DNA of 64,000 bases from Labrys monachus (lineage in GTDB: Bacteria; Pseudomonadota; Alphaproteobacteria; Rhizobiales; Labraceae). This document shows, in pieces, positions 1-64,000 of the stretch. How positions within the stretch are numbered: the stretch's first letter is position 1; every line of letters begins with the position of its first letter. Below the pieces are notes generated by a model. That model had not been told where the DNA came from, made no database searches, and was given only the letters and a program-made list of their open reading frames with translations. The stretch covers positions 5,959,001-6,023,000 of the forward strand of contig NZ_JAUSVK010000001.1 of assembly GCF_030814655.1 (NCBI RefSeq). The letters are read 5' to 3'. A program made the position numbers and the translations under genes.

Positions 1-1
1 C

Positions 2-1048
2 AAATCCCTGAGCATGGCGATCGCCAAGGGCGAGATCGTCGCCCTGCTCGGGTCCTCGGGCTGCGGCAAGACCTCGACCCTGCGCATGATCGCGGGCTTC
101 GAGGAGGTCTCGACCGGCGGCATCTCGCTCGCCGGCCGGCGCATCGAGCAATTGGCGCCGGCCCGGCGCAACGTCGCCATGGCGTTCGAGGGCTATTCCC
201 TCTATCCGCCGCTCACGGTGCGCGACAACATCGCCTTCGCGCTCAAGAGCTCGAACACGCCGGCGCCGCAGATCGCCAAGGCGGTGGAGGAGATCGCCCG
301 GCTCGTCGAGATCGAGGCGATTCTCGATCGCTATCCCTCCTCCATCTCGGGCGGCCAGCAGCAGCGCGCCAGCCTGGCGCGCGCCCTCGTCCGGCGGGCC
401 GATCTCTACCTCCTCGACGAGCCGATGGGCCAGCTCGAGCCGCAATTGCGCTCCGTGCTGCGCGGGCGCCTCAAGAACCTGCTGGTCGAGCGCGGCATGA
501 CCTCGATCTTCGTCACGCATGACCAGACCGAAGCCAATGCGCTGGCCGACCGCATCGCCGTGATGGAAGGCGGCGTGCTCCAGCAATTCGCCAACCAGAA
601 GGAACTCAAGGATCGGCCCGCGAACCTCTTCGTTGCGACCTTCATCGGCGAGCCGCCGATGAACGTCTTCGATGCCGCGGTGGAGAACGGCGAGCGCGTC
701 CGCTTCGCCATCGCCAACGGGCCCGCGCTGGATTTCGCCGCCGCCGAGGTGCCGGAGCCGGTCCGCAACGCCATCGGCCGGCGCGGCCGGGCGGTGATCG
801 GCATCCGCCCCCACTCGGTGCGCCTCGGCACCGGCGACCACCAGGCGCGCATCGTCTCCAACCAGTGGCTCGGCGACCAGAGCCACCTGGCGATGGACGT
901 CGCGGGCAAGCTGATGGTCGCGGTGTCGCACGCGCCGGTGGCGGCGAAGGCCGGCGAGACGCTGCGCTACCAGATCGGCGTGCAGAGCCTGCATGTGTTC
1001 GACGCCGAGACGGGCGCGGCGCTCAGCCACGGCACGGAGGCGGCGTGA
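2..1048 (+). CDS. Sugar/polyol ABC transporter ATPase (5' end outside window)
   Basis: ATP-binding subunit of a MalK/UgpC-type carbohydrate importer, acting at the cytoplasmic face of the inner membrane. The frame is open from base 2, upstream of the first ATG at 14, and the usual beta-strand region before Walker A is missing, so the gene starts outside the window. Walker A GSSGCGKT lies at nt 50-73. The ABC signature is ISGGQQQR, Walker B is LYLLDEP and the H-loop is VTHDQ. A C-terminal TOBE-like regulatory region follows. Two core motifs are atypical: the Q-loop reads FEGYSLYP, with Glu (nt 188-190) where Gln is expected, and the D-loop reads MGQLEP instead of SNLDA. Such changes are seen in importers that pair two different ATPases, so a partner may lie upstream. 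It heads a catabolic operon and probably brings in that operon's polyol substrate. Confidence 0.85.
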   Translation, partial: KSLSMAIAKGEIVALLGSSGCGKTSTLRMIAGFEEVSTGGISLAGRRIEQLAPARRNVAMAFEGYSLYPPLTVRDNIAFALKSSNTPAPQIAKAVEEIARLVEIEAILDRYPSSISGGQQQRASLARALVRRADLYLLDEPMGQLEPQLRSVLRGRLKNLLVERGMTSIFVTHDQTEANALADRIAVMEGGVLQQFANQKELKDRPANLFVATFIGEPPMNVFDAAVENGERVRFAIANGPALDFAAAEVPEPVRNAIGRRGRAVIGIRPHSVRLGTGDHQARIVSNQWLGDQSHLAMDVAGKLMVAVSHAPVAAKAGETLRYQIGVQSLHVFDAETGAALSHGTEAA

Positions 1049-1111
1049 TGGGGGCGTCATCGGCGAGAGCGGGCCTCCCGCCCATGGGCGCCGGGATAAA
1101 CGGATCAGCTG

Positions 1112-1254
1112 CCTTCTCCCGATCCGGGAGAAGGTCCCGGCAGGGGGATGAGGGTCTAGACCTTGACGAAATGCGCTCGATAGTCGAGTTCGAATTGTCC
1201 GGAGTCAGTCCCTCATCCGGCGCTTCGCGCCACCTTCTCCCGCTTGGGAGAAGG
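1112..1254. repeat. Mosaic intergenic palindrome between ABC ATPase and kinase
   Basis: Two hairpins share the same CCTTCTCCC/GGGAGAAGG arms: 1112-1134 (10-bp stem, 3-nt loop) and 1233-1254 (9-bp stem, 4-nt loop). Between them lies an inverted pair GGATGAGGG (1146-1154) and CCCTCATCC (1210-1218). This layout resembles the short interspersed palindromic elements of Hyphomicrobiales. It fills most of the 339-nt gap 1049-1387; nothing gene-like was seen in the remainder. It may end or attenuate transcription between the transporter and the catabolic genes, but no T-run follows either hairpin. Confidence 0.7.
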
Positions 1255-1387
1255 AAGATCGCGCTATTTTTTGTAGAAACCAGCGCCTGTGGACATGCGG
1301 CCGACTTCCCGCATCCGTCCATCCGCTTTCCTGCGACCACCGCACAGACCCGCCCTTCCAGGCACGTTTCCCCATCCAGGCCGGCCC

Positions 1388-2953
1388 ATGACTCGTGACC
1401 TCCTCATCGGCATCGATGCCGGCACCTCGGTGATCAAGTCCGTCGTCTTCACGCTCGACGGCGAGCAGGTGGCGATGGCGGCCCGGCCCAATTCCTACGC
1501 CACACCCGGCCCCGGCCAGGTCGAGCAGGACATGACCCGCACCTGGGCGGACTGCGCGGCGACGCTGCGCGAGCTGCACGACGTCATCCCCAACCTCGCC
1601 GCGCGCGCCGCGGCGGTCGCGGTCACCGGCCAGGGCGACGGCACCTGGCTGGTCGACCGGGAAGGCGAACCCGTCGGCGGCGGCCTGCTCTGGCTCGATT
1701 CGCGCGCGGCCGGGCTGATCGGGCCCTATCTGCGAAGCCGCGACTATCACGGCCATTACGAACTGACCGGATCGGGCCTCAATGCCTGCATGGCCTCCGC
1801 CCAGATCGCCTGGATGAAGATCCACCAGCCGGAGCGCCTCGCTCGGGCCACGACGACGCTGCATTGCAAGGACTGGCTCTATTTCAAGCTGACCGGCGAG
1901 CGCGTCACCGATCCCTCCGAGGCGAGTTTCACCTTCGGCAATTTCCGCACCCGCCGCTACGAGCCCTCGATCCTCGAGAAGATGGGCATCGCCGACTATG
2001 AGCGGCTGCTGCCGCCGATCATCGACGGGACACGGGTCTCGCACGGGCTCAGCGCCGCGGCGGCCTCCGTCACCGGCCTGCCGGAGGGGCTGCCGATCGT
2101 GCTCGCCTATCTCGACGTCGTCTGCACGGGCCTCGGCGGCGGCGTGTTCGACCGTTCCGGCAAGGTCGGCCTCACCATCGTCGGCACCACCGGCATGCAT
2201 ATGCGCTATGTGGCGACGCCCGAGGAGGTGACGCTCAACGACTCCCATTCCGGCTACACGATGTGCTTTCCGATCGAAGGCTCCTCGCTGGCCATCCAGT
2301 CGAACATGGCCTCGACGCTCAATATCGACTGGTTCCTCGACGTGGCGCGCGAGGCGGCGGCCGCGGCCGGCGTGGAGGCGACGCGCGCGGCGCTGCTGTC
2401 CGGCATGGACAAGCGCGTCATGGACGCGCCGCCGGGCTCGGCCCTCTACCATCCCTATATTTTCGAGGCCGGCGAGCGCGGCCCCTTCCTCGACCCCCAT
2501 GCCAGGGCGCAGTTCACCGGCCTCTCGACCCGCACGACCTTCGCCGGCATGATGCGCGCCGTCTATGAAGGCCTCGCCTTCGCGGCGCGCGACTGCTACG
2601 CCGCCACCGGCATGATTCCGGAAGAGGTGCGCCTGGGCGGCGGCGCGGCGCGCTCGAAGGCGCTGCGCAAGATCCTCGCCTCGACGCTCGGCGCCCAGGT
2701 GCGCACCGTCAACCGCGAGGAGAGCGGCGCCGCCGGCGCGGCGATGATGGCGGCGGTCCGGCTCGGCCTGCATGCGGATATTCCCGCCTGCGTCGACGCA
2801 TGGGTGACGCCGGCGCTCGGCGAGGTCACCGATCCCGACCCGGCGCTGAACAGGCTTTATGGCGAGCTCTTTCCGGCCTATGTCGCCATCCGCGAGGCGA
2901 TGCCGCCGGCCTGGGAAACCCTCGCCCGCATCAGACAGGAGACGAAGGCTTGA
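1388..2953 (+). CDS. eryA: FGGY-family carbohydrate kinase, EryA (erythritol kinase)-like
   Basis: Predicted cytoplasmic sugar/polyol kinase of 521 residues, the normal length for the FGGY family. The N-terminal phosphate-binding motif GIDAGTSVIKS is followed by GQGDGTW and, near mid-protein, by ASFTFGNFRTRRY, a stretch I associate with rhizobial and Brucella EryA. The C-terminal ATPase half carries GTTGMHM and GGGAARS. The ATG at 1388 is preferred over an in-frame ATG at 1289 because the family motif begins five residues after it and the extra residues are low-complexity. The downstream dehydrogenase overlaps its stop codon, so they are translationally coupled. In the erythritol pathway the product would be erythritol phosphate, the substrate of a GlpD-like dehydrogenase such as the one at 4037. 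Another tetritol or pentitol cannot be excluded. Confidence 0.7.
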   Translation: MTRDLLIGIDAGTSVIKSVVFTLDGEQVAMAARPNSYATPGPGQVEQDMTRTWADCAATLRELHDVIPNLAARAAAVAVTGQGDGTWLVDREGEPVGGGLLWLDSRAAGLIGPYLRSRDYHGHYELTGSGLNACMASAQIAWMKIHQPERLARATTTLHCKDWLYFKLTGERVTDPSEASFTFGNFRTRRYEPSILEKMGIADYERLLPPIIDGTRVSHGLSAAAASVTGLPEGLPIVLAYLDVVCTGLGGGVFDRSGKVGLTIVGTTGMHMRYVATPEEVTLNDSHSGYTMCFPIEGSSLAIQSNMASTLNIDWFLDVAREAAAAAGVEATRAALLSGMDKRVMDAPPGSALYHPYIFEAGERGPFLDPHARAQFTGLSTRTTFAGMMRAVYEGLAFAARDCYAATGMIPEEVRLGGGAARSKALRKILASTLGAQVRTVNREESGAAGAAMMAAVRLGLHADIPACVDAWVTPALGEVTDPDPALNRLYGELFPAYVAIREAMPPAWETLARIRQETKA

Positions 2954-3990
2954 GACCGACCATTGCAATCATCGGCGACCGTTTCATGTTGCCGTCGATG
3001 TTCGAAAAAGCGATCCGCGGCAAATGCGGCGTCAGCCTGGAAATCCGATCCTACGAAATGCCGTGGCCGGACGAACCCATGCAGCACGGCTATGCCGAGG
3101 CCGGCATGGACGGGCTGAAGGAATATCAGGGCACGGAGGAGGAGATCGTCGCCATGATCGGCGACGCCGAGATCGCGGTCACGCAGCTCGCCCCCTTCTC
3201 CGCCGGCATCATGGACCGCCTGCCCAATCTGCGGATGATCGCCGTCTCCCGCGGCGGCCCGGTGAATATCGACATGAAGGCGGCGCGCGAGCGCAAGGTC
3301 CTCGTCGTCAACACGCCCGGCCGCAACGCCAGCGCCGTCGCCGAATTCACCCTCGGCGCCATCCTCGCCGAGACTCGGCTGATCACCAGGGGGCATGAAT
3401 CGCTCCGGCGCGGCGAATGGCGGGGCGATCTCTACCGCGCCGACCTCACCGGGCAGGAATTGTCGGAGATGACGGTCGGGGTGGTCGGCTACGGCCATGT
3501 CGGCACCAAGGTGGTGCGCATCCTCAAGGCGTTCGGCTGCAAGGTGCTGGTCTGCGATCCCTATGTCCAGCTCTCCGTCGACGATCTCAAGGACGGCGTC
3601 GAGCACGTCTCGCTCGAACGGATCCTGGCCGAATCCGACGTGGTGACGCTGCATGCGCGCGTCACCGCCGAGACGACCGGCTTCATCGGCGCCGAGCAGT
3701 TCGCCGCGATGAAGCCGGGCGCCTATTTCGTCAACACGGCGCGCGGGCCGCTCGTCGACTATGCGGCGCTGACCGAGGCCCTCAAGAGCCGGCACCTGCG
3801 CGGCGCGGCGATCGAGACCTTCGGCATCGAGCCGGTGCCGCCGGACTGGGAATTGCTGCAGCTCGACAACGTCACGCTGACGCCCCATATCGCCGGCGCC
3901 TCGGTGAAGACGGTGACGTTCGCCGCCGAGGCCGCGGCCGAGGAGGTCCGCCGCTACATCGCCGGCGAGCCGCCCCTCAACCCGTGCTGA
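2950..3990 (+). CDS. D-isomer-specific 2-hydroxyacid dehydrogenase
   Basis: NAD(P)-dependent cytoplasmic oxidoreductase of 346 residues, related to phosphoglycerate and glyoxylate reductases. The nucleotide-binding glycine motif VVGYGHVG lies at about residues 178-185. The catalytic trio is present: Arg265 in TARGP, Glu294 in IEP and His313 in PHIAGAS. I chose the TTG start at 2950 because it overlaps the kinase stop codon by four bases (TTGA), and the sequence from RPTIAIIGD onward is the expected first beta strand. Upstream residues in this frame lie inside the kinase gene. Its role between a polyol kinase and a flavin dehydrogenase is not obvious; it may reduce a hydroxy-keto acid produced later in the pathway. 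Confidence 0.8.
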   Translation: MRPTIAIIGDRFMLPSMFEKAIRGKCGVSLEIRSYEMPWPDEPMQHGYAEAGMDGLKEYQGTEEEIVAMIGDAEIAVTQLAPFSAGIMDRLPNLRMIAVSRGGPVNIDMKAARERKVLVVNTPGRNASAVAEFTLGAILAETRLITRGHESLRRGEWRGDLYRADLTGQELSEMTVGVVGYGHVGTKVVRILKAFGCKVLVCDPYVQLSVDDLKDGVEHVSLERILAESDVVTLHARVTAETTGFIGAEQFAAMKPGAYFVNTARGPLVDYAALTEALKSRHLRGAAIETFGIEPVPPDWELLQLDNVTLTPHIAGASVKTVTFAAEAAAEEVRRYIAGEPPLNPC

Positions 3991-4036
3991 ACGGGCGGAC
4001 ACGACAAGGCAGACCCTGAAAGGAACGGCCGGCGAC

Positions 4037-5536
4037 ATGCAGGACCTCGGATCATTCGACCTCATCGTCGTGGGGGGCGGCATCAACGGCGCCGGCATCG
4101 CCCGCGACGCGGCCGGGCGCGGCCTCTCGGTCCTTCTGTGCGAGAAGGACGACCTCGCCCAGGGCACGTCCTCCCGCTCCGGCAAGCTCGTGCATGGCGG
4201 GCTGCGCTACCTCGAATATTACGAGTTCCGCCTCGTGCGCGAGGCGCTGATCGAGCGCGAGGTGCTGCTCGCCGCCGCGCCCCACATCATCTGGCCGATG
4301 CGCTTCGTGCTGCCGCACAGCCCGGAGCAGCGCCCGGCCTGGATGATCCGGCTCGGCCTCTTCCTCTACGACCATCTCGGCGGCCGCCGGAAATTGCCGC
4401 CCACCCGCAGCCTCGACCTTGCCACCGCCCCGGAGGGACGGCCGATCCGGCCCGCCTATCGCAAGGCCTTCGAATATTCCGACTGCTGGGTCGACGATGC
4501 CCGGCTCGTCGTGCTCAACGCGCTGGACCTGCAGATGCGGGGCGGCACGGTCCGCACGCGCACGCCGCTGGTCGGCGCCCGGCGCGGGCACGACGCCTGG
4601 ACCGTGGAGCTGGCGGACGAAGCGGGCGGCGGGCGCCTGACGGCGCGCGGCAAGGTCATCGTCAATGCCGCGGGGCCCTGGGTCGAGGACGTGCTGCGCT
4701 CGACCGGCAGCAATGCCGAGAACCGGGTGCGCCTCGTCAAGGGCAGCCATATCGTCATGCGGAAATTCTGGGAGGGCGAGCAGGCCTATCTCCTGCAGAA
4801 CACCGACAAGCGCGTGATCTTCGTCAACCCCTATGAAGGCGATCTGAGCCTGATCGGCACGACAGACATTCCCTTCGACGGACCGGCGAGCGAGGTGGCG
4901 ATCGCGCCCGCCGAGGTCGACTACCTGCTCGGGGTGGTCAACCGCTATTTCAAGGTCGATCTCAAGCCCGCCGACGTCGTGCACGCCTTCTCCGGGGTGC
5001 GTCCCCTCTATGACGACAAGGCCGCCAATCCCAGCGCGGTGACGCGCGACTATGTGTTCGACGTCGACGCGCCGGACGGAGCGGCACCGATGCTCTCGGT
5101 GTTCGGCGGCAAGATCACGACCTACCGCAAGCTCGCCGAACACGCGCTCGAAAAGCTCGCCCCGTTCTTCGCGAAAATGGGGCCGGCCTGGACGCAGCGC
5201 GCCTCTCTCCCCGGCGGCGACATGCCGGATGCGGATTTCGACCGCTTTCTGGCCGGCTTCCGGCAGCGCCACGCCTTCCTGCCGGCCGACGTCGCGCTCG
5301 GCTATGCCCGGCGCTACGGCACCCGCGGCGACGACCTCCTCCAGGGCGCCACCTCGCTCGCCGATCTCGGCCGTGCCTTCGGCGGCACGCTCTACGAGCG
5401 GGAGGCGCGCTTCCTGATCGACCGGGAATGGGCGGCGACGGCGGAGGACATCCTCAGCCGGCGCACCAAGCACGGCCTGCACATGACCGACATCGAGATC
5501 GCAGGCTTCGAGGCCTGGATGGCGGGCAGGCGGTGA
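4037..5536 (+). CDS. glpD: FAD-dependent glycerol-3-phosphate dehydrogenase family (GlpD/EryB-like)
   Basis: Membrane-associated flavoprotein of 499 residues that should oxidise a polyol phosphate to a ketose phosphate and pass electrons to quinone. The FAD-binding motif VVGGGINGAGIARD is at residues 11-24. The family signature GTSSRSGKLVHGG, then LRYLEYYEFRLV and IIWPMRFVLPH, is fully conserved, and FGGKITTYRK marks the C-terminal FAD/substrate region. GlpD (glycerol 3-phosphate) and EryB (erythritol phosphate) are close relatives; the adjacent EryA-like kinase favours the EryB-type role, but sequence alone cannot decide. It starts 46 nt after the dehydrogenase, and no terminator was seen in between. 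Confidence 0.85.
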   Translation: MQDLGSFDLIVVGGGINGAGIARDAAGRGLSVLLCEKDDLAQGTSSRSGKLVHGGLRYLEYYEFRLVREALIEREVLLAAAPHIIWPMRFVLPHSPEQRPAWMIRLGLFLYDHLGGRRKLPPTRSLDLATAPEGRPIRPAYRKAFEYSDCWVDDARLVVLNALDLQMRGGTVRTRTPLVGARRGHDAWTVELADEAGGGRLTARGKVIVNAAGPWVEDVLRSTGSNAENRVRLVKGSHIVMRKFWEGEQAYLLQNTDKRVIFVNPYEGDLSLIGTTDIPFDGPASEVAIAPAEVDYLLGVVNRYFKVDLKPADVVHAFSGVRPLYDDKAANPSAVTRDYVFDVDAPDGAAPMLSVFGGKITTYRKLAEHALEKLAPFFAKMGPAWTQRASLPGGDMPDADFDRFLAGFRQRHAFLPADVALGYARRYGTRGDDLLQGATSLADLGRAFGGTLYEREARFLIDREWAATAEDILSRRTKHGLHMTDIEIAGFEAWMAGRR

Positions 5537-5641
5537 GGGAACGCCCATCCTTCACACCGCAACACGCTTTGGCTCGCGGGCAACGCCCCTCGTTCAAATC
5601 CCGATCCCGTGCCATCAGTGATCCACCGGAGACCGACAGAC

Positions 5642-6721
5642 ATGACGCAATCGATGGCCGGTGACGATGAATTCCGGGCGCTGCGTGCCTTCTCGGCGAT
5701 GCTGGGGGACGATTCCGCCAAGACCCAGGCGGCCGGCGGCAACACCTCGCTGAAGCGCGAGGGCATCATGTGGATCAAGGCGTCCGGCACCTGGCTCGCC
5801 CATGCGCTCGACCGCGACATCATGGTCCCCGTGCGGATCGAGCCGCTGCGCGCGGCGCTGGCGGGCGGGGATCCCCGTGCGGAGACGGCCGTCGACTTCG
5901 TCGACCAGGCGGCCAATGTCTCGAACCTGCGCCCGTCGATCGAGACCAGCGTCCACGCCGTCATCCCGCACGCCGTCGTCGCCCATATCCACTGCGTCGA
6001 GACGCTCGCGCTGGCGGCACGGCAGGACGGGGAGGCCCGCATCGGCGAAAGGCTCGCGCCGCTGGAGGACGTCGCATGGGCCTTCGTGCCCTATTGCCGG
6101 CCGGGCGTGCCGCTTTCGGCGGCGATCGCCGCGCGCCAGAAGCCGGAGACCAACGTCCTCGTCCTCGGCAATCACGGCCTCGTCGTCTCCGGCGCCAGCG
6201 TGGCCGAGGTCGAGGACCGCCTCGACCGCGTCTGCCTCGCTCTGGCGTCGCCGGCGCGGCCCGCGCCGCCCGCCGACCTCGGCAGGCTCGAGGACGCAGT
6301 GCGGGGCAGCGACTACCGGCTGCCGGCGGACCTCTTCGCCCATGGCGTCGCGCTCGATCCCGTCAGCTTCGGCCATGTCCGCCAGGGATCGCTCTATCCC
6401 GATCACGTCATCTTCCTCGGGCCCGGCATCGTCGAGACGGACGACGTCGCCGCCGGTGCCGCCATCCGCCGCGAGGAGGCCAAGGACGGGCCGCCCGCCA
6501 TGCTGCTGCTGCGCGGTCTCGGCGTCGTCCTGCACCGCTCGACCACCCCGGCCGCCGACGCCCTGGCGCGTTGCCTGTGGGACGTCGCCTCGCGCATCCC
6601 GGCCGATGCCGTCCTCAACTACCTGTCGAAGGCGCAGGACTACGAGCTGACGCATTGGGAGGCCGAGCAGTATCGCCAGACGCTCGATGCCAAGACTCGC
6701 GCCAAGGAGGCCGCGCCGTGA
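5642..6721 (+). CDS. Class II aldolase/adducin family protein
   Basis: Protein of 359 residues with a class II (zinc) aldolase domain, of the type that cleaves sugar phosphates such as fuculose or rhamnulose 1-phosphate. The N-terminus has AAGGNTSLK, the usual phosphate-binding Gly/Asn/Ser region, followed by WIKASGT. Metal-binding histidines are seen in AHIHC, and GNHGLVV supplies a further family histidine. It is longer than simple aldolases (about 215 residues); the C-terminal 120 residues resemble the aldolase half of larger aldolase-dehydrogenase proteins, without the dehydrogenase. The ATG at 5642 is chosen because upstream residues are proline- and arginine-rich. The stop overlaps the GTG start of the next kinase. 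It probably splits the ketose phosphate made by the preceding enzymes into C2/C3 units. Confidence 0.8.
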   Translation: MTQSMAGDDEFRALRAFSAMLGDDSAKTQAAGGNTSLKREGIMWIKASGTWLAHALDRDIMVPVRIEPLRAALAGGDPRAETAVDFVDQAANVSNLRPSIETSVHAVIPHAVVAHIHCVETLALAARQDGEARIGERLAPLEDVAWAFVPYCRPGVPLSAAIAARQKPETNVLVLGNHGLVVSGASVAEVEDRLDRVCLALASPARPAPPADLGRLEDAVRGSDYRLPADLFAHGVALDPVSFGHVRQGSLYPDHVIFLGPGIVETDDVAAGAAIRREEAKDGPPAMLLLRGLGVVLHRSTTPAADALARCLWDVASRIPADAVLNYLSKAQDYELTHWEAEQYRQTLDAKTRAKEAAP

Positions 6722-7986
6722 CGCCGCGGCTGCTCGGCATCGATGTCGGCACCTCCGGCGTGCGCGCCGCGCTCCTCGCCGAGGGCGGCGACCTCGTCGG
6801 CACGGCGGCGGCGCGCTTCGCCACCATCGGCGAGGATCCCAAGGCCCCGCAGACCTGGTGGCGGGCGGTGCGCCTCTGCCTCGCCGAACTCAGGGAGGGC
6901 CACGACCTGTCCGCTCTCCGGGCGCTGGCCGTCGACGGCACCTCCGGCACCGTGGTGGCGATCGACGAAGCCGGCGAGCCCGTCGGCCCCGCCTCGATGT
7001 ATGACGAACCTTGCACGGACGACGCCGTCCTCGCGCGCGTCACCGCCGAGGCGCCGGCCGGCAGCCCTGCCCTAGGGCGAACCTCCGGCCTCGCCCGGGT
7101 GCTGGCGATGCAGGATCGCGCCGGCGTCCGCCGCTGCCTCCACCAGGCCGACTGGGTGGCCGGCCGGCTGAGCGGGCGCTTCGACCGCTCGGACGAGAAC
7201 AACGCCCTCAAGACCGGCTATGATCCGGTGGCGCGGCAATGGCCGGCCTGGATCGCGCGCACCGGGGCCGTATTGGCCAAGCTCCCGTACGTCGTCGAGC
7301 CCGGCGCCGCGATCGGTCCGGTCGGCGAAGCGGGACGGGCGCTGGGGCTGCCGCCGGGCACCATCGTCCATGCCGGCACGACCGACGGCTGCGCCTCCTT
7401 CCTGGCGACCGGCGCCGACCGGGTCGGCGACGGCGTGACGGCGCTGGGCTCGACCCTGGTGATCAAGCTCCTGTCCGACGCCCCGGTGTTCGAGCCGGCC
7501 TATGGCGTCTACAGCCATCGCCTCGGCGACCGCTGGCTGGTGGGCGGCGCCTCCAACACGGGCGGCAGGGTGATCGACAGCCTGTTTCCGGGCGCCGACC
7601 TCGTCGCCCTGACGGCCCGGCTCAGGCCCGAGCATCCGACCGGCCTCGATTTCTATCCGCTGGGCCGGCCGGGCGAGCGGTTTCCCGTCAACGACCCCGG
7701 CCTGGAGCCGCGCCTCGCGCCGCGCCCGGCCGACGACGCTCTCTTCTTCCAGGCGGTGCTCGAAGGCATCGCCGCGATCGAGGCGCTCGCCTATCGCCGC
7801 CTCGCCGAGCTCGGTGCACCCGCCCTGCTCTCGGTGCGCAGCGTCGGTGGCGGCGCCGGCAACGAGGCGTGGGCGCGCATGCGGCAACGCCGGCTCGGCG
7901 TGCCCTTCGAGCCGGCCCTGTCGCAGGAAGCCTGCGTCGGCACGGCACGGCTTCTGCTTTCCCGGCCCGGAGATTCCGCGACATGA
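6718..7986 (+). CDS. Second FGGY-family carbohydrate kinase (short form)
   Basis: Predicted sugar kinase of 422 residues, shorter than the usual 480-520. Domain order is normal: phosphate motif GIDVGTSGVRAAL at the start, AVDGTSGTVV, then ALGSTLVIK and VGGASNTGG in the second half, and VRSVGGGAGNEAWAR near the end. The GTG start at 6718 lies within the aldolase stop codon (GTGA overlap), which strongly indicates coupled translation. Having two FGGY kinases in one operon implies two phosphorylation steps or two related substrates. It is only distantly similar to the EryA-like kinase, so this is not a recent duplication. The substrate cannot be read from the sequence. Confidence 0.8.
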   Translation: MTPRLLGIDVGTSGVRAALLAEGGDLVGTAAARFATIGEDPKAPQTWWRAVRLCLAELREGHDLSALRALAVDGTSGTVVAIDEAGEPVGPASMYDEPCTDDAVLARVTAEAPAGSPALGRTSGLARVLAMQDRAGVRRCLHQADWVAGRLSGRFDRSDENNALKTGYDPVARQWPAWIARTGAVLAKLPYVVEPGAAIGPVGEAGRALGLPPGTIVHAGTTDGCASFLATGADRVGDGVTALGSTLVIKLLSDAPVFEPAYGVYSHRLGDRWLVGGASNTGGRVIDSLFPGADLVALTARLRPEHPTGLDFYPLGRPGERFPVNDPGLEPRLAPRPADDALFFQAVLEGIAAIEALAYRRLAELGAPALLSVRSVGGGAGNEAWARMRQRRLGVPFEPALSQEACVGTARLLLSRPGDSAT

Positions 7987-8825
7987 ACGGCCTCCCTCTG
8001 TTCGGCCCGCTGTCCGCCGCCTTCGGCGTCGTCTTCCTCGACCAGTATGGCGTGCTGCATGACGGACGGCGCCCCTATCCCGGCGCCGTCGAGGCGCTGC
8101 GGCTGCTGCGGCAGCGCGGCACGCGCACCGTCATCATCTCCAATTCGGGCAAGCCCGGCGAGGCCAATGCGGAGCGCATGGCCAGGCTCGGCTTCGCACG
8201 GGACCTCTATGATCACTTCCTCACCTCGGGCGACGTGGCGCGCGCCATGCTGGAGAGGGGCGACATCGCGGTCGCGCCGGGCCCGGCCACGCGCTGCCTG
8301 ACCCTCTCCTCCTCCGACGAGCACGATCTCGCCGACGCCGCGGGCTTCTCGATCACCGAGCACGGGGCGGATGCCGACCTCGTCATCATCGGCGGCAGCC
8401 AGGGCGATCGCGTGCCCCTGGACGCGTATGAAAGGCAGCTCGGGCCTGCCGCGGCGCGCGGCGTGCCGTGCCTGTGCACCAACCCGGACAGGCTGGCGCT
8501 GGGCGTGAACGGGACGTTCCCCGGCGCCGGCGCCATCGCCGCGCTCTATGCCTCGCTCGGCGGGCCGGTCACCTGGATCGGCAAGCCGCATCCGGCGATC
8601 TATGCCGCCGCGGCGGCGCTGGTCGGCTCGCCGCGTCCGCAGGACATCCTGTGCGTCGGCGACAGCGTCGAGCACGACATCGCGGGCGCTCATCGCTTTG
8701 GCGCCGTCGCGGCGCTGGTGCGCACCGGCATCCACGCGGATGCCTCGGAAGCCGAACTCGTCGCCGAATTCGCCCGCTGGGGCGCCGCGCCGGACATCGT
8801 GCTGGCGGGCCTCGAAGGCGGCTGA
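7983..8825 (+). CDS. HAD-superfamily class IIA hydrolase-like protein
   Basis: Protein of 280 residues with a HAD class IIA fold (NagD-like cap). The nucleophile Asp is in FLDQYGVLHDG; the second Asp of the usual DxD motif is Tyr, which recalls a known subgroup carrying an aromatic residue there and raises doubt about ordinary phosphatase chemistry. Later motifs are present: VIISNSGK (motif II), GKPHPAIY (motif III lysine) and CVGDSVEHDIAGA (motif IV acidic pair). It overlaps the preceding kinase by ATGA and is the last gene of the operon. It may remove phosphate from a dead-end or intermediate sugar phosphate. Confidence 0.8.
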   Translation: MNGLPLFGPLSAAFGVVFLDQYGVLHDGRRPYPGAVEALRLLRQRGTRTVIISNSGKPGEANAERMARLGFARDLYDHFLTSGDVARAMLERGDIAVAPGPATRCLTLSSSDEHDLADAAGFSITEHGADADLVIIGGSQGDRVPLDAYERQLGPAAARGVPCLCTNPDRLALGVNGTFPGAGAIAALYASLGGPVTWIGKPHPAIYAAAAALVGSPRPQDILCVGDSVEHDIAGAHRFGAVAALVRTGIHADASEAELVAEFARWGAAPDIVLAGLEGG

Positions 8826-8889
8826 CGGGGCGTCAATCAGGCTCGAAACGCCCCGCTCCAGAGCGTGATACGTTCATCGAATAGCTGTC

Positions 8890-8989
8890 GTCATTCCGGG
8901 GCGCCCGGAGGGCGAGCCCGGAACCCATGAACACCGTCCTGCCAATGGCGCGATCAGGGGTTCCGGCTTTTCGCTTCAGCCGGAATGAC
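8890..8989. repeat. Intergenic inverted repeat after the polyol operon
   Basis: Outer arms GTCATTCCGG (8890-8899) and CCGGAATGAC (8980-8989) are perfect inverted repeats. Inside them AGCCCGGAACCC and GGGGTTCCGGCT form a second, nearly perfect pair. Elements starting GTCATTCCGG are commonly dispersed in Hyphomicrobiales genomes. It sits between two convergent genes (the HAD gene ending at 8825 and the regulator ending at 9002), where it could act as a bidirectional terminator. Confidence 0.65.
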
Positions 8990-9001
8990 GGGCTCTGCGG
9001 T

Positions 9002-9709
9002 TCAGCCTGAAACCATGATGCCTTGATTGCGCTCCTGCGCAGCCTTGCCGAACGCAGCCGTGATCACCGGCAGCTTGCTGCGGATGTGCCGGCGCATGAG
9101 GGCGCCGAGGGCGAGACCGTCGCGGGCGCGCAGGAATTTCAGCATCTCGCCGTGATCCTGGATGGCGTGGACCCATTGCTCCGGCGTCTTGTTGGCCGAA
9201 TAGCGCGCCCGCTGGATGCGCCCGGCCATCATGGCATAGACGCCCTGCAGGGCGGTGTTGCGCGAGGCCAGCATGATCGCTTCGTGGATCTGGCGGTTGA
9301 AGGCGAAATAGCGCGGCGCATCCTGCGCCCTCCACGCCTCGACCATGGTCTCCTGCATCCGCTCGAGCGCCGCGATCTCGGTGTCGGTGATGTGGCTGCA
9401 GGCGAGCTCGCCGGCTGCGCCCTCGAGCGCGGCGACTACTTCGAGGACGTCCTCGACCTCCCGCGTCGACAGGGCGGTGACGCGGGCCCCGCGGTTGGGG
9501 AGAAGCTCGAGCAGCCCCTCGGCCGCCAGCAGCTTGATGGCCTCGCGCAGCGGCGTGCGCGAAATGTCGAAGCGCTTGCACAGCGCCGCCTCGTTGACGC
9601 GGGAGCGCGGCTCCAGCTCTCCCGACAGGATGAGGTCGCGCAGACGCGCGACGACCTCGTCATGCAGATAGCGGCGGCTGATCGTCGAAGGAAACTCCGC
9701 GAGCGTCAT
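9002..9709 (-). CDS. GntR family transcriptional regulator, FadR/FCD subfamily
   Basis: DNA-binding regulator of 235 residues. The N-terminal winged helix contains the expected GntR helix-turn-helix, with CKRFDISRTPLREA as recognition region and LLELLPNRGARVT as wing. The C-terminal all-helical FCD domain carries metal/ligand histidines in FNRQIHEA and AIQDHGEM. The start at 9709 (MTLAEF) is chosen because the residues before it do not match the family. It is transcribed away from the aminotransferase gene with a 195-nt shared control region, so it probably regulates that operon and itself. FCD regulators usually respond to small organic acids. Confidence 0.88.
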   Translation of the reverse strand: MTLAEFPSTISRRYLHDEVVARLRDLILSGELEPRSRVNEAALCKRFDISRTPLREAIKLLAAEGLLELLPNRGARVTALSTREVEDVLEVVAALEGAAGELACSHITDTEIAALERMQETMVEAWRAQDAPRYFAFNRQIHEAIMLASRNTALQGVYAMMAGRIQRARYSANKTPEQWVHAIQDHGEMLKFLRARDGLALGALMRRHIRSKLPVITAAFGKAAQERNQGIMVSG

Positions 9710-9845
9710 GTCTCTCCGTTCCGGTGGATCGGCAATGCCGCTCCAAACTATCGCATTCGGCCGGTGATCGTCACCCCGGACCGCGCCCGCGCGACGATGC
9801 CGCAAACGCCCGATCCCCTCCTCTCTAGCAAAGCCCCGAATTATC

Positions 9846-9862
9846 GCAATTCATAATATTGC
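9846..9862. promoter_or_regulatory. 17-bp palindrome in divergent promoter (candidate operator)
   Basis: GCAAT-N7-ATTGC, a perfect inverted repeat in an AT-rich patch (about 9838-9880) between the divergent FCD regulator and the aminotransferase gene. Palindromes of the same total length recur at 11155 and 11220 before the ECF transporter. The position suits binding by the adjacent GntR regulator. Confidence 0.45.
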
Positions 9863-9904
9863 ATTCATTATTCACATAAGGGATAAATCGAGGGAAACGC
9901 CGTG

Positions 9905-11131
9905 ATGGGCATGGCGTCCCAGAAAGATCTCACGCCGATGCCCCGTGTGCCAGGACGACCCTTCCTCCAGATTCCCGGGCCGACGAATACGCCGCTGCGC
10001 GTTCTGGCCGCGATCGCCCAGCCGACCATCGACCATCGCGGCCCGACGTTCCAGAAGCTGGCGCGCTCGGTGCTGGAGCGTATCCGCGGCGTGTTCGGCA
10101 CCACGCAGCCGGTCATCATCTATCCGGCCTCCGGCACCGGCGCCTGGGAAGCCGCGCTCGTCAACACGCTGTCGCCGGGCGACCGCATCCTGATGGCCGA
10201 GACCGGCCATTTCGCCACGCTGTGGAGCCGGATGGCGCGCCGGCTGGGCCTCGACGTCGACCTCCTGCCCGGCGACTGGCGGTCCGGCGTCGATGCCGCC
10301 CGCATCGAGGCGCAGCTGCGCGCGGACGGCGAACGGCGGATCCGGGCGGTGGCCGTGGTCCATAACGAGACCTCGACCGGCGTGACCTCGGACATCGCCG
10401 CCGTGCGCCGGGCGATCGACCGGGCCGGCCATCCCGCCCTGCTGCTCGTCGACACCATTTCCTCGCTCGGCTCGATCGACTACCGCCACGACGAATGGGG
10501 TGTCGACGTCACCGTCGGGGGTTCGCAGAAGGGCCTGATGCTGCCGCCCGGCCTCAGCTTCAACGCCGTTTCCCCGACGGCGAGGGCCGCATCCGCGACG
10601 GCCGGGATGCCGCGCGCCTTCTGGGACTGGGAGGAGATGCTGGCATCGAACGACAAGGGCTTCTTCCCCTACACGCCGTCCACCAACCTCCTCCAGGGCC
10701 TCGCGGTCGCCCTGGACATGCTGGAGGAGGAAGGCATGGACGCCGTGTTCCGGCGCCATTTGCGGGCGGCGGACGCGGTCCGACGCTGCGTGCGGCATTG
10801 GGGCTTCGACATCCAGGCCGCCGATCTCCGCGAGGCGTCCGCCGCGCTGACGGCCGTGCGCCTGCCGGCCGGATATTCGGCCGATGCGCTGCGCGCCACG
10901 ATCCTGGACCAGTCCTCGGTGTCGCTCGGCAACGGGCTCGGGCAGCTCACGGACCGGGTGTTCCGCATCGGCCATCTCGGCGACTTCAACGACCCCACTT
11001 TGCTCGGCATCCTCGCCGCCATCGAGATGGGCCTCGGCGCCTGCGGCATTCCCCACCGCAGCGGCGGCGTCGAGAGTGCGCTGGCGGCGCTGCTGGGCGC
11101 GGACACGCCGACGGCCGCCGCCGCGGAGTAG
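9905..11131 (+). CDS. Class V aminotransferase, serine-glyoxylate aminotransferase (SgaA)-like
   Basis: PLP-dependent aminotransferase of 408 residues. The N-terminal PGPTNTP, the ASGTGAWE cofactor region, VHNETSTGVTSDI, the PLP aspartate in LLLVDTISSLGS and the catalytic lysine in GSQKGLMLPPG match methylotroph serine-glyoxylate aminotransferase closely; the C-terminus FRIGHLGDFN is also characteristic. Family members move an amino group between serine, alanine or ureidoglycine and glyoxylate. An ATG at 9905 preceded by AGGGAA is preferred to the GTG three bases earlier. In this cluster it may salvage the amino group of a glycine- or glyoxylate-forming breakdown pathway. Confidence 0.82.
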   Translation: MGMASQKDLTPMPRVPGRPFLQIPGPTNTPLRVLAAIAQPTIDHRGPTFQKLARSVLERIRGVFGTTQPVIIYPASGTGAWEAALVNTLSPGDRILMAETGHFATLWSRMARRLGLDVDLLPGDWRSGVDAARIEAQLRADGERRIRAVAVVHNETSTGVTSDIAAVRRAIDRAGHPALLLVDTISSLGSIDYRHDEWGVDVTVGGSQKGLMLPPGLSFNAVSPTARAASATAGMPRAFWDWEEMLASNDKGFFPYTPSTNLLQGLAVALDMLEEEGMDAVFRRHLRAADAVRRCVRHWGFDIQAADLREASAALTAVRLPAGYSADALRATILDQSSVSLGNGLGQLTDRVFRIGHLGDFNDPTLLGILAAIEMGLGACGIPHRSGGVESALAALLGADTPTAAAAE

Positions 11132-11154
11132 GGGGCTTTGTCTAAAATTTGGAC

Positions 11155-11171
11155 TGCATATTATTTATGCA
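11155..11171. promoter_or_regulatory. 17-bp palindrome upstream of ECF transporter
   Basis: TGCATA-N5-TATGCA, a perfect inverted repeat starting 24 nt after the aminotransferase stop. It is AT-rich against a GC-rich background and resembles the palindromes at 9846 and 11220 in length and composition. Confidence 0.45.
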
Positions 11172-11219
11172 ATCAAGCAGCCTTTTGGTGACATCTTCAA
11201 CTGTCCCACCCGAAAAATT

Positions 11220-11236
11220 GAATGCATTATTCATTC
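11220..11236. promoter_or_regulatory. 17-bp palindrome upstream of ECF transporter (second copy)
   Basis: GAATG-N7-CATTC, a perfect inverted repeat 65 nt (start to start) downstream of the 11155 palindrome and 145 nt before ykoE. The paired spacing suggests cooperative binding or looping by one regulator. The 250-nt leader lacks recognisable TPP riboswitch core motifs. Confidence 0.4.
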
Positions 11237-11381
11237 GGCGATCGGACAGAGGGTGCGAGGGGCTCTTCTGAAGGCGGCTTGCCGCAATGTCGGAAACCTG
11301 AACAAACGAGGTCGATCGCAGCGGATACCGGCTCCTGCCGGCGCACGCACTGGCTCTCATTCAAGCTGCGAGGCACTTCCT

Positions 11382-12074
11382 ATGACTGTTGGCATTATCT
11401 ATCTGATCGTCGCCGTCATCGGCGTGGTCCTGGCGGCGATCGCCTATTTCATGAACCGCACGAGCGGGAAATTCTTCGTCAGCTTCACGCTGATGGAGAT
11501 CGTGATCATGGCGATCATCGGCGTGATCAACGGCGTGCTCGGCACGCCCAACGCCATGCTCGGCCGCCTCTTCATGACCTTCTCCGGCAGCTACGGCTTC
11601 CTGGCCTTCGCCGCGGTCTGCGGCGGCTTCTACATCTCCGGCCCGCTCTGCGGCTACATCATCCGCAAGCCGGGCGCGGCCACCATCGCCGAGACCATGA
11701 ACGGCGTGGCGCAGGTGCTGTCGGGCAATCCGAACGGCATCATGGTGCTCGGCGCCGGCTTCCTTCAGGGCTTCATGTCGGATCTCGGCTTCGCCTTCTA
11801 CGGCTACAAGAAGTGGACGCTGTCGGTGCTCGCCCTCTCCGGCGCCCTCGCCCCGCTCCTGCAGCAGATCCCGGAAGTCTATTTCTTCGGCGTCGGCGAC
11901 ATGGGCATCAGCTACAATCTCCTCGCCCTCATCATCCGCATGGCGAGCGGCGCGGTCTATGCGATCATCCTCGTCAAGCCGATCGCCCTTGCGCTCGCCC
12001 GTGCCGGCGTGCTGCGCGGCACCGCCCTCGCCACGGCCGAATCGCCCGTCCAGCCGCAACGGTCGCCGGCCTGA
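11382..12074 (+). CDS. ykoE: ECF transporter substrate-binding (S) component, YkoE family
   Basis: Integral membrane protein of 230 residues with about five or six hydrophobic segments; it is the membrane subunit that captures the substrate for an energy-coupling-factor importer. YkoE-type S components are linked to hydroxymethylpyrimidine/thiamine uptake. The start at 11382 gives the expected amphipathic first helix, and the stop overlaps the ATPase start (TGATG). The three-gene order S, double ATPase, T matches ykoEDC exactly. In contrast to thiamine-regulated ykoEDC operons, it lies within catabolic genes and behind palindromes rather than a riboswitch, so a pyrimidine-like growth substrate is plausible. 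Confidence 0.8.
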   Translation: MTVGIIYLIVAVIGVVLAAIAYFMNRTSGKFFVSFTLMEIVIMAIIGVINGVLGTPNAMLGRLFMTFSGSYGFLAFAAVCGGFYISGPLCGYIIRKPGAATIAETMNGVAQVLSGNPNGIMVLGAGFLQGFMSDLGFAFYGYKKWTLSVLALSGALAPLLQQIPEVYFFGVGDMGISYNLLALIIRMASGAVYAIILVKPIALALARAGVLRGTALATAESPVQPQRSPA

Positions 12075-13987
12075 TGGACAACGCAGCGGGAAACGGTGCC
12101 ATGGCCCTTGCAGTCGATCCCGCCGTGGAGGCTGCGCCCCCGCGCAGCCTCCACCCTCCCGCGGACGCGCCCGCAATCCCGGCGATGCAGGGCGGGGCGG
12201 CCGCCGCGGCGATGCCGGGGCATGAGCATGCGATCGAGATCCGCGCCGTTTCCTACGCTTACGAAGGCGAGGCGAACTACGTCCTCGACAATGTCTCGCT
12301 GACGGTCGACGAGGGCGAGTTCGTCCTCATCCTCGGCCCGAGCGGCTGCGGCAAGAGCACGCTGCTGCAGCTCCTCAACGGTACGATCCCGCATACCCTC
12401 AAAGGCACGCTGTCGGGCGAGGTCACCGTCTACGGCAAGCCCGTCGCCACCACCAAGGTCGCCACCTTCGCCACCGAAGTCGGCATGGTGTTCCAGGATC
12501 CCGAGGCGCAGATCATCAACACGCGGGTGCGCGACGAAGTGTGCTTCGGGCTGGAGAATCTGTGCCGCCCCGCCGCCGAGATCCTGCAGCGCCAGGCCGA
12601 GGCGCTGGATTTCGTCGGCCTCGACGGCTTCGGCGACCGCTCGATCTTCGATCTCTCCGGCGGCCAGAAACAGCGCGTGAGCATCGCCGCCGTGCTCGCG
12701 GCGCGGCCGCGGCTGCTCGTCCTCGACGAGCCCACCGCCAATCTCGATCCGGCCGGTATGGCCGAGATCTTCGCCGTGCTGGAAAAGCTCAACCGCGAGG
12801 CCGGCACCACCATCGTCATGGTCGAGCACCGCGTCGACGAGCTCGCCGACCGCGTCTCGCGCGTGGTGATGATGGACCGCGGCACCGTCGTCTTCGACGG
12901 CACGCCGCGCGAAGCCTTCTCCCAGCGCCGGACCGCCCATTCCGAGGAGCAGGGCACGGTGCCGACCAGCGCCTGGTTCCCGCAGGCCTGCGAATTCGCG
13001 CTGGCGCTGTCCGACGCCATGGGCTTTCCGCTTGCCGCCGCCGACATGCCGCTGAATGTCGGCGAAGCCGTGCAGTTCGCCGAACGCCATCTCGGCGAGG
13101 GCATGCCGCCGGCACTGCCGGCCGCCGTTCCCGCCGGCGAGGAGGTCGCCCCCTTCCTGCGCGTCGTCGACCTGCGCTTCGGCTATGAGCGCAAGCTGCC
13201 GATCCTCGCCGACATCTCCTTCGACCTCGGCCGCGGCGAGATGATCGCGCTGTGCGGGCGCAACGGCTCGGGCAAGACCACGCTCGCCCGCCTGCTGATG
13301 CACATCAACCCGCCGCCGCGCGGCACCATCCTGCTGGAAGGCAAGGATATCGCCGGCCTCACCGCCCGCGACATCGCCGCCGAGATCGGCTACGTCTTCC
13401 AGAATCCGGACCATCAATTCGTCACCGACCGGGTGTGGGACGAGATCGCCTACGGCCTGCAGGTCCGCGGCTATTCCGAGGCGGCGATCAAGGAGCGCGT
13501 CGACGAGGTGCTCGGCATCGTCGACCTGCAGCGCTACCGCGACCGCTCGCCCTTCTCGCTCAGCCTCGGCGAACGCCGCCGCCTCAGCGTCGCCACCATG
13601 CTGGTGCTGGAGCCGCATCTGCTCGTGCTCGACGAGCCGACGATCGGCCAGGACCATGAACGCGCCCAGCAGCTCATGGGCCTGATGGCGCGCCTGCGCG
13701 AACGCTACCGCACCACCATCCTGATGATCACCCATGACGTCCGCCTCGTCGCCGAATGGGCCGACAGGGCGCTGGTGATCAGCCGCGGCAGGCTCCTGTT
13801 CGACGGCCGGCCGGAGGCGATGTTCGCCGATTCCGGCCTCATCCAGGAAGCGGGGCTGCTGGTGCCGCCCGTCTTCGAGATCAGCCGCGCCCTCGCCAAC
13901 CTGCATCCGGAAAGCGCGGTGCGCCCGACCCTTTCCCTCGCCGACCTCGCCGGCACCATCGCCGGACCCCAGAGGACGCCCGCATGA
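12074..13987 (+). CDS. ykoD: ECF transporter tandem ATPase (YkoD-like)
   Basis: Single chain of 637 residues carrying two full ABC ATPase domains. Domain 1 has Walker A GPSGCGKST, signature LSGGQKQR, Walker B LLVLDEPTANLD and H-loop VEHRV; domain 2 has GRNGSGKTT, signature LSLGERRR, LLVLDEPTIGQD and THDVR. The weaker second signature is common in fused CbiO/EcfA proteins. About 60 alanine- and proline-rich residues precede domain 1, so the true start may be slightly downstream, for example an ATG at about 12101. Both neighbouring genes overlap it by one to four bases. It energises import of the YkoE ligand. Confidence 0.85.
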   Translation: MDNAAGNGAMALAVDPAVEAAPPRSLHPPADAPAIPAMQGGAAAAAMPGHEHAIEIRAVSYAYEGEANYVLDNVSLTVDEGEFVLILGPSGCGKSTLLQLLNGTIPHTLKGTLSGEVTVYGKPVATTKVATFATEVGMVFQDPEAQIINTRVRDEVCFGLENLCRPAAEILQRQAEALDFVGLDGFGDRSIFDLSGGQKQRVSIAAVLAARPRLLVLDEPTANLDPAGMAEIFAVLEKLNREAGTTIVMVEHRVDELADRVSRVVMMDRGTVVFDGTPREAFSQRRTAHSEEQGTVPTSAWFPQACEFALALSDAMGFPLAAADMPLNVGEAVQFAERHLGEGMPPALPAAVPAGEEVAPFLRVVDLRFGYERKLPILADISFDLGRGEMIALCGRNGSGKTTLARLLMHINPPPRGTILLEGKDIAGLTARDIAAEIGYVFQNPDHQFVTDRVWDEIAYGLQVRGYSEAAIKERVDEVLGIVDLQRYRDRSPFSLSLGERRRLSVATMLVLEPHLLVLDEPTIGQDHERAQQLMGLMARLRERYRTTILMITHDVRLVAEWADRALVISRGRLLFDGRPEAMFADSGLIQEAGLLVPPVFEISRALANLHPESAVRPTLSLADLAGTIAGPQRTPA

Positions 13988-14796
13988 ACCGCTCCACCGC
14001 CTTCCAGTTCCGGGCCGGGAACTCCTTCTTCCACCACCTCGACCCGCTGACCAAGCTCGCCTGGCTCGTCGGCGTCTCCCTCCTCGCCTTCGGCGCCTAT
14101 ATCGGCTGGGTGCAGATCGTCGTCACGCTGGCGATCCTGTTCACCGCCTTCGCGCTCGCCGGCCTGTCCTTCGCGGTCGTCTTCCGCGGCACCTGGCTGT
14201 TCGGCCTCGCCTGCCTGAGCTTCCTGGTGATCCAGACCCTGACGCTGCCCGGCACGCATGTCGCCTTCCGCATCTTCGGCCATCCGATCTATGCCGAGAG
14301 CGCCGACTACGCCATCGCCTCGGCGCTGCGCATCTATGCCATCATCCTGTCCTCGCTCGTCTTCGTCAGCACCACCGATCCGCGCGAGCTGGCGATCGCG
14401 CTGGTGACGCAGATCCGCGTGCCCTACCGCATCGCCTACGCCTTCTTCATCGCGCTGCGCATCATCCCGACCATCGAGGAGGAGATCAAGACGATCCGCG
14501 CCGCCCAGTCGGTGCGCGGCGTGGTGCGCAAGGGCGGCATCGCCGGACGCATCGGTGAGACCAAGCGCTATGCCATGCCGCTCCTGGTGGGCAGCCTGCG
14601 CAAGGCGTCGATGATGGTGATCTCGATGGAGGCGCGCGCCTTCGGCGCCTATCCCCAGCGCACCTTCGTCGAGGCGCCGCGCATGACGGCCGCCGGCATG
14701 GCGGTGTGCACGCTGATGCTCGCCCTCGTCCTGGCCTGGTATGCCGCCATCTTGCTCGGCTATGTCCATTCCTTCTACGTCTTCGCGCCGGCCTGA
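13984..14796 (+). CDS. ykoC: ECF transporter transmembrane (T) component, YkoC-like
   Basis: Integral membrane coupling protein of 270 residues. It begins with the typical HHLDPLTKLAWL segment, has several hydrophobic helices and carries two short alanine/arginine motifs near the C-terminal half (AAQSVRGV and MEARAFGAY), which transmit movement from the ATPases in EcfT proteins. The ATG overlaps the ATPase stop (ATGA). With ykoE and ykoD it forms a complete importer. Confidence 0.85.
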   Translation: MNRSTAFQFRAGNSFFHHLDPLTKLAWLVGVSLLAFGAYIGWVQIVVTLAILFTAFALAGLSFAVVFRGTWLFGLACLSFLVIQTLTLPGTHVAFRIFGHPIYAESADYAIASALRIYAIILSSLVFVSTTDPRELAIALVTQIRVPYRIAYAFFIALRIIPTIEEEIKTIRAAQSVRGVVRKGGIAGRIGETKRYAMPLLVGSLRKASMMVISMEARAFGAYPQRTFVEAPRMTAAGMAVCTLMLALVLAWYAAILLGYVHSFYVFAPA

Positions 14797-14826
14797 GAGC
14801 GGGGCGAGGACGGACGGGAACGGCGC

Positions 14827-15873
14827 ATGAAGCTCGGAACCTTCGAACGGCAGGGGCATCGCTTCGTGGGCGTGGTGGCGCCCGGCGAGCGCCATGCCTT
14901 CGACGTGGCCGCCGCCCAGGCGGCGACCGGCTCCGCCCCCGACGCCGCCCTGCGCACCATGCTGGACCTGATCGACGCCGGCGAGGCCGGCCTCGACCGG
15001 GTGCGCCGCCTGGCGGAGCGCGAAGGCGCAGAGGCGGCCTTCCTGGTGCCGCTCGACGCGGTCGCCTTCCTGCCTCCCGTGCCGGAGCCGCGGCAACTGC
15101 GCGAAGCCGCCCTCTTCCCCGGCCATATCCGCCACGCGCCCATCGGCATGCGCCGGGTTGCCGCCTTCCTCGAAGGGCGTGCGCCGACGCCGGAGGAATT
15201 GCAGCCGCTGCCGGCCGTGCCGCCGGTGTTCGTCGACCGCCCGGTCTCCTATTTCCAGAACCGGCTGAACGTCGTCGGCCACCGGGCCGTGGTGCAATGG
15301 CCGCAGGCGAGCCGGGTGATGGATTTCGAGCTCGAATTCGGCCTCTTCCTCGGCCGGGGCGGGCGCAACATCCGCCCCGCCGAGGCGAGCCGCTGCATCT
15401 TCGGCTACACCCTCTACAACGACATGTCGGCGCGCGACTTCCAGCTCGTCGAGAGCCGATCCGGCTTCGGCCCCTCGAAATCCAAGAGCTTCGACGGCGC
15501 CAACGCCATGGGCCCGTGGATCGTCACCCCCGACGAGATCCCCGATCCCTACGCCCTCGCCCTGGAAGCCCGCGTCAATGGCGAGCTCTGGGCCAGCGGC
15601 ACCTCCGCCGGCATGCTGCACAGCTTCGAGGACCTCATCGTCCACTTCTCCAGGGACGAGACGCTCCAGCCCGGCGAGTTCCTCGCCTCCGGCACCGCCG
15701 CCGGCGGCACGGGGCTGGAGATCGGCCGCTTCCCGCAGGACGGCGACATGGTCGAGCTCGTCGCCGACTCGATCGGCACCCTCGCCAACCGGCTCGTCCG
15801 CATCCGCGGCGCGGACGCCGCCGAAATTTCCGCTTGCGCGGAAACCCCAATCACGCTCTCATCAGACGTCTGA
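14827..15873 (+). CDS. Fumarylacetoacetate hydrolase (FAH) family protein
   Basis: Metal-dependent hydrolase or decarboxylase of 348 residues. The C-terminal two thirds hold the FAH fold: FQNRLNVVGH, the acidic metal ligands in MDFELEFGLFLG, YNDMSARDFQ and MGPWIVTPDEI. An N-terminal domain of about 100 residues, typical of the longer family members, precedes it. FAH proteins cleave C-C bonds in acylpyruvates or decarboxylate oxo-acids at the end of ring degradation pathways. It follows the ECF importer by 30 nt. The operator at 15861 overlaps its last codons, so the next gene likely starts a new transcription unit. Confidence 0.82.
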   Translation: MKLGTFERQGHRFVGVVAPGERHAFDVAAAQAATGSAPDAALRTMLDLIDAGEAGLDRVRRLAEREGAEAAFLVPLDAVAFLPPVPEPRQLREAALFPGHIRHAPIGMRRVAAFLEGRAPTPEELQPLPAVPPVFVDRPVSYFQNRLNVVGHRAVVQWPQASRVMDFELEFGLFLGRGGRNIRPAEASRCIFGYTLYNDMSARDFQLVESRSGFGPSKSKSFDGANAMGPWIVTPDEIPDPYALALEARVNGELWASGTSAGMLHSFEDLIVHFSRDETLQPGEFLASGTAAGGTGLEIGRFPQDGDMVELVADSIGTLANRLVRIRGADAAEISACAETPITLSSDV

Positions 15874-15881
15874 CGTCTGAT
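15861..15881. promoter_or_regulatory. Operator before ring-opening amidohydrolase
   Basis: Perfect inverted repeat ATCAGACG-N5-CGTCTGAT. The inner core GACGTCTGACGTCTGAT (15865-15881) recurs at 21588-21604, before the UTRA regulator, with one mismatch. A TTGACT -35-like hexamer (15882-15887) follows immediately in both places. The arrangement predicts repression by the regulator at 21652. Confidence 0.7.
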
Positions 15882-15919
15882 TTGACTCGCCCTCGTCCAG
15901 TCATCTCCGGAGTTCGCCC

Positions 15920-17011
15920 GTGCGCGCCGATGTCCACCGCTTCAGTATTGCCGATCCCAGCGACGTCTCAGGCCTCAAGGCCGCCATCGACAGCGGCGCG
16001 ATCGATGCCTCGCAGATCGTCGCGGTCATCGGCAAGACGCACGGCAACGGCCTCGTCAATGATTACACCCGCGGCTATCTCACCCTCTGCCTCTCGATCC
16101 TGATCGGCGAGCGCACCGGCCGTTCGCCGGAAGCCGTGCGCGAGAAGATCCCGTTCGTGTTCTCGGGCGGCGTCGAGGGCGTGCTGTCGCCGCATTACAC
16201 CGTCTTCACCGTCGCGCCGGACGGTGCGGCCGCCGGCGGCGAGCCGGCGCTCGCGATCGGCGTCGCCTTCACCGCGCCGATGCGCCCGTCCGACATCGGC
16301 CGGCAGGCCCAGATCGACGCCATCGCCGCCTCGGTCACCGCGGCCATCGCCGAGGCCGCCATCGAGGAGGTGCATTTCGTGCAGGTCAAGGGCCCGGCCT
16401 TCACGCTCGCCGACATTCTCGAAGACCAGCGCTCCGGCCGTCCGCCCGCCACCGACAATCCCGGCAAGCTGATGAGCTTCGGCCGCGCGGCCTGCGCGCT
16501 CGGCGTCGCCAAGGCGCTCGGCGAGGTGCCGGCCGACAAGGCGGTCGAGGCCGCCGTGCTCAAGGATTTCTCGCTCTATTCGTCGGTGGCGTCGATGTCG
16601 GCGGGCGTCGAGGTCGACTGCAACGAGGTGATCGTCGTCGGCATGAGCCGGGCCTGGTCCGGCCCGCTCGCCATCGAGCACACCACCATGACGGACGCGC
16701 TCGACGTCGCCAGCATCCACGCCATGGTGCAGCGCCTCGGCTTTTCGCCTGCCCCGCAGATGGAGGCGGGCCGCGTGCGCGCCGCCTTCATCAAATGCGA
16801 GGCGCAGCGCGACGGCCTCATCCGCGGGCGTCCGCACACCATGCTCAACGACGGCGACATCAACGAGCAGCGCCACATCCGCGGGGCGGTCGGCGCCATC
16901 GCGGCGAGCATCCTCAACGATACCGGCCTGTTCGTGTCCGGCGGCGCCGAGCATCAGGGCCCCGATGGCGGCGGCATGATCGCGGTCATCGCCGACCGGC
17001 CGGACGCCTGA
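15920..17011 (+). CDS. Ring-opening amidohydrolase, cyanuric acid hydrolase/barbiturase family
   Basis: Hydrolase of 363 residues that opens a cyclic imide ring; known members act on cyanuric acid (AtzD/TrzD) or barbituric acid. The protein is made of three similar repeats, each giving a Ser-Lys pair. I place lysines at 39 (IGKTHGNG), 157 (QVKGPAF) and 292 (FIKCEAQ), and serines at 82 (FSGGVEG), about 227 (ASMSAGVE) and 340 (VSGGAEHQGPDGGG). All are preserved, so the enzyme should be active. The GTG at 15920 is used; no better start is nearby. It leads an operon with a flavin monooxygenase and an amidase, which suggests that an oxidised pyrimidine-like ring is made, opened here and then deamidated. 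Confidence 0.9.
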   Translation: MRADVHRFSIADPSDVSGLKAAIDSGAIDASQIVAVIGKTHGNGLVNDYTRGYLTLCLSILIGERTGRSPEAVREKIPFVFSGGVEGVLSPHYTVFTVAPDGAAAGGEPALAIGVAFTAPMRPSDIGRQAQIDAIAASVTAAIAEAAIEEVHFVQVKGPAFTLADILEDQRSGRPPATDNPGKLMSFGRAACALGVAKALGEVPADKAVEAAVLKDFSLYSSVASMSAGVEVDCNEVIVVGMSRAWSGPLAIEHTTMTDALDVASIHAMVQRLGFSPAPQMEAGRVRAAFIKCEAQRDGLIRGRPHTMLNDGDINEQRHIRGAVGAIAASILNDTGLFVSGGAEHQGPDGGGMIAVIADRPDA

Positions 17012-17012
17012 G

Positions 17013-18242
17013 ATGAACGCGGCGAAGAAGCAGCGCATCGTGGTCGTCGGCGCCGGCATCGCCGGCAGCCTGATCACGGCGGGCCTGGCCGGGCGCGACG
17101 ACATCGAACTCACCTGCCTGGAGCGGGTCAGCCCCCTCGATCATGCCGAAGCCGGCACCGGCCTCAATATCGGCCCGAACGCGATGAAATGCCTGAAGCT
17201 GCACCTGCCCGCCAGCGCCGAGGCCATCATCGCCAACAGCCTGCCCTGGCAGAGCTGGCAGGTCTCGCTCACCGACGGCCGGGTGCTGATGGACCTCGAC
17301 CTCGCCACCGTCGCCGACAATGCCGGCATCCGCATCCGCTGGGCCGAGCTCTACGCGCTGCTGCGCGAGCCGATCCGCGAGCATGTGCGCTTCTCCGCCG
17401 AGCTGACGCAATGCGGACGGGCGGACGGCAGCCCCTTCGTCGTCTGGCGGGACCGCGCTTCGGGCACCGAGAGCCGCATCGAGGACATCGATCTGCTGAT
17501 CGCCGGCGACGGACGCTATTCGCAGATCCGGGAGTTCGTCCTCGGCGGGCCGGAGACGCCCCATTTTCTCGGCGTCTGCCTCTACCGCGTGCTGTTCCCG
17601 GCCGGGCCCGATTGTCCGATTGACGACTACGCCCAGTGGTTCAACGGATCCAACCGGCTGCTCGCCTTCCGCGTGCCCGGCGATTTCATCTATTGCGCCG
17701 GCTCGTTCCCGATCCCCCCGGGCAGCGGCATCGCCGAGGACATGAAGCAGCCGGCCTTCCTCGGCGAACTCTACCGGCCCGCCTCCGGGACGCCCTCCCC
17801 GCAGGCCGGCTACCTGATCGAGGCGGTGCAGCGCCATGCCGAGCGCATCCATTGGGCGCGGCTGCAGGAAGGCAGCGTCGCCTATGGGCGCGAGCCCGGC
17901 ATCCTGCTCGTCGGCGACAGCGCCCATCCGATGGTGCCGACGCTCGGCCAGGGCGCGACCCAGGCCTGCGAGGACGCCTGCGTCGTCGTCGACGAGATCC
18001 GGGCGGCCCTCGCCGAGGGACGTCCGGTGGCGACGGTTTCCGAGCGCGTCGAAGCGCGGCGCGCCGATCGGGTGCGCTTCGTCGTCGACTTCTCGCGCGA
18101 GGCCACCGACACCATGCTGGCGGGCGCCGATCCGGTCGCCGGCACAATCCGCAAGACCGAGCCCGCCTTCCGGCAGAAGCTGGCCCAGCTCTATCGCGAC
18201 ATACCGCTGCCGGCATCATCACGGGTGGGAGAACCGGCGTGA
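17013..18242 (+). CDS. FAD-dependent monooxygenase (group A aromatic hydroxylase fold)
   Basis: Flavoprotein of 409 residues that should use NAD(P)H and oxygen to hydroxylate a ring. The dinucleotide-binding motif VVVGAGIAGS is at residues 10-19, and the second FAD motif is LLVGDSAHPMVPTLGQG followed by ATQACEDA, as in urate hydroxylase (HpxO) and p-hydroxybenzoate hydroxylase relatives. There is no signal peptide, so it is cytoplasmic. It starts one base after the hydrolase stop. By position it is the likely step that prepares the heterocycle for opening; barbiturate-like products would fit. The substrate is inferred from context only. Confidence 0.82.
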   Translation: MNAAKKQRIVVVGAGIAGSLITAGLAGRDDIELTCLERVSPLDHAEAGTGLNIGPNAMKCLKLHLPASAEAIIANSLPWQSWQVSLTDGRVLMDLDLATVADNAGIRIRWAELYALLREPIREHVRFSAELTQCGRADGSPFVVWRDRASGTESRIEDIDLLIAGDGRYSQIREFVLGGPETPHFLGVCLYRVLFPAGPDCPIDDYAQWFNGSNRLLAFRVPGDFIYCAGSFPIPPGSGIAEDMKQPAFLGELYRPASGTPSPQAGYLIEAVQRHAERIHWARLQEGSVAYGREPGILLVGDSAHPMVPTLGQGATQACEDACVVVDEIRAALAEGRPVATVSERVEARRADRVRFVVDFSREATDTMLAGADPVAGTIRKTEPAFRQKLAQLYRDIPLPASSRVGEPA

Positions 18243-19654
18243 GCACCTCGGACACCGCCCCCCTCTGGTCCCTGACGGCCGCCGAGCTCGTCGCCGGCTA
18301 TCGCACCGGCGCGTTCTCGCCGACGGCGGTGATGGACGCCGTCTTCGACCGCCTCGACGCGGTCAATCCCGGCCTCAATGCGGTGATCGCCGTCGACCGC
18401 GAAGGCGCCACGCTGGCCGCGCTCGATTCGACGCTGCGCTGGGAGAACGGCGCCCCGCTCTCGGTGCTCGACGGCGTGCCGATCAGCATCAAGGACAATC
18501 TCTACCTCGCGGGCCTGCCGGCCACCTGGGGCAGCCGGCTGCACCGCGACTTCGTGCCCGATCACGACGAGCCGGCGGTCGCCCGCCTCCGGGCGGCCGG
18601 CGCCCTCCTGTTCGGCAAGACCAACGTGCCGGAATTCACGGTGCAGGGCTATACCGGCAACCTCGTCTTCGGCACGACGTTCAACCCGCATGCGCGCGGC
18701 ATGACGCCGGGCGGCTCGACCGGCGGCGGCGCGGCGGCGGTCGCGGCCGGCATCGGGCCGCTCGCCATCGGCACCGACGCCGGCGGCTCCATCCGCCGCC
18801 CGGCCGCCCATTGCGGGCTGTTCGCCCTCAAGCCGTCGATCGGCCATGTGACGCGCTATGACGGCTTTCCGCAGCTCCTGGCCGATTTCGAAGTCGTCGG
18901 CGCGATCGGCCGGTCCGCCGCCGATCTCGACAGCGTGCGCGAGGTGCTGGAGACCTTCGATCCCGCCGATCCGCGCACGCTGGCGACCGCCGCCCCGGCG
19001 CGGCCCTTCCCCGCCGAGCCGCGCATCGCCTTCATGCCGGCGATCGGCGCCAATCCCGTCGACCCGCGCATCGCGGCGGCGAGCCGCCGCATCGCCGCGG
19101 CGCTCGCGGAAACCGGCGCCCGGGTCGAGACGATCGAGGCGCCCTTCGACGCCGACCGCGTCACCGCCGCCTGGACCGCGATCATGCAGGCGGGCCTCGC
19201 CTGGCACCTGTCGAAATTCGAGGGCTGGCAGGCGCTCGTCAATCCCAGCGCCAGGGCGCTGGCCGAACAGGGCGCCGCCCGCACGGCGGGCGAGCTGCTC
19301 GACGCCCTCGCCGCCGCCGCCGAGGTGCGCAGCGCCGCCGGCCTGTTCTTCCGCGACTACGATCTGCTGCTCTGCCCCGCCACCGCGGCCCTCGCCTGGC
19401 CGGCCGACACCATCTTCCCGCCCGAGATCGACGGCCGCGAGGTCGGCCCGCGCGGCCACGCCGTGTTCACCGGCTGGATGAACGTCACCGGCCTGCCGGC
19501 GGTGACGGTGCCCGTCGCGATGACCGACGCGCAAGGCGGCATCGGGCTGCAGCTCGTGGCCGGCCATGGCCGCGACCGCGACCTCCTCGACTTCCTCGCC
19601 ACTTCGCCCGCCCTGCGGCCGTTCGCGCCCGCATCCCTCGCCAATCCGGATTGA
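18239..19654 (+). CDS. Amidase signature family hydrolase
   Basis: Enzyme of 471 residues with the complete amidase-signature catalytic triad: Lys85 in ISIKDN, cis-Ser160 in GGSTGGG and nucleophile Ser184 in DAGGSIRRPA; the Ser160-Ser184 spacing of 24 is canonical. The GTG start at 18239 overlaps the monooxygenase stop. AtzE-type amidases of this family act directly after AtzD in cyanuric acid breakdown, and an analogous role on the linear product of the ring-opening enzyme (for example a ureido- or malonamide-type compound) is the simplest reading. Lack of a signal peptide indicates a cytoplasmic enzyme. Confidence 0.85.
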   Translation: MSTSDTAPLWSLTAAELVAGYRTGAFSPTAVMDAVFDRLDAVNPGLNAVIAVDREGATLAALDSTLRWENGAPLSVLDGVPISIKDNLYLAGLPATWGSRLHRDFVPDHDEPAVARLRAAGALLFGKTNVPEFTVQGYTGNLVFGTTFNPHARGMTPGGSTGGGAAAVAAGIGPLAIGTDAGGSIRRPAAHCGLFALKPSIGHVTRYDGFPQLLADFEVVGAIGRSAADLDSVREVLETFDPADPRTLATAAPARPFPAEPRIAFMPAIGANPVDPRIAAASRRIAAALAETGARVETIEAPFDADRVTAAWTAIMQAGLAWHLSKFEGWQALVNPSARALAEQGAARTAGELLDALAAAAEVRSAAGLFFRDYDLLLCPATAALAWPADTIFPPEIDGREVGPRGHAVFTGWMNVTGLPAVTVPVAMTDAQGGIGLQLVAGHGRDRDLLDFLATSPALRPFAPASLANPD

Positions 19655-19658
19655 AGCC

Positions 19659-20414
19659 ATGCCCTCTCCCTCGCCGCAATTCGACGGCAAGATCGCCATC
19701 GTCACCGGGGCCGGCAGTGGCATCGGCCGCGCCGCCGCCGAGGGCTTCGCCACCGGCGGCGCCACGGTGATCTGCGTCGACTGGAAGGAGGCGGACGAAG
19801 CCGCCGCCGCGATCCGGGCGACCGGCGGACGGGCGGAAGCCGCGAGCCTCGACGTGCGCGACGCCGAAGGCTGGACGGAGCTGGTGCAGGACGTGCTCGG
19901 CCGCCACGGCCGCATCGACATCCTCGTCAACAATGCCGGCATCGCCGTGGCCGGCGACACCGCGATCGACGTGTCCGAGGCGGTGTGGGACCGCATCCTC
20001 GATATCAACGCCAAGGGCGTCTGGCTCGGCATGCGCGCCGTGCTGCCGGGGATGGTGGCGCGCCGGAGCGGCAAGATCTGCAACGTCGCCTCGACGGCGG
20101 CCCATATCGGCCTGCGCGACGCCGCCGCCTACTGCGCCTCCAAGGGGGCCGTCCTCGCCTTGACGCGGCAGGCCGGAGTGCAATACGCGCCCCACAACGT
20201 CCAGATCAATTCGGTGTCGCCGGGCACGACGATGACCGGCATCCAGCGCGACGTCACCGACGCCCAGCGCGCCGCCTTCCTGCCGCTGACGCCGATCGGC
20301 CGCTTCGCCGAATCGCCGGAGGTCGCCGCCGTCATCCTGTTCCTCTGCTCGGACGGCTCCTCCTTCGTGACGGGATCCGACGTGAGCGTCGACGGCGGCA
20401 TGGTCGCCCTGTAG
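19659..20414 (+). CDS. SDR family NAD(P)-dependent oxidoreductase
   Basis: Classical short-chain dehydrogenase of 251 residues. The cofactor motif TGAGSGIG is at residues 16-23; NNAGIA, the catalytic serine in VASTAA and the YCASK Tyr-Lys pair follow in order. The C-terminus SVDGGMVAL is typical. The ATG at 19659, four bases after the amidase stop codon, is favoured over an earlier in-frame ATG inside the amidase gene. It probably oxidises a hydroxyl on the sugar or side chain of the operon's substrate. Confidence 0.85.
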   Translation: MPSPSPQFDGKIAIVTGAGSGIGRAAAEGFATGGATVICVDWKEADEAAAAIRATGGRAEAASLDVRDAEGWTELVQDVLGRHGRIDILVNNAGIAVAGDTAIDVSEAVWDRILDINAKGVWLGMRAVLPGMVARRSGKICNVASTAAHIGLRDAAAYCASKGAVLALTRQAGVQYAPHNVQINSVSPGTTMTGIQRDVTDAQRAAFLPLTPIGRFAESPEVAAVILFLCSDGSSFVTGSDVSVDGGMVAL

Positions 20415-20444
20415 GCCGGCCCGAACGCAAGAGAAGGAGCCCGC

Positions 20445-21356
20445 ATGAACGTTCTGTTGACCGGCGCCGCCGGTTTGATCGGCATGGCCCTGAGGCCGAT
20501 GCTCGCCGCGCGCGGGCACAAGGTCGTCCCGATCGACATCACCGGCTTCGGCCGCGACGATCCCGCGCTGAGGCTGGTCGGGCTCGACGAGCGCGGTCCG
20601 CTCGAAGCGCTCATCCGCGAGGAGGCGATCGACGCCGTCCTGCATTGCGGCGCCATTTCCGGCCCGATGATGGCGCAGGGCGAGCCGCTCAAGCTCGTCT
20701 CGGCCAATATCGACGCGACCGCCCTGCTGCTCGACCTCGCCCGCGTCCACGCCATGCGGCGCTTCGTGTTCTGCTCCTCGATCAGCGTCTATGGCGATGT
20801 CGGCGCGGCGGCCATCACCGAGGCGACACCGCTGCGGCCGACCTCCGTCTACGGCGCCACCAAGGTCGCCTGCGAGCAGCTGATCCAGGGCTTCGCGGTG
20901 GAATACGGCCTCGCCGGCGTCAGTCTGCGCATCGGCCGGGTCTACGGCCCCTACCGCCGCGCCAATTGCCATCTCAACGCGCTGATCCGCAACGCCGAGA
21001 GGGGCGTGGAGACGGAGATCCCCTGCGACCCCGGTTTCGTCTACCACTACGTCTATGCCGACGACGTCGCCGAAGCGATGATCGCCGCGCTCGAGGCCAG
21101 GGACCTGCCGCACCGCGAATACAATGTCGGCTCCGGCGAGGCGCTGACCATGCCGGCCATCGTCGAGAAGGCAGCCGCCGCCCATCCGGACATGCGCCCG
21201 CGCCTCGTTCCCGGCGCCGACGACGTGCCGGACGTGCAGACGCGCTTCGACGTCGCGCTGATCGCCGCCGATCTCGGCTGGAAGCCGCGCTTCCCCATCG
21301 CCGAGGGCCTCGCCGCCTATCGCGACGCCATCCGCGCCGGCAAGGCGGCGGCGTGA
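20445..21356 (+). CDS. NAD-dependent epimerase/dehydratase family protein (extended SDR)
   Basis: Extended short-chain dehydrogenase of 303 residues. TGAAGLIG at the N-terminus binds NAD, CSSISVYG supplies the catalytic serine and YGATK the Tyr-Lys pair. RIGRVYGPYRR and the late YADDVAEAM segment match the sugar-nucleotide epimerase fold, though in catabolic operons such proteins often oxidise free sugars, lactols or sugar acids. It is the last gene before a 295-nt gap that holds the second copy of the operator. Confidence 0.82.
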   Translation: MNVLLTGAAGLIGMALRPMLAARGHKVVPIDITGFGRDDPALRLVGLDERGPLEALIREEAIDAVLHCGAISGPMMAQGEPLKLVSANIDATALLLDLARVHAMRRFVFCSSISVYGDVGAAAITEATPLRPTSVYGATKVACEQLIQGFAVEYGLAGVSLRIGRVYGPYRRANCHLNALIRNAERGVETEIPCDPGFVYHYVYADDVAEAMIAALEARDLPHREYNVGSGEALTMPAIVEKAAAAHPDMRPRLVPGADDVPDVQTRFDVALIAADLGWKPRFPIAEGLAAYRDAIRAGKAAA

Positions 21357-21587
21357 ACACGCATCCCATCCGGGGCACGAGATGACCCGATCTCCTGCGC
21401 GCGCTCAGGCCGGCGTCGGCGCAGATTTTCGGGGAGCGGAGACGTCTCGCCCGCCCCTGTTTTCCCGGCGGCGTGAAAACCGGCCCGGACAGGCCGCGAG
21501 AAGCCCGGGTACCGGCCTTCAGCACGCTCCGGCCTAGATGTCCGGTCGAAACGGGCGAGAGGTATTTTGCCGTCGGTAAAGAAACAA

Positions 21588-21604
21588 GACGTCTGACCTC
21601 TGAT
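21588..21604. promoter_or_regulatory. Operator copy before UTRA-type regulator
   Basis: GACGTCTGACCTCTGAT, matching the core at 15865-15881 at 16 of 17 positions. A TTGACT hexamer follows (21610-21615), so the box-then-TTGACT layout at 15882 is repeated. The site lies 48 nt before the regulator start and suggests autoregulation. A GAGACGTCTC palindrome at 21439-21448 in the same gap shares the GACGTCT core and could be a weak third site. Nothing else gene-like was seen in 21357-21651. Confidence 0.65.
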
Positions 21605-21651
21605 GTCAGTTGACTTCGCCGCCGTCCTTCCGCATTCTCCGCCTGCCGAGC

Positions 21652-22449
21652 ATGGAGGCCGACGTGGACGACCTGCAGATCACCCATCTTTCCGGACGCA
21701 TCTGGCAGGGCGGCGTGCCGCGGGAAGACCTCGTGGGGCGCGTCTCGAACGCTCTTCGCGAGCAGATCCAGTCGGGCGCGCTGCCGCATGGCACGCGGCT
21801 GCGGGGCGAGGCGGAACTGGCGCGCCAGCTCAACATCAGCCGGCCGACCCTGCGGGAGGCGACGCGGATCCTGGCGCGCGACGGCCTGCTCGACATCCGC
21901 CACGGCGTCGGCACCTTCGTCACCGACCCGTCCCGGCATGTCAGCAGCGCCCTCGACACCATGCGCTCGATGAGCGCCCTGATCCGCTCCTTCGGCGGCG
22001 AACCTCGCGTGCGCGACATGACGTTCCGGATGGTCCCGGCGGAGGGCGGCGTCGCCGAGGCGCTGGGTGTCGCCAAGGATACCCCGGTCGCCCAGATCTG
22101 CCGCGTGCGCCTGATGGACGAGCGGCCGCTCGCCGTCGCCTATGAATATATCCGCCTCGTCGATCCCGCGCGGGAGTTCGCCTTGGTGCGGCGCTTCGAC
22201 GGCAGCTCGATCTACCGTTTCATGTCCGAGCAATTGGCGCGGCCGCTGGCGCGCAGCGAGATGTCGGTGACCGCGGTCTCCGCCGGCAAGACCTTCGCCG
22301 CCTTGCTGGACCTCAAGCCGCGCTCGCCGCTCCTCCTGATGCGCGAGGCGCATTTCGACATCGAGGGCCGGCGCTCGCTCTATTCGGTCAACTACCACAA
22401 TTCCGACGTCATCGACTTCACCCTGGTCCGCGCCGGGATGAAGTCATGA
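21652..22449 (+). CDS. GntR family transcriptional regulator with UTRA domain (HutC subfamily)
   Basis: Regulator of 265 residues. The N-terminal winged helix includes GEAELARQLNISRPTLRE and a DIRHGVGTFV wing; the C-terminal UTRA ligand-binding domain covers about residues 95-260, with the typical ICRVRLMDERPLAVAYEYI strand pair and a final FTLVRAG. The ATG at 21652 leaves the operator in the leader; an upstream in-frame ATG at 21610 would overlap the -35-like hexamer and is less likely. It overlaps the PfkB gene (ATGA), placing it as first gene of the kinase operon. UTRA proteins commonly sense sugar phosphates or small nitrogenous metabolites. Confidence 0.87.
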   Translation: MEADVDDLQITHLSGRIWQGGVPREDLVGRVSNALREQIQSGALPHGTRLRGEAELARQLNISRPTLREATRILARDGLLDIRHGVGTFVTDPSRHVSSALDTMRSMSALIRSFGGEPRVRDMTFRMVPAEGGVAEALGVAKDTPVAQICRVRLMDERPLAVAYEYIRLVDPAREFALVRRFDGSSIYRFMSEQLARPLARSEMSVTAVSAGKTFAALLDLKPRSPLLLMREAHFDIEGRRSLYSVNYHNSDVIDFTLVRAGMKS

Positions 22450-23357
22450 CGGCCTCCTTCGCCGCCTTCGGGAACCTGTCCATCGACGATCTCGTCTTCG
22501 TCGATGGCTCGACCCGGTGGGGCGTGCCGGGCGGCAATGCGATGTATGCCGCCCTCGGCATGGCGGTGTGGGGGGAGCGCGCCAGCATCGTCGCGCCCGT
22601 CGGTCCGGAATATCCGCTGGGTCCGCTGGCCGGGCGCATCGACCTCTCGCGCTGCCCGGCGCTGCCCCGCACCCTGCGCAATTGGGGCCTCTACGAGGAG
22701 GACGGGTCGCGGCATTTCGTGTTCCGGCGGGAGACACGCAACTGGGCCGATTTCAGCCCCGCTCCCTCCGCGGTAGCCACCGGCCGGCAGGACGCGGCCC
22801 ATATCGCGCCCCTGCCCTGGCAGCATTATGGCGGCCTCGTCGGCGCCCTGCGCGACAGCGGCACCCGTCTCATCTCCCTCGACCTCGACGACCGCGATCT
22901 GGCGAAAGTCGGCCTCGACGAGGTCGGCGCGCTCCTGAACAGCGTCGATCTCTTCCTGCCGAGCCGCCAGGACGCCGAAGCCCTCTTCCCGGACGCCGAC
23001 CCGATCGAGGCCGTGCGGCGCCTGCGCGCCATCGGCCCCGACGTCGCGCTGATCGCGGTCAAATGCGGCGCCGACGGCGTCGTCGCCCATGCGGCCGGCG
23101 CCCGGCAGGGCATCCGCCTGCCCGCGCTCCCCGTCGACGTCGTCGATGCGACCGGGGCCGGCGACACCTTCTGCGGCGGCACGCTCGTCGGCCTTGCCCG
23201 CACGGGCGATCCCCTGGAGGCGCTGCTGTTCGGCGCCGTCGCCGCCTCCTTCTGCGTCGAGGCGCTCGGCTCTTCGCGGCTCGCCGCGGCCACACCCGGC
23301 GAGGCGAGGCGGCGGCTCGATGCCCTGCGCGCCCGCGCCGGCACCTATCCGATCTGA
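22446..23357 (+). CDS. PfkB family carbohydrate/nucleoside kinase
   Basis: Ribokinase-fold kinase of 303 residues. The N-terminal GG motif is seen in WGVPGGNAMYAALGMA and the C-terminal ATP/anion-hole signature is DATGAGDTFCGG, with the catalytic aspartate as GAGD. Family members phosphorylate ribose, nucleosides or other sugars. It is coupled to the regulator and lies next to SIS and BtpA proteins and a nucleoside-type importer, so a nucleoside or pentose substrate is likely. The exact phosphate acceptor cannot be read from the sequence. Confidence 0.85.
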   Translation: MTASFAAFGNLSIDDLVFVDGSTRWGVPGGNAMYAALGMAVWGERASIVAPVGPEYPLGPLAGRIDLSRCPALPRTLRNWGLYEEDGSRHFVFRRETRNWADFSPAPSAVATGRQDAAHIAPLPWQHYGGLVGALRDSGTRLISLDLDDRDLAKVGLDEVGALLNSVDLFLPSRQDAEALFPDADPIEAVRRLRAIGPDVALIAVKCGADGVVAHAAGARQGIRLPALPVDVVDATGAGDTFCGGTLVGLARTGDPLEALLFGAVAASFCVEALGSSRLAAATPGEARRRLDALRARAGTYPI

Positions 23358-23396
23358 ACGAAGGCCGGGCCGCGAGGCCGGGCCGCACCAAAGCAA

Positions 23397-24569
23397 ATGA
23401 AGGGAATTGCCGTGCAGAACGAAAAGACCGTCATGCTGCAAGAGATTGCCATGCAACCCGGTTTCGTGCGTGACAATGTCGACGCCATGCTCGACTTCAT
23501 GCGCGGCGTCGTCGCCCCGCGCGAACCGGGAACGCTGCGCCACGGCTTCATGATCGGCTGCGGTGACAGCTATTGCGCCGCCCTCGCCGCGCGGCAGCAC
23601 ATGTCGCTGGCCACCGGCCGCTTCATCGAGCCGGTCGAAGCCCTGGAATTCTCGCGCTACCTGGTGGGCCACCTGCCCGAGGACAGCTTCGTGTTCGGCA
23701 TCTCCAATTCCGGAACGGTATCGCGCACCATCGAGGGCGTGCGCCTCGCCCGCGAGCGCGGCGCCTGGACCTTCGGCGTCACCGTCAGCGCCGACAACCG
23801 GCTGGCGAGGACAGCGGAGACGCTGATCAAGGTCAATGCCACCCCGAACATCAAGGAGCAGCCGGACGGGACGCGCGTCGTCACCCCCGGCACCATCACC
23901 TACACCGCCAGCATGCTCGGCCTCGTCATCGCCGGCATCGCCCTCGGCGAGCGCATCGGCAATCTCGACGCCGCCGAGGTCGCGGCGCTGGTGGCCGACC
24001 TGCACGCCCTGCCCGACGCGATGGCGAAGGCCGATGCCGTTTCCGGCACGCTCGCCGAGGCGATCGCCGCCAGCTTCACGAAAGATCGCAAGACGGTGAT
24101 CCTCGGCGGCGGCCCGAACTATGCCACCGCCTATTTCGGCATGGCCAAATGGTTCGAGGGCCTGACGCGCCCCTGCCACCTCTCCGAGCTCGAGGAGTGG
24201 GCGCACGAACATTACTTCATCACCGACGAGATGACCGACACCATCATCATCCTGCCCCCGGGCGCCGGGCACGACCGCGGCCTCGAACAGGCCCAGGCCG
24301 CGCGGGAGATGGGCTCGCGCATCATCATCATCGGCGAGGAGGGCGACGAAGAGGCCAAGGCGGCCTGCGATATCTTCTTCGCCATGCCGCCGGTGCCCGA
24401 AACGCTGTCGCCCTTCGTCTACAAGGCGCCGTTCGAATATCTGTCCTGCCACATCTCCGACAAGCAGGGCATCGCCTTCCTCGGCTTCGACAACCGCAAG
24501 CGCCAGGAAGTCAATTTCCGCCAGATCTTCAATTCGGCGCAGAAGGCCGAAAGCGGAGCGGCGGCCTGA
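23397..24569 (+). CDS. SIS-domain sugar isomerase-like protein
   Basis: Protein of 390 residues with two sugar-isomerase (SIS) domains. The first holds GFMIGCGDSYCAALA and FGISNSGTVSRT, the phosphosugar-binding Ser/Thr loop; the second begins about residue 230 with KTVILGGGPNYATAYFG and includes ELEEWAHEHYF, recalling the isomerase half of GlmS and AgaS. There is no glutaminase domain. An ATG at 23397 is used; a GTG at 23412 is a possible alternative. It overlaps the BtpA gene by one base (TGATG). It should isomerise or deaminate a sugar phosphate produced by the kinase operon. Confidence 0.82.
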   Translation: MKGIAVQNEKTVMLQEIAMQPGFVRDNVDAMLDFMRGVVAPREPGTLRHGFMIGCGDSYCAALAARQHMSLATGRFIEPVEALEFSRYLVGHLPEDSFVFGISNSGTVSRTIEGVRLARERGAWTFGVTVSADNRLARTAETLIKVNATPNIKEQPDGTRVVTPGTITYTASMLGLVIAGIALGERIGNLDAAEVAALVADLHALPDAMAKADAVSGTLAEAIAASFTKDRKTVILGGGPNYATAYFGMAKWFEGLTRPCHLSELEEWAHEHYFITDEMTDTIIILPPGAGHDRGLEQAQAAREMGSRIIIIGEEGDEEAKAACDIFFAMPPVPETLSPFVYKAPFEYLSCHISDKQGIAFLGFDNRKRQEVNFRQIFNSAQKAESGAAA

Positions 24570-25375
24570 TGAGCGAACTTCTGTCCCTCATCCGCGCCGG
24601 CAGGAAGCCGGTCATCGGCATGGTGCAGCTCGGCGCCCTGCCGGGCAGCAGCCGCTACCGGGGCGCCGGCATCGACGACATCCTCGTCCCGGCCCTCGCG
24701 GAGGCGCAGATCCTGGCCGAGAACGGCGTCGACGTGCTGATGGTGCAGAATCTCGGCGACGTCCCGACCGACCTGCACGCCACCAAGGCGCAGGTCGCCT
24801 GGATGACGCGGGTGTCGAGCGAGGTCCGGCAAGCCTTCGGCAAGCCCGTCGGGCTCAACCTCCTGGAGAACGACGCGGAGGCGATGTTCGCCGTCGCGTC
24901 CGCCGCGGGGGCCGATTTCGTGCGCATCAAGATCTTCGTCGGGGCGATGCTGACGCCGTTCGGTGTCGAATCGGCGCAGGCCTTCGCGGCGATCCGCGCG
25001 CGGACGAGCTGGAACGCCGACCATGTCGCCATCTTCGCCGACGTCCACGACCGCACCGGCATGTCGCTGGTGCCCGGCACCTTCGAGGACGACCTCGACT
25101 ATGCCGTGCGCCTCGGCACCGCCGACGGACTCGTCCTCACCGGCAAGACCTACGCTCAGACGCACGACTATATCGCCATCGCCCGGCGCAGGGTCGGCCA
25201 GGTGCCGATCCTGGTCGGCGGCAGCGTCACCGCAGAGAATGTGGCGGAAGTGAACGCCGTCGCCGACGGCACGATCGTCTCCTCCTCCCTCAAGGGCACC
25301 GGGACGGCCTTCGGCAGCTTCGATCCCGCCAAGGTCCGATCCTTCATGGCCGCCGCACAGGAGGCGAAAGCGTAG
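24569..25375 (+). CDS. BtpA/SgcQ family TIM-barrel protein
   Basis: Protein of 268 residues belonging to the BtpA family, named from a cyanobacterial photosystem I biogenesis factor but widely found in sugar and nucleoside operons of other bacteria. GMVQLGALPGSSRY at the start, NGVDVLMVQNLGD, VGLNLLENDAEA, FVRIKIFVGAMLTPFG and GGSVTAENVAE are the recognisable barrel strands; SLKGTGTAFG near the end looks like a phosphate-binding loop. The photosystem role cannot apply here because no photosynthesis genes are in sight. By fold and neighbours it should act on a phosphorylated sugar or nucleoside, possibly cleaving the glycosidic bond. Confidence 0.8.
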   Translation: MSELLSLIRAGRKPVIGMVQLGALPGSSRYRGAGIDDILVPALAEAQILAENGVDVLMVQNLGDVPTDLHATKAQVAWMTRVSSEVRQAFGKPVGLNLLENDAEAMFAVASAAGADFVRIKIFVGAMLTPFGVESAQAFAAIRARTSWNADHVAIFADVHDRTGMSLVPGTFEDDLDYAVRLGTADGLVLTGKTYAQTHDYIAIARRRVGQVPILVGGSVTAENVAEVNAVADGTIVSSSLKGTGTAFGSFDPAKVRSFMAAAQEAKA

Positions 25376-25416
25376 AACGAGCACAAAGGGGCAAGGCCTG
25401 GGCAAGCGCCACGTTC

Positions 25417-25569
25417 CACCCTCCCCTCGAGGGGGAGGGGCGACGCGAAGCGTCGGAGTGGGGTGACTTCTTCGCAAGAATTCATTGTTTCTTGCCTGTG
25501 TCATGCCGGGTCGCGCCATCACCCTACCCCGGCCTTGCAGGCTGACCCTCCCCCTCCAGGGGAGGGTGT
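25417..25569. repeat. Mosaic palindromic element upstream of BMP gene
   Basis: The 275-nt gap 25376-25650 is largely taken up by an interspersed element. Left part: CACCCTCCCCTCGAGGGGGAGGGG, then the perfect hairpin CGACGC-GAA-GCGTCG (25441-25455). Right part, around 25520-25569: CACCCTACCCC and the matching CCCTCCCCCTCCAGGGGAGGGTG. The outer ends are mutually inverted. It differs in sequence from the elements at 1112 and 8890. It may partly separate the kinase operon from the importer operon. Confidence 0.6.
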
Positions 25570-25650
25570 CGCACCGGACCTGAACCACCCGGCGAAGAGA
25601 GCGAAGCTCCGCGCCGACTGTCGTCCACTCCAGATCCAAAGGGAACACAG

Positions 25651-26709
25651 ATGAGAAGAGTTCTTGCAGCACTCGGCATCCTGGCGATGCTGGCCGGCAG
25701 TCTGCTCTTGGCCGGCGCCGCCGAAGCGAAACTGCGCGTGGCGATGGTCACGTCGGAATCCGGCCTCGGCGACCGCTCCTTCAACGACATGATGAACCAG
25801 GGGATGAAGAAGGCGGCGGCCGAGTTCGGCATCGATTATGTCGTCATCCAGCCGCGCTCGATCTCGGAATTCCAGTCGACCCTCGCCCGCGCGGCGGGCC
25901 AGGGCTTCGACTTCATCGTCGGCTCGTCCTTCGACATGATCAAGCCGATGCAGACGGTGGCCGCCGCCTTCCCCAACCAGAAGTTCGGCCTCGTCGATGT
26001 CGGCCCCGACCCGATCGCCCCCAATGTGGTGAGCAGCGTGACCAAGGACTGGGAAGGCTCCTTCCTCGTCGGCATGATCGCGGCCAAGACCACCAAGACG
26101 GGCACGATCGGCTTCGTCGGCGGCAAGGACATCCCGATCATCCACCGCTTCTTCATCGGCTATTATTACGGGGCGAAGATGGCCAATCCCCAGGTCAACG
26201 TCCTTGAGACCTATGCCGGCACCTTCACCGACCCGGCGGCCGGCAAGGAATACACGCTCTCGCTCGTCAACCAGAAATCCGACATCAACTTCGCCGTCGC
26301 CGGCGCCACCAGCGCGGGTGTGATCGACGCGGCCAAGAGCACCAAGACGCTCGCCATCGGCGTCGATTCGAACCAGAACTACCTCGCTCCCGGCTTCGTG
26401 CTCACCTCGATGGTGAAGCGGGTCGACACCCAGGCCTACGACATGATCAAGTCGGTGGTGGACGGCACGTTCAAGGGCGGTACCGTGCTCTATTACGGCC
26501 TGAAGGAAGGCGGCGTCGACGCGGCGATGGACCAGTACAACAAGGGCCTCATCGCCGACGACGTCCTCAAGCAGGTCGATGTGCTGCGCCAGAAGGTGAT
26601 TTCCGGCGAGATCGTGGTGCCGAACTATTTCGACCTGAAGCCCGGCCAGAAGGAGATGGGCACGCCGCCGATGGCGACGCCGCCCTCGATCGCCGGCAAG
26701 AGCAACTGA
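25651..26709 (+). CDS. BMP family (PnrA-like) nucleoside-binding periplasmic protein
   Basis: Solute-binding protein of 352 residues for an ABC importer. A Sec signal peptide (residues about 1-26, ending AGAAEA) has no lipobox cysteine, so the mature protein is free in the periplasm. SGLGDRSFNDM at the mature N-terminus and the TKDWEGSFLVG segment are BMP-family hallmarks; in PnrA such regions hold the ribose and stack the base. Known ligands are purine and pyrimidine nucleosides. It is the first gene of a four-gene importer. Confidence 0.87.
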   Translation: MRRVLAALGILAMLAGSLLLAGAAEAKLRVAMVTSESGLGDRSFNDMMNQGMKKAAAEFGIDYVVIQPRSISEFQSTLARAAGQGFDFIVGSSFDMIKPMQTVAAAFPNQKFGLVDVGPDPIAPNVVSSVTKDWEGSFLVGMIAAKTTKTGTIGFVGGKDIPIIHRFFIGYYYGAKMANPQVNVLETYAGTFTDPAAGKEYTLSLVNQKSDINFAVAGATSAGVIDAAKSTKTLAIGVDSNQNYLAPGFVLTSMVKRVDTQAYDMIKSVVDGTFKGGTVLYYGLKEGGVDAAMDQYNKGLIADDVLKQVDVLRQKVISGEIVVPNYFDLKPGQKEMGTPPMATPPSIAGKSN

Positions 26710-26779
26710 GCGGATACGGAACGACGGCGCGGCGAACCCTTGCCGCACCTCTCCCTCCTCCAGCGATCCGGGTGATGCC

Positions 26780-28339
26780 ATGCACGGCAGCGACCTCGTC
26801 ACGATGCGCAATATCGCCAAGCGGTTCGGGGACCTCATGGCGATCCACGATGCCTCGATCGAGATCCGGCCCGGCGAGATCCACGCCCTCGTCGGCGAGA
26901 ACGGCGCCGGCAAGTCGACGCTGATGAACATCCTCTACGGCCTCGTGCCGCGCACGGGCGGTGAAATCCTGCTGCGCGGCGCACCGGTGTCGTTCGACGG
27001 TCCCGCCGAGGCGATCAAGGCCGGCATCGGCATGGTGCACCAGCATTTCAAGCTGGCGCCGTCCTTCACCGTCGCCGAGAACATCATCATCGGCGCCGAG
27101 CCGGTGCGCTCCTTTTCCCGGCTCGACCGCCGGCGCGCCGAGGAGCAGACCGCCGAGCTCAGCCGCCGCTTCGGCCTCGACCTCGATCCCAAGGCCGTGG
27201 TCGGCACGCTGCCGGTCGGCCTGCGCCAGCGGGTCGAGATCCTCAAGGCGCTCTACCGCAATGCCGAGACGCTCATCCTCGACGAACCCACGGCCGTGCT
27301 GACGCCGCAGGAGACGCATGAGCTGTTCGCCACCATGCAGGCCCTGGCCGAGAGCGGGCGCTCGGTGATCTTCATCACCCACAAGCTGCGCGAGGTGCTG
27401 GCGGCGGCGGACCGCATCTCGGTGATGCGGCACGGGCGCATCGTCACCACGCGCGACAATGACGGCATCACCGCCGACGAGATCGCCAGCCTGATGGTCG
27501 GCCGCAGCGTGCTGCTGCGGGTGAGCAAGGCCGCCTCCCGCCCCGCGCCGGCCTGCACGCTCGAGATCCGCAACCTGACGGTGCGCAGCGAGCGCGGCGC
27601 CGTCGCGGTGGAGGACCTGTCGCTCGACATCCATCCCGGCGAGATCGTCGGCCTCGCCGGCGTGCAGGGCAACGGCCAGGACGAGCTGGTCGAGAGCATC
27701 GCCGGGCTGCGGCGGCCGGTCGCCGGCCGCATCTCGATCTGCGGCACGTCGCCCGCCGCCTCCAGCCCCCGTGCCGCGCGCAAGGCCGGCCTCGCCTATA
27801 TCCCGGCGGACCGCGGCCAGGTCGGGCTCTCGCTGCAGAGCTCGATCTGGGAGAACCTGACGCTCGGCCACCAGGCCGAGTTCAGCCATGGCCCGCTGCT
27901 CTCGGCCGGGGCGGCACGGCGCCGGACGCGCGAACTCATCCGCAGGTTCGACATCCGCGGCGCCGGCGAGGACACCCCGGCCGGCGCGCTCTCGGGCGGC
28001 AACCAGCAGAAGGTGCAGCTCGCCCGCGAACTGACGCGCGCGGTCTCGCTGATCATCGCCGAGCAGCCCTCGCAGGGCGTCGACATCGGTGCGATCGAAT
28101 CGATCCACCGCATGCTCGTCAAGATGCGGGACGAAGGCTGCGCCGTCTTCGTCGTTTCGGCGGATCTCGACGAGATCTTCTCGCTCTGCGACCGCATCCT
28201 GGTGATCTATCGCGGCCGCATCGTCGGCGATTTCGCCAGCGCCGATGCGACGGTCGAGGGCGTCGGCCGGCTGATGGGCGGCCTGGAGGCGGAGGCCCCC
28301 CGCGCCGACGACCCGGTTCCGGCCGAGACAGGGACATGA
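26780..28339 (+). CDS. Nucleoside/sugar ABC transporter tandem ATPase (YufO/NupO-like)
   Basis: ATPase of 519 residues with two ABC domains. Domain 1: Walker A GENGAGKST, Walker B TLILDEPTAVL, H-loop ITHKL; its signature is replaced by LPVGLRQR, as usual in this subgroup. Domain 2: a degenerate phosphate loop GVQGNGQDE, signature LSGGNQQK, Walker B LIIAEQPSQGVD. This asymmetric arrangement is normal for the MglA/RbsA/YufO group. It lies 70 nt after the binding protein and overlaps the next permease (ATGA). Confidence 0.88.
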   Translation: MHGSDLVTMRNIAKRFGDLMAIHDASIEIRPGEIHALVGENGAGKSTLMNILYGLVPRTGGEILLRGAPVSFDGPAEAIKAGIGMVHQHFKLAPSFTVAENIIIGAEPVRSFSRLDRRRAEEQTAELSRRFGLDLDPKAVVGTLPVGLRQRVEILKALYRNAETLILDEPTAVLTPQETHELFATMQALAESGRSVIFITHKLREVLAAADRISVMRHGRIVTTRDNDGITADEIASLMVGRSVLLRVSKAASRPAPACTLEIRNLTVRSERGAVAVEDLSLDIHPGEIVGLAGVQGNGQDELVESIAGLRRPVAGRISICGTSPAASSPRAARKAGLAYIPADRGQVGLSLQSSIWENLTLGHQAEFSHGPLLSAGAARRRTRELIRRFDIRGAGEDTPAGALSGGNQQKVQLARELTRAVSLIIAEQPSQGVDIGAIESIHRMLVKMRDEGCAVFVVSADLDEIFSLCDRILVIYRGRIVGDFASADATVEGVGRLMGGLEAEAPRADDPVPAETGT

Positions 28340-29472
28340 GCGTGAGCGAGAGCGAGACGAGCCTGCCCAAGCAGGCGGGCCTTCCGGGGATGCGCATCCT
28401 GAAGCCGCTGGCCGGCCCGGTGCTGGCGGTCGTCATCTCCTTCGTCATCGGCGGGCTGCTGGTCGCCGCCCTCGGCCAGGACCCGGTCGCGGTCTATCGC
28501 CTGCTCATCGAAGGCAGCCTCGTCGGCTGGGCCAACCTGTCGGTGACGCTGCAGATGACGACGCCGCTGATCTTCACCGGCCTCGCCGTCGCGCTCTCGT
28601 TCCGCTCCGGCATCTGGAACATCGGCGTCGAGGGCCAGATGCTGATGGGCGCCCTCGCCGCCGGCATCGTCGGCTACGCCGCCGACCTGCCGCCGCTCCT
28701 CCACGCGCCGGCCTGCATCCTCGCCGCGGCGCTGGGCGGGGCGCTGTGGGCCGCCATTCCAGCCCTGTTGCGGGTCTATCTCAACGTCAATGAGCTCGTC
28801 ATCTGCCTGATGCTCAATCCGACGGCGCTGCTCGTCACCGGCTATATCTCCACCCGCGTGCTGAAGGCGCCGGGGCCGACCAACAAGCTGCCGGACATCG
28901 CCGACGCCGCGAGGCTGACCAATTATTCGATCTTCTCGCAGCTCAATACCGGCATCTTCATCGCCATCGCCTGCTGCGTCGCGATCGCGGTGTTCAACCG
29001 CGTGACGGTGCGCGGCTATGAATGGAAGCTGATCGGCCTCAATTCGCGCTTCGCCCATTACGGCGGCGTCAATGTGCGCCGCAACGTCATCGGCGTCATG
29101 CTGGTCAGCGGCGCCATCGGCGGCCTCGCCGGCGCGGAGCAGGTGCTCGGCGTCTACGGCGCCTTCTACGACAATTTCTCGCCCGGCTACGGCTTCGACG
29201 GCATCGCCGTGGCCATGCTGGCCCATTCCCATCCCATCGGTGTGATGCTGGCGGCCTTCCTGTTCGGCGCGCTCGACAGCGGCAGCTCGGTGCTGCAGAT
29301 GCAGATGGGCATCAGCAAATATCTGGTGCAGGTGCTGCAGTTCATCGTGGTGCTGATCCTGGCGGCCCAGTTCTCCTTCGGCTGGCTGGACCGGCACCGC
29401 AAGAGGCAGGCGGCCGGCGCCCCCGCCGCCGCGCCGGGCGAGCAACCCGGCCCGACCCCCGCCGACCGCTGA
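28336..29472 (+). CDS. Nucleoside ABC transporter permease (YufP-like)
   Basis: Inner-membrane permease of 378 residues with about nine hydrophobic helices. Recognisable segments are FRSGIWNIGVEGQMLMGA, LNVNELVICLMLNP and GYGFDGIAVAMLAHSHPIG, all typical of the BMP-type nucleoside transporter family. The last 30 residues are charged and proline-rich. It pairs with the smaller permease 22 nt downstream. Confidence 0.87.
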   Translation: MSVSESETSLPKQAGLPGMRILKPLAGPVLAVVISFVIGGLLVAALGQDPVAVYRLLIEGSLVGWANLSVTLQMTTPLIFTGLAVALSFRSGIWNIGVEGQMLMGALAAGIVGYAADLPPLLHAPACILAAALGGALWAAIPALLRVYLNVNELVICLMLNPTALLVTGYISTRVLKAPGPTNKLPDIADAARLTNYSIFSQLNTGIFIAIACCVAIAVFNRVTVRGYEWKLIGLNSRFAHYGGVNVRRNVIGVMLVSGAIGGLAGAEQVLGVYGAFYDNFSPGYGFDGIAVAMLAHSHPIGVMLAAFLFGALDSGSSVLQMQMGISKYLVQVLQFIVVLILAAQFSFGWLDRHRKRQAAGAPAAAPGEQPGPTPADR

Positions 29473-29493
29473 CATTCCGCAGGAGCGAGCGCC

Positions 29494-30411
29494 ATGATTT
29501 CCGACATCGCCTTCTCCGCCATCCGCATCTCCACGCCGCTGATCTTCGCGGCGCTGGGCGGCCTCTTCACCTTCCAGGCGGGCATGCTGAACATCGCGCT
29601 GGATGGCTTCATGATCGTCGCCGCCTTCGCCGCCATCGCCGCCGCCTATATCTCGGGCAGCCTCGCCGTCGGCGTGCTGGCCGGCATCCTCGCGGGCATG
29701 CTGATGGCGGCGCTGATGGCGCTGTTCAACCTGCGCTTCCGCGCCCATATCTTCATCGTCGGCATCGCCGTCACCTTCCTCGCCTATGGCCTCACCGCCC
29801 TGCTCCTCAAGAGCCTGCTCGGCCAGGACGGCGTGTTCGCCTCCGACGCCATCCCCACCTTCCCGGCCATCGACATCCCCTTCGTCGCCGACATACCGGT
29901 GGTCGGGCCGCTGGCCAGCGGCCATACCCTCCTCGTCTACGTCGCCTATCTCGCCATACCCGTGGTGCATTGGTGGCTCTACCGCACGCGCTGGGGCCTC
30001 CGGGTGCGGGTGGTCGGCGAGGCCGAGGACGCCGCGCGCGCCGCCGGCATCCCCGTCGAGCGGGTGAAATTCCAGACCATGCTGCTCAGCGGCCTGTTCT
30101 GCGGCCTCGCCGGCGCCTATCTGTCGCTCGGCTATGTCTCGCTGTTCGCCAAGCAGATGAACAATGATCGCGGCCTGATCGCCCTGGCGGCGATCTTCTT
30201 CGCCAAGGGGCGGCCGGTACGCACCGCGGCCGTCGCCGTGCTGTTCGGCCTGGCGACGGCGCTCTCGGTGCGACTGCCGCAGGTCACCGGCGCGGCGCCG
30301 CAGCTGCTCGAGCTGATCCCCTATCTCGTGACCATCCTCGCCATGGTGATCGTCGGCATCCGCACGACGCGCGACAATGCGCTGAACGGAAGCTGGCGCT
30401 TCGATCAGTAG
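29494..30411 (+). CDS. Nucleoside ABC transporter permease (YufQ-like)
   Basis: Second permease, 305 residues, with about eight to nine hydrophobic segments. FQAGMLNIALDGFMIV is the counterpart of the NIGVEGQM motif of its partner, and MNNDRGLIALAAIFFAKGRP is the cytoplasmic coupling loop. It completes a binding protein, ATPase and two-permease importer and ends the cluster; an AT-rich intergenic region follows. Confidence 0.87.
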   Translation: MISDIAFSAIRISTPLIFAALGGLFTFQAGMLNIALDGFMIVAAFAAIAAAYISGSLAVGVLAGILAGMLMAALMALFNLRFRAHIFIVGIAVTFLAYGLTALLLKSLLGQDGVFASDAIPTFPAIDIPFVADIPVVGPLASGHTLLVYVAYLAIPVVHWWLYRTRWGLRVRVVGEAEDAARAAGIPVERVKFQTMLLSGLFCGLAGAYLSLGYVSLFAKQMNNDRGLIALAAIFFAKGRPVRTAAVAVLFGLATALSVRLPQVTGAAPQLLELIPYLVTILAMVIVGIRTTRDNALNGSWRFDQ

Positions 30412-30943
30412 GCGCGGAAGCCTTCTCAGACCGGGATCGAGGAGATCGCGATATGACGATTGGTATGGTGGCGGGCCGGATCGCGGCCAGCGAAGTGGGC
30501 GGTTGACTGCGCCGGCATCATAGTGTGCCAGGCGGCGCAGCCGGTGCCGACAAACAAACGCTCCAGCCAAGTGATGCCGACAGGAACAGCGCTTCAAGAA
30601 AATTATGCTTTTTATTGCCAATAGGTTTAAATAAAATACCCCTACTGCTTCATAAGACGACCATTTATATTTTTGATATGTATCACGTTCGCGTTAATAG
30701 AACAAATTAATTGAGTTTAATTGCAAATTTAAGCGAAATATTATTTCGAAGGAAATCCTTAAAATCTTTAGTCAAGTTCAGACCAGGAGATAAGGATCTT
30801 ATTTTTCGACTGAACGAATCAGGTTGTATTTGCATCCACTCGGCGTACGCTACAACGTAGTGAGGTGGGGCGTCAGAGTGTCTTCTTGGAAGTGCTTCCG
30901 GTCGGGCTCTGACGATTGTTACAGCCGGGTCGGGGGGACGGTA
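30412..30943. other. AT-rich intergenic region before GGDEF-EAL gene
   Basis: A 532-nt stretch with no convincing gene. Roughly 30590-30830 is strikingly AT-rich against its GC-rich surroundings and includes runs such as TTTAAATAAAATA and AATTAATTGAG. Short open frames here lack ribosome sites and family resemblance. The composition suggests a promoter-rich region, a protein-binding site or the scar of a transferred segment. The GGDEF-EAL gene start lies just after it. Confidence 0.6.
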
Positions 30944-33427
30944 TTGAAGCGGCTTTCTGAAATAGTCCCGGCGATCAAGGCGATCAAACGAGGGGCATAC
31001 GATCTCCTCGGCGGGCGGACGGTGCGCGTCGAAACCGCCCTGGAAGCGATGCCGCAAGCCGTCTGCATGTTTGATTCCCGGCGACGGCTGATCCACGGCA
31101 ACGGCCGTTACGCCGATCTCTTCGATCTGCCGCCGGAGCTTGCAAAGCCGGGGACCCCGCTTCTCGACATCCTCCATCATGGAGCCATGTTCGGTCCGCT
31201 TCCGGACGAGGATCCCAAATCCCATGTCTGGAGGCCGCTCGACGCTGCGGATCGGGCCGGGCATTCCGCCGCCCTGCTCGAACTGAAGGATGGCCGCATC
31301 GTTCGGGTTTCCCACCAGCCGACGACCGGCGGGGGCTGGCTTTCGACATATGACGACATCACCGGGCAAACCCGCATCGGCAACGAATTGGCACAGGCGC
31401 GGGCCGCCCTGGGTCTGGAGGAGGAAGCCTTCGATCTGCTGTTCGACAGCAACCCCGTTCCCATGTGGGTCTTCGATCGGGAAAGCCTCCGCTTCCTCGC
31501 GGTCAACAATGCGGCTGTGGAGCGCTATGGCTATAGCCGCGACCAGTTCCTTTCGATGACGATCCTGGATATTCGACCGAAAGAGGAGTGGGAGGCCGCG
31601 AGAAGCGCCGCCGGCAGGGAATGGACGGCCGAGAACGGCAGCACATGGCGGCACAAGAGGGCAGACGGCGGCGAGCTTCTCGTCGACGTCTACGCGCGAT
31701 CGATCACCTATGAGGGACGCAGCGGACAGCTGGTCGCCGTCGTGGACGGGACCGAGCGCCTGAAGGCGCGAGACGAATTGCGGCGCGCGCAGGAGTTCCT
31801 GGCCGTCGTGATCGAAAGCATACCGGACGCGATCTTCGTCAGGGATGCCCGGAGCGGACGGTTCATCCTTCTGAACAAGGCCGCGGAAGACTTTCTCGGC
31901 ATGACTCGCGAGAATGTCATCGGAAAGCTGATCGAAGAGGTCTATCCCGCGACGGCCATCGAGGAAATTACCAGGCAGGACGAGGAACTGTTGCGAAACG
32001 GCGAACTCGCCGTCGACAGCCACGCGATCAATTTGCGCTCGGGGGACTCGCGTTTCATCACGCTGAACCGCATCTTGCTGAAGGGTGCGGACGGCGCACC
32101 GCTGCACATGCTGGCCGTCATCCGGGATGTCACCGAGCGCGCCCGGGCCGACAAGCGCATTGCCCATCTGGCGCTGCACGATCCCTTGACGGACCTGCCG
32201 AACAGGACTGCGTTCAATGAGCGTCTTGCCGCGATACTGAAGGCGTCCATCGACACGGGCGACCGTTTCGCCATTCTCAGCATCGACCTCGATCACCTCA
32301 AGGAGGTCAACGACATCTTCGGCCATGCCTCCGGAGACCAATTGTTGTGCGAAGTATCGCGCAGGCTCCTCGCCGTCGCCGAGGGGGGATTGGTGGCGCG
32401 CATCGGCGGCGACGAGTTCGCGCTGATCGCCAAGGCGGACAGGGCAGCAAGCATCGCGCTCGCCGATCGGGTGATCGACGCCGTCAGCGGCGATCTGGAT
32501 ATTCTAGGCGAGCCTATCCGCACAAGCCTGGGCATCGGCATTGCGATCTTTCCGGACGATGGCGGCGATGCGACAACGCTTCTGGCAAATGCGGACGCCG
32601 CGCTCCATCGCGCCAAGAAGGAAGGACCGGGGGTCTCGCGGTCATATACACCCGAGATGGACAAGAAGCTGCGCGAACGCCGTTCGATGCGGCGCGAGCT
32701 GGCCTCCGCGATCGAGCGCGGCGAACTGGTCGTGTTCTATCAGCCGCAGGCGGAAATCGCCGGCAAGATCACCGGATTCGAGGCCCTGCTGCGTTGGCGG
32801 CATCCAACCCGGGGATGGGTTTCTCCGGGCACCTTCATCCCCCTCGCCGAAGAGAGCCGCCTCATCGTGCCGATCGGCGAGTGGGTGCTGCGCGAGGTAT
32901 GCCGTGAGGCTGCATCCTGGCCGCTTCCCCTGGGCGTGGCCGTCAATCTGTCTCCGGTGCAATTCCAGCACAGCGATCTGCCCGGCCTTATCCGTTCCAT
33001 CCTTCTCGAAACCGGCCTCGCCTCGAACCAGCTCGAACTGGAGATCACGGAAGGCGTGTTGATGGACGATTCCGGGCGCATCGCGTCGATCCTCCGCGAG
33101 GTCAAGGCTCTGGGCGTGCGGATCGCGATGGACGACTTCGGAAGCGGATATTCATCATTGTCCTATCTTCAGTCGTTCCCCTTCGACAAGATCAAGATCG
33201 ATCGCACCTTCGTGACGAAGATCGAGGACAATCCCCAATCGGCGGCGATCGTGCGGGCCGTGCTGGGGCTTGCTCACGGCCTGCGATTGCCGGTTCTCGC
33301 CGAGGGGGTCGAAACCGAGGAGGAACTCGCCTTCCTCGCCCGCGAAGGCTGCGACCATGTGCAGGGATATTACATCGGACGGCCGCTCCCCATCGCGGAA
33401 TATGCCGGGGTGGTGGGGCGCATCTAG
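30944..33427 (+). CDS. PAS-PAS-PAS-GGDEF-EAL cyclic-di-GMP signalling protein
   Basis: Signalling protein of 827 residues. Three PAS-like sensor segments cover about residues 20-400 (ALEAMPQAVCMFD, LLFDSNPVPMWVFD, VVIESIPDAIFVRD), then a diguanylate cyclase domain with intact GGDEF in ARIGGDEFALI, and a phosphodiesterase domain with EALLRW, ITEGVLMDD, DDFGSGYSSLSYL and AEGVET. Both catalytic sites look complete, so it may both make and degrade cyclic-di-GMP. No membrane segment was found, so it is cytoplasmic. The TTG at 30944, preceded five bases upstream by GGGGGGA, is favoured over a TTG at 30824 because the intervening residues look non-coding. It converges on otsA with a 14-nt gap. Confidence 0.85.
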   Translation: MKRLSEIVPAIKAIKRGAYDLLGGRTVRVETALEAMPQAVCMFDSRRRLIHGNGRYADLFDLPPELAKPGTPLLDILHHGAMFGPLPDEDPKSHVWRPLDAADRAGHSAALLELKDGRIVRVSHQPTTGGGWLSTYDDITGQTRIGNELAQARAALGLEEEAFDLLFDSNPVPMWVFDRESLRFLAVNNAAVERYGYSRDQFLSMTILDIRPKEEWEAARSAAGREWTAENGSTWRHKRADGGELLVDVYARSITYEGRSGQLVAVVDGTERLKARDELRRAQEFLAVVIESIPDAIFVRDARSGRFILLNKAAEDFLGMTRENVIGKLIEEVYPATAIEEITRQDEELLRNGELAVDSHAINLRSGDSRFITLNRILLKGADGAPLHMLAVIRDVTERARADKRIAHLALHDPLTDLPNRTAFNERLAAILKASIDTGDRFAILSIDLDHLKEVNDIFGHASGDQLLCEVSRRLLAVAEGGLVARIGGDEFALIAKADRAASIALADRVIDAVSGDLDILGEPIRTSLGIGIAIFPDDGGDATTLLANADAALHRAKKEGPGVSRSYTPEMDKKLRERRSMRRELASAIERGELVVFYQPQAEIAGKITGFEALLRWRHPTRGWVSPGTFIPLAEESRLIVPIGEWVLREVCREAASWPLPLGVAVNLSPVQFQHSDLPGLIRSILLETGLASNQLELEITEGVLMDDSGRIASILREVKALGVRIAMDDFGSGYSSLSYLQSFPFDKIKIDRTFVTKIEDNPQSAAIVRAVLGLAHGLRLPVLAEGVETEEELAFLAREGCDHVQGYYIGRPLPIAEYAGVVGRI

Positions 33428-33441
33428 GGAGAACGTCCCGC

Positions 33442-35667
33442 TCACTGCTCCCTGTTCCGGTTGCCGATGTCGAGGATGCGCTGGCGCTGGCGGACCTGCG
33501 CGGCGTCGAGCAGCATGCGGCCGGCCCAGCGATAGACGTTGCGCTCCTGCACCTGCTGGCGCATGACGCGGATGCGCTCGCGCTGCTCCTGGGCCGGCAT
33601 CGACAGCGCCGTCTCGATCGCCTGCGCCATTTCCTGCGCGTGGTAGGGATTGACGATCAGGGCCTCCGACATCTCGCGCGAGGCGCCGGTGAAGCTCGAC
33701 AGCACCAGCACGCCCTGCTCGTCGTCGCGGGCGGCGACGAATTCCTTGGCGACGAGGTTCATGCCGTCATGCAGGCTGCTGACGATGCACAGGTCGGCGG
33801 CGCGGAACAGCTTGAACACCTCGTCATGCTCATGGTGGCGCACGATCAGCAGGATCGGCTTGTAGTCGCCCTCGCCGTGCCGCTGGTTGATCTCCTCGAC
33901 CAGGGCTTCCGCCTCATTCTGCAGGTTGCTGTAGGCGAAGAGCTTGCTGCGCGTCGGCGCCGCGACCTGGACGAAGACGAAATGGCCCTTCCAGGACGGC
34001 GTGCTCGTCAGCAGGGCGTCGACCGCCTTCATGCGGTCGAGCAGGCCCTTGGTATAGTCGAAGCGCTCGATGCCGACGGCGAGCTTGATGTCGGGCGGCA
34101 GGCCGAGGTCCCGCCGCACCTCGGCGCGGCACGTCTCGACGGGCGGCTGGCTGGCGAGCGCCCGCGGCGGCCATTCGATCGAGATCGGATAGGGCCGGAC
34201 CATGGTTTCGTGGCCGCCGAGCGTCACCGTCGCCCTCTCGCGGTCGATGCGGCTCTCGACATAGCGGTCGACCGTCTCGAAGAAATTGTTGCAGTGGAAC
34301 TGGGTGTGGAAGCCGAGGATCGTGCTGCCCAGCAGGCCCTCGATGATCCTCTCCTTCCAGGGGCAGATGCCGAACGTCTCGGCATTGGGCCAGGGGATGT
34401 GCCAGAAGGTGATGATGGTCGCCCGCGGCAGGCGTTCGCGGATCATGCGCGGCGCCAGGGCGAAATGATAGTCCTGCACCAGCACGATCGGATCCTCGGT
34501 GCGCGCCTCCTGGGCGACCGCATCGGCGAAGCGCTCGTTGACGATCTCATAGGCGTGCCAGTCCTCCTCGCGGAAGGTGGGGCGGACGAAGGCGATGTGG
34601 CAGAGCGGCCACAGGCCTTCGTTCGCCAGCCCGTAATAATAGCCGTCCTGCTCCTCGTCGGTGAGCCAGATGCGCCGCAGCGTGTAGGCGGGGTCCTGCG
34701 GGGGCACGGCGATCTTGTCGTTGCGGTCCACCGTCTCGCGATCGGCATTGCCGCTGCCATGGGCGATCCAGGTGCCGCCGCAGGCCCGCATCACCGGCTC
34801 CAGCGCCGAGACCAGGCCGCTCGCCGGCGTCTGCACCGTGACCTTCTGGCCGGTGCGGATATGGATATAGGGCTCGCGATTGGCGACGATCAGGACTTCC
34901 GCGCCCGGCAGGGCGTCGTGCAGGAGGCGCTGCAGCGCGTCGGGGTTCCAGTCGATCTGGGTGGTCTCGAACGGCACCCGCCCGATCTCGCGCAGCAGCG
35001 TCTGGATCTGCGCGTCGATCGGCGTCAGTTCGCGCCGTTCGGGCGACAGCGGGCGCCCGGACCGCACATCCTCGACGGCCATCTGCAAGGAGCGCATCCA
35101 GCCTCGCAGCATGAAGAACACGAAGATGGCGGCGATGCCGGCGATGACGACGGCAAAGCCGGCGAAGGTCAGGGCGACGAAGGTCTGGGCGGTGTCGGAG
35201 CGGACATCGATGAAGCTGAGGTCATGCAGGATGATCAGATGCGCCTTGCCGCTCTGCTCGGCGAGGGGAAAGGTGCCGACGAGAATGTTCTGCCGCCCCC
35301 TGGTGAGGGTGGAGAAATTTCCGGCTTCCTCATCGGGGAGATTGTCGCATGAGAAGGTCGGCGGCATCAGCTTGGTCGGCTTCAGCAGGCGCCCGCTCGG
35401 ATCGCACAGACCGACCGCGAGGATGCGGTTGTCCTGCGCGACGCCGTCGAAGATCGAGCCGAGCCGGTCCATGTCGCCGGTGGCCAGCGCGTGGGAAACC
35501 GGCCCCTGGATGGCGTTGTAGACGAGGCGGGAACGGGCTTCGACGTCGCGTCGCGACCAGTGTTCGATGAAGGTTTTGGAGAAGGGGGCGACGCCGGCGA
35601 TCAGGGCCACGACCAGGATGACGCCCGCCGCCGCGAACTTGACGCCATCGGCCAGGCGGAGCTTCAT
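33442..35667 (-). CDS. otsA: Membrane-anchored trehalose-6-phosphate synthase (sensor-like N-terminus fused to GT20)
   Basis: Protein of 741 residues. The C-terminal 490 residues form a GT20 glycosyltransferase making trehalose 6-phosphate from UDP-glucose and glucose 6-phosphate: [57 protein letters not shown] and [13 protein letters not shown] are all present. Ordinary OtsA is about 460-480 residues. The extra N-terminus has a membrane segment at about 10-30, a periplasmic-looking region of about 130 residues, a second membrane segment at about 162-188 and a HAMP-like stretch, the layout of a receptor. The synthase domain would be cytoplasmic. It follows otsB on the same strand after 266 nt, so it may have its own promoter. 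Confidence 0.87.
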
Positions 35668-35933
35668 GCCCCGCCTCCCGCCCGGCTGAGCCGGCCTTCA
35701 TGCGCATTGCCGCCAGCCGGCCGCGACGGACCGGCGTGCCTCCTCGAACCATCAAGCATGATCATGACCTCTTCTGGACGCGGGCCGACATCGCGATGAG
35801 CCCGCGCATCCGCCCTGTCAATGAAATGTGCCGGGCAAGGCCGGGGTCGGGCCCGAAAACCTGCCTTCGATGCCGTCGCTGCCAAGGAAGGAACCGGCAT
35901 CGGCGCGGTGCCCGGACACGGCCTCCCCGCGGC

Positions 35934-36746
35934 TCATGCGCGAAGCGCTCCCTCGCGGACCCGCTCGAGGTCGCCGGCCAGCGTGGCGATCCACAGACGG
36001 ACCTCGTCGGGCGAGCGGAAGGCGGAGCGGTCGAGGCTGAAATATTCGCCGGCGACGCGCAGGGCCACGCCCCCCTGCTCCTCGACGAACAGGCAGGCCT
36101 CCTCGTCCGAGACATCGTCGCCGATGAAGACCGGCGTGCGCCCGGCGAAGGCCGGCAAGGAGAGCAGGAATTTGACGGCCTGGGCCTTGGAGATACGTGT
36201 CGCCACCACCTCGAAGACGAAGCGCCCGGCCATGATGCGCCTGTCGCCGCCGACCTGCGCCAGCACCTCGCTCAGCGCGCCGAACACCGCTTCGCCCTTG
36301 TCCGGCGCAGCCCTGTAATGCACGGCGATCGCCGTCGCCTTGGGCTCGACCACCACGCCGGCGAATCCGCCCACGGCTTCCTCGATCGCCGCAAGCAGGA
36401 GCGGGTCCGTCGCCAGCGCGAAGCCGACGACCTCCCTGTCGTCGGCGAGGCGCATCTCGGCGCCGTGCTCGGCCGCCGCGCAGAAACGCGAGGGTTCGAG
36501 AAGGCGGTCGATGTCGGCCAGCGGGCGGCCGCTGACGATCGCCATGGCGCCGGAGAGCCCGGCCTCGATCCCTTCCAGCTTGCCGGGAAGCCATGGCGGC
36601 GTGCGCACGTCCCAGGGATGCTCGGCGATGTCGAGCAACGTGCCGTCGAGATCGAGGAACAGGGCCCAGTCCTGCGGGGCCGCCGCGATCTGCTCCCGTA
36701 TTGCCGGCGTCCTTTCGGTGAAAGCGCGGTTGTCAGCTGTCGACAT
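35934..36746 (-). CDS. otsB: Trehalose-6-phosphate phosphatase
   Basis: HAD-fold phosphatase of 270 residues that removes phosphate from trehalose 6-phosphate. The nucleophile motif is LFLDLDGTLLDI, motif II is IVSGRPL and the acidic motif IV is FIGDDVSDEEA; AAEHGAEMR and KATAIAVHYR are OtsB-specific segments. The ATG at 36746 is used because upstream residues in frame are not family-like. Together with otsA it makes the osmoprotectant trehalose. Confidence 0.9.
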   Translation of the reverse strand: MSTADNRAFTERTPAIREQIAAAPQDWALFLDLDGTLLDIAEHPWDVRTPPWLPGKLEGIEAGLSGAMAIVSGRPLADIDRLLEPSRFCAAAEHGAEMRLADDREVVGFALATDPLLLAAIEEAVGGFAGVVVEPKATAIAVHYRAAPDKGEAVFGALSEVLAQVGGDRRIMAGRFVFEVVATRISKAQAVKFLLSLPAFAGRTPVFIGDDVSDEEACLFVEEQGGVALRVAGEYFSLDRSAFRSPDEVRLWIATLAGDLERVREGALRA

Positions 36747-37014
36747 ATGCCTTCCGTTCCTCCGAATAGGCCATCGCGGGCAGGAAATCCCAACTACAAC
36801 ACCAAGTAAATTCAAGGTATATTGCAAAAGATACTCATTATATCCAGCCTACTTGTGAAGCAACCGCATTGCAAGTGTTGACATTTCACGTCTCGGTCGC
36901 TATCCAAATGGGTTGAAATTGTGCCATCCGGCCGGGTTTCACGTCAAAATTGCAGAACTCCGGGCGATTTCAAGGCGCCATGCGAACCTTTGCCTCCGCA
37001 GTCACCCTGCCATA

Positions 37015-37704
37015 ATGCCCCGGGGGGATGCTAAGGTTCCGGGAGCCGAGTCCGCCCCCGTCGCGGCAGCGGACGAAAGCCGGATCATCGAATCGGAGCC
37101 CGCGAGCGTTGCGGCGGCCGTCGAAAAGCCGTCCCGGCGCGGGCGGGCCGGAAAGGAAGCGGAGCAAGCCGTGAACGATGCAGCCTCCCTGCGCCGCATG
37201 CGCCTCCTGCGCGGCATGAAGCAGGCCCATCTCGCCGAACTCCTGGACGTTGCCCAGACCACGGTCTCCCGCTGGGAACGCGGCCTTCTGCCCCTTCCCG
37301 AGCCCCGGCGCGCCGCCATCGAGCGCCTCCTCGCGCCGCCGGCCGGACGGGCGCAGGACGCCGCTCTGAAACGCCTGGTGGAATCCTCCGCCGGCAAGGT
37401 GCATCTCATCTGCGACCGGACGCACCGGCTGCTCGCCGCCTCCCGCCCGCGCCAAGCCGAGTGGAAGGGCGACCCGTCCGCCTTCATCGGCAGATCCCTG
37501 CTTGCCTACGCGTCCGCGGAGATCCTGGCGGCCGAAGCGAGGCTGGGCGAACTCGGCTGGCACGACGGCCGGCTGGACAGCCTCGCTGTCGACACCGGCT
37601 CCAACGGCCACCCGCTCCTTCCCATCCGTCCCGGCCGCATGTTGTGGGAGCGCATCGTGCTCGCCGACGGCACCGCCGGCCGCCTCGTGACGACGCTCGC
37701 CTGA
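37015..37704 (+). CDS. XRE-family helix-turn-helix protein with PAS-like C-terminus
   Basis: Predicted regulator of 229 residues. A disordered alanine- and proline-rich N-terminus of about 55 residues is followed by an XRE helix-turn-helix (about residues 59-85; MKQAHLAELL, then VAQTTVSRWERG). The remaining 120 residues look like a degenerate PAS domain (DRTHRLLAASRP). The start is uncertain: ATG at 37015 is listed, but a GTG at about 37171 would begin just before the HTH. It is divergent from otsB, with an AT-rich patch (about 36790-36860) between them, and lies 79 nt upstream of the epimerase gene, which it may control. Confidence 0.7.
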   Translation: MPRGDAKVPGAESAPVAAADESRIIESEPASVAAAVEKPSRRGRAGKEAEQAVNDAASLRRMRLLRGMKQAHLAELLDVAQTTVSRWERGLLPLPEPRRAAIERLLAPPAGRAQDAALKRLVESSAGKVHLICDRTHRLLAASRPRQAEWKGDPSAFIGRSLLAYASAEILAAEARLGELGWHDGRLDSLAVDTGSNGHPLLPIRPGRMLWERIVLADGTAGRLVTTLA

Positions 37705-37783
37705 GCCCGTCGGCACCCCGCATATCTTATGCGTGGCCCCGCCGGCCGACTCCCCGTAGCGTCGCTGCGGCTCCAGAAAGGAC

Positions 37784-38776
37784 ATGGCGGCGATGACCAT
37801 CCTCGTGACCGGCAGCGCCGGCCATCTCGGCGAAGCGCTGATGATCCGCCTGCGCGCCGCGGGCGAAGCGGCGCTCGGGCTCGACATCAAGCCGTCCCGG
37901 TTCACCGACCGCGTCGGCTCGATCGCCGACCGGGACTTCGTGCGGCGCTGCATGGCGGGCGTGCGCGCCGTCCTCCACACGGCGACGCTGCACAAGCCGC
38001 ATGTGGCGACCCATGCCGCCCAGGATTTCCTCGACACCAATGTCACCGGCACGCTGGCGCTGCTCGAGGAAGCGGCCGCCGCCGGCGTCGGCGCCTTCGT
38101 CTTCACCAGCACGACGAGCGCGTTCGGCGCCGCCCTGACGCCGGCGCCGGGGGAGCCGGCAGCCTGGATCACCGAGACGGTCGCACCGGTCCCGCGCAAC
38201 ATCTACGGCGTGACCAAGGTCGCTGCCGAAAGCCTGTGCGAACTGGCCTTCCGCCGCCAGCGCCTGCCGGTGATCGTGCTGCGCACGTCCCGGTTCTTTC
38301 CGGAGGCCGACGACGAGGCGGCGGTCAGGGACGCCTACGAGACCGCCAACGTCCAGGCCAACGAAATGCTGCATCGGCGCGTCGATCTCGCGGATGTCGT
38401 CGAGGCCCATCTGCTCGCCGCCGGCAAGGCGGCCGCGATCGGCTTCGGGCGCTATATCGTCTCGGCGACGACGCCGTTCTCGCCGGACGATCTCGGCCCG
38501 CTGCGCCGCGACGCCGCCGCCGTGGTGCGGCGGCTGTTCCCGGACTGCGAGGCGCTGTATGCCGCGCGGGGCTGGAGGCTGGTCCCGCAGATCGACCGCG
38601 TCTATGTCAACGACCGCGCGCGGGCGGCGCTGGACTGGCGGCCGCGCTGCGATTTCCGGCACGTGCTCGACAGCCTGCGCGCCGGCACGGACTTCCGCAG
38701 CCCGCTGGCCCGCGCGGTGGGAAGCAAGGGCTACCATGCCGCCTCCTTCGGGCAGGCGCCCTATCCGGTCGGGTAG
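37784..38776 (+). CDS. NAD-dependent epimerase/dehydratase family protein
   Basis: Extended SDR enzyme of 330 residues. LVTGSAGHLGEAL binds the cofactor, TSTTSAFG supplies the catalytic Ser/Thr region and YGVTK the Tyr-Lys pair; LRTSRFFPE and VDLADVVEAH are further family landmarks. ATG at 37784 or 37793 could be used. It stands alone between the XRE regulator and a repeat-bearing gap, so the substrate is unknown; a sugar or sugar nucleotide is likely. Confidence 0.8.
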   Translation: MAAMTILVTGSAGHLGEALMIRLRAAGEAALGLDIKPSRFTDRVGSIADRDFVRRCMAGVRAVLHTATLHKPHVATHAAQDFLDTNVTGTLALLEEAAAAGVGAFVFTSTTSAFGAALTPAPGEPAAWITETVAPVPRNIYGVTKVAAESLCELAFRRQRLPVIVLRTSRFFPEADDEAAVRDAYETANVQANEMLHRRVDLADVVEAHLLAAGKAAAIGFGRYIVSATTPFSPDDLGPLRRDAAAVVRRLFPDCEALYAARGWRLVPQIDRVYVNDRARAALDWRPRCDFRHVLDSLRAGTDFRSPLARAVGSKGYHAASFGQAPYPVG

Positions 38777-38808
38777 ACGGAGCCGGCAAGGCAGGCCGGC
38801 CCTTCCGG

Positions 38809-38890
38809 GTGCGCGGACGTCCCGTCCGCCCTTGGAAACGCCTCGTCGCAAAGGAAGCGGAGGGGAAGAGCGGACGGGACGTCCGCGCAC
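38809..38890. repeat. Long intergenic inverted repeat
   Basis: The 21-nt arms 38809-38829 (GTGCGCGGACG...) and 38870-38890 (...CGTCCGCGCAC) are perfect reverse complements, separated by 40 nt. They lie in the 360-nt gap 38777-39136, which also holds the ATAAAGTACGAT boxes and the promoter of the next operon. No T-run follows the stem, so it is more likely a dispersed palindromic element than a simple terminator. Confidence 0.7.
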
Positions 38891-38916
38891 CAGGGGGCGC
38901 CCTCACCGGACGGGTC

Positions 38917-38928
38917 ATAAAGTACGAT
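38917..38928. promoter_or_regulatory. ATAAAGTACGAT box, distal copy
   Basis: Twelve-base motif repeated exactly at 39080-39091. It contains the GTAC core seen in operators of FadR-type regulators and lies 208 nt before the binding-protein start. The FCD regulator at 45033 is in the operon downstream and is the obvious candidate ligand. Confidence 0.5.
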
Positions 38929-39067
38929 TTAATGAAAAGGACCGAGATCGACCGAACGCCCACAAAAATCGGTCTCCAGGCTGGAAATCCGTCGCCTCGC
39001 AGCCATCTTGCCAGGCATACGCATCCTCTCCATCCTTTCCACTCCCCTCTGTCCTGCGCGAGACGGG

Positions 39068-39098
39068 TTGACGTCCGATATAAAGTACGATGATTATG
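39068..39098 (+). promoter_or_regulatory. Promoter with ATAAAGTACGAT operator inside the spacer
   Basis: A -35-like TTGACG at 39068-39073 and a weak -10-like GATTAT at 39092-39097 (18-nt spacer) enclose the second ATAAAGTACGAT box (39080-39091). A repressor bound there would block polymerase. The binding-protein ATG follows 39 nt later, behind AGAGGGGA. Confidence 0.5.
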
Positions 39099-39136
39099 TC
39101 CTGCCAAACGTCGTGACCAACACGAGAGGGGACATC

Positions 39137-40153
39137 ATGAAGCTTACCATTGCAGCCTGTGCCGCGGCCGTCGCCCTGGCGCTGGGCGTATCGGGCGCCG
39201 CCCTGGCACAATCGAAGGGCGAGGTCCGGCTGCTCACCTATGAAGGCTATGCCGACCCGGCCTGGGTGAAGGAATTCCAGGACGAGACCGGCATCGCCGT
39301 CAAGGTCACCTATGTCGGCGGGGTGGACGAACAGATCGCCAAGATGAAGGCGTCGAACGGCAAGGATTACGACGTCGTCGCCGTCGATACCGCGAGCCTC
39401 AAGGCCTTCGCGGACCAGAAGCTGGTCGCGCCGATCGACAAGTCGAAATTCACCAGCTTCGACAACCTCCTGCCGCAGTTCCAGCCGATGGCGAACGCCA
39501 CGTTCGACAATGTGACCTACGGCATTCCCTGGGCCTGGGGCTCGCTCGGCCTCGTCTACGACAAGAAGACCTTCCCGCAGGCGCCGACCTCCTGGTCCGT
39601 GCTGTGGGATCCGCAATACAAGGGCAAGGTCATCTCGCTCGACGACGCCAACAATTGCGTGAACTTCGCGGCCATCGCGCTCGGCATCAAGGACCCCTTC
39701 AAGCTCGACGACGCCCAGTTCGCGCAGGTCAAGCAGAAGCTGGTCGACCTCAAGCACAACCTCCTCACCTATTTCGCCGGCTTCGACGAGGGAACGACGA
39801 TCTGGTCGGAGAACAATGTCGTGCTGATGTTCTCGATGGGCGAGCTCAATGCCATCAACCTGAAGAAGAAGGGCTTCGACGTCGGCTATACCATCCCGAA
39901 GGAGGGCGCCGTCGGCTGGCTCGACAACCTCACGGTCAGCGCCGGCTCGCCGCATCCCGAATTCGCCTATGCCTGGATCAACTTCGCCTTCCAGAAGAAG
40001 ATCGGCGCCGACATGGCGGTGAAGTCGGGCTGGGCCAGCACCACGGCGCCCGCCGAGGGCATGGACTATGCGGACAAGCTGATCTGGGCCAAGAATCCCG
40101 AGGACTACAACCGCCGCCAGGCGCTGTGGAACGAGGTCAAGGCCAGCAACTGA
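39137..40153 (+). CDS. Spermidine/putrescine-type ABC transporter substrate-binding protein
   Basis: Periplasmic binding protein of 338 residues, PotD-like. A clear Sec signal peptide ends ALAQ at about residue 25. EVRLLTYEGYADPAWVKEF and TYGIPWAWGSLGLVYDKK are typical of the family. The ATG at 39137 has a good ribosome site (GAGGGGA). PotD-like proteins also serve sugar acids and other small organic compounds; the neighbouring enolase and lactonase make a sugar-acid ligand more likely than a polyamine. Confidence 0.85.
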   Translation: MKLTIAACAAAVALALGVSGAALAQSKGEVRLLTYEGYADPAWVKEFQDETGIAVKVTYVGGVDEQIAKMKASNGKDYDVVAVDTASLKAFADQKLVAPIDKSKFTSFDNLLPQFQPMANATFDNVTYGIPWAWGSLGLVYDKKTFPQAPTSWSVLWDPQYKGKVISLDDANNCVNFAAIALGIKDPFKLDDAQFAQVKQKLVDLKHNLLTYFAGFDEGTTIWSENNVVLMFSMGELNAINLKKKGFDVGYTIPKEGAVGWLDNLTVSAGSPHPEFAYAWINFAFQKKIGADMAVKSGWASTTAPAEGMDYADKLIWAKNPEDYNRRQALWNEVKASN

Positions 40154-40164
40154 CCGCGGCTTCG

Positions 40165-41319
40165 ATGACCGGGCGGCGCATGGCGCAGGCCCGGCCGATC
40201 CCCGCGAACGGTCCGGCTCATTCGGGATTTCACCACGTGCAGCCCCTTCTCCATTTCGACAGCGTCTCCAAGCGTTACGGATCCGTGACGGTGCTCCACG
40301 GCGTCGACCTGCATGTCGCGGACAATGAGTTCCTGACCATTCTCGGCCCCAGCGGCTCGGGCAAGACGACGATCCTCAGGATCATCGGCGGCTTCGAATC
40401 GATCGACGAGGGCCGCCTGATGTTCGAGGGCCGCGACCTCGCGCGCGTCCCGATCAACCGGCGCCCGTTCAACACGGTGTTCCAGGACTATGCCCTGTTC
40501 CACCACATGAGCGTGCGCGGCAATGTCGGCTACGGGCTGCGCGTGCGCGGCGTGGCCAGGGCCGAGATCGCCCGGCGCGTCGACGAGGTCCTCGCCACCG
40601 TCGGCCTCGACCAGTTCGGCGAGCGCTTCCCGGCCCAGCTCTCCGGCGGGCAGCGCCAGCGCGTCGCCCTGGCGCGGGCGATCATATGCGAGCCGCGGCT
40701 CATCCTGCTCGACGAGCCGCTGGCGGCGCTCGACGTTTCGCTGCGCGCCCAGATGCAGCGCTTCCTCAAGGACCTGCAGCGGCGGCTCGGCATCGCCTTC
40801 GTGTTCATCACCCACGACCAGGAGGAGGCCATCGTGCTGTCCGACCGCATCGTCGTGGTCGCCGACGGCCGCATCGAGCAGGAAGGAACGCCCCACGAGA
40901 TCTATCACCGGCCCCGCACCGCCTTCGTCGCCAATTTCTTCGGCGAGAACAACGTGCTGGAAGGCAGGATCGCCGCGGCGGACGGCGGCATGGTCCGCGT
41001 CGAGACGGTGCTCGGCACCTTCGCGGGCATTCCCGGCGGCCCGGCCGCGCCAGGCGCCTCGGTTCTCGTCGCGGTCCGGCCCGAACATATCGGCACGGCC
41101 GCAACCGGCGAGAACCGGCTGCAGGCGACCGTCGCGAGCAGCCACTTCCTGGGGCCGACGGCGATGCTGGAAGTGCGCCCCGATGCGGCGCCGGAGCTGC
41201 GGATCAAGCTGCGCCAGCTCGGCGGGGCGGCGCCTGTCGCGCCCGGCTCGCCCCTCACCCTGTCCTGGTCCGCGGCGGACACCGCCGTGATCACCCGGCC
41301 CGGAGCGTCGCGCCCATGA
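40165..41319 (+). CDS. Spermidine/putrescine-type ABC transporter ATPase (PotA-like)
   Basis: ATPase of 384 residues with one ABC domain and a C-terminal TOBE domain. Walker A GPSGSGKTT, Q-loop VFQDYALFHHMSV, signature LSGGQRQR, Walker B LILLDEPLAALD and H-loop ITHDQEEA are all intact. About 25 residues precede the conserved start, so a GTG at 40237 could be the true start. It follows the binding-protein gene by 11 nt and overlaps the next permease by ATGA. Confidence 0.88.
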   Translation: MTGRRMAQARPIPANGPAHSGFHHVQPLLHFDSVSKRYGSVTVLHGVDLHVADNEFLTILGPSGSGKTTILRIIGGFESIDEGRLMFEGRDLARVPINRRPFNTVFQDYALFHHMSVRGNVGYGLRVRGVARAEIARRVDEVLATVGLDQFGERFPAQLSGGQRQRVALARAIICEPRLILLDEPLAALDVSLRAQMQRFLKDLQRRLGIAFVFITHDQEEAIVLSDRIVVVADGRIEQEGTPHEIYHRPRTAFVANFFGENNVLEGRIAAADGGMVRVETVLGTFAGIPGGPAAPGASVLVAVRPEHIGTAATGENRLQATVASSHFLGPTAMLEVRPDAAPELRIKLRQLGGAAPVAPGSPLTLSWSAADTAVITRPGASRP

Positions 41320-42167
41320 GCGCCCGCCCCCTGCTCCTCAAGGCTGCCTGGCACGGGCTCAATCTCGGCCTGCCCCTGCTGTTCGTGCTGGCGCCGATCC
41401 TGTCCTTCGTCCTCATCAGCTTCTGGACGCTGGACAATGGCCACATCGTCACGCAGTTCACCCTCGGCAACTACCTCGCCTTCCTCGGCGACGACAGCTA
41501 TCTCTCCGTCTATGGCGGCACGGTGCTGCTGTCGCTGGAGGTCACCGTGGTCAACACGGTGCTGGCGTCCTTCGTCGCCCTGTTCATCTTCCGCCGCGCC
41601 GCGCGCGTGCGCTTCCTCCTGCTCATGGCCTTCGTCCTGCCGCTGTTCATGAGCTACATCATCAAGATCTATTCGATCCGGGGCATATTGGGCCAGCGCG
41701 GCCTCCTCAACGAGGGCCTGATGGCGATCGGCCTGACCGGCCAGCCGATCGAGGCCCTCCTGTTCAGCCGCACCGCCATCTTCCTGACGCTGGCGATCGT
41801 CTACCTCCCCTATGCGATCCTGCCGATCTACCTGGCGCTCGACCGCATCCCCCCGAACTATCTCGCCGCCTCCGCCGATCTCGGCGGGAGGACCCGGGAC
41901 GAATTGCTGCATATCGTGGCGCCGCTGGCGATGCCGGGCATCGTCGTCGCCGGCGTCTTCACCTTCGTGCTCACCTTCGGGGATTTCGTCACGCCGCAGA
42001 TGGTCGGCGGCACCGAAGGCTTCACCTTCGGCCGCATCGTCTTCAGCCAGTTCGGCCTGGCGCTCAACTGGCCGCTCGGCTCGGCCTTCGCCGTCATCCT
42101 GCTCGGCACCGCGCTCGCCGCCGTCGCGATCGCCGGGCTCTTCCTGCGCAAGGAGCATGTGCGATGA
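41316..42167 (+). CDS. ABC transporter permease (PotB-like)
   Basis: Inner-membrane permease of 283 residues with about six helices. The cytoplasmic coupling motif is AASADLGGRTRDELLHIVAPLAMPGI (EAA loop). Both ends overlap neighbouring genes by four bases, so the four transporter genes form one tightly coupled unit. Confidence 0.88.
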   Translation: MSARPLLLKAAWHGLNLGLPLLFVLAPILSFVLISFWTLDNGHIVTQFTLGNYLAFLGDDSYLSVYGGTVLLSLEVTVVNTVLASFVALFIFRRAARVRFLLLMAFVLPLFMSYIIKIYSIRGILGQRGLLNEGLMAIGLTGQPIEALLFSRTAIFLTLAIVYLPYAILPIYLALDRIPPNYLAASADLGGRTRDELLHIVAPLAMPGIVVAGVFTFVLTFGDFVTPQMVGGTEGFTFGRIVFSQFGLALNWPLGSAFAVILLGTALAAVAIAGLFLRKEHVR

Positions 42168-42967
42168 CGCGGCGCGCGGGCTTCATCGACCTCGTGCTCG
42201 GCATCGTCACGGTGCTGACCTTCCTGTGCCTCTACGCCCCGCTCGCGGCGGTGTCGGCGCTGTCCTTCTTCCAGCTCGTCCGGCTCAGGGGCGTGATGTC
42301 GTTCGCGCCGTTCTCGCTGGAGCCCTATGCGCGGCTGTGGGTGAACGACGACATCCTCTCCGCCCTCGCCACCACCTGTTTCATCGGCGTCGTCGCGACG
42401 GCGCTGGCGCTGGTGCTCGGGGTGCTCTTCGCCTTCTATTTCGTCACGGCGCGGCGCTCGCTCGGCCTCCTCATGCAGGGGCTGATCTTCCTGCCCTTCC
42501 TGCTGCCCCCGATCATCACCGGCCTCGCTCTGCTGATCTTCTTCCGGCAGCTCGACATCACCCGCGGCATCCTCACCATCGTGGTCGGGCATGTCGTCTT
42601 CATCGTGCCGATCGTCTACCGCACCGTCCTCGTCCGGCTGCAGATCCTCGGCAAGAGCCTGACGGAGGCCTCGCTCGACCTCGGCGCCTCGCGCTGGCAG
42701 ACGCTCTGGCTGGTCATCCTGCCGCAGCTCAGGCCGGCGCTGATCGCCGGCGGCCTCCTCGCCTTCTCGATGTCCTTCGACGAGACGCTGATCACCCTTT
42801 TCCTCGCCGGCTCGGAATCGACCCTGCCGATCCGCCTGTGGGGCATGATGCGGGTCGGCTTCGTGCCGGAGATCAACGCCCTCGCCACCCTTATCCTCGT
42901 CTTCGCCGCCGGCATCACGCTCGCCGTCGGCTTCATGCAGCAACGCGCTGGCAATCGCGCCTTGTGA
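42164..42967 (+). CDS. ABC transporter permease (PotC-like)
   Basis: Second permease of the importer, 267 residues, about six hydrophobic helices. The EAA coupling loop is EASLDLGASRWQTLWLVILP. The segment FSMSFDETLITLFLAG matches PotC-type proteins. It is followed 22 nt later by the enolase-superfamily gene. Confidence 0.88.
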   Translation: MTRRAGFIDLVLGIVTVLTFLCLYAPLAAVSALSFFQLVRLRGVMSFAPFSLEPYARLWVNDDILSALATTCFIGVVATALALVLGVLFAFYFVTARRSLGLLMQGLIFLPFLLPPIITGLALLIFFRQLDITRGILTIVVGHVVFIVPIVYRTVLVRLQILGKSLTEASLDLGASRWQTLWLVILPQLRPALIAGGLLAFSMSFDETLITLFLAGSESTLPIRLWGMMRVGFVPEINALATLILVFAAGITLAVGFMQQRAGNRAL

Positions 42968-42989
42968 CAGTACGGAGTCTTGTCTTCCC

Positions 42990-44168
42990 ATGAAAATCGA
43001 TGCCGTTGACTTCTTCTATCTTGCCATGCCCGAGATCACGACGGAGGCGGACGGAAGCCAGGACGCGCTTCTGGTGAGGGTCTCGGCCGGCGGCCATGTC
43101 GGCTGGGGCGAATGCGAGGCCTCGCCGCTCGTCTCCATCGCCGCCTTCGTCTGCCCGATGTCGCACGGCGTCTGCCGCCCGGTCGGCGCCTCGGTGCTCG
43201 GCCAGGCCTTCGAAGGCCCGGCCGACATCGCCCGCATGGCGGCGCTGGTCGAATATGACAGCATGGACCTGCTGCAGGCCGCCCACACCTGGTCGGGCGT
43301 CGAGATGGCGCTGTGGGACCTTCTCGGCAAGGTGCGCGGCGAGCCGGTGTGGAAGCTGCTCGGCTACCGGCGCGCCGAGAAGAAGACGCCCTATGCCTCC
43401 CAGCTCTTCGGCGACACGCCGCAGGAGACGCTCGATCTCGGCAGGGCCGCCCGCGCCAAGGGGTTCGCGGCGGTCAAGTTCGGCTGGGGTCCGGTCGGCC
43501 GCGGCGCGGTCGAGATCGACCGCGACCATATCCTGGCCGCCCGCGAGGGTCTCGGCCCGGACGGCATCCTCCTCGTCGATGTCGGCCAGATCTTCGGCGA
43601 GGACGTCGAGGCGGCGGCGGCCCGCCTGCCGGCGCTGGAGGCGGCCGGCGCCGTCTGGCTGGAGGAGCCGTTCCATGCCAGCGCCCTCGAAGCCTATGGC
43701 GCGCTGGCCCGGCGCAGCCCCAAGGTCAAGCTCGCCGGCGGCGAGGGCGCCCATAATGTGTTCATGGCACGCCAGCTCATCGACTACGGCCAGGTCGGCT
43801 TCGTGCAGATCGATTGCGGCCGCATCGGCGGCATCGGCCCGGCCAAGAAGATCGCCGACTACGCGGTGGCCAAGGGCGTCACCTATGTGAACCACACCTT
43901 CACCTCGCATCTCGCCCTGAGCGCCTCGATCCAGCCCTTCGCCGGCCTCGCGCATCATCGCATCTGCGAATATCCGGTGGCTCCGAAGCAGCTCGCCATC
44001 GACCTGACCCGCAACCACATCACGCGCGACGCCGATGGCGAGATCCTCGTCCCCGACGCGCCGGGCCTCGGCATCGACATCGACCTCGCGGCGCTCAGGA
44101 CCTATCTCGTCGACGTCGAGATCAAGGTCCGCGGCGAGCGCCTCTTCGCCACGCCGGACCTCGTCTGA
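42990..44168 (+). CDS. Enolase superfamily (mandelate racemase/muconate lactonizing type) sugar-acid dehydratase
   Basis: Enzyme of 392 residues with an N-terminal capping domain and a TIM barrel. Metal ligands appear to be Asp197 (LLVDVGQ), Glu225 (WLEEPF) and Glu252 (AGGEGAHN). The acid/base dyad would be Asp275 (QIDCGR) and His302 (VNHTFTSH). Lys163 sits in AVKFGWGP, but the residue two positions later is Gly, so the usual KxK pair is broken; this points to dehydration driven mainly by the His-Asp dyad. The likely substrate is an acid sugar imported by the preceding transporter. It overlaps the next gene by one base (TGATG). Confidence 0.85.
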   Translation: MKIDAVDFFYLAMPEITTEADGSQDALLVRVSAGGHVGWGECEASPLVSIAAFVCPMSHGVCRPVGASVLGQAFEGPADIARMAALVEYDSMDLLQAAHTWSGVEMALWDLLGKVRGEPVWKLLGYRRAEKKTPYASQLFGDTPQETLDLGRAARAKGFAAVKFGWGPVGRGAVEIDRDHILAAREGLGPDGILLVDVGQIFGEDVEAAAARLPALEAAGAVWLEEPFHASALEAYGALARRSPKVKLAGGEGAHNVFMARQLIDYGQVGFVQIDCGRIGGIGPAKKIADYAVAKGVTYVNHTFTSHLALSASIQPFAGLAHHRICEYPVAPKQLAIDLTRNHITRDADGEILVPDAPGLGIDIDLAALRTYLVDVEIKVRGERLFATPDLV

Positions 44169-44971
44169 TGGCCGAGGGCGGCGCGGCGCGCTCGCTCCAC
44201 GACCTCGCCGGCCGCGTCGCCGTGGTGACCGGCGGGGCGCGCGGCATCGGCCGCGCGACGGCGATGCAGCTGGCGCGCGCCGGGGCGCGGGTCCTCGTCG
44301 CCGACATCGTCGAGGCGGACGGCGCCGACACGGTCGCCGCGATCGCGGCGGAGGGCGGCACTGCGCTCTTCGCCCGCACCGACGTCGCCGACCGCCCGTC
44401 GATCGAGGCGATGATCGCGGCGGCCGCCGAGGCCTGGGGCCGGCTCGACTGCCTCGTCAACAATGCCGGCATCGGCCCATCCGATTCCGTGGCAGATTTC
44501 GACGCTGCGCGCTGGCGGCGCGTCCTCGACGTCAACCTCGAAGGCGCCCTGCATGCGAGCCTGGCGGCAGCGGGCCGGCTCGCGGCAAGCGATTGCGGGC
44601 GCATCGTCAACGTCGCGTCGATCCAGGGCTTTCGCGGCACCACGGGCTCGCTCGCCTATGGCGCGGCCAAGGGCGCCCTCGTCAACCTGACACGGGGGCT
44701 CGCCTGCGAACTGGCGCCGCGCGGCATCAACGTCAACGCCGTGGCGCCCGGCTTCATCGACACGCCGATGGCGCGGCTGGAGGACGGACGCACCGAATAC
44801 GAGACCGAATGGTTCCAGGACGTCTATGTCCGGCACGGCAAGATCCCGCTCCGCCGGCCCGGCACCGCCGAGGAAGTCGCCGCCGCCATCCTGTTTCTGT
44901 GCACGCCGGGAGCGAGCTATGTTACCGGACATGTCCTGACCGTGGACGGCGGCATGACGGCGACTTTCTGA
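44168..44971 (+). CDS. SDR family NAD(P)-dependent oxidoreductase
   Basis: Classical SDR of 267 residues: TGGARGIG cofactor motif, NNAGIG, catalytic serine in NVASIQG and YGAAK Tyr-Lys pair, ending TVDGGMTATF. Coupled to the enolase gene, it probably oxidises the free sugar to its lactone or a later keto-acid in the same pathway. Confidence 0.87.
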   Translation: MAEGGAARSLHDLAGRVAVVTGGARGIGRATAMQLARAGARVLVADIVEADGADTVAAIAAEGGTALFARTDVADRPSIEAMIAAAAEAWGRLDCLVNNAGIGPSDSVADFDAARWRRVLDVNLEGALHASLAAAGRLAASDCGRIVNVASIQGFRGTTGSLAYGAAKGALVNLTRGLACELAPRGINVNAVAPGFIDTPMARLEDGRTEYETEWFQDVYVRHGKIPLRRPGTAEEVAAAILFLCTPGASYVTGHVLTVDGGMTATF

Positions 44972-45032
44972 TGCATCGGGCCGACGCAGGCGCGCGACAG
45001 GCGGGACGGCCGAGGAGGAGCGGGACGCAACC

Positions 45033-45848
45033 ATGAACAGTTCGCGCGACACGGGGTTCCTGTGGATCGACGACGACGCCACGGCTGAGCGGCCGGAGTC
45101 CGGCTCGACCAGCTACCGCCTGCGCGGCGTACAGGGCCGGCTGATCCGCACGCTCGGCGAAAGCATCGTGCGCGGCCTCTACCCGCCCAACGTCACGCTG
45201 CCGCGCGAAGCCGAGCTGATGGAGACCTATGGCGCGAGCCGCACCACCATCCGCGAGGTAATCAAGGTGCTCTCCGCCAAGGGGCTGGTCGAGACCCGCC
45301 AGAAGGTCGGCACCCGCGTCCGGGCCCGCGACGAATGGAACATCTTCGACGGCGACGTGCTGTCCTGGCACACCTTCGACAGCCTCGACCAGGACATCCT
45401 CAAGGACCTCATCGAGATGCGCCAGCTGGTCGAGCCGCCCGCCGCGCGCTTCGCCGCCGGCCGGGCGACCCTCGACGACATCGCCAGCATCTCCCAGGCC
45501 TGCGCCGACATGCAGGCCTCGATCGGCGACGTCGCCGCCTATGCGAGGGCCGACGTCAAATTCCACATGGTGGTGTTCGCCGCCTCGCACAACGTCCTCC
45601 TCAAGCGCTTCGCCCACACGGTGGCGAACTTCCTGCAGTTCAGCTTCCGCATCCAGCAGGAGGCGCTGGAGGAAAGCAGCTCGCGTTTCGAGGAGGACCT
45701 GGCCATCCATATCGGCATCTTCAACGCCATCAACCGGGGCGATGCCGCAGCGGCCGAGGAAGGCATGCTGCGGGCGATCCTCGACGGCAAGGCCCATCTC
45801 CAGCGCGCCCGCGCGCGCTTTCGCGACAGGGAGGCGAAACGATCATGA
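45033..45848 (+). CDS. GntR family regulator, FadR/FCD subfamily
   Basis: Regulator of 271 residues. The winged helix has LPREAELMETYGASRTTIRE and a TRQKVGTRVRA wing; the FCD domain has RADVKFHMVVFAASHN and DLAIHIGIFNAI with ligand/metal histidines. About 30 residues precede the DNA-binding domain. It is within the sugar-acid operon and is the best candidate to bind the GTAC-containing boxes at 38917 and 39080. It overlaps the SMP-30 gene by four bases. Confidence 0.87.
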   Translation: MNSSRDTGFLWIDDDATAERPESGSTSYRLRGVQGRLIRTLGESIVRGLYPPNVTLPREAELMETYGASRTTIREVIKVLSAKGLVETRQKVGTRVRARDEWNIFDGDVLSWHTFDSLDQDILKDLIEMRQLVEPPAARFAAGRATLDDIASISQACADMQASIGDVAAYARADVKFHMVVFAASHNVLLKRFAHTVANFLQFSFRIQQEALEESSSRFEEDLAIHIGIFNAINRGDAAAAEEGMLRAILDGKAHLQRARARFRDREAKRS

Positions 45849-46723
45849 TCCGCATCGCTGCCGAATGCGCCAACACGCTCGGCGAGGCCGCGGCCTGGGA
45901 CGCACGGGAGGGCCGCCTCCTCTGGCTCGACCTGGTCGAGCCCGCGCTGTTCGGCTACGCCCCGGCGACGAAGGCGGCCAGCCGCCTCGCGCTCGACGCG
46001 CCCACGCCGCTGGGGCCGGTGATCCCGACCGGGCGCCCCGGCACGCTGCTGCTCGCCCATCCGGCCGGCCTGTCGCTGCTCGACGCGCGGACCGGCGGGC
46101 TCACGCCCTTCGTCGCCCCGGAGCAGGGTCGCGCCGGCCTCCTCTACAATGACGGCAAGGTCGACCGCTGGGGCCGGCTGTGGATCGGCACCAGCGACGC
46201 GGCCGAGGCCGAGCCGCGCGGCGTGCTGTGGTGCCTCGCACCCGGCGCCGCGCCCGTCATGGCCGATGCCGGCTTCGTCGTCTCCAACGGCCCCGCCTTC
46301 TCGCCGGACGGGCGCACGCTGTATTTCAGCGATTCGATCGGCCGGCGCATCCTCGCCTACGACATCGCACCCGACAGCCCGAAGCCCACGGGCCGGCGCG
46401 TCTTCGCCAGCTTCGCCATGGACGAGGGCCTGCCGGACGGCCTCGCGGTCGATGCCGAAGGCGGCGTCTGGGTGGCGCATTGGGACGGCTGGCGCATCAC
46501 CCGCTTCTCGCCGGAGGGGGAGCGCCTGCGCGTCATCCTGCTGCCGGTGCCGCGCGTCACCAGCCTCGCCTTCGGCGACCCCGGCCTCGCCACCCTCTAC
46601 GTCACCACCGCCCGCCTCGATCTGAGCCCGGTGATGCTCGCCGCCGCGCCGCTCTCGGGCCATCTCTTCGCCATCGACGCCGGGGTGGAGGGGTTGGAGG
46701 ACCGGCCGTTCCCGCTGGATTGA
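45845..46723 (+). CDS. SMP-30/gluconolactonase family lactonase
   Basis: Six-bladed propeller enzyme of 292 residues. Ligand-type residues are seen in NTLGEAAAWD (Glu), VVSNGPAFSPDG (Asn) and GLPDGLAVDAEGG (Asp), the normal metal site of gluconolactonases. It would hydrolyse the lactone made by the SDR to the acid used by the enolase-family dehydratase, completing an import, oxidise, hydrolyse, dehydrate sequence. Confidence 0.85.
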   Translation: MIRIAAECANTLGEAAAWDAREGRLLWLDLVEPALFGYAPATKAASRLALDAPTPLGPVIPTGRPGTLLLAHPAGLSLLDARTGGLTPFVAPEQGRAGLLYNDGKVDRWGRLWIGTSDAAEAEPRGVLWCLAPGAAPVMADAGFVVSNGPAFSPDGRTLYFSDSIGRRILAYDIAPDSPKPTGRRVFASFAMDEGLPDGLAVDAEGGVWVAHWDGWRITRFSPEGERLRVILLPVPRVTSLAFGDPGLATLYVTTARLDLSPVMLAAAPLSGHLFAIDAGVEGLEDRPFPLD

Positions 46724-46744
46724 GGGCTTGAACCGAGACAGGAT

Positions 46745-47077
46745 CTATTTGCGCCCCTGTCGCGCGGCGACGGGCGATGGCGTTTTGCCGCCGGCCGCGA
46801 TCTTTCGTGGGGTCGAGCCGATGCCGATAGCCTTCCGGAGCGTGTCGTCGATCCGCGTCTGCCAGCCGGGGCCGCCGGATTTGAAATAGTCGACGACCTC
46901 GGGGCTCAGCCGGATCGAGACCGGCCGCTTCGGATCCTCTTTCTTCGGCCTGCCGCCCGCATTCTTGAAAACGGCCTTCATGTCATCCGGCATTTCATGG
47001 GCCGGCCTGGCGTTGGCAAAGTCCTCCTCCGTCCATTCGGGGTTGTCCGGATCGGTGACGAAAGGTCTAGGGGACAT
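46745..47077 (-). CDS. brnA: BrnA family antitoxin
   Basis: DNA-binding antitoxin of 110 residues. RPVSIRLSPEVVDYFKSGGPGWQTRID is the ribbon-helix-helix region characteristic of BrnA, followed by LRKAIG. The N-terminus is acidic and the C-terminus basic. It overlaps the end of brnT by 11 nt and would neutralise BrnT and repress the pair. Confidence 0.9.
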   Translation of the reverse strand: MSPRPFVTDPDNPEWTEEDFANARPAHEMPDDMKAVFKNAGGRPKKEDPKRPVSIRLSPEVVDYFKSGGPGWQTRIDDTLRKAIGIGSTPRKIAAGGKTPSPVAARQGRK

Positions 47078-47324
47078 AGCGTTTCATCTCCTTTGCATGA
47101 GCGCGACGCAGGCTGATCGGGCGCAGCACGCCGGCGCGCAGCGTGTAGGCGAGGGAATGAGCCTCGCCATCGATGAAGCCCCAGGCGCGGTAGCGTTTCT
47201 CGCCGTAGTCGGCGCGAACGTCCTCCAGAAAGGCCCTGACGTCCATCTCCTCGGCACGGGCAAGCGAAATGCCGTGCTTCTCCATATTGCGCGCATCCTT
47301 GTCCGCGTCGAACTCGACCGTCAT
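47067..47324 (-). CDS. brnT: BrnT family ribonuclease toxin
   Basis: Toxin of 85 residues with the RelE-like fold of BrnT. FDADKDARNMEKHGISLARAEE is the typical N-terminus and RPISLRRAHAKEMKRY the basic, catalytically important end. It is the first gene of the pair, as usual for brnTA. A perfect palindrome lies directly upstream. Confidence 0.9.
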   Translation of the reverse strand: MTVEFDADKDARNMEKHGISLARAEEMDVRAFLEDVRADYGEKRYRAWGFIDGEAHSLAYTLRAGVLRPISLRRAHAKEMKRYVP

Positions 47325-47327
47325 GTT

Positions 47328-47341
47328 TCTGTATATACAGA
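47328..47341. promoter_or_regulatory. Palindromic operator of brnTA
   Basis: TCTGTATATACAGA, a perfect 14-bp palindrome whose edge lies three bases upstream of the brnT start codon. Its place fits autorepression by the BrnTA complex; being so close to the start, it may also overlap the transcription start. Confidence 0.6.
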
Positions 47342-47437
47342 TACGAGTGCGGCCGCAATGAATTCATGCCTATAAAAGGCGCTGCACCGAATGGAACCTG
47401 TCGCCAGAGACCTTCCCGCCATGGTCGCAAGTCTTTC

Positions 47438-48427
47438 TTACAGCTCGAACGCTTCCAGCCGGTAGCGGATGCGCAGCGGCGCGCCGGGCTCGACGGTGAC
47501 GGCGGTCTTCACGCCGCGTTCCGCGATAGGATTGTCCGCCAGCGAAACGGCATTGGCGAGATCGAAGGCGGAGGCGATCGGTTCGATACCGAGGCCGCGA
47601 TAGCGCCCGCTCCAGGGCGGCGCCTGTAGCGCGCGGTCGCTGATCCACATCTGGCACGAGGGCAAGAGAGACCGGTCCCAATCGATGCGCAAGCCGGCGC
47701 CGGCGTGCTCGAAGCGGATCTCGACGGGTCCGCGCAGGCCGCAGAGCTGCACCACGTCCTCGACCGGGGGGCCGAGCGGCAGGCGCGACAGGTCGACGAG
47801 GCCGCCGCCCGCCGCCGGCACGGCGCAAAGCCGCTCGAACGTCCGGCCGACGGCGCTCGCCATGCCGCCGCCGGGCACGCGTGCCGGATAGGTCAGTCCG
47901 AAATCGAAACGCGCCGCGACCGACAGGCTCCGCTCGGGCACGGCAAGGTCGAGAATGGGGTGGAGGCCGATGGAGGTTCGCGCCGGCACGCGGCTCTCCA
48001 CGGCGAGTTCGAGATCGAGCGCCGGACCGTCCGCCGCGGCGGCGATGCTGCGCTCCAGCCGGCGGATCGGATGATCGGCGGGATAGTCGAGCGCGAGGCG
48101 AATGCTGTCGGCGGCCTGCACGAGCACCGTCCAGGCCTCTTCGGCCGCCGGCCCATGCGCCGGCTCGTTGACGGCTTCGACCGGCAAATGCCGCCAATCC
48201 CCCGCAATCTCCTCGAGCGGCCCGCCGACGCCGAAGGGCAGGCAGACGAATTCGCTGCCGAGCCAACGCAGATGGCCGGGCAGGCCAGCCTCCGTCGAGC
48301 CGAACCAGGGCGCCTGCGCGAACGGCCGGAACAGGCGGCCGGACGGCAGGCGGAAGGCGACGTCGCTCAGCATGGCCGCCACCGGGGTGATACGGGCGGA
48401 GGCGGAGGCGGAACGGATCTCGATCAT
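47438..48427 (-). CDS. Aldose 1-epimerase (galactose mutarotase)-like protein
   Basis: Beta-sandwich protein of 329 residues, weakly similar to galactose mutarotase-like enzymes. SIGLHPILDLAVPE contains a histidine in the place of a catalytic mutarotase histidine, and GIEPIASAFD provides a candidate acidic residue. The family call rests on overall pattern and is tentative. It has no signal peptide and no operon partners; brnT lies on the same strand downstream with a gap of about 113 nt. Confidence 0.55.
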   Translation of the reverse strand: MIEIRSASASARITPVAAMLSDVAFRLPSGRLFRPFAQAPWFGSTEAGLPGHLRWLGSEFVCLPFGVGGPLEEIAGDWRHLPVEAVNEPAHGPAAEEAWTVLVQAADSIRLALDYPADHPIRRLERSIAAAADGPALDLELAVESRVPARTSIGLHPILDLAVPERSLSVAARFDFGLTYPARVPGGGMASAVGRTFERLCAVPAAGGGLVDLSRLPLGPPVEDVVQLCGLRGPVEIRFEHAGAGLRIDWDRSLLPSCQMWISDRALQAPPWSGRYRGLGIEPIASAFDLANAVSLADNPIAERGVKTAVTVEPGAPLRIRYRLEAFEL

Positions 48428-48534
48428 GACGGCACCCCTCGGGCATGCCCGGAAGGGCGGCGGCGAATCCTAAGCAGAATTTTCGGGCCCATCCAACGGA
48501 TGGACCGAAATCGCTGCATCCTTTCAAGAGTCTT

Positions 48535-48572
48535 GCGGAGTTTCACGGGGGTTCTCGCCGGTGAAACTCCGC
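48535..48572. repeat. 12-bp perfect hairpin in mbfA upstream region
   Basis: GCGGAGTTTCAC (48535-48546) and GTGAAACTCCGC (48561-48572) are perfect inverted repeats with a 14-nt loop. A second imperfect hairpin (TTTCGG...CCATCC-AAC-GGATGG...CCGAAA) lies at 48481-48510. They occupy the divergent 235-nt gap between the epimerase-like gene and mbfA. Confidence 0.55.
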
Positions 48573-48629
48573 TTGGACGGCGCGAAAAATTCCTCAAGGC
48601 GGTTGTCATCCCCGGCGCGCCGCTCTAGT

Positions 48630-48644
48630 TTAGAATAAATCTAA
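48630..48644. promoter_or_regulatory. Irr-type iron control element (ICE-like) before mbfA
   Basis: TTAGA-N5-TCTAA, a perfect inverted repeat within TTTAGAATAAATCTAAT. It is close to the iron control element bound by Irr in Hyphomicrobiales, which represses mbfA under low iron in known relatives. It ends 18 nt before the ATG. Confidence 0.65.
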
Positions 48645-48662
48645 TCTGGGTACGGCTGCACG

Positions 48663-49619
48663 ATGAAATCCTTCGACGAACTGACCGAAACCGAAATCCT
48701 GGCCCTCGCCATCAGCAATGAGGAGGAAGACGGCCGCATCCTTGCCGATTTCGCCCATACGCTGCGGGAGGAATATCCCGACACCGCCCGCCTGTTCGAC
48801 GACATGGCGGCCGAGGAAAGCGAGCATCGCCGGCAGTTGATCGACCTCTTCGTCGACCGCTTCGGGGACCATATCCCGCTGATCCGGCGGCACGACATCC
48901 GCGGCAACATTCCCCGCAAGCGGGTGTGGCAGGTGCGCCCGCTCGGCGTGGAGGCCGTGCGCCGCCATGCCGCGCAGATGGAGCGGGACGCCGAGCGCTT
49001 CTACCGGGCGGCGGCCGGACGGACCAGCGACGCGGGCATCCGCAAGCTCCTCGGCGACCTCGCCGACGCCGAAGCCCAGCACGAGCAGAAGGCCGGCGAA
49101 TTCGAGGCCGAGCGCCTGCCGCAGGACGTGCGGGAGAAGGAGGATGCGAGCGCCAGCCGCAACTTCATCCTGCAGATCATCCAGCCCGGCCTCGTCGGGC
49201 TGATGGACGGCTCGGTGTCGACGCTCGCTCCGGTGTTCGCCGCCGCCTTCGCCACCCATGATTCCACCAATGCGCTCAAGGTCGGCCTCGCCGCCTCGCT
49301 CGGCGCCGGCATCTCGATGGGCTTCGCCGAGGCGCTCGCCGACGACGGCAAGCTTTCCGGCCGCGGCACGCCGCTGCTGCGCGGCATCGTCTGCGGCCTG
49401 ATGACGGTGGCGGGCGGCATCGGCCACACCATCCCCTACCTCATTCCCGACTTCTACCTCGCGACGCTGGTCGCCTGCATCGTCGTGGTGTTCGAACTCC
49501 TGGCGATCGCCTGGATCCAGTGGCGCTTCATGGAGACGCCGCCCTTGTCGGCTGCCGCCAAGGTGATGCTCGGCGGCGCGCTGGTGCTGGCCACCGGCAT
49601 CCTCATCGGCAATGGCTGA
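48663..49619 (+). CDS. mbfA: MbfA: ferritin-like domain fused to VIT1-type iron exporter
   Basis: Inner-membrane protein of 318 residues. The N-terminal 160 residues form a ferritin/rubrerythrin-like four-helix domain with iron ligands in ISNEEEDGR, AAEESEHRR, MERDAERFY and DAEAQHEQK. The C-terminal half is a VIT1/CCC1-like membrane region of about five helices (LVGLMDGSVSTLAPVF). The combination is characteristic of MbfA, which exports excess iron and protects against peroxide. The ICE-like box upstream supports Irr control. Confidence 0.9.
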   Translation: MKSFDELTETEILALAISNEEEDGRILADFAHTLREEYPDTARLFDDMAAEESEHRRQLIDLFVDRFGDHIPLIRRHDIRGNIPRKRVWQVRPLGVEAVRRHAAQMERDAERFYRAAAGRTSDAGIRKLLGDLADAEAQHEQKAGEFEAERLPQDVREKEDASASRNFILQIIQPGLVGLMDGSVSTLAPVFAAAFATHDSTNALKVGLAASLGAGISMGFAEALADDGKLSGRGTPLLRGIVCGLMTVAGGIGHTIPYLIPDFYLATLVACIVVVFELLAIAWIQWRFMETPPLSAAAKVMLGGALVLATGILIGNG

Positions 49620-49635
49620 ACGATCGGAAGAGCGC

Positions 49636-50127
49636 TCAGAAGGCGAGCCGGCCGCTCTCCATGTCGAGCAGGCGCCGCTTGGCGGCCAGGCCGCCGGCAA
49701 AGCCGGTGAGCGCGCCGTTCGCGCCGATCACGCGGTGGCAAGGCGTGATGATGGAGATCGGGTTCCGGCCATTGGCGGCCCCGACGGCACGGACCGCCGC
49801 CGGCCGGCCGATCTGGCGTGCGATGTCGCCATAGCTGCGCGTCTCGCCGAAGGGAATGGTGAGCAGCGCCTTCCACACGCTCTGCTGGAACGCCGTTCCC
49901 CTGAAATCGAGCGGTACGGTGAAAATCCTGAGCGCCCCGGCGAAATAGGCGCCGAGCTGGCGTTCGGTCTCGGCGAGGACAGGGTCGCCGGGATCCTCGA
50001 CGAGGGGGCCGAGGCGGACGCGGCCGGGATCGTCGTTCTCCCACAGGATCGCGGCGAGGCCGCCGGCACCGGCGACGAGCTTCAGCGCGCCGACCGGGGA
50101 CGGGATGATTCTGCACGGACAGGCCAT
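49636..50127 (-). CDS. ogt: Methylated-DNA-protein-cysteine S-methyltransferase
   Basis: DNA repair protein of 163 residues that transfers alkyl groups from O6-alkylguanine to its own cysteine. The active-site motif is TPCHRVIG and the DNA-binding region FQQSVWKALLTIPFGETRSYGDIA precedes it. The start at 50127 (MACPCR) is preferred to one at 50181. It ends 17 nt from mbfA in a convergent arrangement. Confidence 0.92.
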   Translation of the reverse strand: MACPCRIIPSPVGALKLVAGAGGLAAILWENDDPGRVRLGPLVEDPGDPVLAETERQLGAYFAGALRIFTVPLDFRGTAFQQSVWKALLTIPFGETRSYGDIARQIGRPAAVRAVGAANGRNPISIITPCHRVIGANGALTGFAGGLAAKRRLLDMESGRLAF

Positions 50128-50284
50128 GGTCCCTTCCTTTCGCGAACCTGCTTCCATCATCTTGCCGCCCCATGTCTGCACCGCGCCGCTGCCTGCCGCA
50201 AGGCGCGCAGGACGACACCGACCGCCTCCGCCTCGGGCGCCTGAAGATCAGCCCAGGATTTTTGCTCGCATGGCGCGCTTGCTA

Positions 50285-50312
50285 TTGACGGCGCCTGCGT
50301 CCCCGCTAGCTT
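50285..50312 (+). promoter_or_regulatory. Promoter of ribose-type ABC operon
   Basis: TTGACG (50285-50290), 16-nt spacer, TAGCTT (50307-50312). It stands 54 nt before the chosen start codon, in a divergent gap with ogt. Confidence 0.5.
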
Positions 50313-50315
50313 CAA

Positions 50316-50350
50316 CCGCCTGCGCCGACGCGTTCATGCGGCGCAGGCGG
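50316..50350 (+). promoter_or_regulatory. Leader hairpin upstream of ABC permease
   Basis: CCGCCTGCGCC (50316-50326) and GGCGCAGGCGG (50340-50350) form a perfect 11-bp stem with a 13-nt loop. It starts just after the promoter and ends 16 nt before the ATG, so it would occupy nearly the whole 5' leader of the mRNA and leave only the ribosome site free. Confidence 0.6.
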
Positions 50351-50366
50351 CGTGGGAAGCGGGGAT

Positions 50367-51353
50367 ATGGCGCAAGGCGGCGGGGCAGGCTGGAAGCGGA
50401 TGAGCCAGGAAGGCATCGTCCTGGTCGTCGCCGTCCTGCTTTTCGGCGCGGCGGCCATCGGCCTGCACGGCTTCCTCACCCCCGACAATCTCGTCGCCAT
50501 CGTGCGCTCCGTCTCGGTGCTTGGCATCCTCGCGCTCGGCATGGCCGTCGTCATCATCGGGCGGGGCATCGACCTGTCGGCCGTGGCGATCATGGCGATG
50601 TCGGTCGCCTGGTATCTGCAGATGCTGAACAGCGGCACCAGCGACGGCGTCGCCCTCGCCTCGGTGCTGGCCGGCGTGCTGTGCCTCGGCCTCCTCAACG
50701 GCTTCCTCATCGCCTATGCCGAGGTGCCCGCCCTCTTCGTCACGCTCGCCACCGCCGCCTTCGTCTTCGGCTTCGTGCGCTCGCAGCTGATCACCCAGGA
50801 TGCGGTGCCGGTGCCGCCCGGCCACTGGGTCGAGCGGCTCGGCGGGCTGCGCTATTTCACCATTCCCATTGAGGTCTTCATCTTCGCCGCGCTCGCGGGA
50901 GCGATGTTCCTGTTCCTGCGCTTCACCAAATGGGGCCGCTATGTCTATCTGGCCGGCGACAATCCCGCCGCCGCGCGCAATATCGGCATCCCCGTGCGGC
51001 CGATGCTGGTGCTGCGCTATGTGATCTCGGCGCTCGTCGCCTTCATCGCGGGCATCCTCACCGCGTCGAGCCTGCATTCCATCAACACGCGGGTGGTCAA
51101 TTCGAGCCTGCTCTACGACATCGTGCTGGTGGCGGTGATCGGCGGCATCGGCCTGTCCGGCGGCAAGGGCGGCGTGCGCAACGTGCTGATCGGCGCCGCG
51201 CTGATCGGCATCCTGCTCGACGCCATGACGATCATCGACATACCCTTGCTCTACCAGAACCTGATCAAGGCAGCCATTCTTCTGGCGGCGATCATCGTCG
51301 ACGGCCTCCTCAATCCGCGCGACGAGCAAACCGCCCAGCAGGGGGACATCTGA
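50367..51353 (+). CDS. Ribose-type ABC transporter permease (RbsC-like)
   Basis: Inner-membrane permease of 328 residues, about nine to ten helices. GRGIDLSAVAIMAMS and AVIGGIGLSGGKGGVRNVLIGA are RbsC-family motifs. The ATG at 50367 follows AGCGGGGAT. It is the first of two permeases in the operon; the second is the fusion protein at 52542, so the importer may have a heterodimeric channel. Confidence 0.87.
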   Translation: MAQGGGAGWKRMSQEGIVLVVAVLLFGAAAIGLHGFLTPDNLVAIVRSVSVLGILALGMAVVIIGRGIDLSAVAIMAMSVAWYLQMLNSGTSDGVALASVLAGVLCLGLLNGFLIAYAEVPALFVTLATAAFVFGFVRSQLITQDAVPVPPGHWVERLGGLRYFTIPIEVFIFAALAGAMFLFLRFTKWGRYVYLAGDNPAAARNIGIPVRPMLVLRYVISALVAFIAGILTASSLHSINTRVVNSSLLYDIVLVAVIGGIGLSGGKGGVRNVLIGAALIGILLDAMTIIDIPLLYQNLIKAAILLAAIIVDGLLNPRDEQTAQQGDI

Positions 51354-51415
51354 AGGAAGGGGGCCGGATCGTTTCGGCCTCCACGGAATGCGTCATTCGA
51401 CGACAGGGGCATGAC

Positions 51416-52456
51416 ATGAGATTGATGAAGACCATCGGGCTCGCGCTCGCAGCACTTTCCATCACCGCCTTCACCGCGACGGTTGCGTCCGCGGCCGACG
51501 ATCCGGGCCCGTCGGCCTATGCGCAGGCCATGAAGGGCAAGCGGGTCATGCTGGTGCCGCTCGCCATGGGCTTCGACCTCGCCCAGGGCTGGGCCGCCTA
51601 TCTCAAGAAGGAAGTCGACGCCTGGGGCGGCACCTTCGAGACGCGCGATCCGAACTGGAGCACGGATGCCGGCGCCCAGGCCATCACCGACGCGATCTCG
51701 GGCGACAGCCGGCCGGACGTCCTCATCATCCACGCGCCGGACCTCAATTCCTATTCCAAGCTGATGAAGAAGGCGCAGGCGGCCGGCACCTACATCATCC
51801 TCGTCGACAATCCCGCCAACTTCCCGGCCGACGCCTTCGTCGGCAGCGACTGGGACCGCCTCGGCCAGCTGGAAGCGGAAGCCGCCGTCAAGGGATGCGG
51901 CCCGAACTCCTCCAAGAAGATCGGCCTCGTCCAGGGCGACCAGGTCAACTCGTCCAGCCTCTACCAGTATAACGGCATCATGAAGGTACTGGAGAAGCAC
52001 CCCGACTTCCAGGTCGTGGCCAAGCCCGATTCCAACTGGGACGCCACCACATCGCGCAACGTCACCACCACCATGCTGCAGCAGCATCCGGACATCTGCA
52101 GCATCATCGATTTCTGGGACGGCGACGCCACCGGCGCTTCGGCCGCCATCCGCGACGCCAAGCTCGACGGCAAGGTGTTCCTGGTCACCACCGGCGGCGG
52201 CGAGAAGACCGCCGATTGCGACCGGCTGCAGGACGGCACCTATGGCGCCGTGGTGATGACCGATCTCGCCCGGCAATCGGCAGACATGAACGCCATCATC
52301 AAATTCCTGCTGCAGAGCGGCCAGCCCGCCGGCACGTCGAAGACCTATATCTACACGCTCGAAAAGGCGACGACGAAGGCCGACCTCAAGCCCGACACCT
52401 GCTGGGATCTCAAGGCCCTGCAGGCGGAGGCAGCCGCCGCGGCCGCCGCCAAATAA
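51416..52456 (+). CDS. Sugar ABC transporter substrate-binding protein (RbsB-like)
   Basis: Periplasmic binding protein of 346 residues in the type I (LacI/RbsB) fold. A signal peptide ends at about residue 24 (VASA). FVGSDWDRLGQLEAEAAVKGC and WDATTSRNVTTTMLQQHPDI are family-typical hinge segments. Two cysteine pairs are possible in the mature protein. The C-terminus ends in a run of alanines. It is followed by a strong hairpin. Confidence 0.85.
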   Translation: MRLMKTIGLALAALSITAFTATVASAADDPGPSAYAQAMKGKRVMLVPLAMGFDLAQGWAAYLKKEVDAWGGTFETRDPNWSTDAGAQAITDAISGDSRPDVLIIHAPDLNSYSKLMKKAQAAGTYIILVDNPANFPADAFVGSDWDRLGQLEAEAAVKGCGPNSSKKIGLVQGDQVNSSSLYQYNGIMKVLEKHPDFQVVAKPDSNWDATTSRNVTTTMLQQHPDICSIIDFWDGDATGASAAIRDAKLDGKVFLVTTGGGEKTADCDRLQDGTYGAVVMTDLARQSADMNAIIKFLLQSGQPAGTSKTYIYTLEKATTKADLKPDTCWDLKALQAEAAAAAAAK

Positions 52457-52483
52457 CGGCACGAGCCCCTCTCCACCCGCCAT

Positions 52484-52512
52484 CAGGCTGGCCGGAACAT
52501 CCGGCCAGCCTG
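52484..52512 (+). terminator. Strong intercistronic hairpin after binding-protein gene
   Basis: A 13-bp perfect stem, CAGGCTGGCCGGA and TCCGGCCAGCCTG, with an ACA loop. No T-run follows, so it is probably a partial terminator or mRNA-stabilising stem that raises binding-protein levels over the downstream membrane genes, as known for other ABC operons. The next gene starts 30 nt later. Confidence 0.65.
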
Positions 52513-52541
52513 TCTCACGATGCCCTCAACAGTGTTGGTCG

Positions 52542-54665
52542 ATGTCCTTTCGCGAACGCCTGCAGGCCTGGCGCTACAATCTCGTTCCCGACCATGTCGT
52601 CGGCGAGATCCTGACCAAGCGCTGGACCGACAATGCCATCCCCTTCCTGGTGCTGGTCGTCACGGTCGCGGTGTTCGGCACCGCCATATCGGGGTTCTTC
52701 CGGATCTCCTCGCTGCAGGATTCGACGCGCCAGCTCGGCGAGTTCTCGATCGTGGTGATCGGCCTGACGGTGGTGATGCTCGGCGGCGGCATCGATCTGT
52801 CGGTCGGCTCGATCTTCGCGCTCTCGACCTTCTCGGCGGTTTCCGCCTTCTTCATCTTCCACCAGCCGGTCGGCCTCGCCCTCCTCGCGGCGATCGCCAC
52901 GGGCATCGCCTGCGGCGCGATCAACGGCTACCTGATTGGCTATCTGCGGCTCAGGGCCTTCCTGACCACCCTCGTCACCTTCATCCTCGGCCGGGCCGTC
53001 TTCGACATCCTCGTGGTCAATTTCGCGGCGCAGATCCAGCTGTCCGACGCGGCGTCGGACCTGTGGGACTATATCGGCGACGGCAGCTTCCACGGCCTGT
53101 CCGTCTCGGTGGCGACGGCCCTCGTGCTCGCGGTCATCGCCCATGTCGCGCTGACCCGCTCGCGCTTCGGCTGGCATGTGCTGGCCGTGGGCGGATCCCG
53201 GCGCTCGGCGCACAATGCCGGCATCCGCGTGCGCCGCACCGTGTTCCTCACCTATGTCTTCTCGGGCTTCTGCTCGTCGATCGCCGGCTTCCTCATCGCC
53301 TGCCGGCTAAGCGGGGCGGGACCGGGCACCGGCCTCAACCTGGAGATCCTGGCGCTGACCGCGGCCGTCGTCGGCGGCAACAGCCTGGGCGGCGGGCGCG
53401 GCTCGATCGTCAAGGGCCTGATGGGCGCGATCATCGTCCTGGTGATGACCAACGGCCTGATCCGCCTCGGCTACGGCACCGGCACCAACCAGATGGTGCT
53501 CGGCATCATGCTGGCGGCCGCCGTCATCGTCGACATCCGCTGGCTGAAGAACCGCCACAAGGTCCTCAACGAGGTCTATGTCGCGCCGGTCTACCTGAAG
53601 ATGGGCGAGGCCGCCTCGGCGCAGCCGGGCTCGGGCACGCCTTACGCGCTCGACAACCGCCTGTCGCAGGCCGCTTCCATCGGCCTCGGCGAGCTCGAAG
53701 GCCCGGAGGATATCATCCTCGACCGCGACGACCATCTCTATTGCGGCACCCGGCATGGCGAGATCATCCGCTTCTTCGCGCCCGACTATGCGCGTTCTGA
53801 GGTGTTCGCCCATGTCGGCGGCTTCCCGCTCGGGCTCGCCTTCGACCGGGCCGGCAACCTCATCAGCTGCGTCGGCGCCATGGGGCTGTATTCGATCGCG
53901 CCCGACCGCAGCGTCACCAAGCTCTCGGCCGAGACCGCGCGCTCCTGGACCTCGATCGTCGACGATGCGCGGCTGCGCGACCCCAATGATTGCGACATCG
54001 CGCCGGACGGGCGCATCTATTTCACCGATTCCACCAAGCGCTACGACGCCCATGACTGGGCGCTGGATTCGATCGAGAACCGCGCCACCGGCCGCCTCCT
54101 GGTGTTCGACCCCCGCGACGGCTCGACCAGGACCCTGCTCGACGGCTACCGCTACACCAACGGCGTATGCATGGCGCATGACGGCAAGTCGCTGTTCTTC
54201 GCCGAGAGCTGGGCCTGCCGCGTGCACCGCTACTGGCTGGAGGGCCCGAAGGCGGGCACGGCCGAATGCGTGATCCGCGACATGCCGGGCTATCCCGACA
54301 ATATCAACCGCGCCTCGGACGGCCGTTACTGGATGGCGTGGCTCGGCATGCGCACGCCGAGCTTCGACCTGTCGCTGCGCCATCCCGCCATGCGCAAGCG
54401 CATGACGCGCCGCCTGCCGCAGGACGAATGGCTGTTCCCCAACATCAACACCGGCGGCATCGTGAAGTTCGACGAGAAGGGCGCCATCGTCGGGGCGATG
54501 GGCGATCTCACCGGCGATTCGCACCCGATGGTCACCTCGATGCGCGAGCACAAGGGCCAGCTCTTCGTCGGCGGCATCCTCAACAACCGCATCGGCCGCC
54601 TCGATCTCGCCGGCGCGGATGAGAGCTGGACCGGCCCCGCCTCCTATTGGGGGGCGCAGCGATGA
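52542..54665 (+). CDS. ABC permease (RbsC-like) fused to strictosidine-synthase-like propeller
   Basis: A 707-residue fusion. Residues about 1-340 are a complete ribose-type permease: LGGGIDLSVGSIFALS, FLTTLVTFILGRAVFD, VGGNSLGGGRGSIVKG and a last helix ending at about 331, followed by the basic stretch RWLKNRHK. After a linker, residues about 375-707 form a six-bladed propeller of the SMP-30/strictosidine synthase type: GPEDIILDRDDHLYCGTRHG, DPNDCDIAPDGRIYFTDS, YRYTNGVCMAHDGKSLFFAE and MPGYPDNINRASDGRYW. Plain RbsC proteins are about 320-340 residues. The basic segment after the last helix predicts that the propeller is cytoplasmic. No internal stop or frameshift is seen. It would couple import to lactone or ester hydrolysis. 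Confidence 0.85.
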   Translation: MSFRERLQAWRYNLVPDHVVGEILTKRWTDNAIPFLVLVVTVAVFGTAISGFFRISSLQDSTRQLGEFSIVVIGLTVVMLGGGIDLSVGSIFALSTFSAVSAFFIFHQPVGLALLAAIATGIACGAINGYLIGYLRLRAFLTTLVTFILGRAVFDILVVNFAAQIQLSDAASDLWDYIGDGSFHGLSVSVATALVLAVIAHVALTRSRFGWHVLAVGGSRRSAHNAGIRVRRTVFLTYVFSGFCSSIAGFLIACRLSGAGPGTGLNLEILALTAAVVGGNSLGGGRGSIVKGLMGAIIVLVMTNGLIRLGYGTGTNQMVLGIMLAAAVIVDIRWLKNRHKVLNEVYVAPVYLKMGEAASAQPGSGTPYALDNRLSQAASIGLGELEGPEDIILDRDDHLYCGTRHGEIIRFFAPDYARSEVFAHVGGFPLGLAFDRAGNLISCVGAMGLYSIAPDRSVTKLSAETARSWTSIVDDARLRDPNDCDIAPDGRIYFTDSTKRYDAHDWALDSIENRATGRLLVFDPRDGSTRTLLDGYRYTNGVCMAHDGKSLFFAESWACRVHRYWLEGPKAGTAECVIRDMPGYPDNINRASDGRYWMAWLGMRTPSFDLSLRHPAMRKRMTRRLPQDEWLFPNINTGGIVKFDEKGAIVGAMGDLTGDSHPMVTSMREHKGQLFVGGILNNRIGRLDLAGADESWTGPASYWGAQR

Positions 54666-55720
54666 TCCTCGACCCGCTCCTCGACCTCTTCCGCGGCAGG
54701 ACGATCACGGTGCCGCCGATGGACGGCGCGTTCCGCCCCGACACGCGGCTCGACGAGGCCCCCGTGCTGGCCGAACTGCCCGAGCCCGACAATCTCGCCG
54801 TGCTGAAAGACGGCCTCGTCGCCAGCAGCGGCAACGCCGTGTTCTCGATCGGCGAAGGCGGGGAGCCCCGCGTGCTGGAGACGTATCCCGCCCCCGTCAC
54901 GGCGCTGGCGGTGTCGCCGGCGGACGAGATCGCCGTCGGCCTGGAGACGGGCATGCTGACGATCGGCAGCGCGGCTGTCGGCCTGCCCGACGCCGTCCGC
55001 TGCATCACCGCCCTCGCCTATGGCGCCGACGGCACGCTGTGGCTGGCGAACGGCTCGTCCGCCTGCAGTCCGGGCGCCTGGGCCGCCGACCTCCTGCGCA
55101 AAGCCGCATCGGGCTCGCTGTGGAAGCGCGAGGCGGGCGAGAGCTCCTTCCGGCAGGTCGCCGGCGGGCTGGCCTTTCCGAACGGCCTGCTGGCGGACGG
55201 AGACGGCATCGTCGCCAGCGAGGCCTGGCGCCATCGCCTCATCCGCGTCGGCGGCGCCGGCGTGCGGGCCGCGACCGCCGCCGACCACCTGCCCGGCTAT
55301 CCGGCCCGCCTCTCGCGTGGCGCCGATGGCGGGGTCTGGCTCTGCCTCTTCGCCCCGCGCAACCGCCTCGTCGAGTTCGTGCTCCGGGAGGAACGCTATC
55401 GGCAGGACATGCTGCGCGACGTGCCGCCGGCCTACTGGATCGCGCCGGCGTTCTCTTCCGGCCGCGATTTCCTCGAGCCGCTGCAATGCGGCGGCATCAA
55501 GACGATGGGCGTGCACAAGCCGTGGTCGCCGAGCCGCTCCTACGGCATGGTCGTGCGCCTCGATGCCGGCCTGATGCCGGTGTCGAGCCTGCACAGCCGC
55601 GCCGACGGCCGCCGCCACGGCACCTGCAGCGCCGTCGAGCACCGGGGCCGGCTGGTCGTCGCCTCCAGGGGCGGCGGCTGCCTCGTCACCGTCGACAATG
55701 CCGCAGCGGGAGGATCGTGA
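54662..55720 (+). CDS. Second strictosidine-synthase/SMP-30-like propeller protein
   Basis: Protein of 352 residues that overlaps the fusion gene by ATGA. FPNGLLADGDGIVASEAWRHRLIRV and LPGYPARLSRGADGGVWLCLF match the family core and correspond to NGVCM... and PGYPDNINRASDGRYW in the fusion partner. It lacks a signal peptide, so it should be cytoplasmic. Several motifs are weaker than in the fused domain, which suggests a diverged paralogue with a different or reduced activity. Confidence 0.75.
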   Translation: MILDPLLDLFRGRTITVPPMDGAFRPDTRLDEAPVLAELPEPDNLAVLKDGLVASSGNAVFSIGEGGEPRVLETYPAPVTALAVSPADEIAVGLETGMLTIGSAAVGLPDAVRCITALAYGADGTLWLANGSSACSPGAWAADLLRKAASGSLWKREAGESSFRQVAGGLAFPNGLLADGDGIVASEAWRHRLIRVGGAGVRAATAADHLPGYPARLSRGADGGVWLCLFAPRNRLVEFVLREERYRQDMLRDVPPAYWIAPAFSSGRDFLEPLQCGGIKTMGVHKPWSPSRSYGMVVRLDAGLMPVSSLHSRADGRRHGTCSAVEHRGRLVVASRGGGCLVTVDNAAAGGS

Positions 55721-55721
55721 G

Positions 55722-57233
55722 ATGGAGGGCCGAGCGATGGAGCCGATCGTCCGCCTGGAAGGGGTTTCCAAGACCTATCGCGGCGTTCCCGCCGTCACCG
55801 GCGTCGATTTCGAGCTGCGCAAGGGCGAGATCCACGCGCTGCTCGGCGAGAACGGGGCGGGCAAGTCCACGCTCACCAAGATCATCTCCGGGGCGGTCGA
55901 GGCCAGCGCCGGCCGGATGTTCCATCATGGCAAGGAAGTCCGGTTCGCCTCCCCGCACGAGGCCCTGAAGGCCGGCATCGCCATGGTGTTCCAGGAAACC
56001 AGCCTGGTGCCGTCGATGACGGTGGCGCAGAACCTTTATCTCGGGTCGGAGAAGTTCCTGAACCGCCTTCGCGGCATCTATATCGCCGCCCAGCAATTCC
56101 TGCAGTCCCTCAATTTCCCGGTCGACCCCGCCGCGACCGTGGAGACGCTGGGCGCGGCCAAGCGCCAGATGGTGGAGATCGCCAGGGCCGTGCACCACAA
56201 TGCCGAGGTGATCATCTTCGACGAGCCGACGGCGACGCTGACCCCCGAGGAGAAGCGGCATTTCTTCGCGCTGGTGCGCCGGCTGAAAGCGCGCGGCGTC
56301 GCGGTCATCTTCATCTCGCACGCCCTGGAGGAGGCGCTCCTCTTGTCCGACCGCATCACCATCCTGCGCGACGGCGAATTGGTGGCGAGCGGCGAGACGG
56401 CGCTGTTCGACCGGGAGAAGATCGTCGCCGCCATGGTGGGCCGCACCCTGTCGACCGCGCTGTACAAGGACCGCAGCCAGAGCCCGCTGCGCAAGCCCGG
56501 CCGCAGGGTGCTGTCGGTGCAGGACGTCTCGATGGGCAGCATCGTGCGCAACAATTCCTTCTCGGTGTTCGAGGGGCAGATCACCGGCGTGTTCGGCCTG
56601 ATCGGCTCCGGCCGGACCGAGACGTTCAAGATCGTTTCGGGCATCTACAAGCGCGACTTCCGGCGCGGCGGCATCATTGAGCTCGACGACAAGCCGGTGC
56701 GCTACACCGTGCCGCGGGAAGCGATGAAGGACGGCATCGTCTACGTCACCGAGGACCGCAAGAGCGAAGGCATCTTCGAGACGATGTCGATCGCCGAGAA
56801 CCTGTTCGCCGGCCTGCTCGCCGCCGGTCGGGAAAAGGCCTGGGTGGTGAGCTTCAGCGAAATGCACGAGCTTGCGAAGACCTGGACGGACACCCTCAGC
56901 ATCCGCGCCATCAACGATAATGCGCGGGTGGTCGAACTGTCGGGCGGCAACCAGCAGAAGGTGGTGATCGGCAAGGGCCTGGTGCAGGAGCCACGCATCG
57001 TGATCTTCGACGAGCCGACGCGCGGCGTCGACGTCGGGGCGATCGTCGAGATCCATCAGATCATCAACAAGCTCGCCGACCGGGGGCTGGCTGTGGTGGT
57101 GATCTCGTCCTATCTGCCGGAGATCATGAATCTTTCGGACCGCATCCTGGTCTGCCGCCAGGGCCGCATCGTCGAGGAATTCTCGCCGCGGGAAGCCACG
57201 GAAGAAAAGATCATGTACGCAGCCGTGCATTGA
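55722..57233 (+). CDS. Ribose-type ABC transporter tandem ATPase (RbsA/MglA-like)
   Basis: ATPase of about 503 residues with two ABC domains. Domain 1: GENGAGKST, VFQETSLVPSMTV, a signature region LGAAKRQM that is degenerate, and VIIFDEPTATL. Domain 2: degenerate loop GLIGSGRTE, TEDRKSEGIF, signature LSGGNQQK and IVIFDEPTRGVD. ATG at 55722 follows GGGAGGA; ATG at 55737 is a good alternative, preceded by GGAGGG. It energises the two permeases upstream. Confidence 0.87.
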   Translation: MEGRAMEPIVRLEGVSKTYRGVPAVTGVDFELRKGEIHALLGENGAGKSTLTKIISGAVEASAGRMFHHGKEVRFASPHEALKAGIAMVFQETSLVPSMTVAQNLYLGSEKFLNRLRGIYIAAQQFLQSLNFPVDPAATVETLGAAKRQMVEIARAVHHNAEVIIFDEPTATLTPEEKRHFFALVRRLKARGVAVIFISHALEEALLLSDRITILRDGELVASGETALFDREKIVAAMVGRTLSTALYKDRSQSPLRKPGRRVLSVQDVSMGSIVRNNSFSVFEGQITGVFGLIGSGRTETFKIVSGIYKRDFRRGGIIELDDKPVRYTVPREAMKDGIVYVTEDRKSEGIFETMSIAENLFAGLLAAGREKAWVVSFSEMHELAKTWTDTLSIRAINDNARVVELSGGNQQKVVIGKGLVQEPRIVIFDEPTRGVDVGAIVEIHQIINKLADRGLAVVVISSYLPEIMNLSDRILVCRQGRIVEEFSPREATEEKIMYAAVH

Positions 57234-57266
57234 GCGCGGCACCGCGTTTCTCAGGAGGACAGGACC

Positions 57267-57677
57267 ATGGCCACCGTACGGCTCTTGACGGACAGCGAGG
57301 TCGAGGCGATCCCCGCCGCCAAGGCGGTGTTCGACGATATCAGGGCGACGCGCAAATCCGATTTCGTCAATAATTTCTGGCGCGCCCTCGCCAACGATCC
57401 CGCTTTGCTCGAGCGGACCTGGCAGGAGCTCAAGGCGGTGATGGTCGCCGACGGCGCCCTCGATCCGCTCGTGCGGGAGATGATCTACATCGCGGTCTCC
57501 ACCGCCAATGGCTGCACGTATTGCATCCACTCGCATACCGCCTCCGCCCGCGCCAAGGGGATGACCGACGCCCAGCACGGCGAATTGCTCGCGGTCATCG
57601 GGCTGGCCGGCAAGACCAACCATCTGGTGACGGCGATGCAGGTGCCGGTCGATGCCGCATTCGAGGTCAAGAGCTGA
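57267..57677 (+). CDS. AhpD-like carboxymuconolactone decarboxylase family protein
   Basis: Small protein of 136 residues with the AhpD core: REMIYIAVSTANGCTYCIHSHTASARAKG, in which CTYC and the following His form the redox/proton-relay site. Such proteins act as alkylhydroperoxidase-type reductants or in aromatic ring pathways. It starts 33 nt after the ATPase and is probably the last gene of the sugar operon; its part there is unclear. Confidence 0.82.
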   Translation: MATVRLLTDSEVEAIPAAKAVFDDIRATRKSDFVNNFWRALANDPALLERTWQELKAVMVADGALDPLVREMIYIAVSTANGCTYCIHSHTASARAKGMTDAQHGELLAVIGLAGKTNHLVTAMQVPVDAAFEVKS

Positions 57678-57702
57678 GGGATCGCGGAGGGGCGCGGGGC
57701 TA

Positions 57703-58760
57703 GAGCGGAATTTGTCTGAGTGGAATCGGAAGGGATTCCACTGGATGGCTTAGTGTGATTCATAGGTTTCCGGGCTATTCCGGAGATGAAGCATGACGAA
57801 GCGTGGTGAAGCCTATTCGCAGGATTTGCGAGATCGTGTGCTTGGGGCGCTGGATAGCGGGATGTCGGCGAGCACAATCGCACCAATCTTCAGGGTGAGT
57901 GTGTCCTACATCTACAAGGCGGCCGCGCGGCGGCGCGCGACGGGGGAGGTCAGTGCCCGCCCCCAGCGCAATCATGTTCCGCTCAAGCTTGCCAAGCATG
58001 AAGAGGTTCTGCGGGCCAAGGTCGCGGCTGATCCGGATGCGCGTGTCGCGGATCTGCGGGCCTGGGCGGAGGAAGAATTGGGGGTCAGCATCAGCCATGC
58101 CCCGATGTGGCATATGCTCAAGCGGCTTGGGCTGACATATAAAAAAAGACGATCCACGCCAGCGAGCAAAAACGCCCCGATGTCGCGGCCGCTCGCCGCA
58201 AATGGCACAGCAACCAAATCTGGCTGAGGCCCTCGCGTCTGGTCTTCATTGACGAGACCTGGGCCTCGACCGCGATGGCGCGCCACTACGGCAGGTGCAA
58301 GCGCGGACAGCGCCTGATCGACTACGTGCCGCATGGCCATTGGAAAACCACGACCTTCATTGGCGCTCTGCGCAGCGGGGGATTGACAGCTCCCTGCGTG
58401 CTCGACGGCCCAGTCAACGGCGATTGCTTCAAGGCCTATGTCGCGCAGATCCTCGTTCCCACCCTCAATTACGGCGATATCGTCATCATGGACAATCTGA
58501 GCAGCCACAAAGTCCCGGGTGTGCGCCAAGCCATCGAGGCCGCAGGGGCGGAACTGCTTTACTTGCCCGCCTACTCCCCCGATCTCAATCCGATCGAGAA
58601 CCTCTTCGCAAAGCTCAAAGCTCTCCTGCGCGCGGCTGCAACCCGATCCATCCACGATCTCTGGGACGAAATCGCCAAAACTCTCCCGCGCTTCTCCCCG
58701 TCCGAATGCAGAAATTACTTCTCTAATGCTGGATATTCTACAGTCTGAACAATTTCGCTC
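57703..58760 (+). mobile_element. IS630-family insertion sequence
   Basis: Element of 1058 bp bounded by TA dinucleotides at 57701-57702 and 58761-58762, the target duplication expected of IS630/Tc1-mariner elements. Terminal inverted repeats begin GAGCGGAATTTGTCTGA on the left and, read inward, GAGCGAAATTGTTCAGA on the right. It carries one transposase in two frames. Ends and catalytic residues are intact, so it may still be active. It lies between the sugar operon and the autotransporter. Confidence 0.88.
57793..58748 (+). CDS. IS630-family transposase, expressed by -1 frameshift
   Basis: DDE transposase split over two frames. Frame 1 (57793-58227) holds the N-terminal helix-turn-helix (STIAPIFRVSVSYIYKA). 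The run A7G at 58141-58148 allows a -1 slip; continuing in the other frame gives KKKTIHASEQKRPDVAA, then the catalytic Asp in VFIDETWAS, the second Asp in IVIMDNLSSHK and the Glu in NPIENLFAKLK. The shifted reading stays open to 58748, with no premature stop, so this looks like programmed frameshifting and not decay. The frameshifted product would be about 318 residues. Confidence 0.87.
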
Positions 58761-58780
58761 TAGCCTCCGGGACCCGGACC

Positions 58781-61700
58781 TCAGAAGCTCACCGCAAGCG
58801 TACCCTTCGCGCTCTGGTCGATGGCGTTTCGCCCGAACTGGCCGCCATAGCTGACGCCGAAGGTGGTGCTCGGCGTGAGGTGGACGTCGAGGCCGGTATC
58901 GACGATGGCGGCATCGCGGGTGACCGGCAGGCCGGCGACCTCGAATTGGCTGCTGCCGCCGGAGAAGGCGAACAGCGAGGTCGGCGTGGTCTCGCCATAG
59001 GCATGGCGCCAGCCGAGCGTCGCCTTGGCGGTGACCGGCAGGCCGGCGGTCTCGAAGGTGCCGGCGAGGTGGAAGCCGAGGGTGGAGAAGGTCACCCCCT
59101 CGTTGCGGCCGGACGCGGTGAGCGCGGCGGCGCTGCCTTCCTCGGTGAAGCCGTCGACATGCTGGTTGACGTAAGCGAGGTTGGCGAAGGGTTCGAGCCC
59201 GATGCCGCCGCTGGTCAGCCGGTAGCCGAGTTCGCCGAAGGCCTGCGCCGTACTGGCATGGTAGCTCGCCTGCGGATAGCCGGCGAAGCCGCCGAAGGCC
59301 ACCGTGCGGCTGGTGTCGATGTCGTGCCAGGTATAGGCGCCGCCGAGCCGGAGGGCGAGCGCGCCCCATTGCCTGCCGCCATAGAGGCCGAGCGTATAAT
59401 CGTCGCTGGTGGCCGAGGAGCCTCTGGCGTCGACGTCGACATTCGACTGGCTGTAGCCCGCCAGCAGGCCGGCGCGCCAGTCGTCGAAGATCGGCGCATC
59501 GAGGCCGGCGACGAAGCCGCCGATCGAGCGCGAGGATGAGGCGGCATTGCCGTCGGTGCCGGCATGACCCCAGGCGCCGAAGGCATGGCCCCAGGCGGTG
59601 AAGCGGCCGGGATCGGCCTCGCAGCCGGCGCCGGCGGTGATACCGCCGGCATCCGGCCGGGCGGGGCTGGCGCCGAAGCCGGTGGCACAGAAGGCGTCGC
59701 GCAGCCGGTCGAGGGCGGCCTCGCGCACGAAGCGGCTGTCCTCGATCATCTGCCCGGCGAGCGAGGCGTGCACCTCGCCCGAAAGCTGGTTGAAGGCGTG
59801 CCGCGCCCCGGCGGCATCGAGCACGGCGACGGCGTTCCACACCGCGTTGGTCCCCGGCGGCAGGCTGTCGACCGCCGCGCCCGTCGTCGCCTCGTTGCGC
59901 GTCTCAGCCACCGAAGCGAAGGAGACGTCGTTGCGGGCGAGCGTCATCGTCACGCTGTCGGCGGTATAGCCGAGGACCGGATCGATGAAGGCGTAGTTGG
60001 AACTGATGGTGGCGAAGGTGCCGGTGACGCCGCTGTCGGCCTCCAGGATGGTGTAGGTCTGCAGCGCCTGGTAGGTGCCGCCGAGGCCGAGATGCAGCAC
60101 CGAGCCGCCATTGAGGGTCGCGGTGCCGGTGGCATGGATGAGGTCGCTGTCGCCGCTGGCCGGGTCTGCCTCGACGTCGTAGATCGAGCCGGCGTCGAAC
60201 ACGACATTGCCGTTGACGGTGAGGGTGCCGATCGAATTGCCGGGGGCGACGGTGCCGCCGCTCTCGACCACGAGGCCGCCGATCGAGCCCTTGCCGCCGA
60301 GCGCCGCGCCGTCCTGCACCGTGACGATACTGGCCAGGCTGGCGCCGGAGGAGGCATCGTCGCCGACCACCAGCTTGCCGGCCGAGACCGTGGTTGCGGC
60401 GGTGTAGGCGCTGCTGTCGCCGTTGAGCACCAGCGTGCCGGTGCCGGTCTTGGCCAAGGCGCCGGTGCCGCCGAGACTGCCGCCGTCGACGAGGCTGGCG
60501 CCGGCATCGACCTGCAGCGTCGCGGCCTGGTCGAAGGTGAAGCTGCGGGTGGTCGCGAAGGAGGAGGTCGCCTCCAGCGTGCCGCCGGAGAAGGTCACCC
60601 CGCTGGCGGCGTCGCCGAGATTGGCGTCGGCGGAGACGGCGAGCGTGCCTTCCTCGATCGTGGTGCCGCCCGCATAGGAATTGCTGCCCGACAGGGTGAG
60701 CATGCCCGTGCCCGTCTTGGTGAGCGTGCCGGTGCCGGTGACGGTATTGGCGAGGGTATCGTCGCTCGCCTGGTCGAGCACCAGGGCGGCATCGTCCTCG
60801 ATCGAGCCCGAGCCGAGGCTCGCCGCCGCGGCCTGCAGGGTGCCGGCCGAGATCAGCGTGCCGCCCTGATAAATGTTGGCGCCGGTGAGCACCAGCGTGC
60901 CGGCGCCCGCCTTGGTCAGGCCGCCCGCCCCGGCGACGGTGCCGGTCAGCGTCAGCGTGGTGGCGGCCGCGGCGTCGAAGGCGCCGTTGGTGGTCAGCGT
61001 CACGCTGCGGGCGCTGGTGACGTCCGCCGTCGTCTGCAGCGTCGGCGCGCTGTCCTGCGGCCCGCCGGTCGCATCGAAGGTGAGGCCGCCCGAGATATCG
61101 CCGAGATTGGCGTCGGCCGAAACCGACAGCGTGCCCGCCGCGATGGTGGTGCCGCCGGCATAGATATTGGTGCCGGCGAGGACGAGGGTGCCGTAATCGG
61201 TCTTCTTCAGCCCGCCCGTGCCCTCGAGCACCGAGGCGATGGTGGCGGTCATCGTCCTGCCGTCCGCGGTGCCGTCGCCGACGCGGATGATCGCCGCGCC
61301 GCTGGCCGGCGCCAGGGTGATCGCATCGCCCGTCACGGTGTAGCCGCTGGTCGCGAACTGCATGCCGGTGACGCTCACCGGGGCAAGGCCGCCGTCGTCG
61401 TCGACGGTGACGGTGCCCGCCGCGGCCTCGAACACCGCAAAGCCCGGCTGCGGCTTCATCGGGCCGGGCGCATTGCCGTCCTGGTCCGTCCAGTTGGCGC
61501 CCGTCGTGGTCCAGGTGCCGGTGCCGCCATGGATGGTGCCGTCCGGTGCCGTCGTGCCGCCGTTCCAGAAGTTTACGGTGACGCCGCTGCTGTCGACCAG
61601 ATTGACCTGGTGATCGACCGCCGTCTGCACATAGAGGTCCGAGGCCGAGGTCCCGTCCGGCGTGGTGCCGATAGCGAGGCCGTTGTCGGTGAGCGTGCCG

Positions 61701-64000
61701 GCGTAATCCATGATGCGGTAGACGCCGGCGCCGAAGCCGCCGGCGTCGCTGACATTGAGGGTGCCGTCGAGGGTGAGGTCGCCCTTGACGTCGAACAGGG
61801 CCGTCGACGACGGCGTGCCCAGCGTGACGTCGACATTCGAGCCGCTCGCCAGCGTCAGCCCGTTCATCGTCAGCGTCGAGCCGGACGCTCCGACGAGGTG
61901 GCCGCCGCTCTCGATGCCGACGCCGGCCTTGATGGTGCCGCCGCCCTGCAGGCTGGCGCCGGACTTGACCGTGGTCGCGCTGTCGCTCGAACCGTCGATC
62001 TCAAGGGCGCCGCCGGAGACCGTGGTCGCCCCGGTGAAGGTGCTGGCGCCCGACAGGGTCAGCGTGCCCGTGCCCGTTTTCGTTAGGGCCAGCGCCCCGT
62101 TGGCGCCGTTGCGGATCACCCCGGCATAAACCGTCGAGCTGTTGTCGCCGCCCGCGGTCAGCCGCGCGCTCCCCGATGCGCCGCTGCTGGTGACGACAGC
62201 GCCGGCAGCGCCCGCCAGGGAGCCGATCGCCTGATTGTACCCCGCGAGATCCAGCGTGCCGGAAGCGCCGACGACATGGGCGCTGGATGCGGAGAAGCGG
62301 TTTGCCGCGCTCGCCTTCAGTGTGCCGGCCGAGATCGCCGTGCTGCCGGAATAGCTGTTCGTCCCCGACAGCAGGAGCGTGCCCGCCCCGAGCTTCGCCA
62401 GGCTGCCGGTGCCCGAAAGATTGCTGCTCACCGTGAAGATATTGCCGGCGGCCGCGATATCGAACCCGCCGCCGCCGCTCATCAGGCTGACCACCCGGCT
62501 GCCAAGATTGGTGAAGGACGTGCCCGTCACCTGCAGGATGCCGCCATTCAGATAGAGGTCCGGCGGATTGCCGCTGGTCTGCCCCAGCTGGTTGTTGTTC
62601 GAGGCCGACAGCGTACCGCCGAGAAGATAGGTGTCGCCGGTGAAGCTGGTGCTCGACTTGGTCAGCACGAGTGTCCCGGCGCCGGTCTTCGTCAAGCGCC
62701 CCGAACCGGAAATGGCGGCGCCGAGGCTCAGGCTGTTCGCCGCATCGGCGATGTCGAAGGTACCGCCGCCCGCCTGTATGGTGACGGCGCGGCTGGTGCT
62801 GGTGAAGGCGGTGCCGGTCACGCGCAGCGTGCCGCCGTTGAACGTCAGGCCGCCCGGCGTGCCCGTCGTGCTCCCGAGCTGGCTGTTGCTCGATGCCGAC
62901 AGCACGCCGCCCGACAATGTGGTGCCGCCCGAATAGGTATTGGTTCCCGTCAGGGTGGTGACGCCGCCGCCCAGTTGTTCCAGGCCGCCGCTGCCGGAGA
63001 TGCCGCCCGCGAAGGTGACCTCGTCCGAACGGTCGAAGACGAGGCGGGTGCCGGACGACGTCGTCACGTCGCCCGTGATCCAACCGACCGCGCCGCCATT
63101 GCCCAATTGCAGCTTTCCGCCGGTTATCGATGTTCCGCCGGAGAAGGAATTGGCGCCCGTGAGCACCAGCGTCCCGGTTCCGGTCTTGGCGAGGCCGAGC
63201 GCATGGTCGCCGTCTGCGATGGTGCCGGCGAATGTCGAGGTGCCGCTTCCCGCGACGGTCAGCGTGGCCGCGGCGTTGCCGTTGTTGGTGATCCGCGCAC
63301 CGGCGACGCCCGACAGGCGGCCGAGGCTCTGGCTGTAGCCGCCGAGGTCCAGGGTCCCCGCCGCCGCGATGCTGTAGGCGCTGGCGGCCGAGAAGCTGTT
63401 GGCCGCGCCGCCTTTCAGCGTGCCAGCGTTGATTGCCGTCGCCCCGGTATAGGTGCTGGCGCCGGAAAGAACGATGGTCCCCGCCTTCGCCTTGGTGACC
63501 GAGCCGTTGCCCGAGATCGGGCTCGCGAGCGTCACGTCGGTCGCCTGGTCGAGGACGAGCGAGGCCGCGCTCTGGAGCACGATGCCGCCGGTCAGGCCGG
63601 AGGTGGCGTTCAGGAAGGTGAGAGTGTTCGTACCGCCACGAAAGAGCAGGGCGGCACCCTGCACGCCGTCGCCGGAGAGACCGCCGACGATGGTTCCGGC
63701 GGTGATGATCGTCGCATTATAGGCGGAAATGCCGGCACCGCCCCCGCCCGCATAACCGTTACCGCTCGGGTCGTTGCCGAGGCCGCCGGCGCCGCCGGTG
63801 CCGCCCTGCGCCGAGGCGCCGACCGCCAAAGTGAGCTGGGCGCCGGTGATCGAGACGCCGGAAGCACCCGCGCCGCCGCCGCCGCCGGCATACACTGCAT
63901 AAGTGCCCTTGCCGCCGTCTCCGCCCTTGCCGCCGTTACCGCCCTCGGCGCTTCCGGTGAGCTCGTAGCTGCCCGGCGTCTGGATCAGCAGGCCGATACC
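58781..64000 (-). CDS. Giant autotransporter adhesin (5' end beyond window)
   Basis: At least 1739 residues; the frame remains open to the right edge, so the start and signal peptide lie outside. The passenger consists of many glycine-, serine- and threonine-rich repeats of the type GTGTLVLTGANSYSGGTT...AGTL, the autotransporter-associated beta-strand repeat, preceded by glycine-rich GGAGG segments. The final 280 residues form the outer-membrane beta-barrel (DRLRDAF, then RFTAWGHAFGAWGHAG), ending GTLAVSF with the terminal Phe expected for BAM recognition. The protein would be secreted to the cell surface and probably acts in adhesion or biofilm formation. Confidence 0.88.
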   Translation of the reverse strand, partial: GIGLLIQTPGSYELTGSAEGGNGGKGGDGGKGTYAVYAGGGGGAGASGVSITGAQLTLAVGASAQGGTGGAGGLGNDPSGNGYAGGGGAGISAYNATIITAGTIVGGLSGDGVQGAALLFRGGTNTLTFLNATSGLTGGIVLQSAASLVLDQATDVTLASPISGNGSVTKAKAGTIVLSGASTYTGATAINAGTLKGGAANSFSAASAYSIAAAGTLDLGGYSQSLGRLSGVAGARITNNGNAAATLTVAGSGTSTFAGTIADGDHALGLAKTGTGTLVLTGANSFSGGTSITGGKLQLGNGGAVGWITGDVTTSSGTRLVFDRSDEVTFAGGISGSGGLEQLGGGVTTLTGTNTYSGGTTLSGGVLSASSNSQLGSTTGTPGGLTFNGGTLRVTGTAFTSTSRAVTIQAGGGTFDIADAANSLSLGAAISGSGRLTKTGAGTLVLTKSSTSFTGDTYLLGGTLSASNNNQLGQTSGNPPDLYLNGGILQVTGTSFTNLGSRVVSLMSGGGGFDIAAAGNIFTVSSNLSGTGSLAKLGAGTLLLSGTNSYSGSTAISAGTLKASAANRFSASSAHVVGASGTLDLAGYNQAIGSLAGAAGAVVTSSGASGSARLTAGGDNSSTVYAGVIRNGANGALALTKTGTGTLTLSGASTFTGATTVSGGALEIDGSSDSATTVKSGASLQGGGTIKAGVGIESGGHLVGASGSTLTMNGLTLASGSNVDVTLGTPSSTALFDVKGDLTLDGTLNVSDAGGFGAGVYRIMDYAGTLTDNGLAIGTTPDGTSASDLYVQTAVDHQVNLVDSSGVTVNFWNGGTTAPDGTIHGGTGTWTTTGANWTDQDGNAPGPMKPQPGFAVFEAAAGTVTVDDDGGLAPVSVTGMQFATSGYTVTGDAITLAPASGAAIIRVGDGTADGRTMTATIASVLEGTGGLKKTDYGTLVLAGTNIYAGGTTIAAGTLSVSADANLGDISGGLTFDATGGPQDSAPTLQTTADVTSARSVTLTTNGAFDAAAATTLTLTGTVAGAGGLTKAGAGTLVLTGANIYQGGTLISAGTLQAAAASLGSGSIEDDAALVLDQASDDTLANTVTGTGTLTKTGTGMLTLSGSNSYAGGTTIEEGTLAVSADANLGDAASGVTFSGGTLEATSSFATTRSFTFDQAATLQVDAGASLVDGGSLGGTGALAKTGTGTLVLNGDSSAYTAATTVSAGKLVVGDDASSGASLASIVTVQDGAALGGKGSIGGLVVESGGTVAPGNSIGTLTVNGNVVFDAGSIYDVEADPASGDSDLIHATGTATLNGGSVLHLGLGGTYQALQTYTILEADSGVTGTFATISSNYAFIDPVLGYTADSVTMTLARNDVSFASVAETRNEATTGAAVDSLPPGTNAVWNAVAVLDAAGARHAFNQLSGEVHASLAGQMIEDSRFVREAALDRLRDAFCATGFGASPARPDAGGITAGAGCEADPGRFTAWGHAFGAWGHAGTDGNAASSSRSIGGFVAGLDAPIFDDWRAGLLAGYSQSNVDVDARGSSATSDDYTLGLYGGRQWGALALRLGGAYTWHDIDTSRTVAFGGFAGYPQASYHASTAQAFGELGYRLTSGGIGLEPFANLAYVNQHVDGFTEEGSAAALTASGRNEGVTFSTLGFHLAGTFETAGLPVTAKATLGWRHAYGETTPTSLFAFSGGSSQFEVAGLPVTRDAAIVDTGLDVHLTPSTTFGVSYGGQFGRNAIDQSAKGTLAVSF

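What the first reader, a model, noticed from the sequence alone, without database searches (positions are those of the whole stretch)
15861..30411. Candidate undescribed nucleoside/heterocycle catabolic system
One 14.5-kb block joins a barbiturase/cyanuric-acid-hydrolase family enzyme, a flavin monooxygenase, an amidase-signature enzyme and two oxidoreductases with a PfkB kinase, SIS protein, BtpA-family barrel and a complete BMP nucleoside importer. Known oxidative pyrimidine and cyanuric acid routes cover only the hydrolase and amidase steps and do not include SIS or BtpA proteins. The simplest reading is uptake of an N- or C-linked nucleoside, phosphorylation, release of the base, then oxidation, ring opening and deamidation of the base, with the sugar phosphate handled by the SIS protein. 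The full combination is not one I recognise.
Basis: partly seen in the sequence, partly recalled or inferred. Interest (0 to 1): 0.82.

Follow-up and report, generated by a model that had tools for sequence, protein, structure and literature searches.

The report
Undescribed nucleoside-breakdown regulon with ring-opener
A block of genes in a soil-type bacterium looks like one jointly controlled pathway that imports an unusual nucleoside, detaches its sugar by an unfamiliar set of enzymes and breaks open its ring with a relative of the cyanuric-acid enzyme, which may show what that enzyme family does in nature.

Summary
Confirmed, and the system is larger than reported: upstream to about 9.0 kb it adds a YkoE-type ECF importer, an aminotransferase, an FAH protein and a second GntR regulator. 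The two halves look like one unit. In 397 genomes of the order, the AtzD clade (>=63% identity), its SIS protein (>=73%) and its BtpA protein (>=59%) occur in the same six genomes, linked in each (in one across two contigs) in several gene orders. A palindromic operator-like site stands before both atzD and gntR, with no other exact match in the 6.92-Mb genome; related sites stand before gntR in six of six relatives. The BMP protein keeps the ribose- and base-contact residues of nucleoside receptors; BMP proteins of other AtzD loci, including AtzT, have lost most. The AtzD keeps all catalytic residues, has altered neighbours around them, and forms a fully supported clade apart from the reference cyanuric acid hydrolases tested. 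In a Mesorhizobium plasmid the same sugar half sits with a dihydropyrimidinase-type enzyme, an allantoinase-like enzyme and ureidoglycolate lyase. Best reading: a regulon for uptake and breakdown of a ureide-type (perhaps oxidised-purine) nucleoside. Substrate and reaction order are inferred, not shown.

The parts
9002..9805 (-). FCD-type GntR regulator, divergent from the aminotransferase-ECF operon
   Evidence: PF07729/PF00392; kept at this place in G277 and G309
9902..11131 (+). class-V aminotransferase (glyoxylate aminotransferase-like)
   Evidence: PF00266; best NCBIfam BhcA 440 bits, below cut-off 650; best solved relative 6pk1 317 bits
11382..12074 (+). YkoE-like ECF S component
   Evidence: PF09819; 93% and 85% identical in G277 and G309
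12074..13987 (+). double ABC ATPase of the ECF importer (YkoD-like)
   Evidence: two PF00005 stretches
13984..14796 (+). CbiQ-like ECF transmembrane component (YkoC-like)
   Evidence: PF02361
14827..15873 (+). fumarylacetoacetate-hydrolase family protein
   Evidence: PF01557; relative in the loci of G333 and G306
15864..15878 (.). operator-like palindrome AGACGTCTGACGTCT before atzD (overlaps the end of the FAH gene)
15920..17011 (+). AtzD/TrzD-family ring-opening amidohydrolase, clade X
   Evidence: PF09663; residues; tree
17013..18242 (+). FAD monooxygenase (distant relative of HpxO and NicC types)
   Evidence: PF01494; HpxO model 90.2 bits against cut-off 500; 3rp6 72 bits, 5eow 55 bits; partner of AtzD clades X and Y
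18239..19654 (+). amidase-signature enzyme
   Evidence: PF01425; in 4 of 6 class X loci, counting the window
19656..20414 (+). SDR oxidoreductase
   Evidence: PF13561; in 6 of 6 class X loci
20445..21356 (+). NAD epimerase/dehydratase-family oxidoreductase
   Evidence: PF01370; in 6 of 6 class X loci, in G309 as a part on the second contig
21587..21601 (.). second operator-like palindrome AGACGTCTGACCTCT before gntR
21643..22449 (+). GntR/UTRA regulator, proposed repressor of the regulon (TTG start at 21610 also possible)
   Evidence: PF07702/PF00392
22446..23357 (+). PfkB-family kinase, proposed nucleoside or sugar kinase
   Evidence: PF00294; NCBIfam hits all below cut-off
23397..24569 (+). 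SIS protein (GlmS-isomerase/deglycase type)
   Evidence: PF01380; PDB GlmS-type 54.6 bits, putative fructosamine-type deglycase 24.8 bits; close copies (>=73%) only in the six class X genomes of the order sample
24569..25375 (+). BtpA/SgcQ-family protein, TIM barrel by family
   Evidence: PF03437; weak PRAI match E 0.011; close copies (>=59%) only in the six class X genomes of the order sample
25651..26709 (+). BMP-type binding protein with nucleoside-receptor residues F44, D116, F192, D239, K256
26780..28339 (+). ABC ATPase of the nucleoside importer
   Evidence: PF00005
28336..29472 (+). ABC permease
   Evidence: PF02653
29494..30411 (+). ABC permease
   Evidence: PF02653

Best explanation
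One regulon for importing and completely breaking down a nucleoside whose base is, or becomes, a cyclic ureide. Shown by sequence: linkage of the two halves in six genomes, a shared operator-like site before both, and receptor residues of nucleoside type. Inferred steps: the BMP/ABC importer brings in the nucleoside and the YkoE-type importer the free base; PfkB phosphorylates the sugar; BtpA (phosphate-binding-like motif as in PRAI) and SIS free the base and turn the sugar phosphate into a common one, possibly by an Amadori-type shift followed by deglycation; the FAD monooxygenase oxidises the base; AtzD opens the ring; the amidase and accessory enzymes (allantoinase-like, ureidoglycolate lyase, formamidase-like, CoA transferase in some relatives) finish the ureide; the aminotransferase uses a glyoxylate-like product. 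SDR and epimerase oxidise a sugar or intermediate. The GntR/UTRA protein releases the operators when an intermediate is present.
For: Same six of 397 genomes for AtzD clade, SIS and BtpA. Core set in 6 of 6 loci in several gene orders (the G309 locus lies on two contigs). Operator-like palindrome at two places in the 6.92-Mb genome, both here, reversed-pattern control 0 there; related sites before gntR in 7 of 7 loci (window, five class X relatives, M. huakuii) and before atzD in 5 of 6. BMP: all 8 positions kept in 6 of 6 class X-type proteins compared; none of the four positions D98, F176, D225, K242 kept in 7 of 7 BMPs of other AtzD loci; control AtzT keeps only D225 of these four, a Rhizobium CAH-operon BMP none. 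AtzD clade X support 100/100, all dyads and arginines kept in 8 of 8, neighbouring positions changed. M. huakuii: same sugar half with a dihydropyrimidinase-type enzyme, PuuE-like protein and ureidoglycolate lyase. BtpA+SIS+PfkB with a deaminase-like amidohydrolase, a hydantoin-racemase-type gene and, in two of three, PuuE-like genes in three further genomes.
Against: No substrate or activity was tested. All six class X genomes also have an allantoinase over the PuuE cut-off and a HIU hydrolase elsewhere, so this is not their ordinary urate route, and a ureide base is argued by gene company only. PuuE-like, AllA, FmdA, CoA transferase and aminotransferase are each missing from some loci; PuuE-like, AllA, FmdA and CoA transferase genes were not seen in the window locus (the own genome has a PuuE-like/AllA pair 1.8 Mb away). 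M. huakuii has a nucleoside hydrolase nearby, which could do what I assign to BtpA/SIS. Two Verrucomicrobiota contigs have clade X AtzD without any sugar gene, though they are short (7.7 and 11.9 kb). The operator motif was read off these same promoters, so its presence there is partly circular; three of five class X relatives (G306, G290, G309) have no exact match to the 15-base pattern, G277 has one off-locus match, and in G309 the reversed control matches once. The BtpA model was too poor to use (pLDDT 46.6).
Confidence: 0.55

Rival explanations
1. An oxidative pyrimidine-nucleoside route: the monooxygenase turns a uracil-like base into a barbiturate, AtzD opens it to a ureidomalonate, the amidase gives malonate and urea, and CoA transferase plus an enoyl-CoA-hydratase-type enzyme use the malonate.
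For: Barbiturase is in the same family; CoA transferase III and ECH genes stand near AtzD in G290, G306 and L007, and CoA transferase in L005.
Against: The residue that is Gln in barbiturases (PMC4051656 passages) is Arg in 8 of 8 clade X proteins; CAH chains score higher than barbiturase; PuuE-like and AllA genes are not needed in such a route.
Confidence: 0.2
2. Two pathways side by side: a cyanuric-acid or triazine operon next to a separate sugar or nucleoside operon, co-transferred on an island.
For: AtzD passes the NCBIfam cyanuric acid amidohydrolase cut-off (432.7 against 360); known CAH loci also carry BMP importers; distribution is patchy.
Against: Shared operator-like sites; linkage kept through rearrangement in 6 of 6 loci; BMP pocket of nucleoside type, unlike CAH-operon BMPs; amidase scores 191 bits for AtzE against cut-off 425.75, and no BiuH-type or allophanate hydrolase gene was seen among the genes scanned between 9.0 and 30.4 kb; G277, G333, G306 and G309 hold a further AtzD gene outside clade X.
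Confidence: 0.12
3. A fructosamine-like (Frl/Fra type) route for a glycated heterocyclic amine: PfkB and SIS act as kinase and deglycase, and the freed heterocycle goes to AtzD.
For: PfkB, SIS and a GntR/UTRA regulator together recall frl operons (recalled); SIS hits a putative fructosamine-type deglycase weakly (24.8 bits) and PfkB the fructoselysine 6-kinase model (33.4 bits).
Against: The kinase score is far below its cut-off of 247; BtpA has no role in Frl systems as I know them; the receptor has a nucleoside pocket.
Confidence: 0.13

Closest known systems
Rhizobium leguminosarum cyanuric acid locus (seen here in strain RCAM1365 p_3; characterised in strain 3841, PMC5806882 abstract and passages)
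   Same: AtzD-family hydrolase, BMP-family receptor, two permeases, ATPase, GntR regulator
   Different: Receptor lacks the ribose-contact residues; cysteine hydrolases instead of FAD monooxygenase and amidase; no PfkB, SIS or BtpA in the 13 kb seen; its CAH lies outside clades X and Y
Pseudomonas ADP atzDGEHF / atzRSTUVW
   Same: AtzD with a BMP-type importer; AtzT binds guanine (PMC6834077 passages)
   Different: LysR regulator, AtzG/E/F downstream, no sugar genes in the 13 kb seen; base-type receptor
Oxidative pyrimidine route (uracil dehydrogenase, barbiturase, ureidomalonase; recalled)
   Same: ring-opening amidohydrolase family together with an amidase
   Different: no molybdenum hydroxylase family among the genes scanned; flavin monooxygenase instead; CAH-type Arg; sugar module added
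PnrA/BmpA-type nucleoside importers
   Same: receptor residues and importer make-up
   Different: tied to a catabolic regulon for an unknown nucleoside
Frl/Fra fructosamine pathways (recalled)
   Same: PfkB kinase, SIS protein and GntR/UTRA regulator in one operon
   Different: kinase score far under the family cut-off; BtpA, AtzD and nucleoside importer are foreign to them as I know them

Membership tests
Cyanuric acid hydrolase (AtzD/TrzD) | three Ser-Lys dyads, three arginines and the Glu of the family | tested here: met
   all kept in 8 of 8 clade X proteins (alignments; residue list from PMC4051656 passages)
Cyanuric acid hydrolase (AtzD/TrzD) | falls among known cyanuric acid hydrolases in the family tree | tested here: not met
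   clade X 100/100 and X+Y 96/80; pADP-1 AtzD and two Rhizobium sequences lie outside X+Y (quick tree; of these references only pADP-1 AtzD is itself a studied enzyme)
Cyanuric acid hydrolase (AtzD/TrzD) | NCBIfam equivalog cut-off | tested here: met
   432.7 bits against 360
Cyanuric acid hydrolase (AtzD/TrzD) | hydrolyses cyanuric acid | not testable with these tools
   no assay
Barbiturase | Gln at the R188 position (PMC4051656 passages) | tested here: not met
   Arg in 8 of 8
Cyanuric acid operon | AtzE or BiuH plus allophanate hydrolase next to AtzD | tested here: not met
   amidase 191 bits for TIGR02715 against cut-off 425.75 and 124 for allophanate hydrolase against 511; no other such gene among those scanned from 9.0 to 30.4 kb
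PnrA/BmpA-type nucleoside importer | aromatic sandwich and Asp/Asp/Lys ribose contacts in the receptor | tested here: met
   F44, F192, D116, D239, K256 in the window protein and the same in 5 of 5 others of the type compared
Fructosamine (Frl/Fra) pathway | fructoselysine-6-kinase equivalog | tested here: not met
   33.4 bits against cut-off 247
Pseudouridine catabolism (PsuK/PsuG) | pseudouridine-5'-phosphate glycosidase gene | tested here: not met
   no such family among Pfam hits of the genes scanned from 9.0 to 30.4 kb
YkoEDC-type ECF importer | YkoE S component with double ATPase and CbiQ-like component | tested here: met
   PF09819, two PF00005 stretches, PF02361 in a row; substrate not tested
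Ordinary urate/allantoin pathway | locus supplies the organism's only allantoinase and HIU hydrolase | tested here: not met
   PuuE over cut-off (508-553 bits) and HIU hydrolase lie elsewhere in all six class X genomes

The most novel reading that the evidence does not exclude
A kind of nucleoside breakdown not yet described: the phosphorylated nucleoside is opened not by a phosphorylase or nucleosidase but by BtpA (PRAI-like isomerisation) and SIS (deglycation), and it serves oxidised-purine or other ureide nucleosides, for example those arising from 8-oxoguanine damage; clade X of AtzD would then be a natural, non-xenobiotic use of the cyanuric acid hydrolase fold, and BtpA would get a clear enzymatic role.
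Probability: 0.22. Interest if true: 0.88.

Novelty: new variant of a known kind. Interest (0 to 1): 0.66.

Why it matters
[quoted passage not shown] A clade of that fold held in one likely regulon with a nucleoside-type receptor gives a testable answer. It also gives BtpA, named in the model library only as a photosystem I biogenesis protein or as BtpA/SgcQ family, a defined gene company: kinase, SIS protein and ureide enzymes in separate lineages. Clade X is a likely source of wrong database names, since the window protein passes the cyanuric acid amidohydrolase cut-off.

Tried and rejected
Rejected: ordinary urate pathway; ordinary cyanuric acid operon; barbiturase; pseudouridine route (no PsuG-type family among the genes scanned). 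Led nowhere: AlphaFold model of BtpA (pLDDT 46.6), so no fold search was made; the 18-base probe matched nothing; the phylum-wide SIS sample (398 genomes) found only the own genome; among 72,556 plasmid records two matched the SIS protein (M. huakuii 61.5%, Streptosporangium 30% over part) and 132 the AtzD, all under 60%. Literature searches: no listed title or abstract joins these families, but the library holds open-licence papers only and most lists were cut (for example 25 of 3,588, 15 of 25, 12 of 18); one search found no paper. The Amadori idea rests on a weak match (BtpA to PRAI, E 0.011) and on recall of Frl systems. FraB catalytic residues were looked for in PMC12051030 and not found in its text.

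Not done: 9 of the 75 AtzD rows were not fetched (G278, G245, one of two in G281, G261, one of three in G309, G114, G036, G210, G357); flanks of the others were at most about 9.5 kb, with tblastn E<=1e-10 and at least 45% coverage, so distant or far-off partners could be missed. The BMP comparison leaves out G309, whose BMP gene was fetched later; L006/L049 and L048/L108 are the same genes and were counted once; in some distant BMPs the first three positions were outside the matched stretch. Stretches L106 and L107 (three long-branched rows) were left out of the tree. The 19 distant BtpA stretches were picked by me from the list, G025 because its SIS and BtpA matches are adjacent; they are not a random sample. 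Gene neighbours outside annotated records were called by my own composition script, not a gene finder.
Full report
WHAT IS THERE. Upstream, between 9.0 and 15.9 kb, lie a divergent FCD-type GntR regulator, a class-V aminotransferase, an ECF importer with a YkoE-like S component, double ATPase and CbiQ-like component, and an FAH-family protein. The window is G000:C1:5959001-6023000 of a 6.92-Mb one-contig genome. Its relatives are Hyphomicrobiales: equal contig lengths and places show that G277 is Mesorhizobium sp. BR1-1-16, G333 Prosthecomicrobium pneumaticum and G306 a Bauldia MAG.

ONE UNIT OR TWO? Of 397 genomes of the order, 65 have an AtzD-family match at E<=1e-30; six are at 63% identity or more and the next is at 53%. 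The SIS protein matches seven genomes, six of them at 73% or more and the seventh at 29%. BtpA matches 90 genomes, six at 59% or more and the rest below 40%. The six are the same each time: G000, G277, G333, G306, G290, G309. If independent, the chance for two such sets to coincide is 1.9e-13, but the genes lie in one locus and the genomes are related, so this is descriptive. The locus holds atzD, monooxygenase, SDR, epimerase, gntR/UTRA, pfkB, SIS, btpA and the four importer genes in 6 of 6 (for G309 on two contigs, C24 and C36, with the epimerase in part). The amidase is in 4 of 6. G277, G333 and G306 carry in addition a second SIS/PfkB pair of another type. The order differs: colinear in G000, G277 and G309 as far as seen, inverted importer half in G333 and G306, opposed halves in G290. 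In a phylum-wide sample of 398 genomes only the own genome had the SIS protein, so the system is rare.

COMPARISON WITH OTHER AtzD LOCI. I fetched 58 stretches that cover 60 of the 69 other AtzD rows. None holds a SIS, BtpA, PfkB or GntR/UTRA relative at the thresholds used. They show other contexts: AtzD with a base-type BMP importer and amidase, in several with the aminotransferase (class Z); AtzD with BPD_transp_2 permeases, amidase and FCD regulator (class W, resembling the Rhizobium cyanuric acid locus); and others (class V). A sister group at 50-53% identity (class Y: two Ferrovibrio, Skermanella, G068) has AtzD with the same monooxygenase type and amidase and no sugar genes of this kind within 10 kb; in three of the four an ABC importer stands near whose binding protein reads to me like the NMT1 type (not scanned). 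In the tree class X is one clade (100/100), class Y another (100/99), and X+Y join (96/80). In the stretches examined the monooxygenase occurs with X and Y only; the two Verrucomicrobiota contigs of clade X show none but are short. My reading: X+Y is an AtzD-plus-monooxygenase base module; X adds the sugar module and nucleoside importer.

SHARED CONTROL. The palindrome AGANGTCNGACNTCT occurs at two places in the own genome, 15864-15878 before atzD and 21587-21601 before gntR; the reversed-pattern control has none there. In the relatives G277 has it before atzD and once elsewhere (C24), and G333 before the FmdA-like gene; G306, G290 and G309 have no exact match, and in G309 the reversed control matches once. 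Allowing one mismatch in the half-site TCTGACCTCT, 18 hits (13 sites by my count, since palindromes hit twice) occur in ten loci of 203 kb against about 7 hits expected from shuffles; all lie in promoters of atzD (5 of 6 loci), gntR (7 of 7, with M. huakuii) or fmdA. In G309 atzD follows cbiQ closely and has no site. The motif was read from these promoters, so the test is not independent; the absence of other exact sites in the own genome is the stronger part.

NUCLEOSIDE RECEPTOR. BmpA binds its nucleoside with Phe27 and Phe176 around the base and Asp98, Asp225 and Lys242 towards the ribose (PMC13325309, passages). The window BMP protein has F44, F192, D116, D239 and K256 there. Eight positions are identical in 6 of 6 class X-type proteins compared (window, G277, G333, G306, G290, M. 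huakuii). In 7 of 7 BMP proteins of other AtzD loci D98, F176, D225 and K242 are all replaced. As control, AtzT of pADP-1 aligns Tyr and Trp at the sandwich, as its structure paper says (PMC6834077, passages), keeps D225 but lacks D98 and K242; the Rhizobium CAH-operon BMP lacks all four. So class X probably takes up nucleosides rather than bare bases. This is inference from residues.

RING OPENER. The hydrolase keeps all Ser-Lys dyads, the three Arg and the Glu (residue roles from PMC4051656 passages). Barbiturases have Gln where it has Arg. Next to catalytic residues it differs from most of the rest in ways common to the clade: KGPAF for KCPLL after the catalytic Lys (the G alone is shared with 6 of 7 class Z), SGGV (7 of 8) for SGGT, KC for KA, G before the second Arg. 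I infer a ring with three oxo groups that is not cyanuric acid itself. pADP-1 AtzD and the Rhizobium references lie outside X+Y. Against this, the NCBIfam cyanuric acid amidohydrolase model accepts the window protein.

WHICH BASE? M. huakuii 7653R pMHb carries the same GntR/UTRA-PfkB-SIS (62%)-BtpA-importer set but no AtzD or monooxygenase in the 41 kb seen; instead an enzyme annotated dihydropyrimidinase, SDR, epimerase, an allantoinase-like protein, ureidoglycolate lyase and a nucleoside hydrolase. Allantoinase-like genes also stand in the loci of G277, G333 and G306, and ureidoglycolate lyase in G277; those scanned score 401-404 bits against the PuuE cut-off of 424.6. In three further genomes (G025, G070, G159; 3 of 19 distant BtpA stretches that I picked) BtpA, a SIS and a PfkB protein stand with a deaminase-like amidohydrolase (nearest models 5'-deoxyadenosine, TRZ/ATZ and 8-oxoguanine deaminase, all below cut-off) and a hydantoin-racemase-type gene, in two of the three also with allantoinase-like genes. 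This points to ureide rings, perhaps from oxidised purines. Against: an allantoinase over the cut-off and a HIU hydrolase exist elsewhere in all six genomes, and no allantoinase-like gene was seen in the window locus; the own genome's allantoinase-like/AllA pair is 1.8 Mb away. The pyrimidine alternative keeps a real share because CoA transferase and ECH genes accompany AtzD in several loci.

HOW IT MAY WORK. BtpA shows a weak match to phosphoribosylanthranilate isomerase (E 0.011; 18.8 bits) and a phosphate-site-like VGGSVTAENV stretch (my reading). SIS is of GlmS-isomerase/deglycase type. Together with a PfkB kinase this suggests phosphorylation, isomerisation and deglycation of an N-riboside. 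That YkoEDC carries a thiamin pyrimidine, that Frl operons work by kinase and deglycase and that PRAI makes an Amadori shift is recalled.

LITERATURE. In searches no listed title or abstract describes this combination; most lists were cut and most subscription papers are not in that library. Papers seen: PMC4051656, PMC6834077, PMC7093131, PMC13325309, PMC12051030 and PMC5806882 as passages, others as listings only.

Noticed in passing
L111, L121/L131, L128/L133 (G025, G070, G159): A second gene set, BtpA + SIS + PfkB + deaminase-like amidohydrolase + hydantoin-racemase-type gene with, in G025 and G070, allantoinase-like genes, and no AtzD seen in it; it may serve a related nucleoside.
   Followed up: partly
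L074, L097, L101, L103, L105, L048/L108: AtzD (41-44%) with base-type BMP importer and amidase, in four of these six loci with the class-V aminotransferase (62-67%): another uncharacterised AtzD context.
   Followed up: partly
L005, L007 (Verrucomicrobiota MAG contigs): Clade X AtzD beside CoA transferase III, in L007 also ECH and an NMT1-type importer; suggests transfer between phyla or a binning error.
   Followed up: no
G000 whole genome; L134: Eleven matches to the PuuE model in one genome (two of them look like parts of one gene), one over the cut-off; one PuuE-like gene at 4.12 Mb stands next to a ureidoglycolate-lyase-like gene.
   Followed up: partly
window 25400-25570: G+C-rich inverted-repeat-like stretch between btpA and the BMP gene (by eye); one 16-base part of it is unique in the genome.
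   Followed up: partly
window 52542-54665: ORF joining a BPD_transp_2 permease to a strictosidine-synthase/SMP-30-like domain.
   Followed up: no
window 58781-63895: 1704-aa autotransporter with passenger repeats.
   Followed up: no
window 14-6721: Sugar or polyol cluster: ABC ATPase, FGGY kinase, 2-hydroxyacid dehydrogenase, FAD oxidoreductase, class II aldolase.
   Followed up: no
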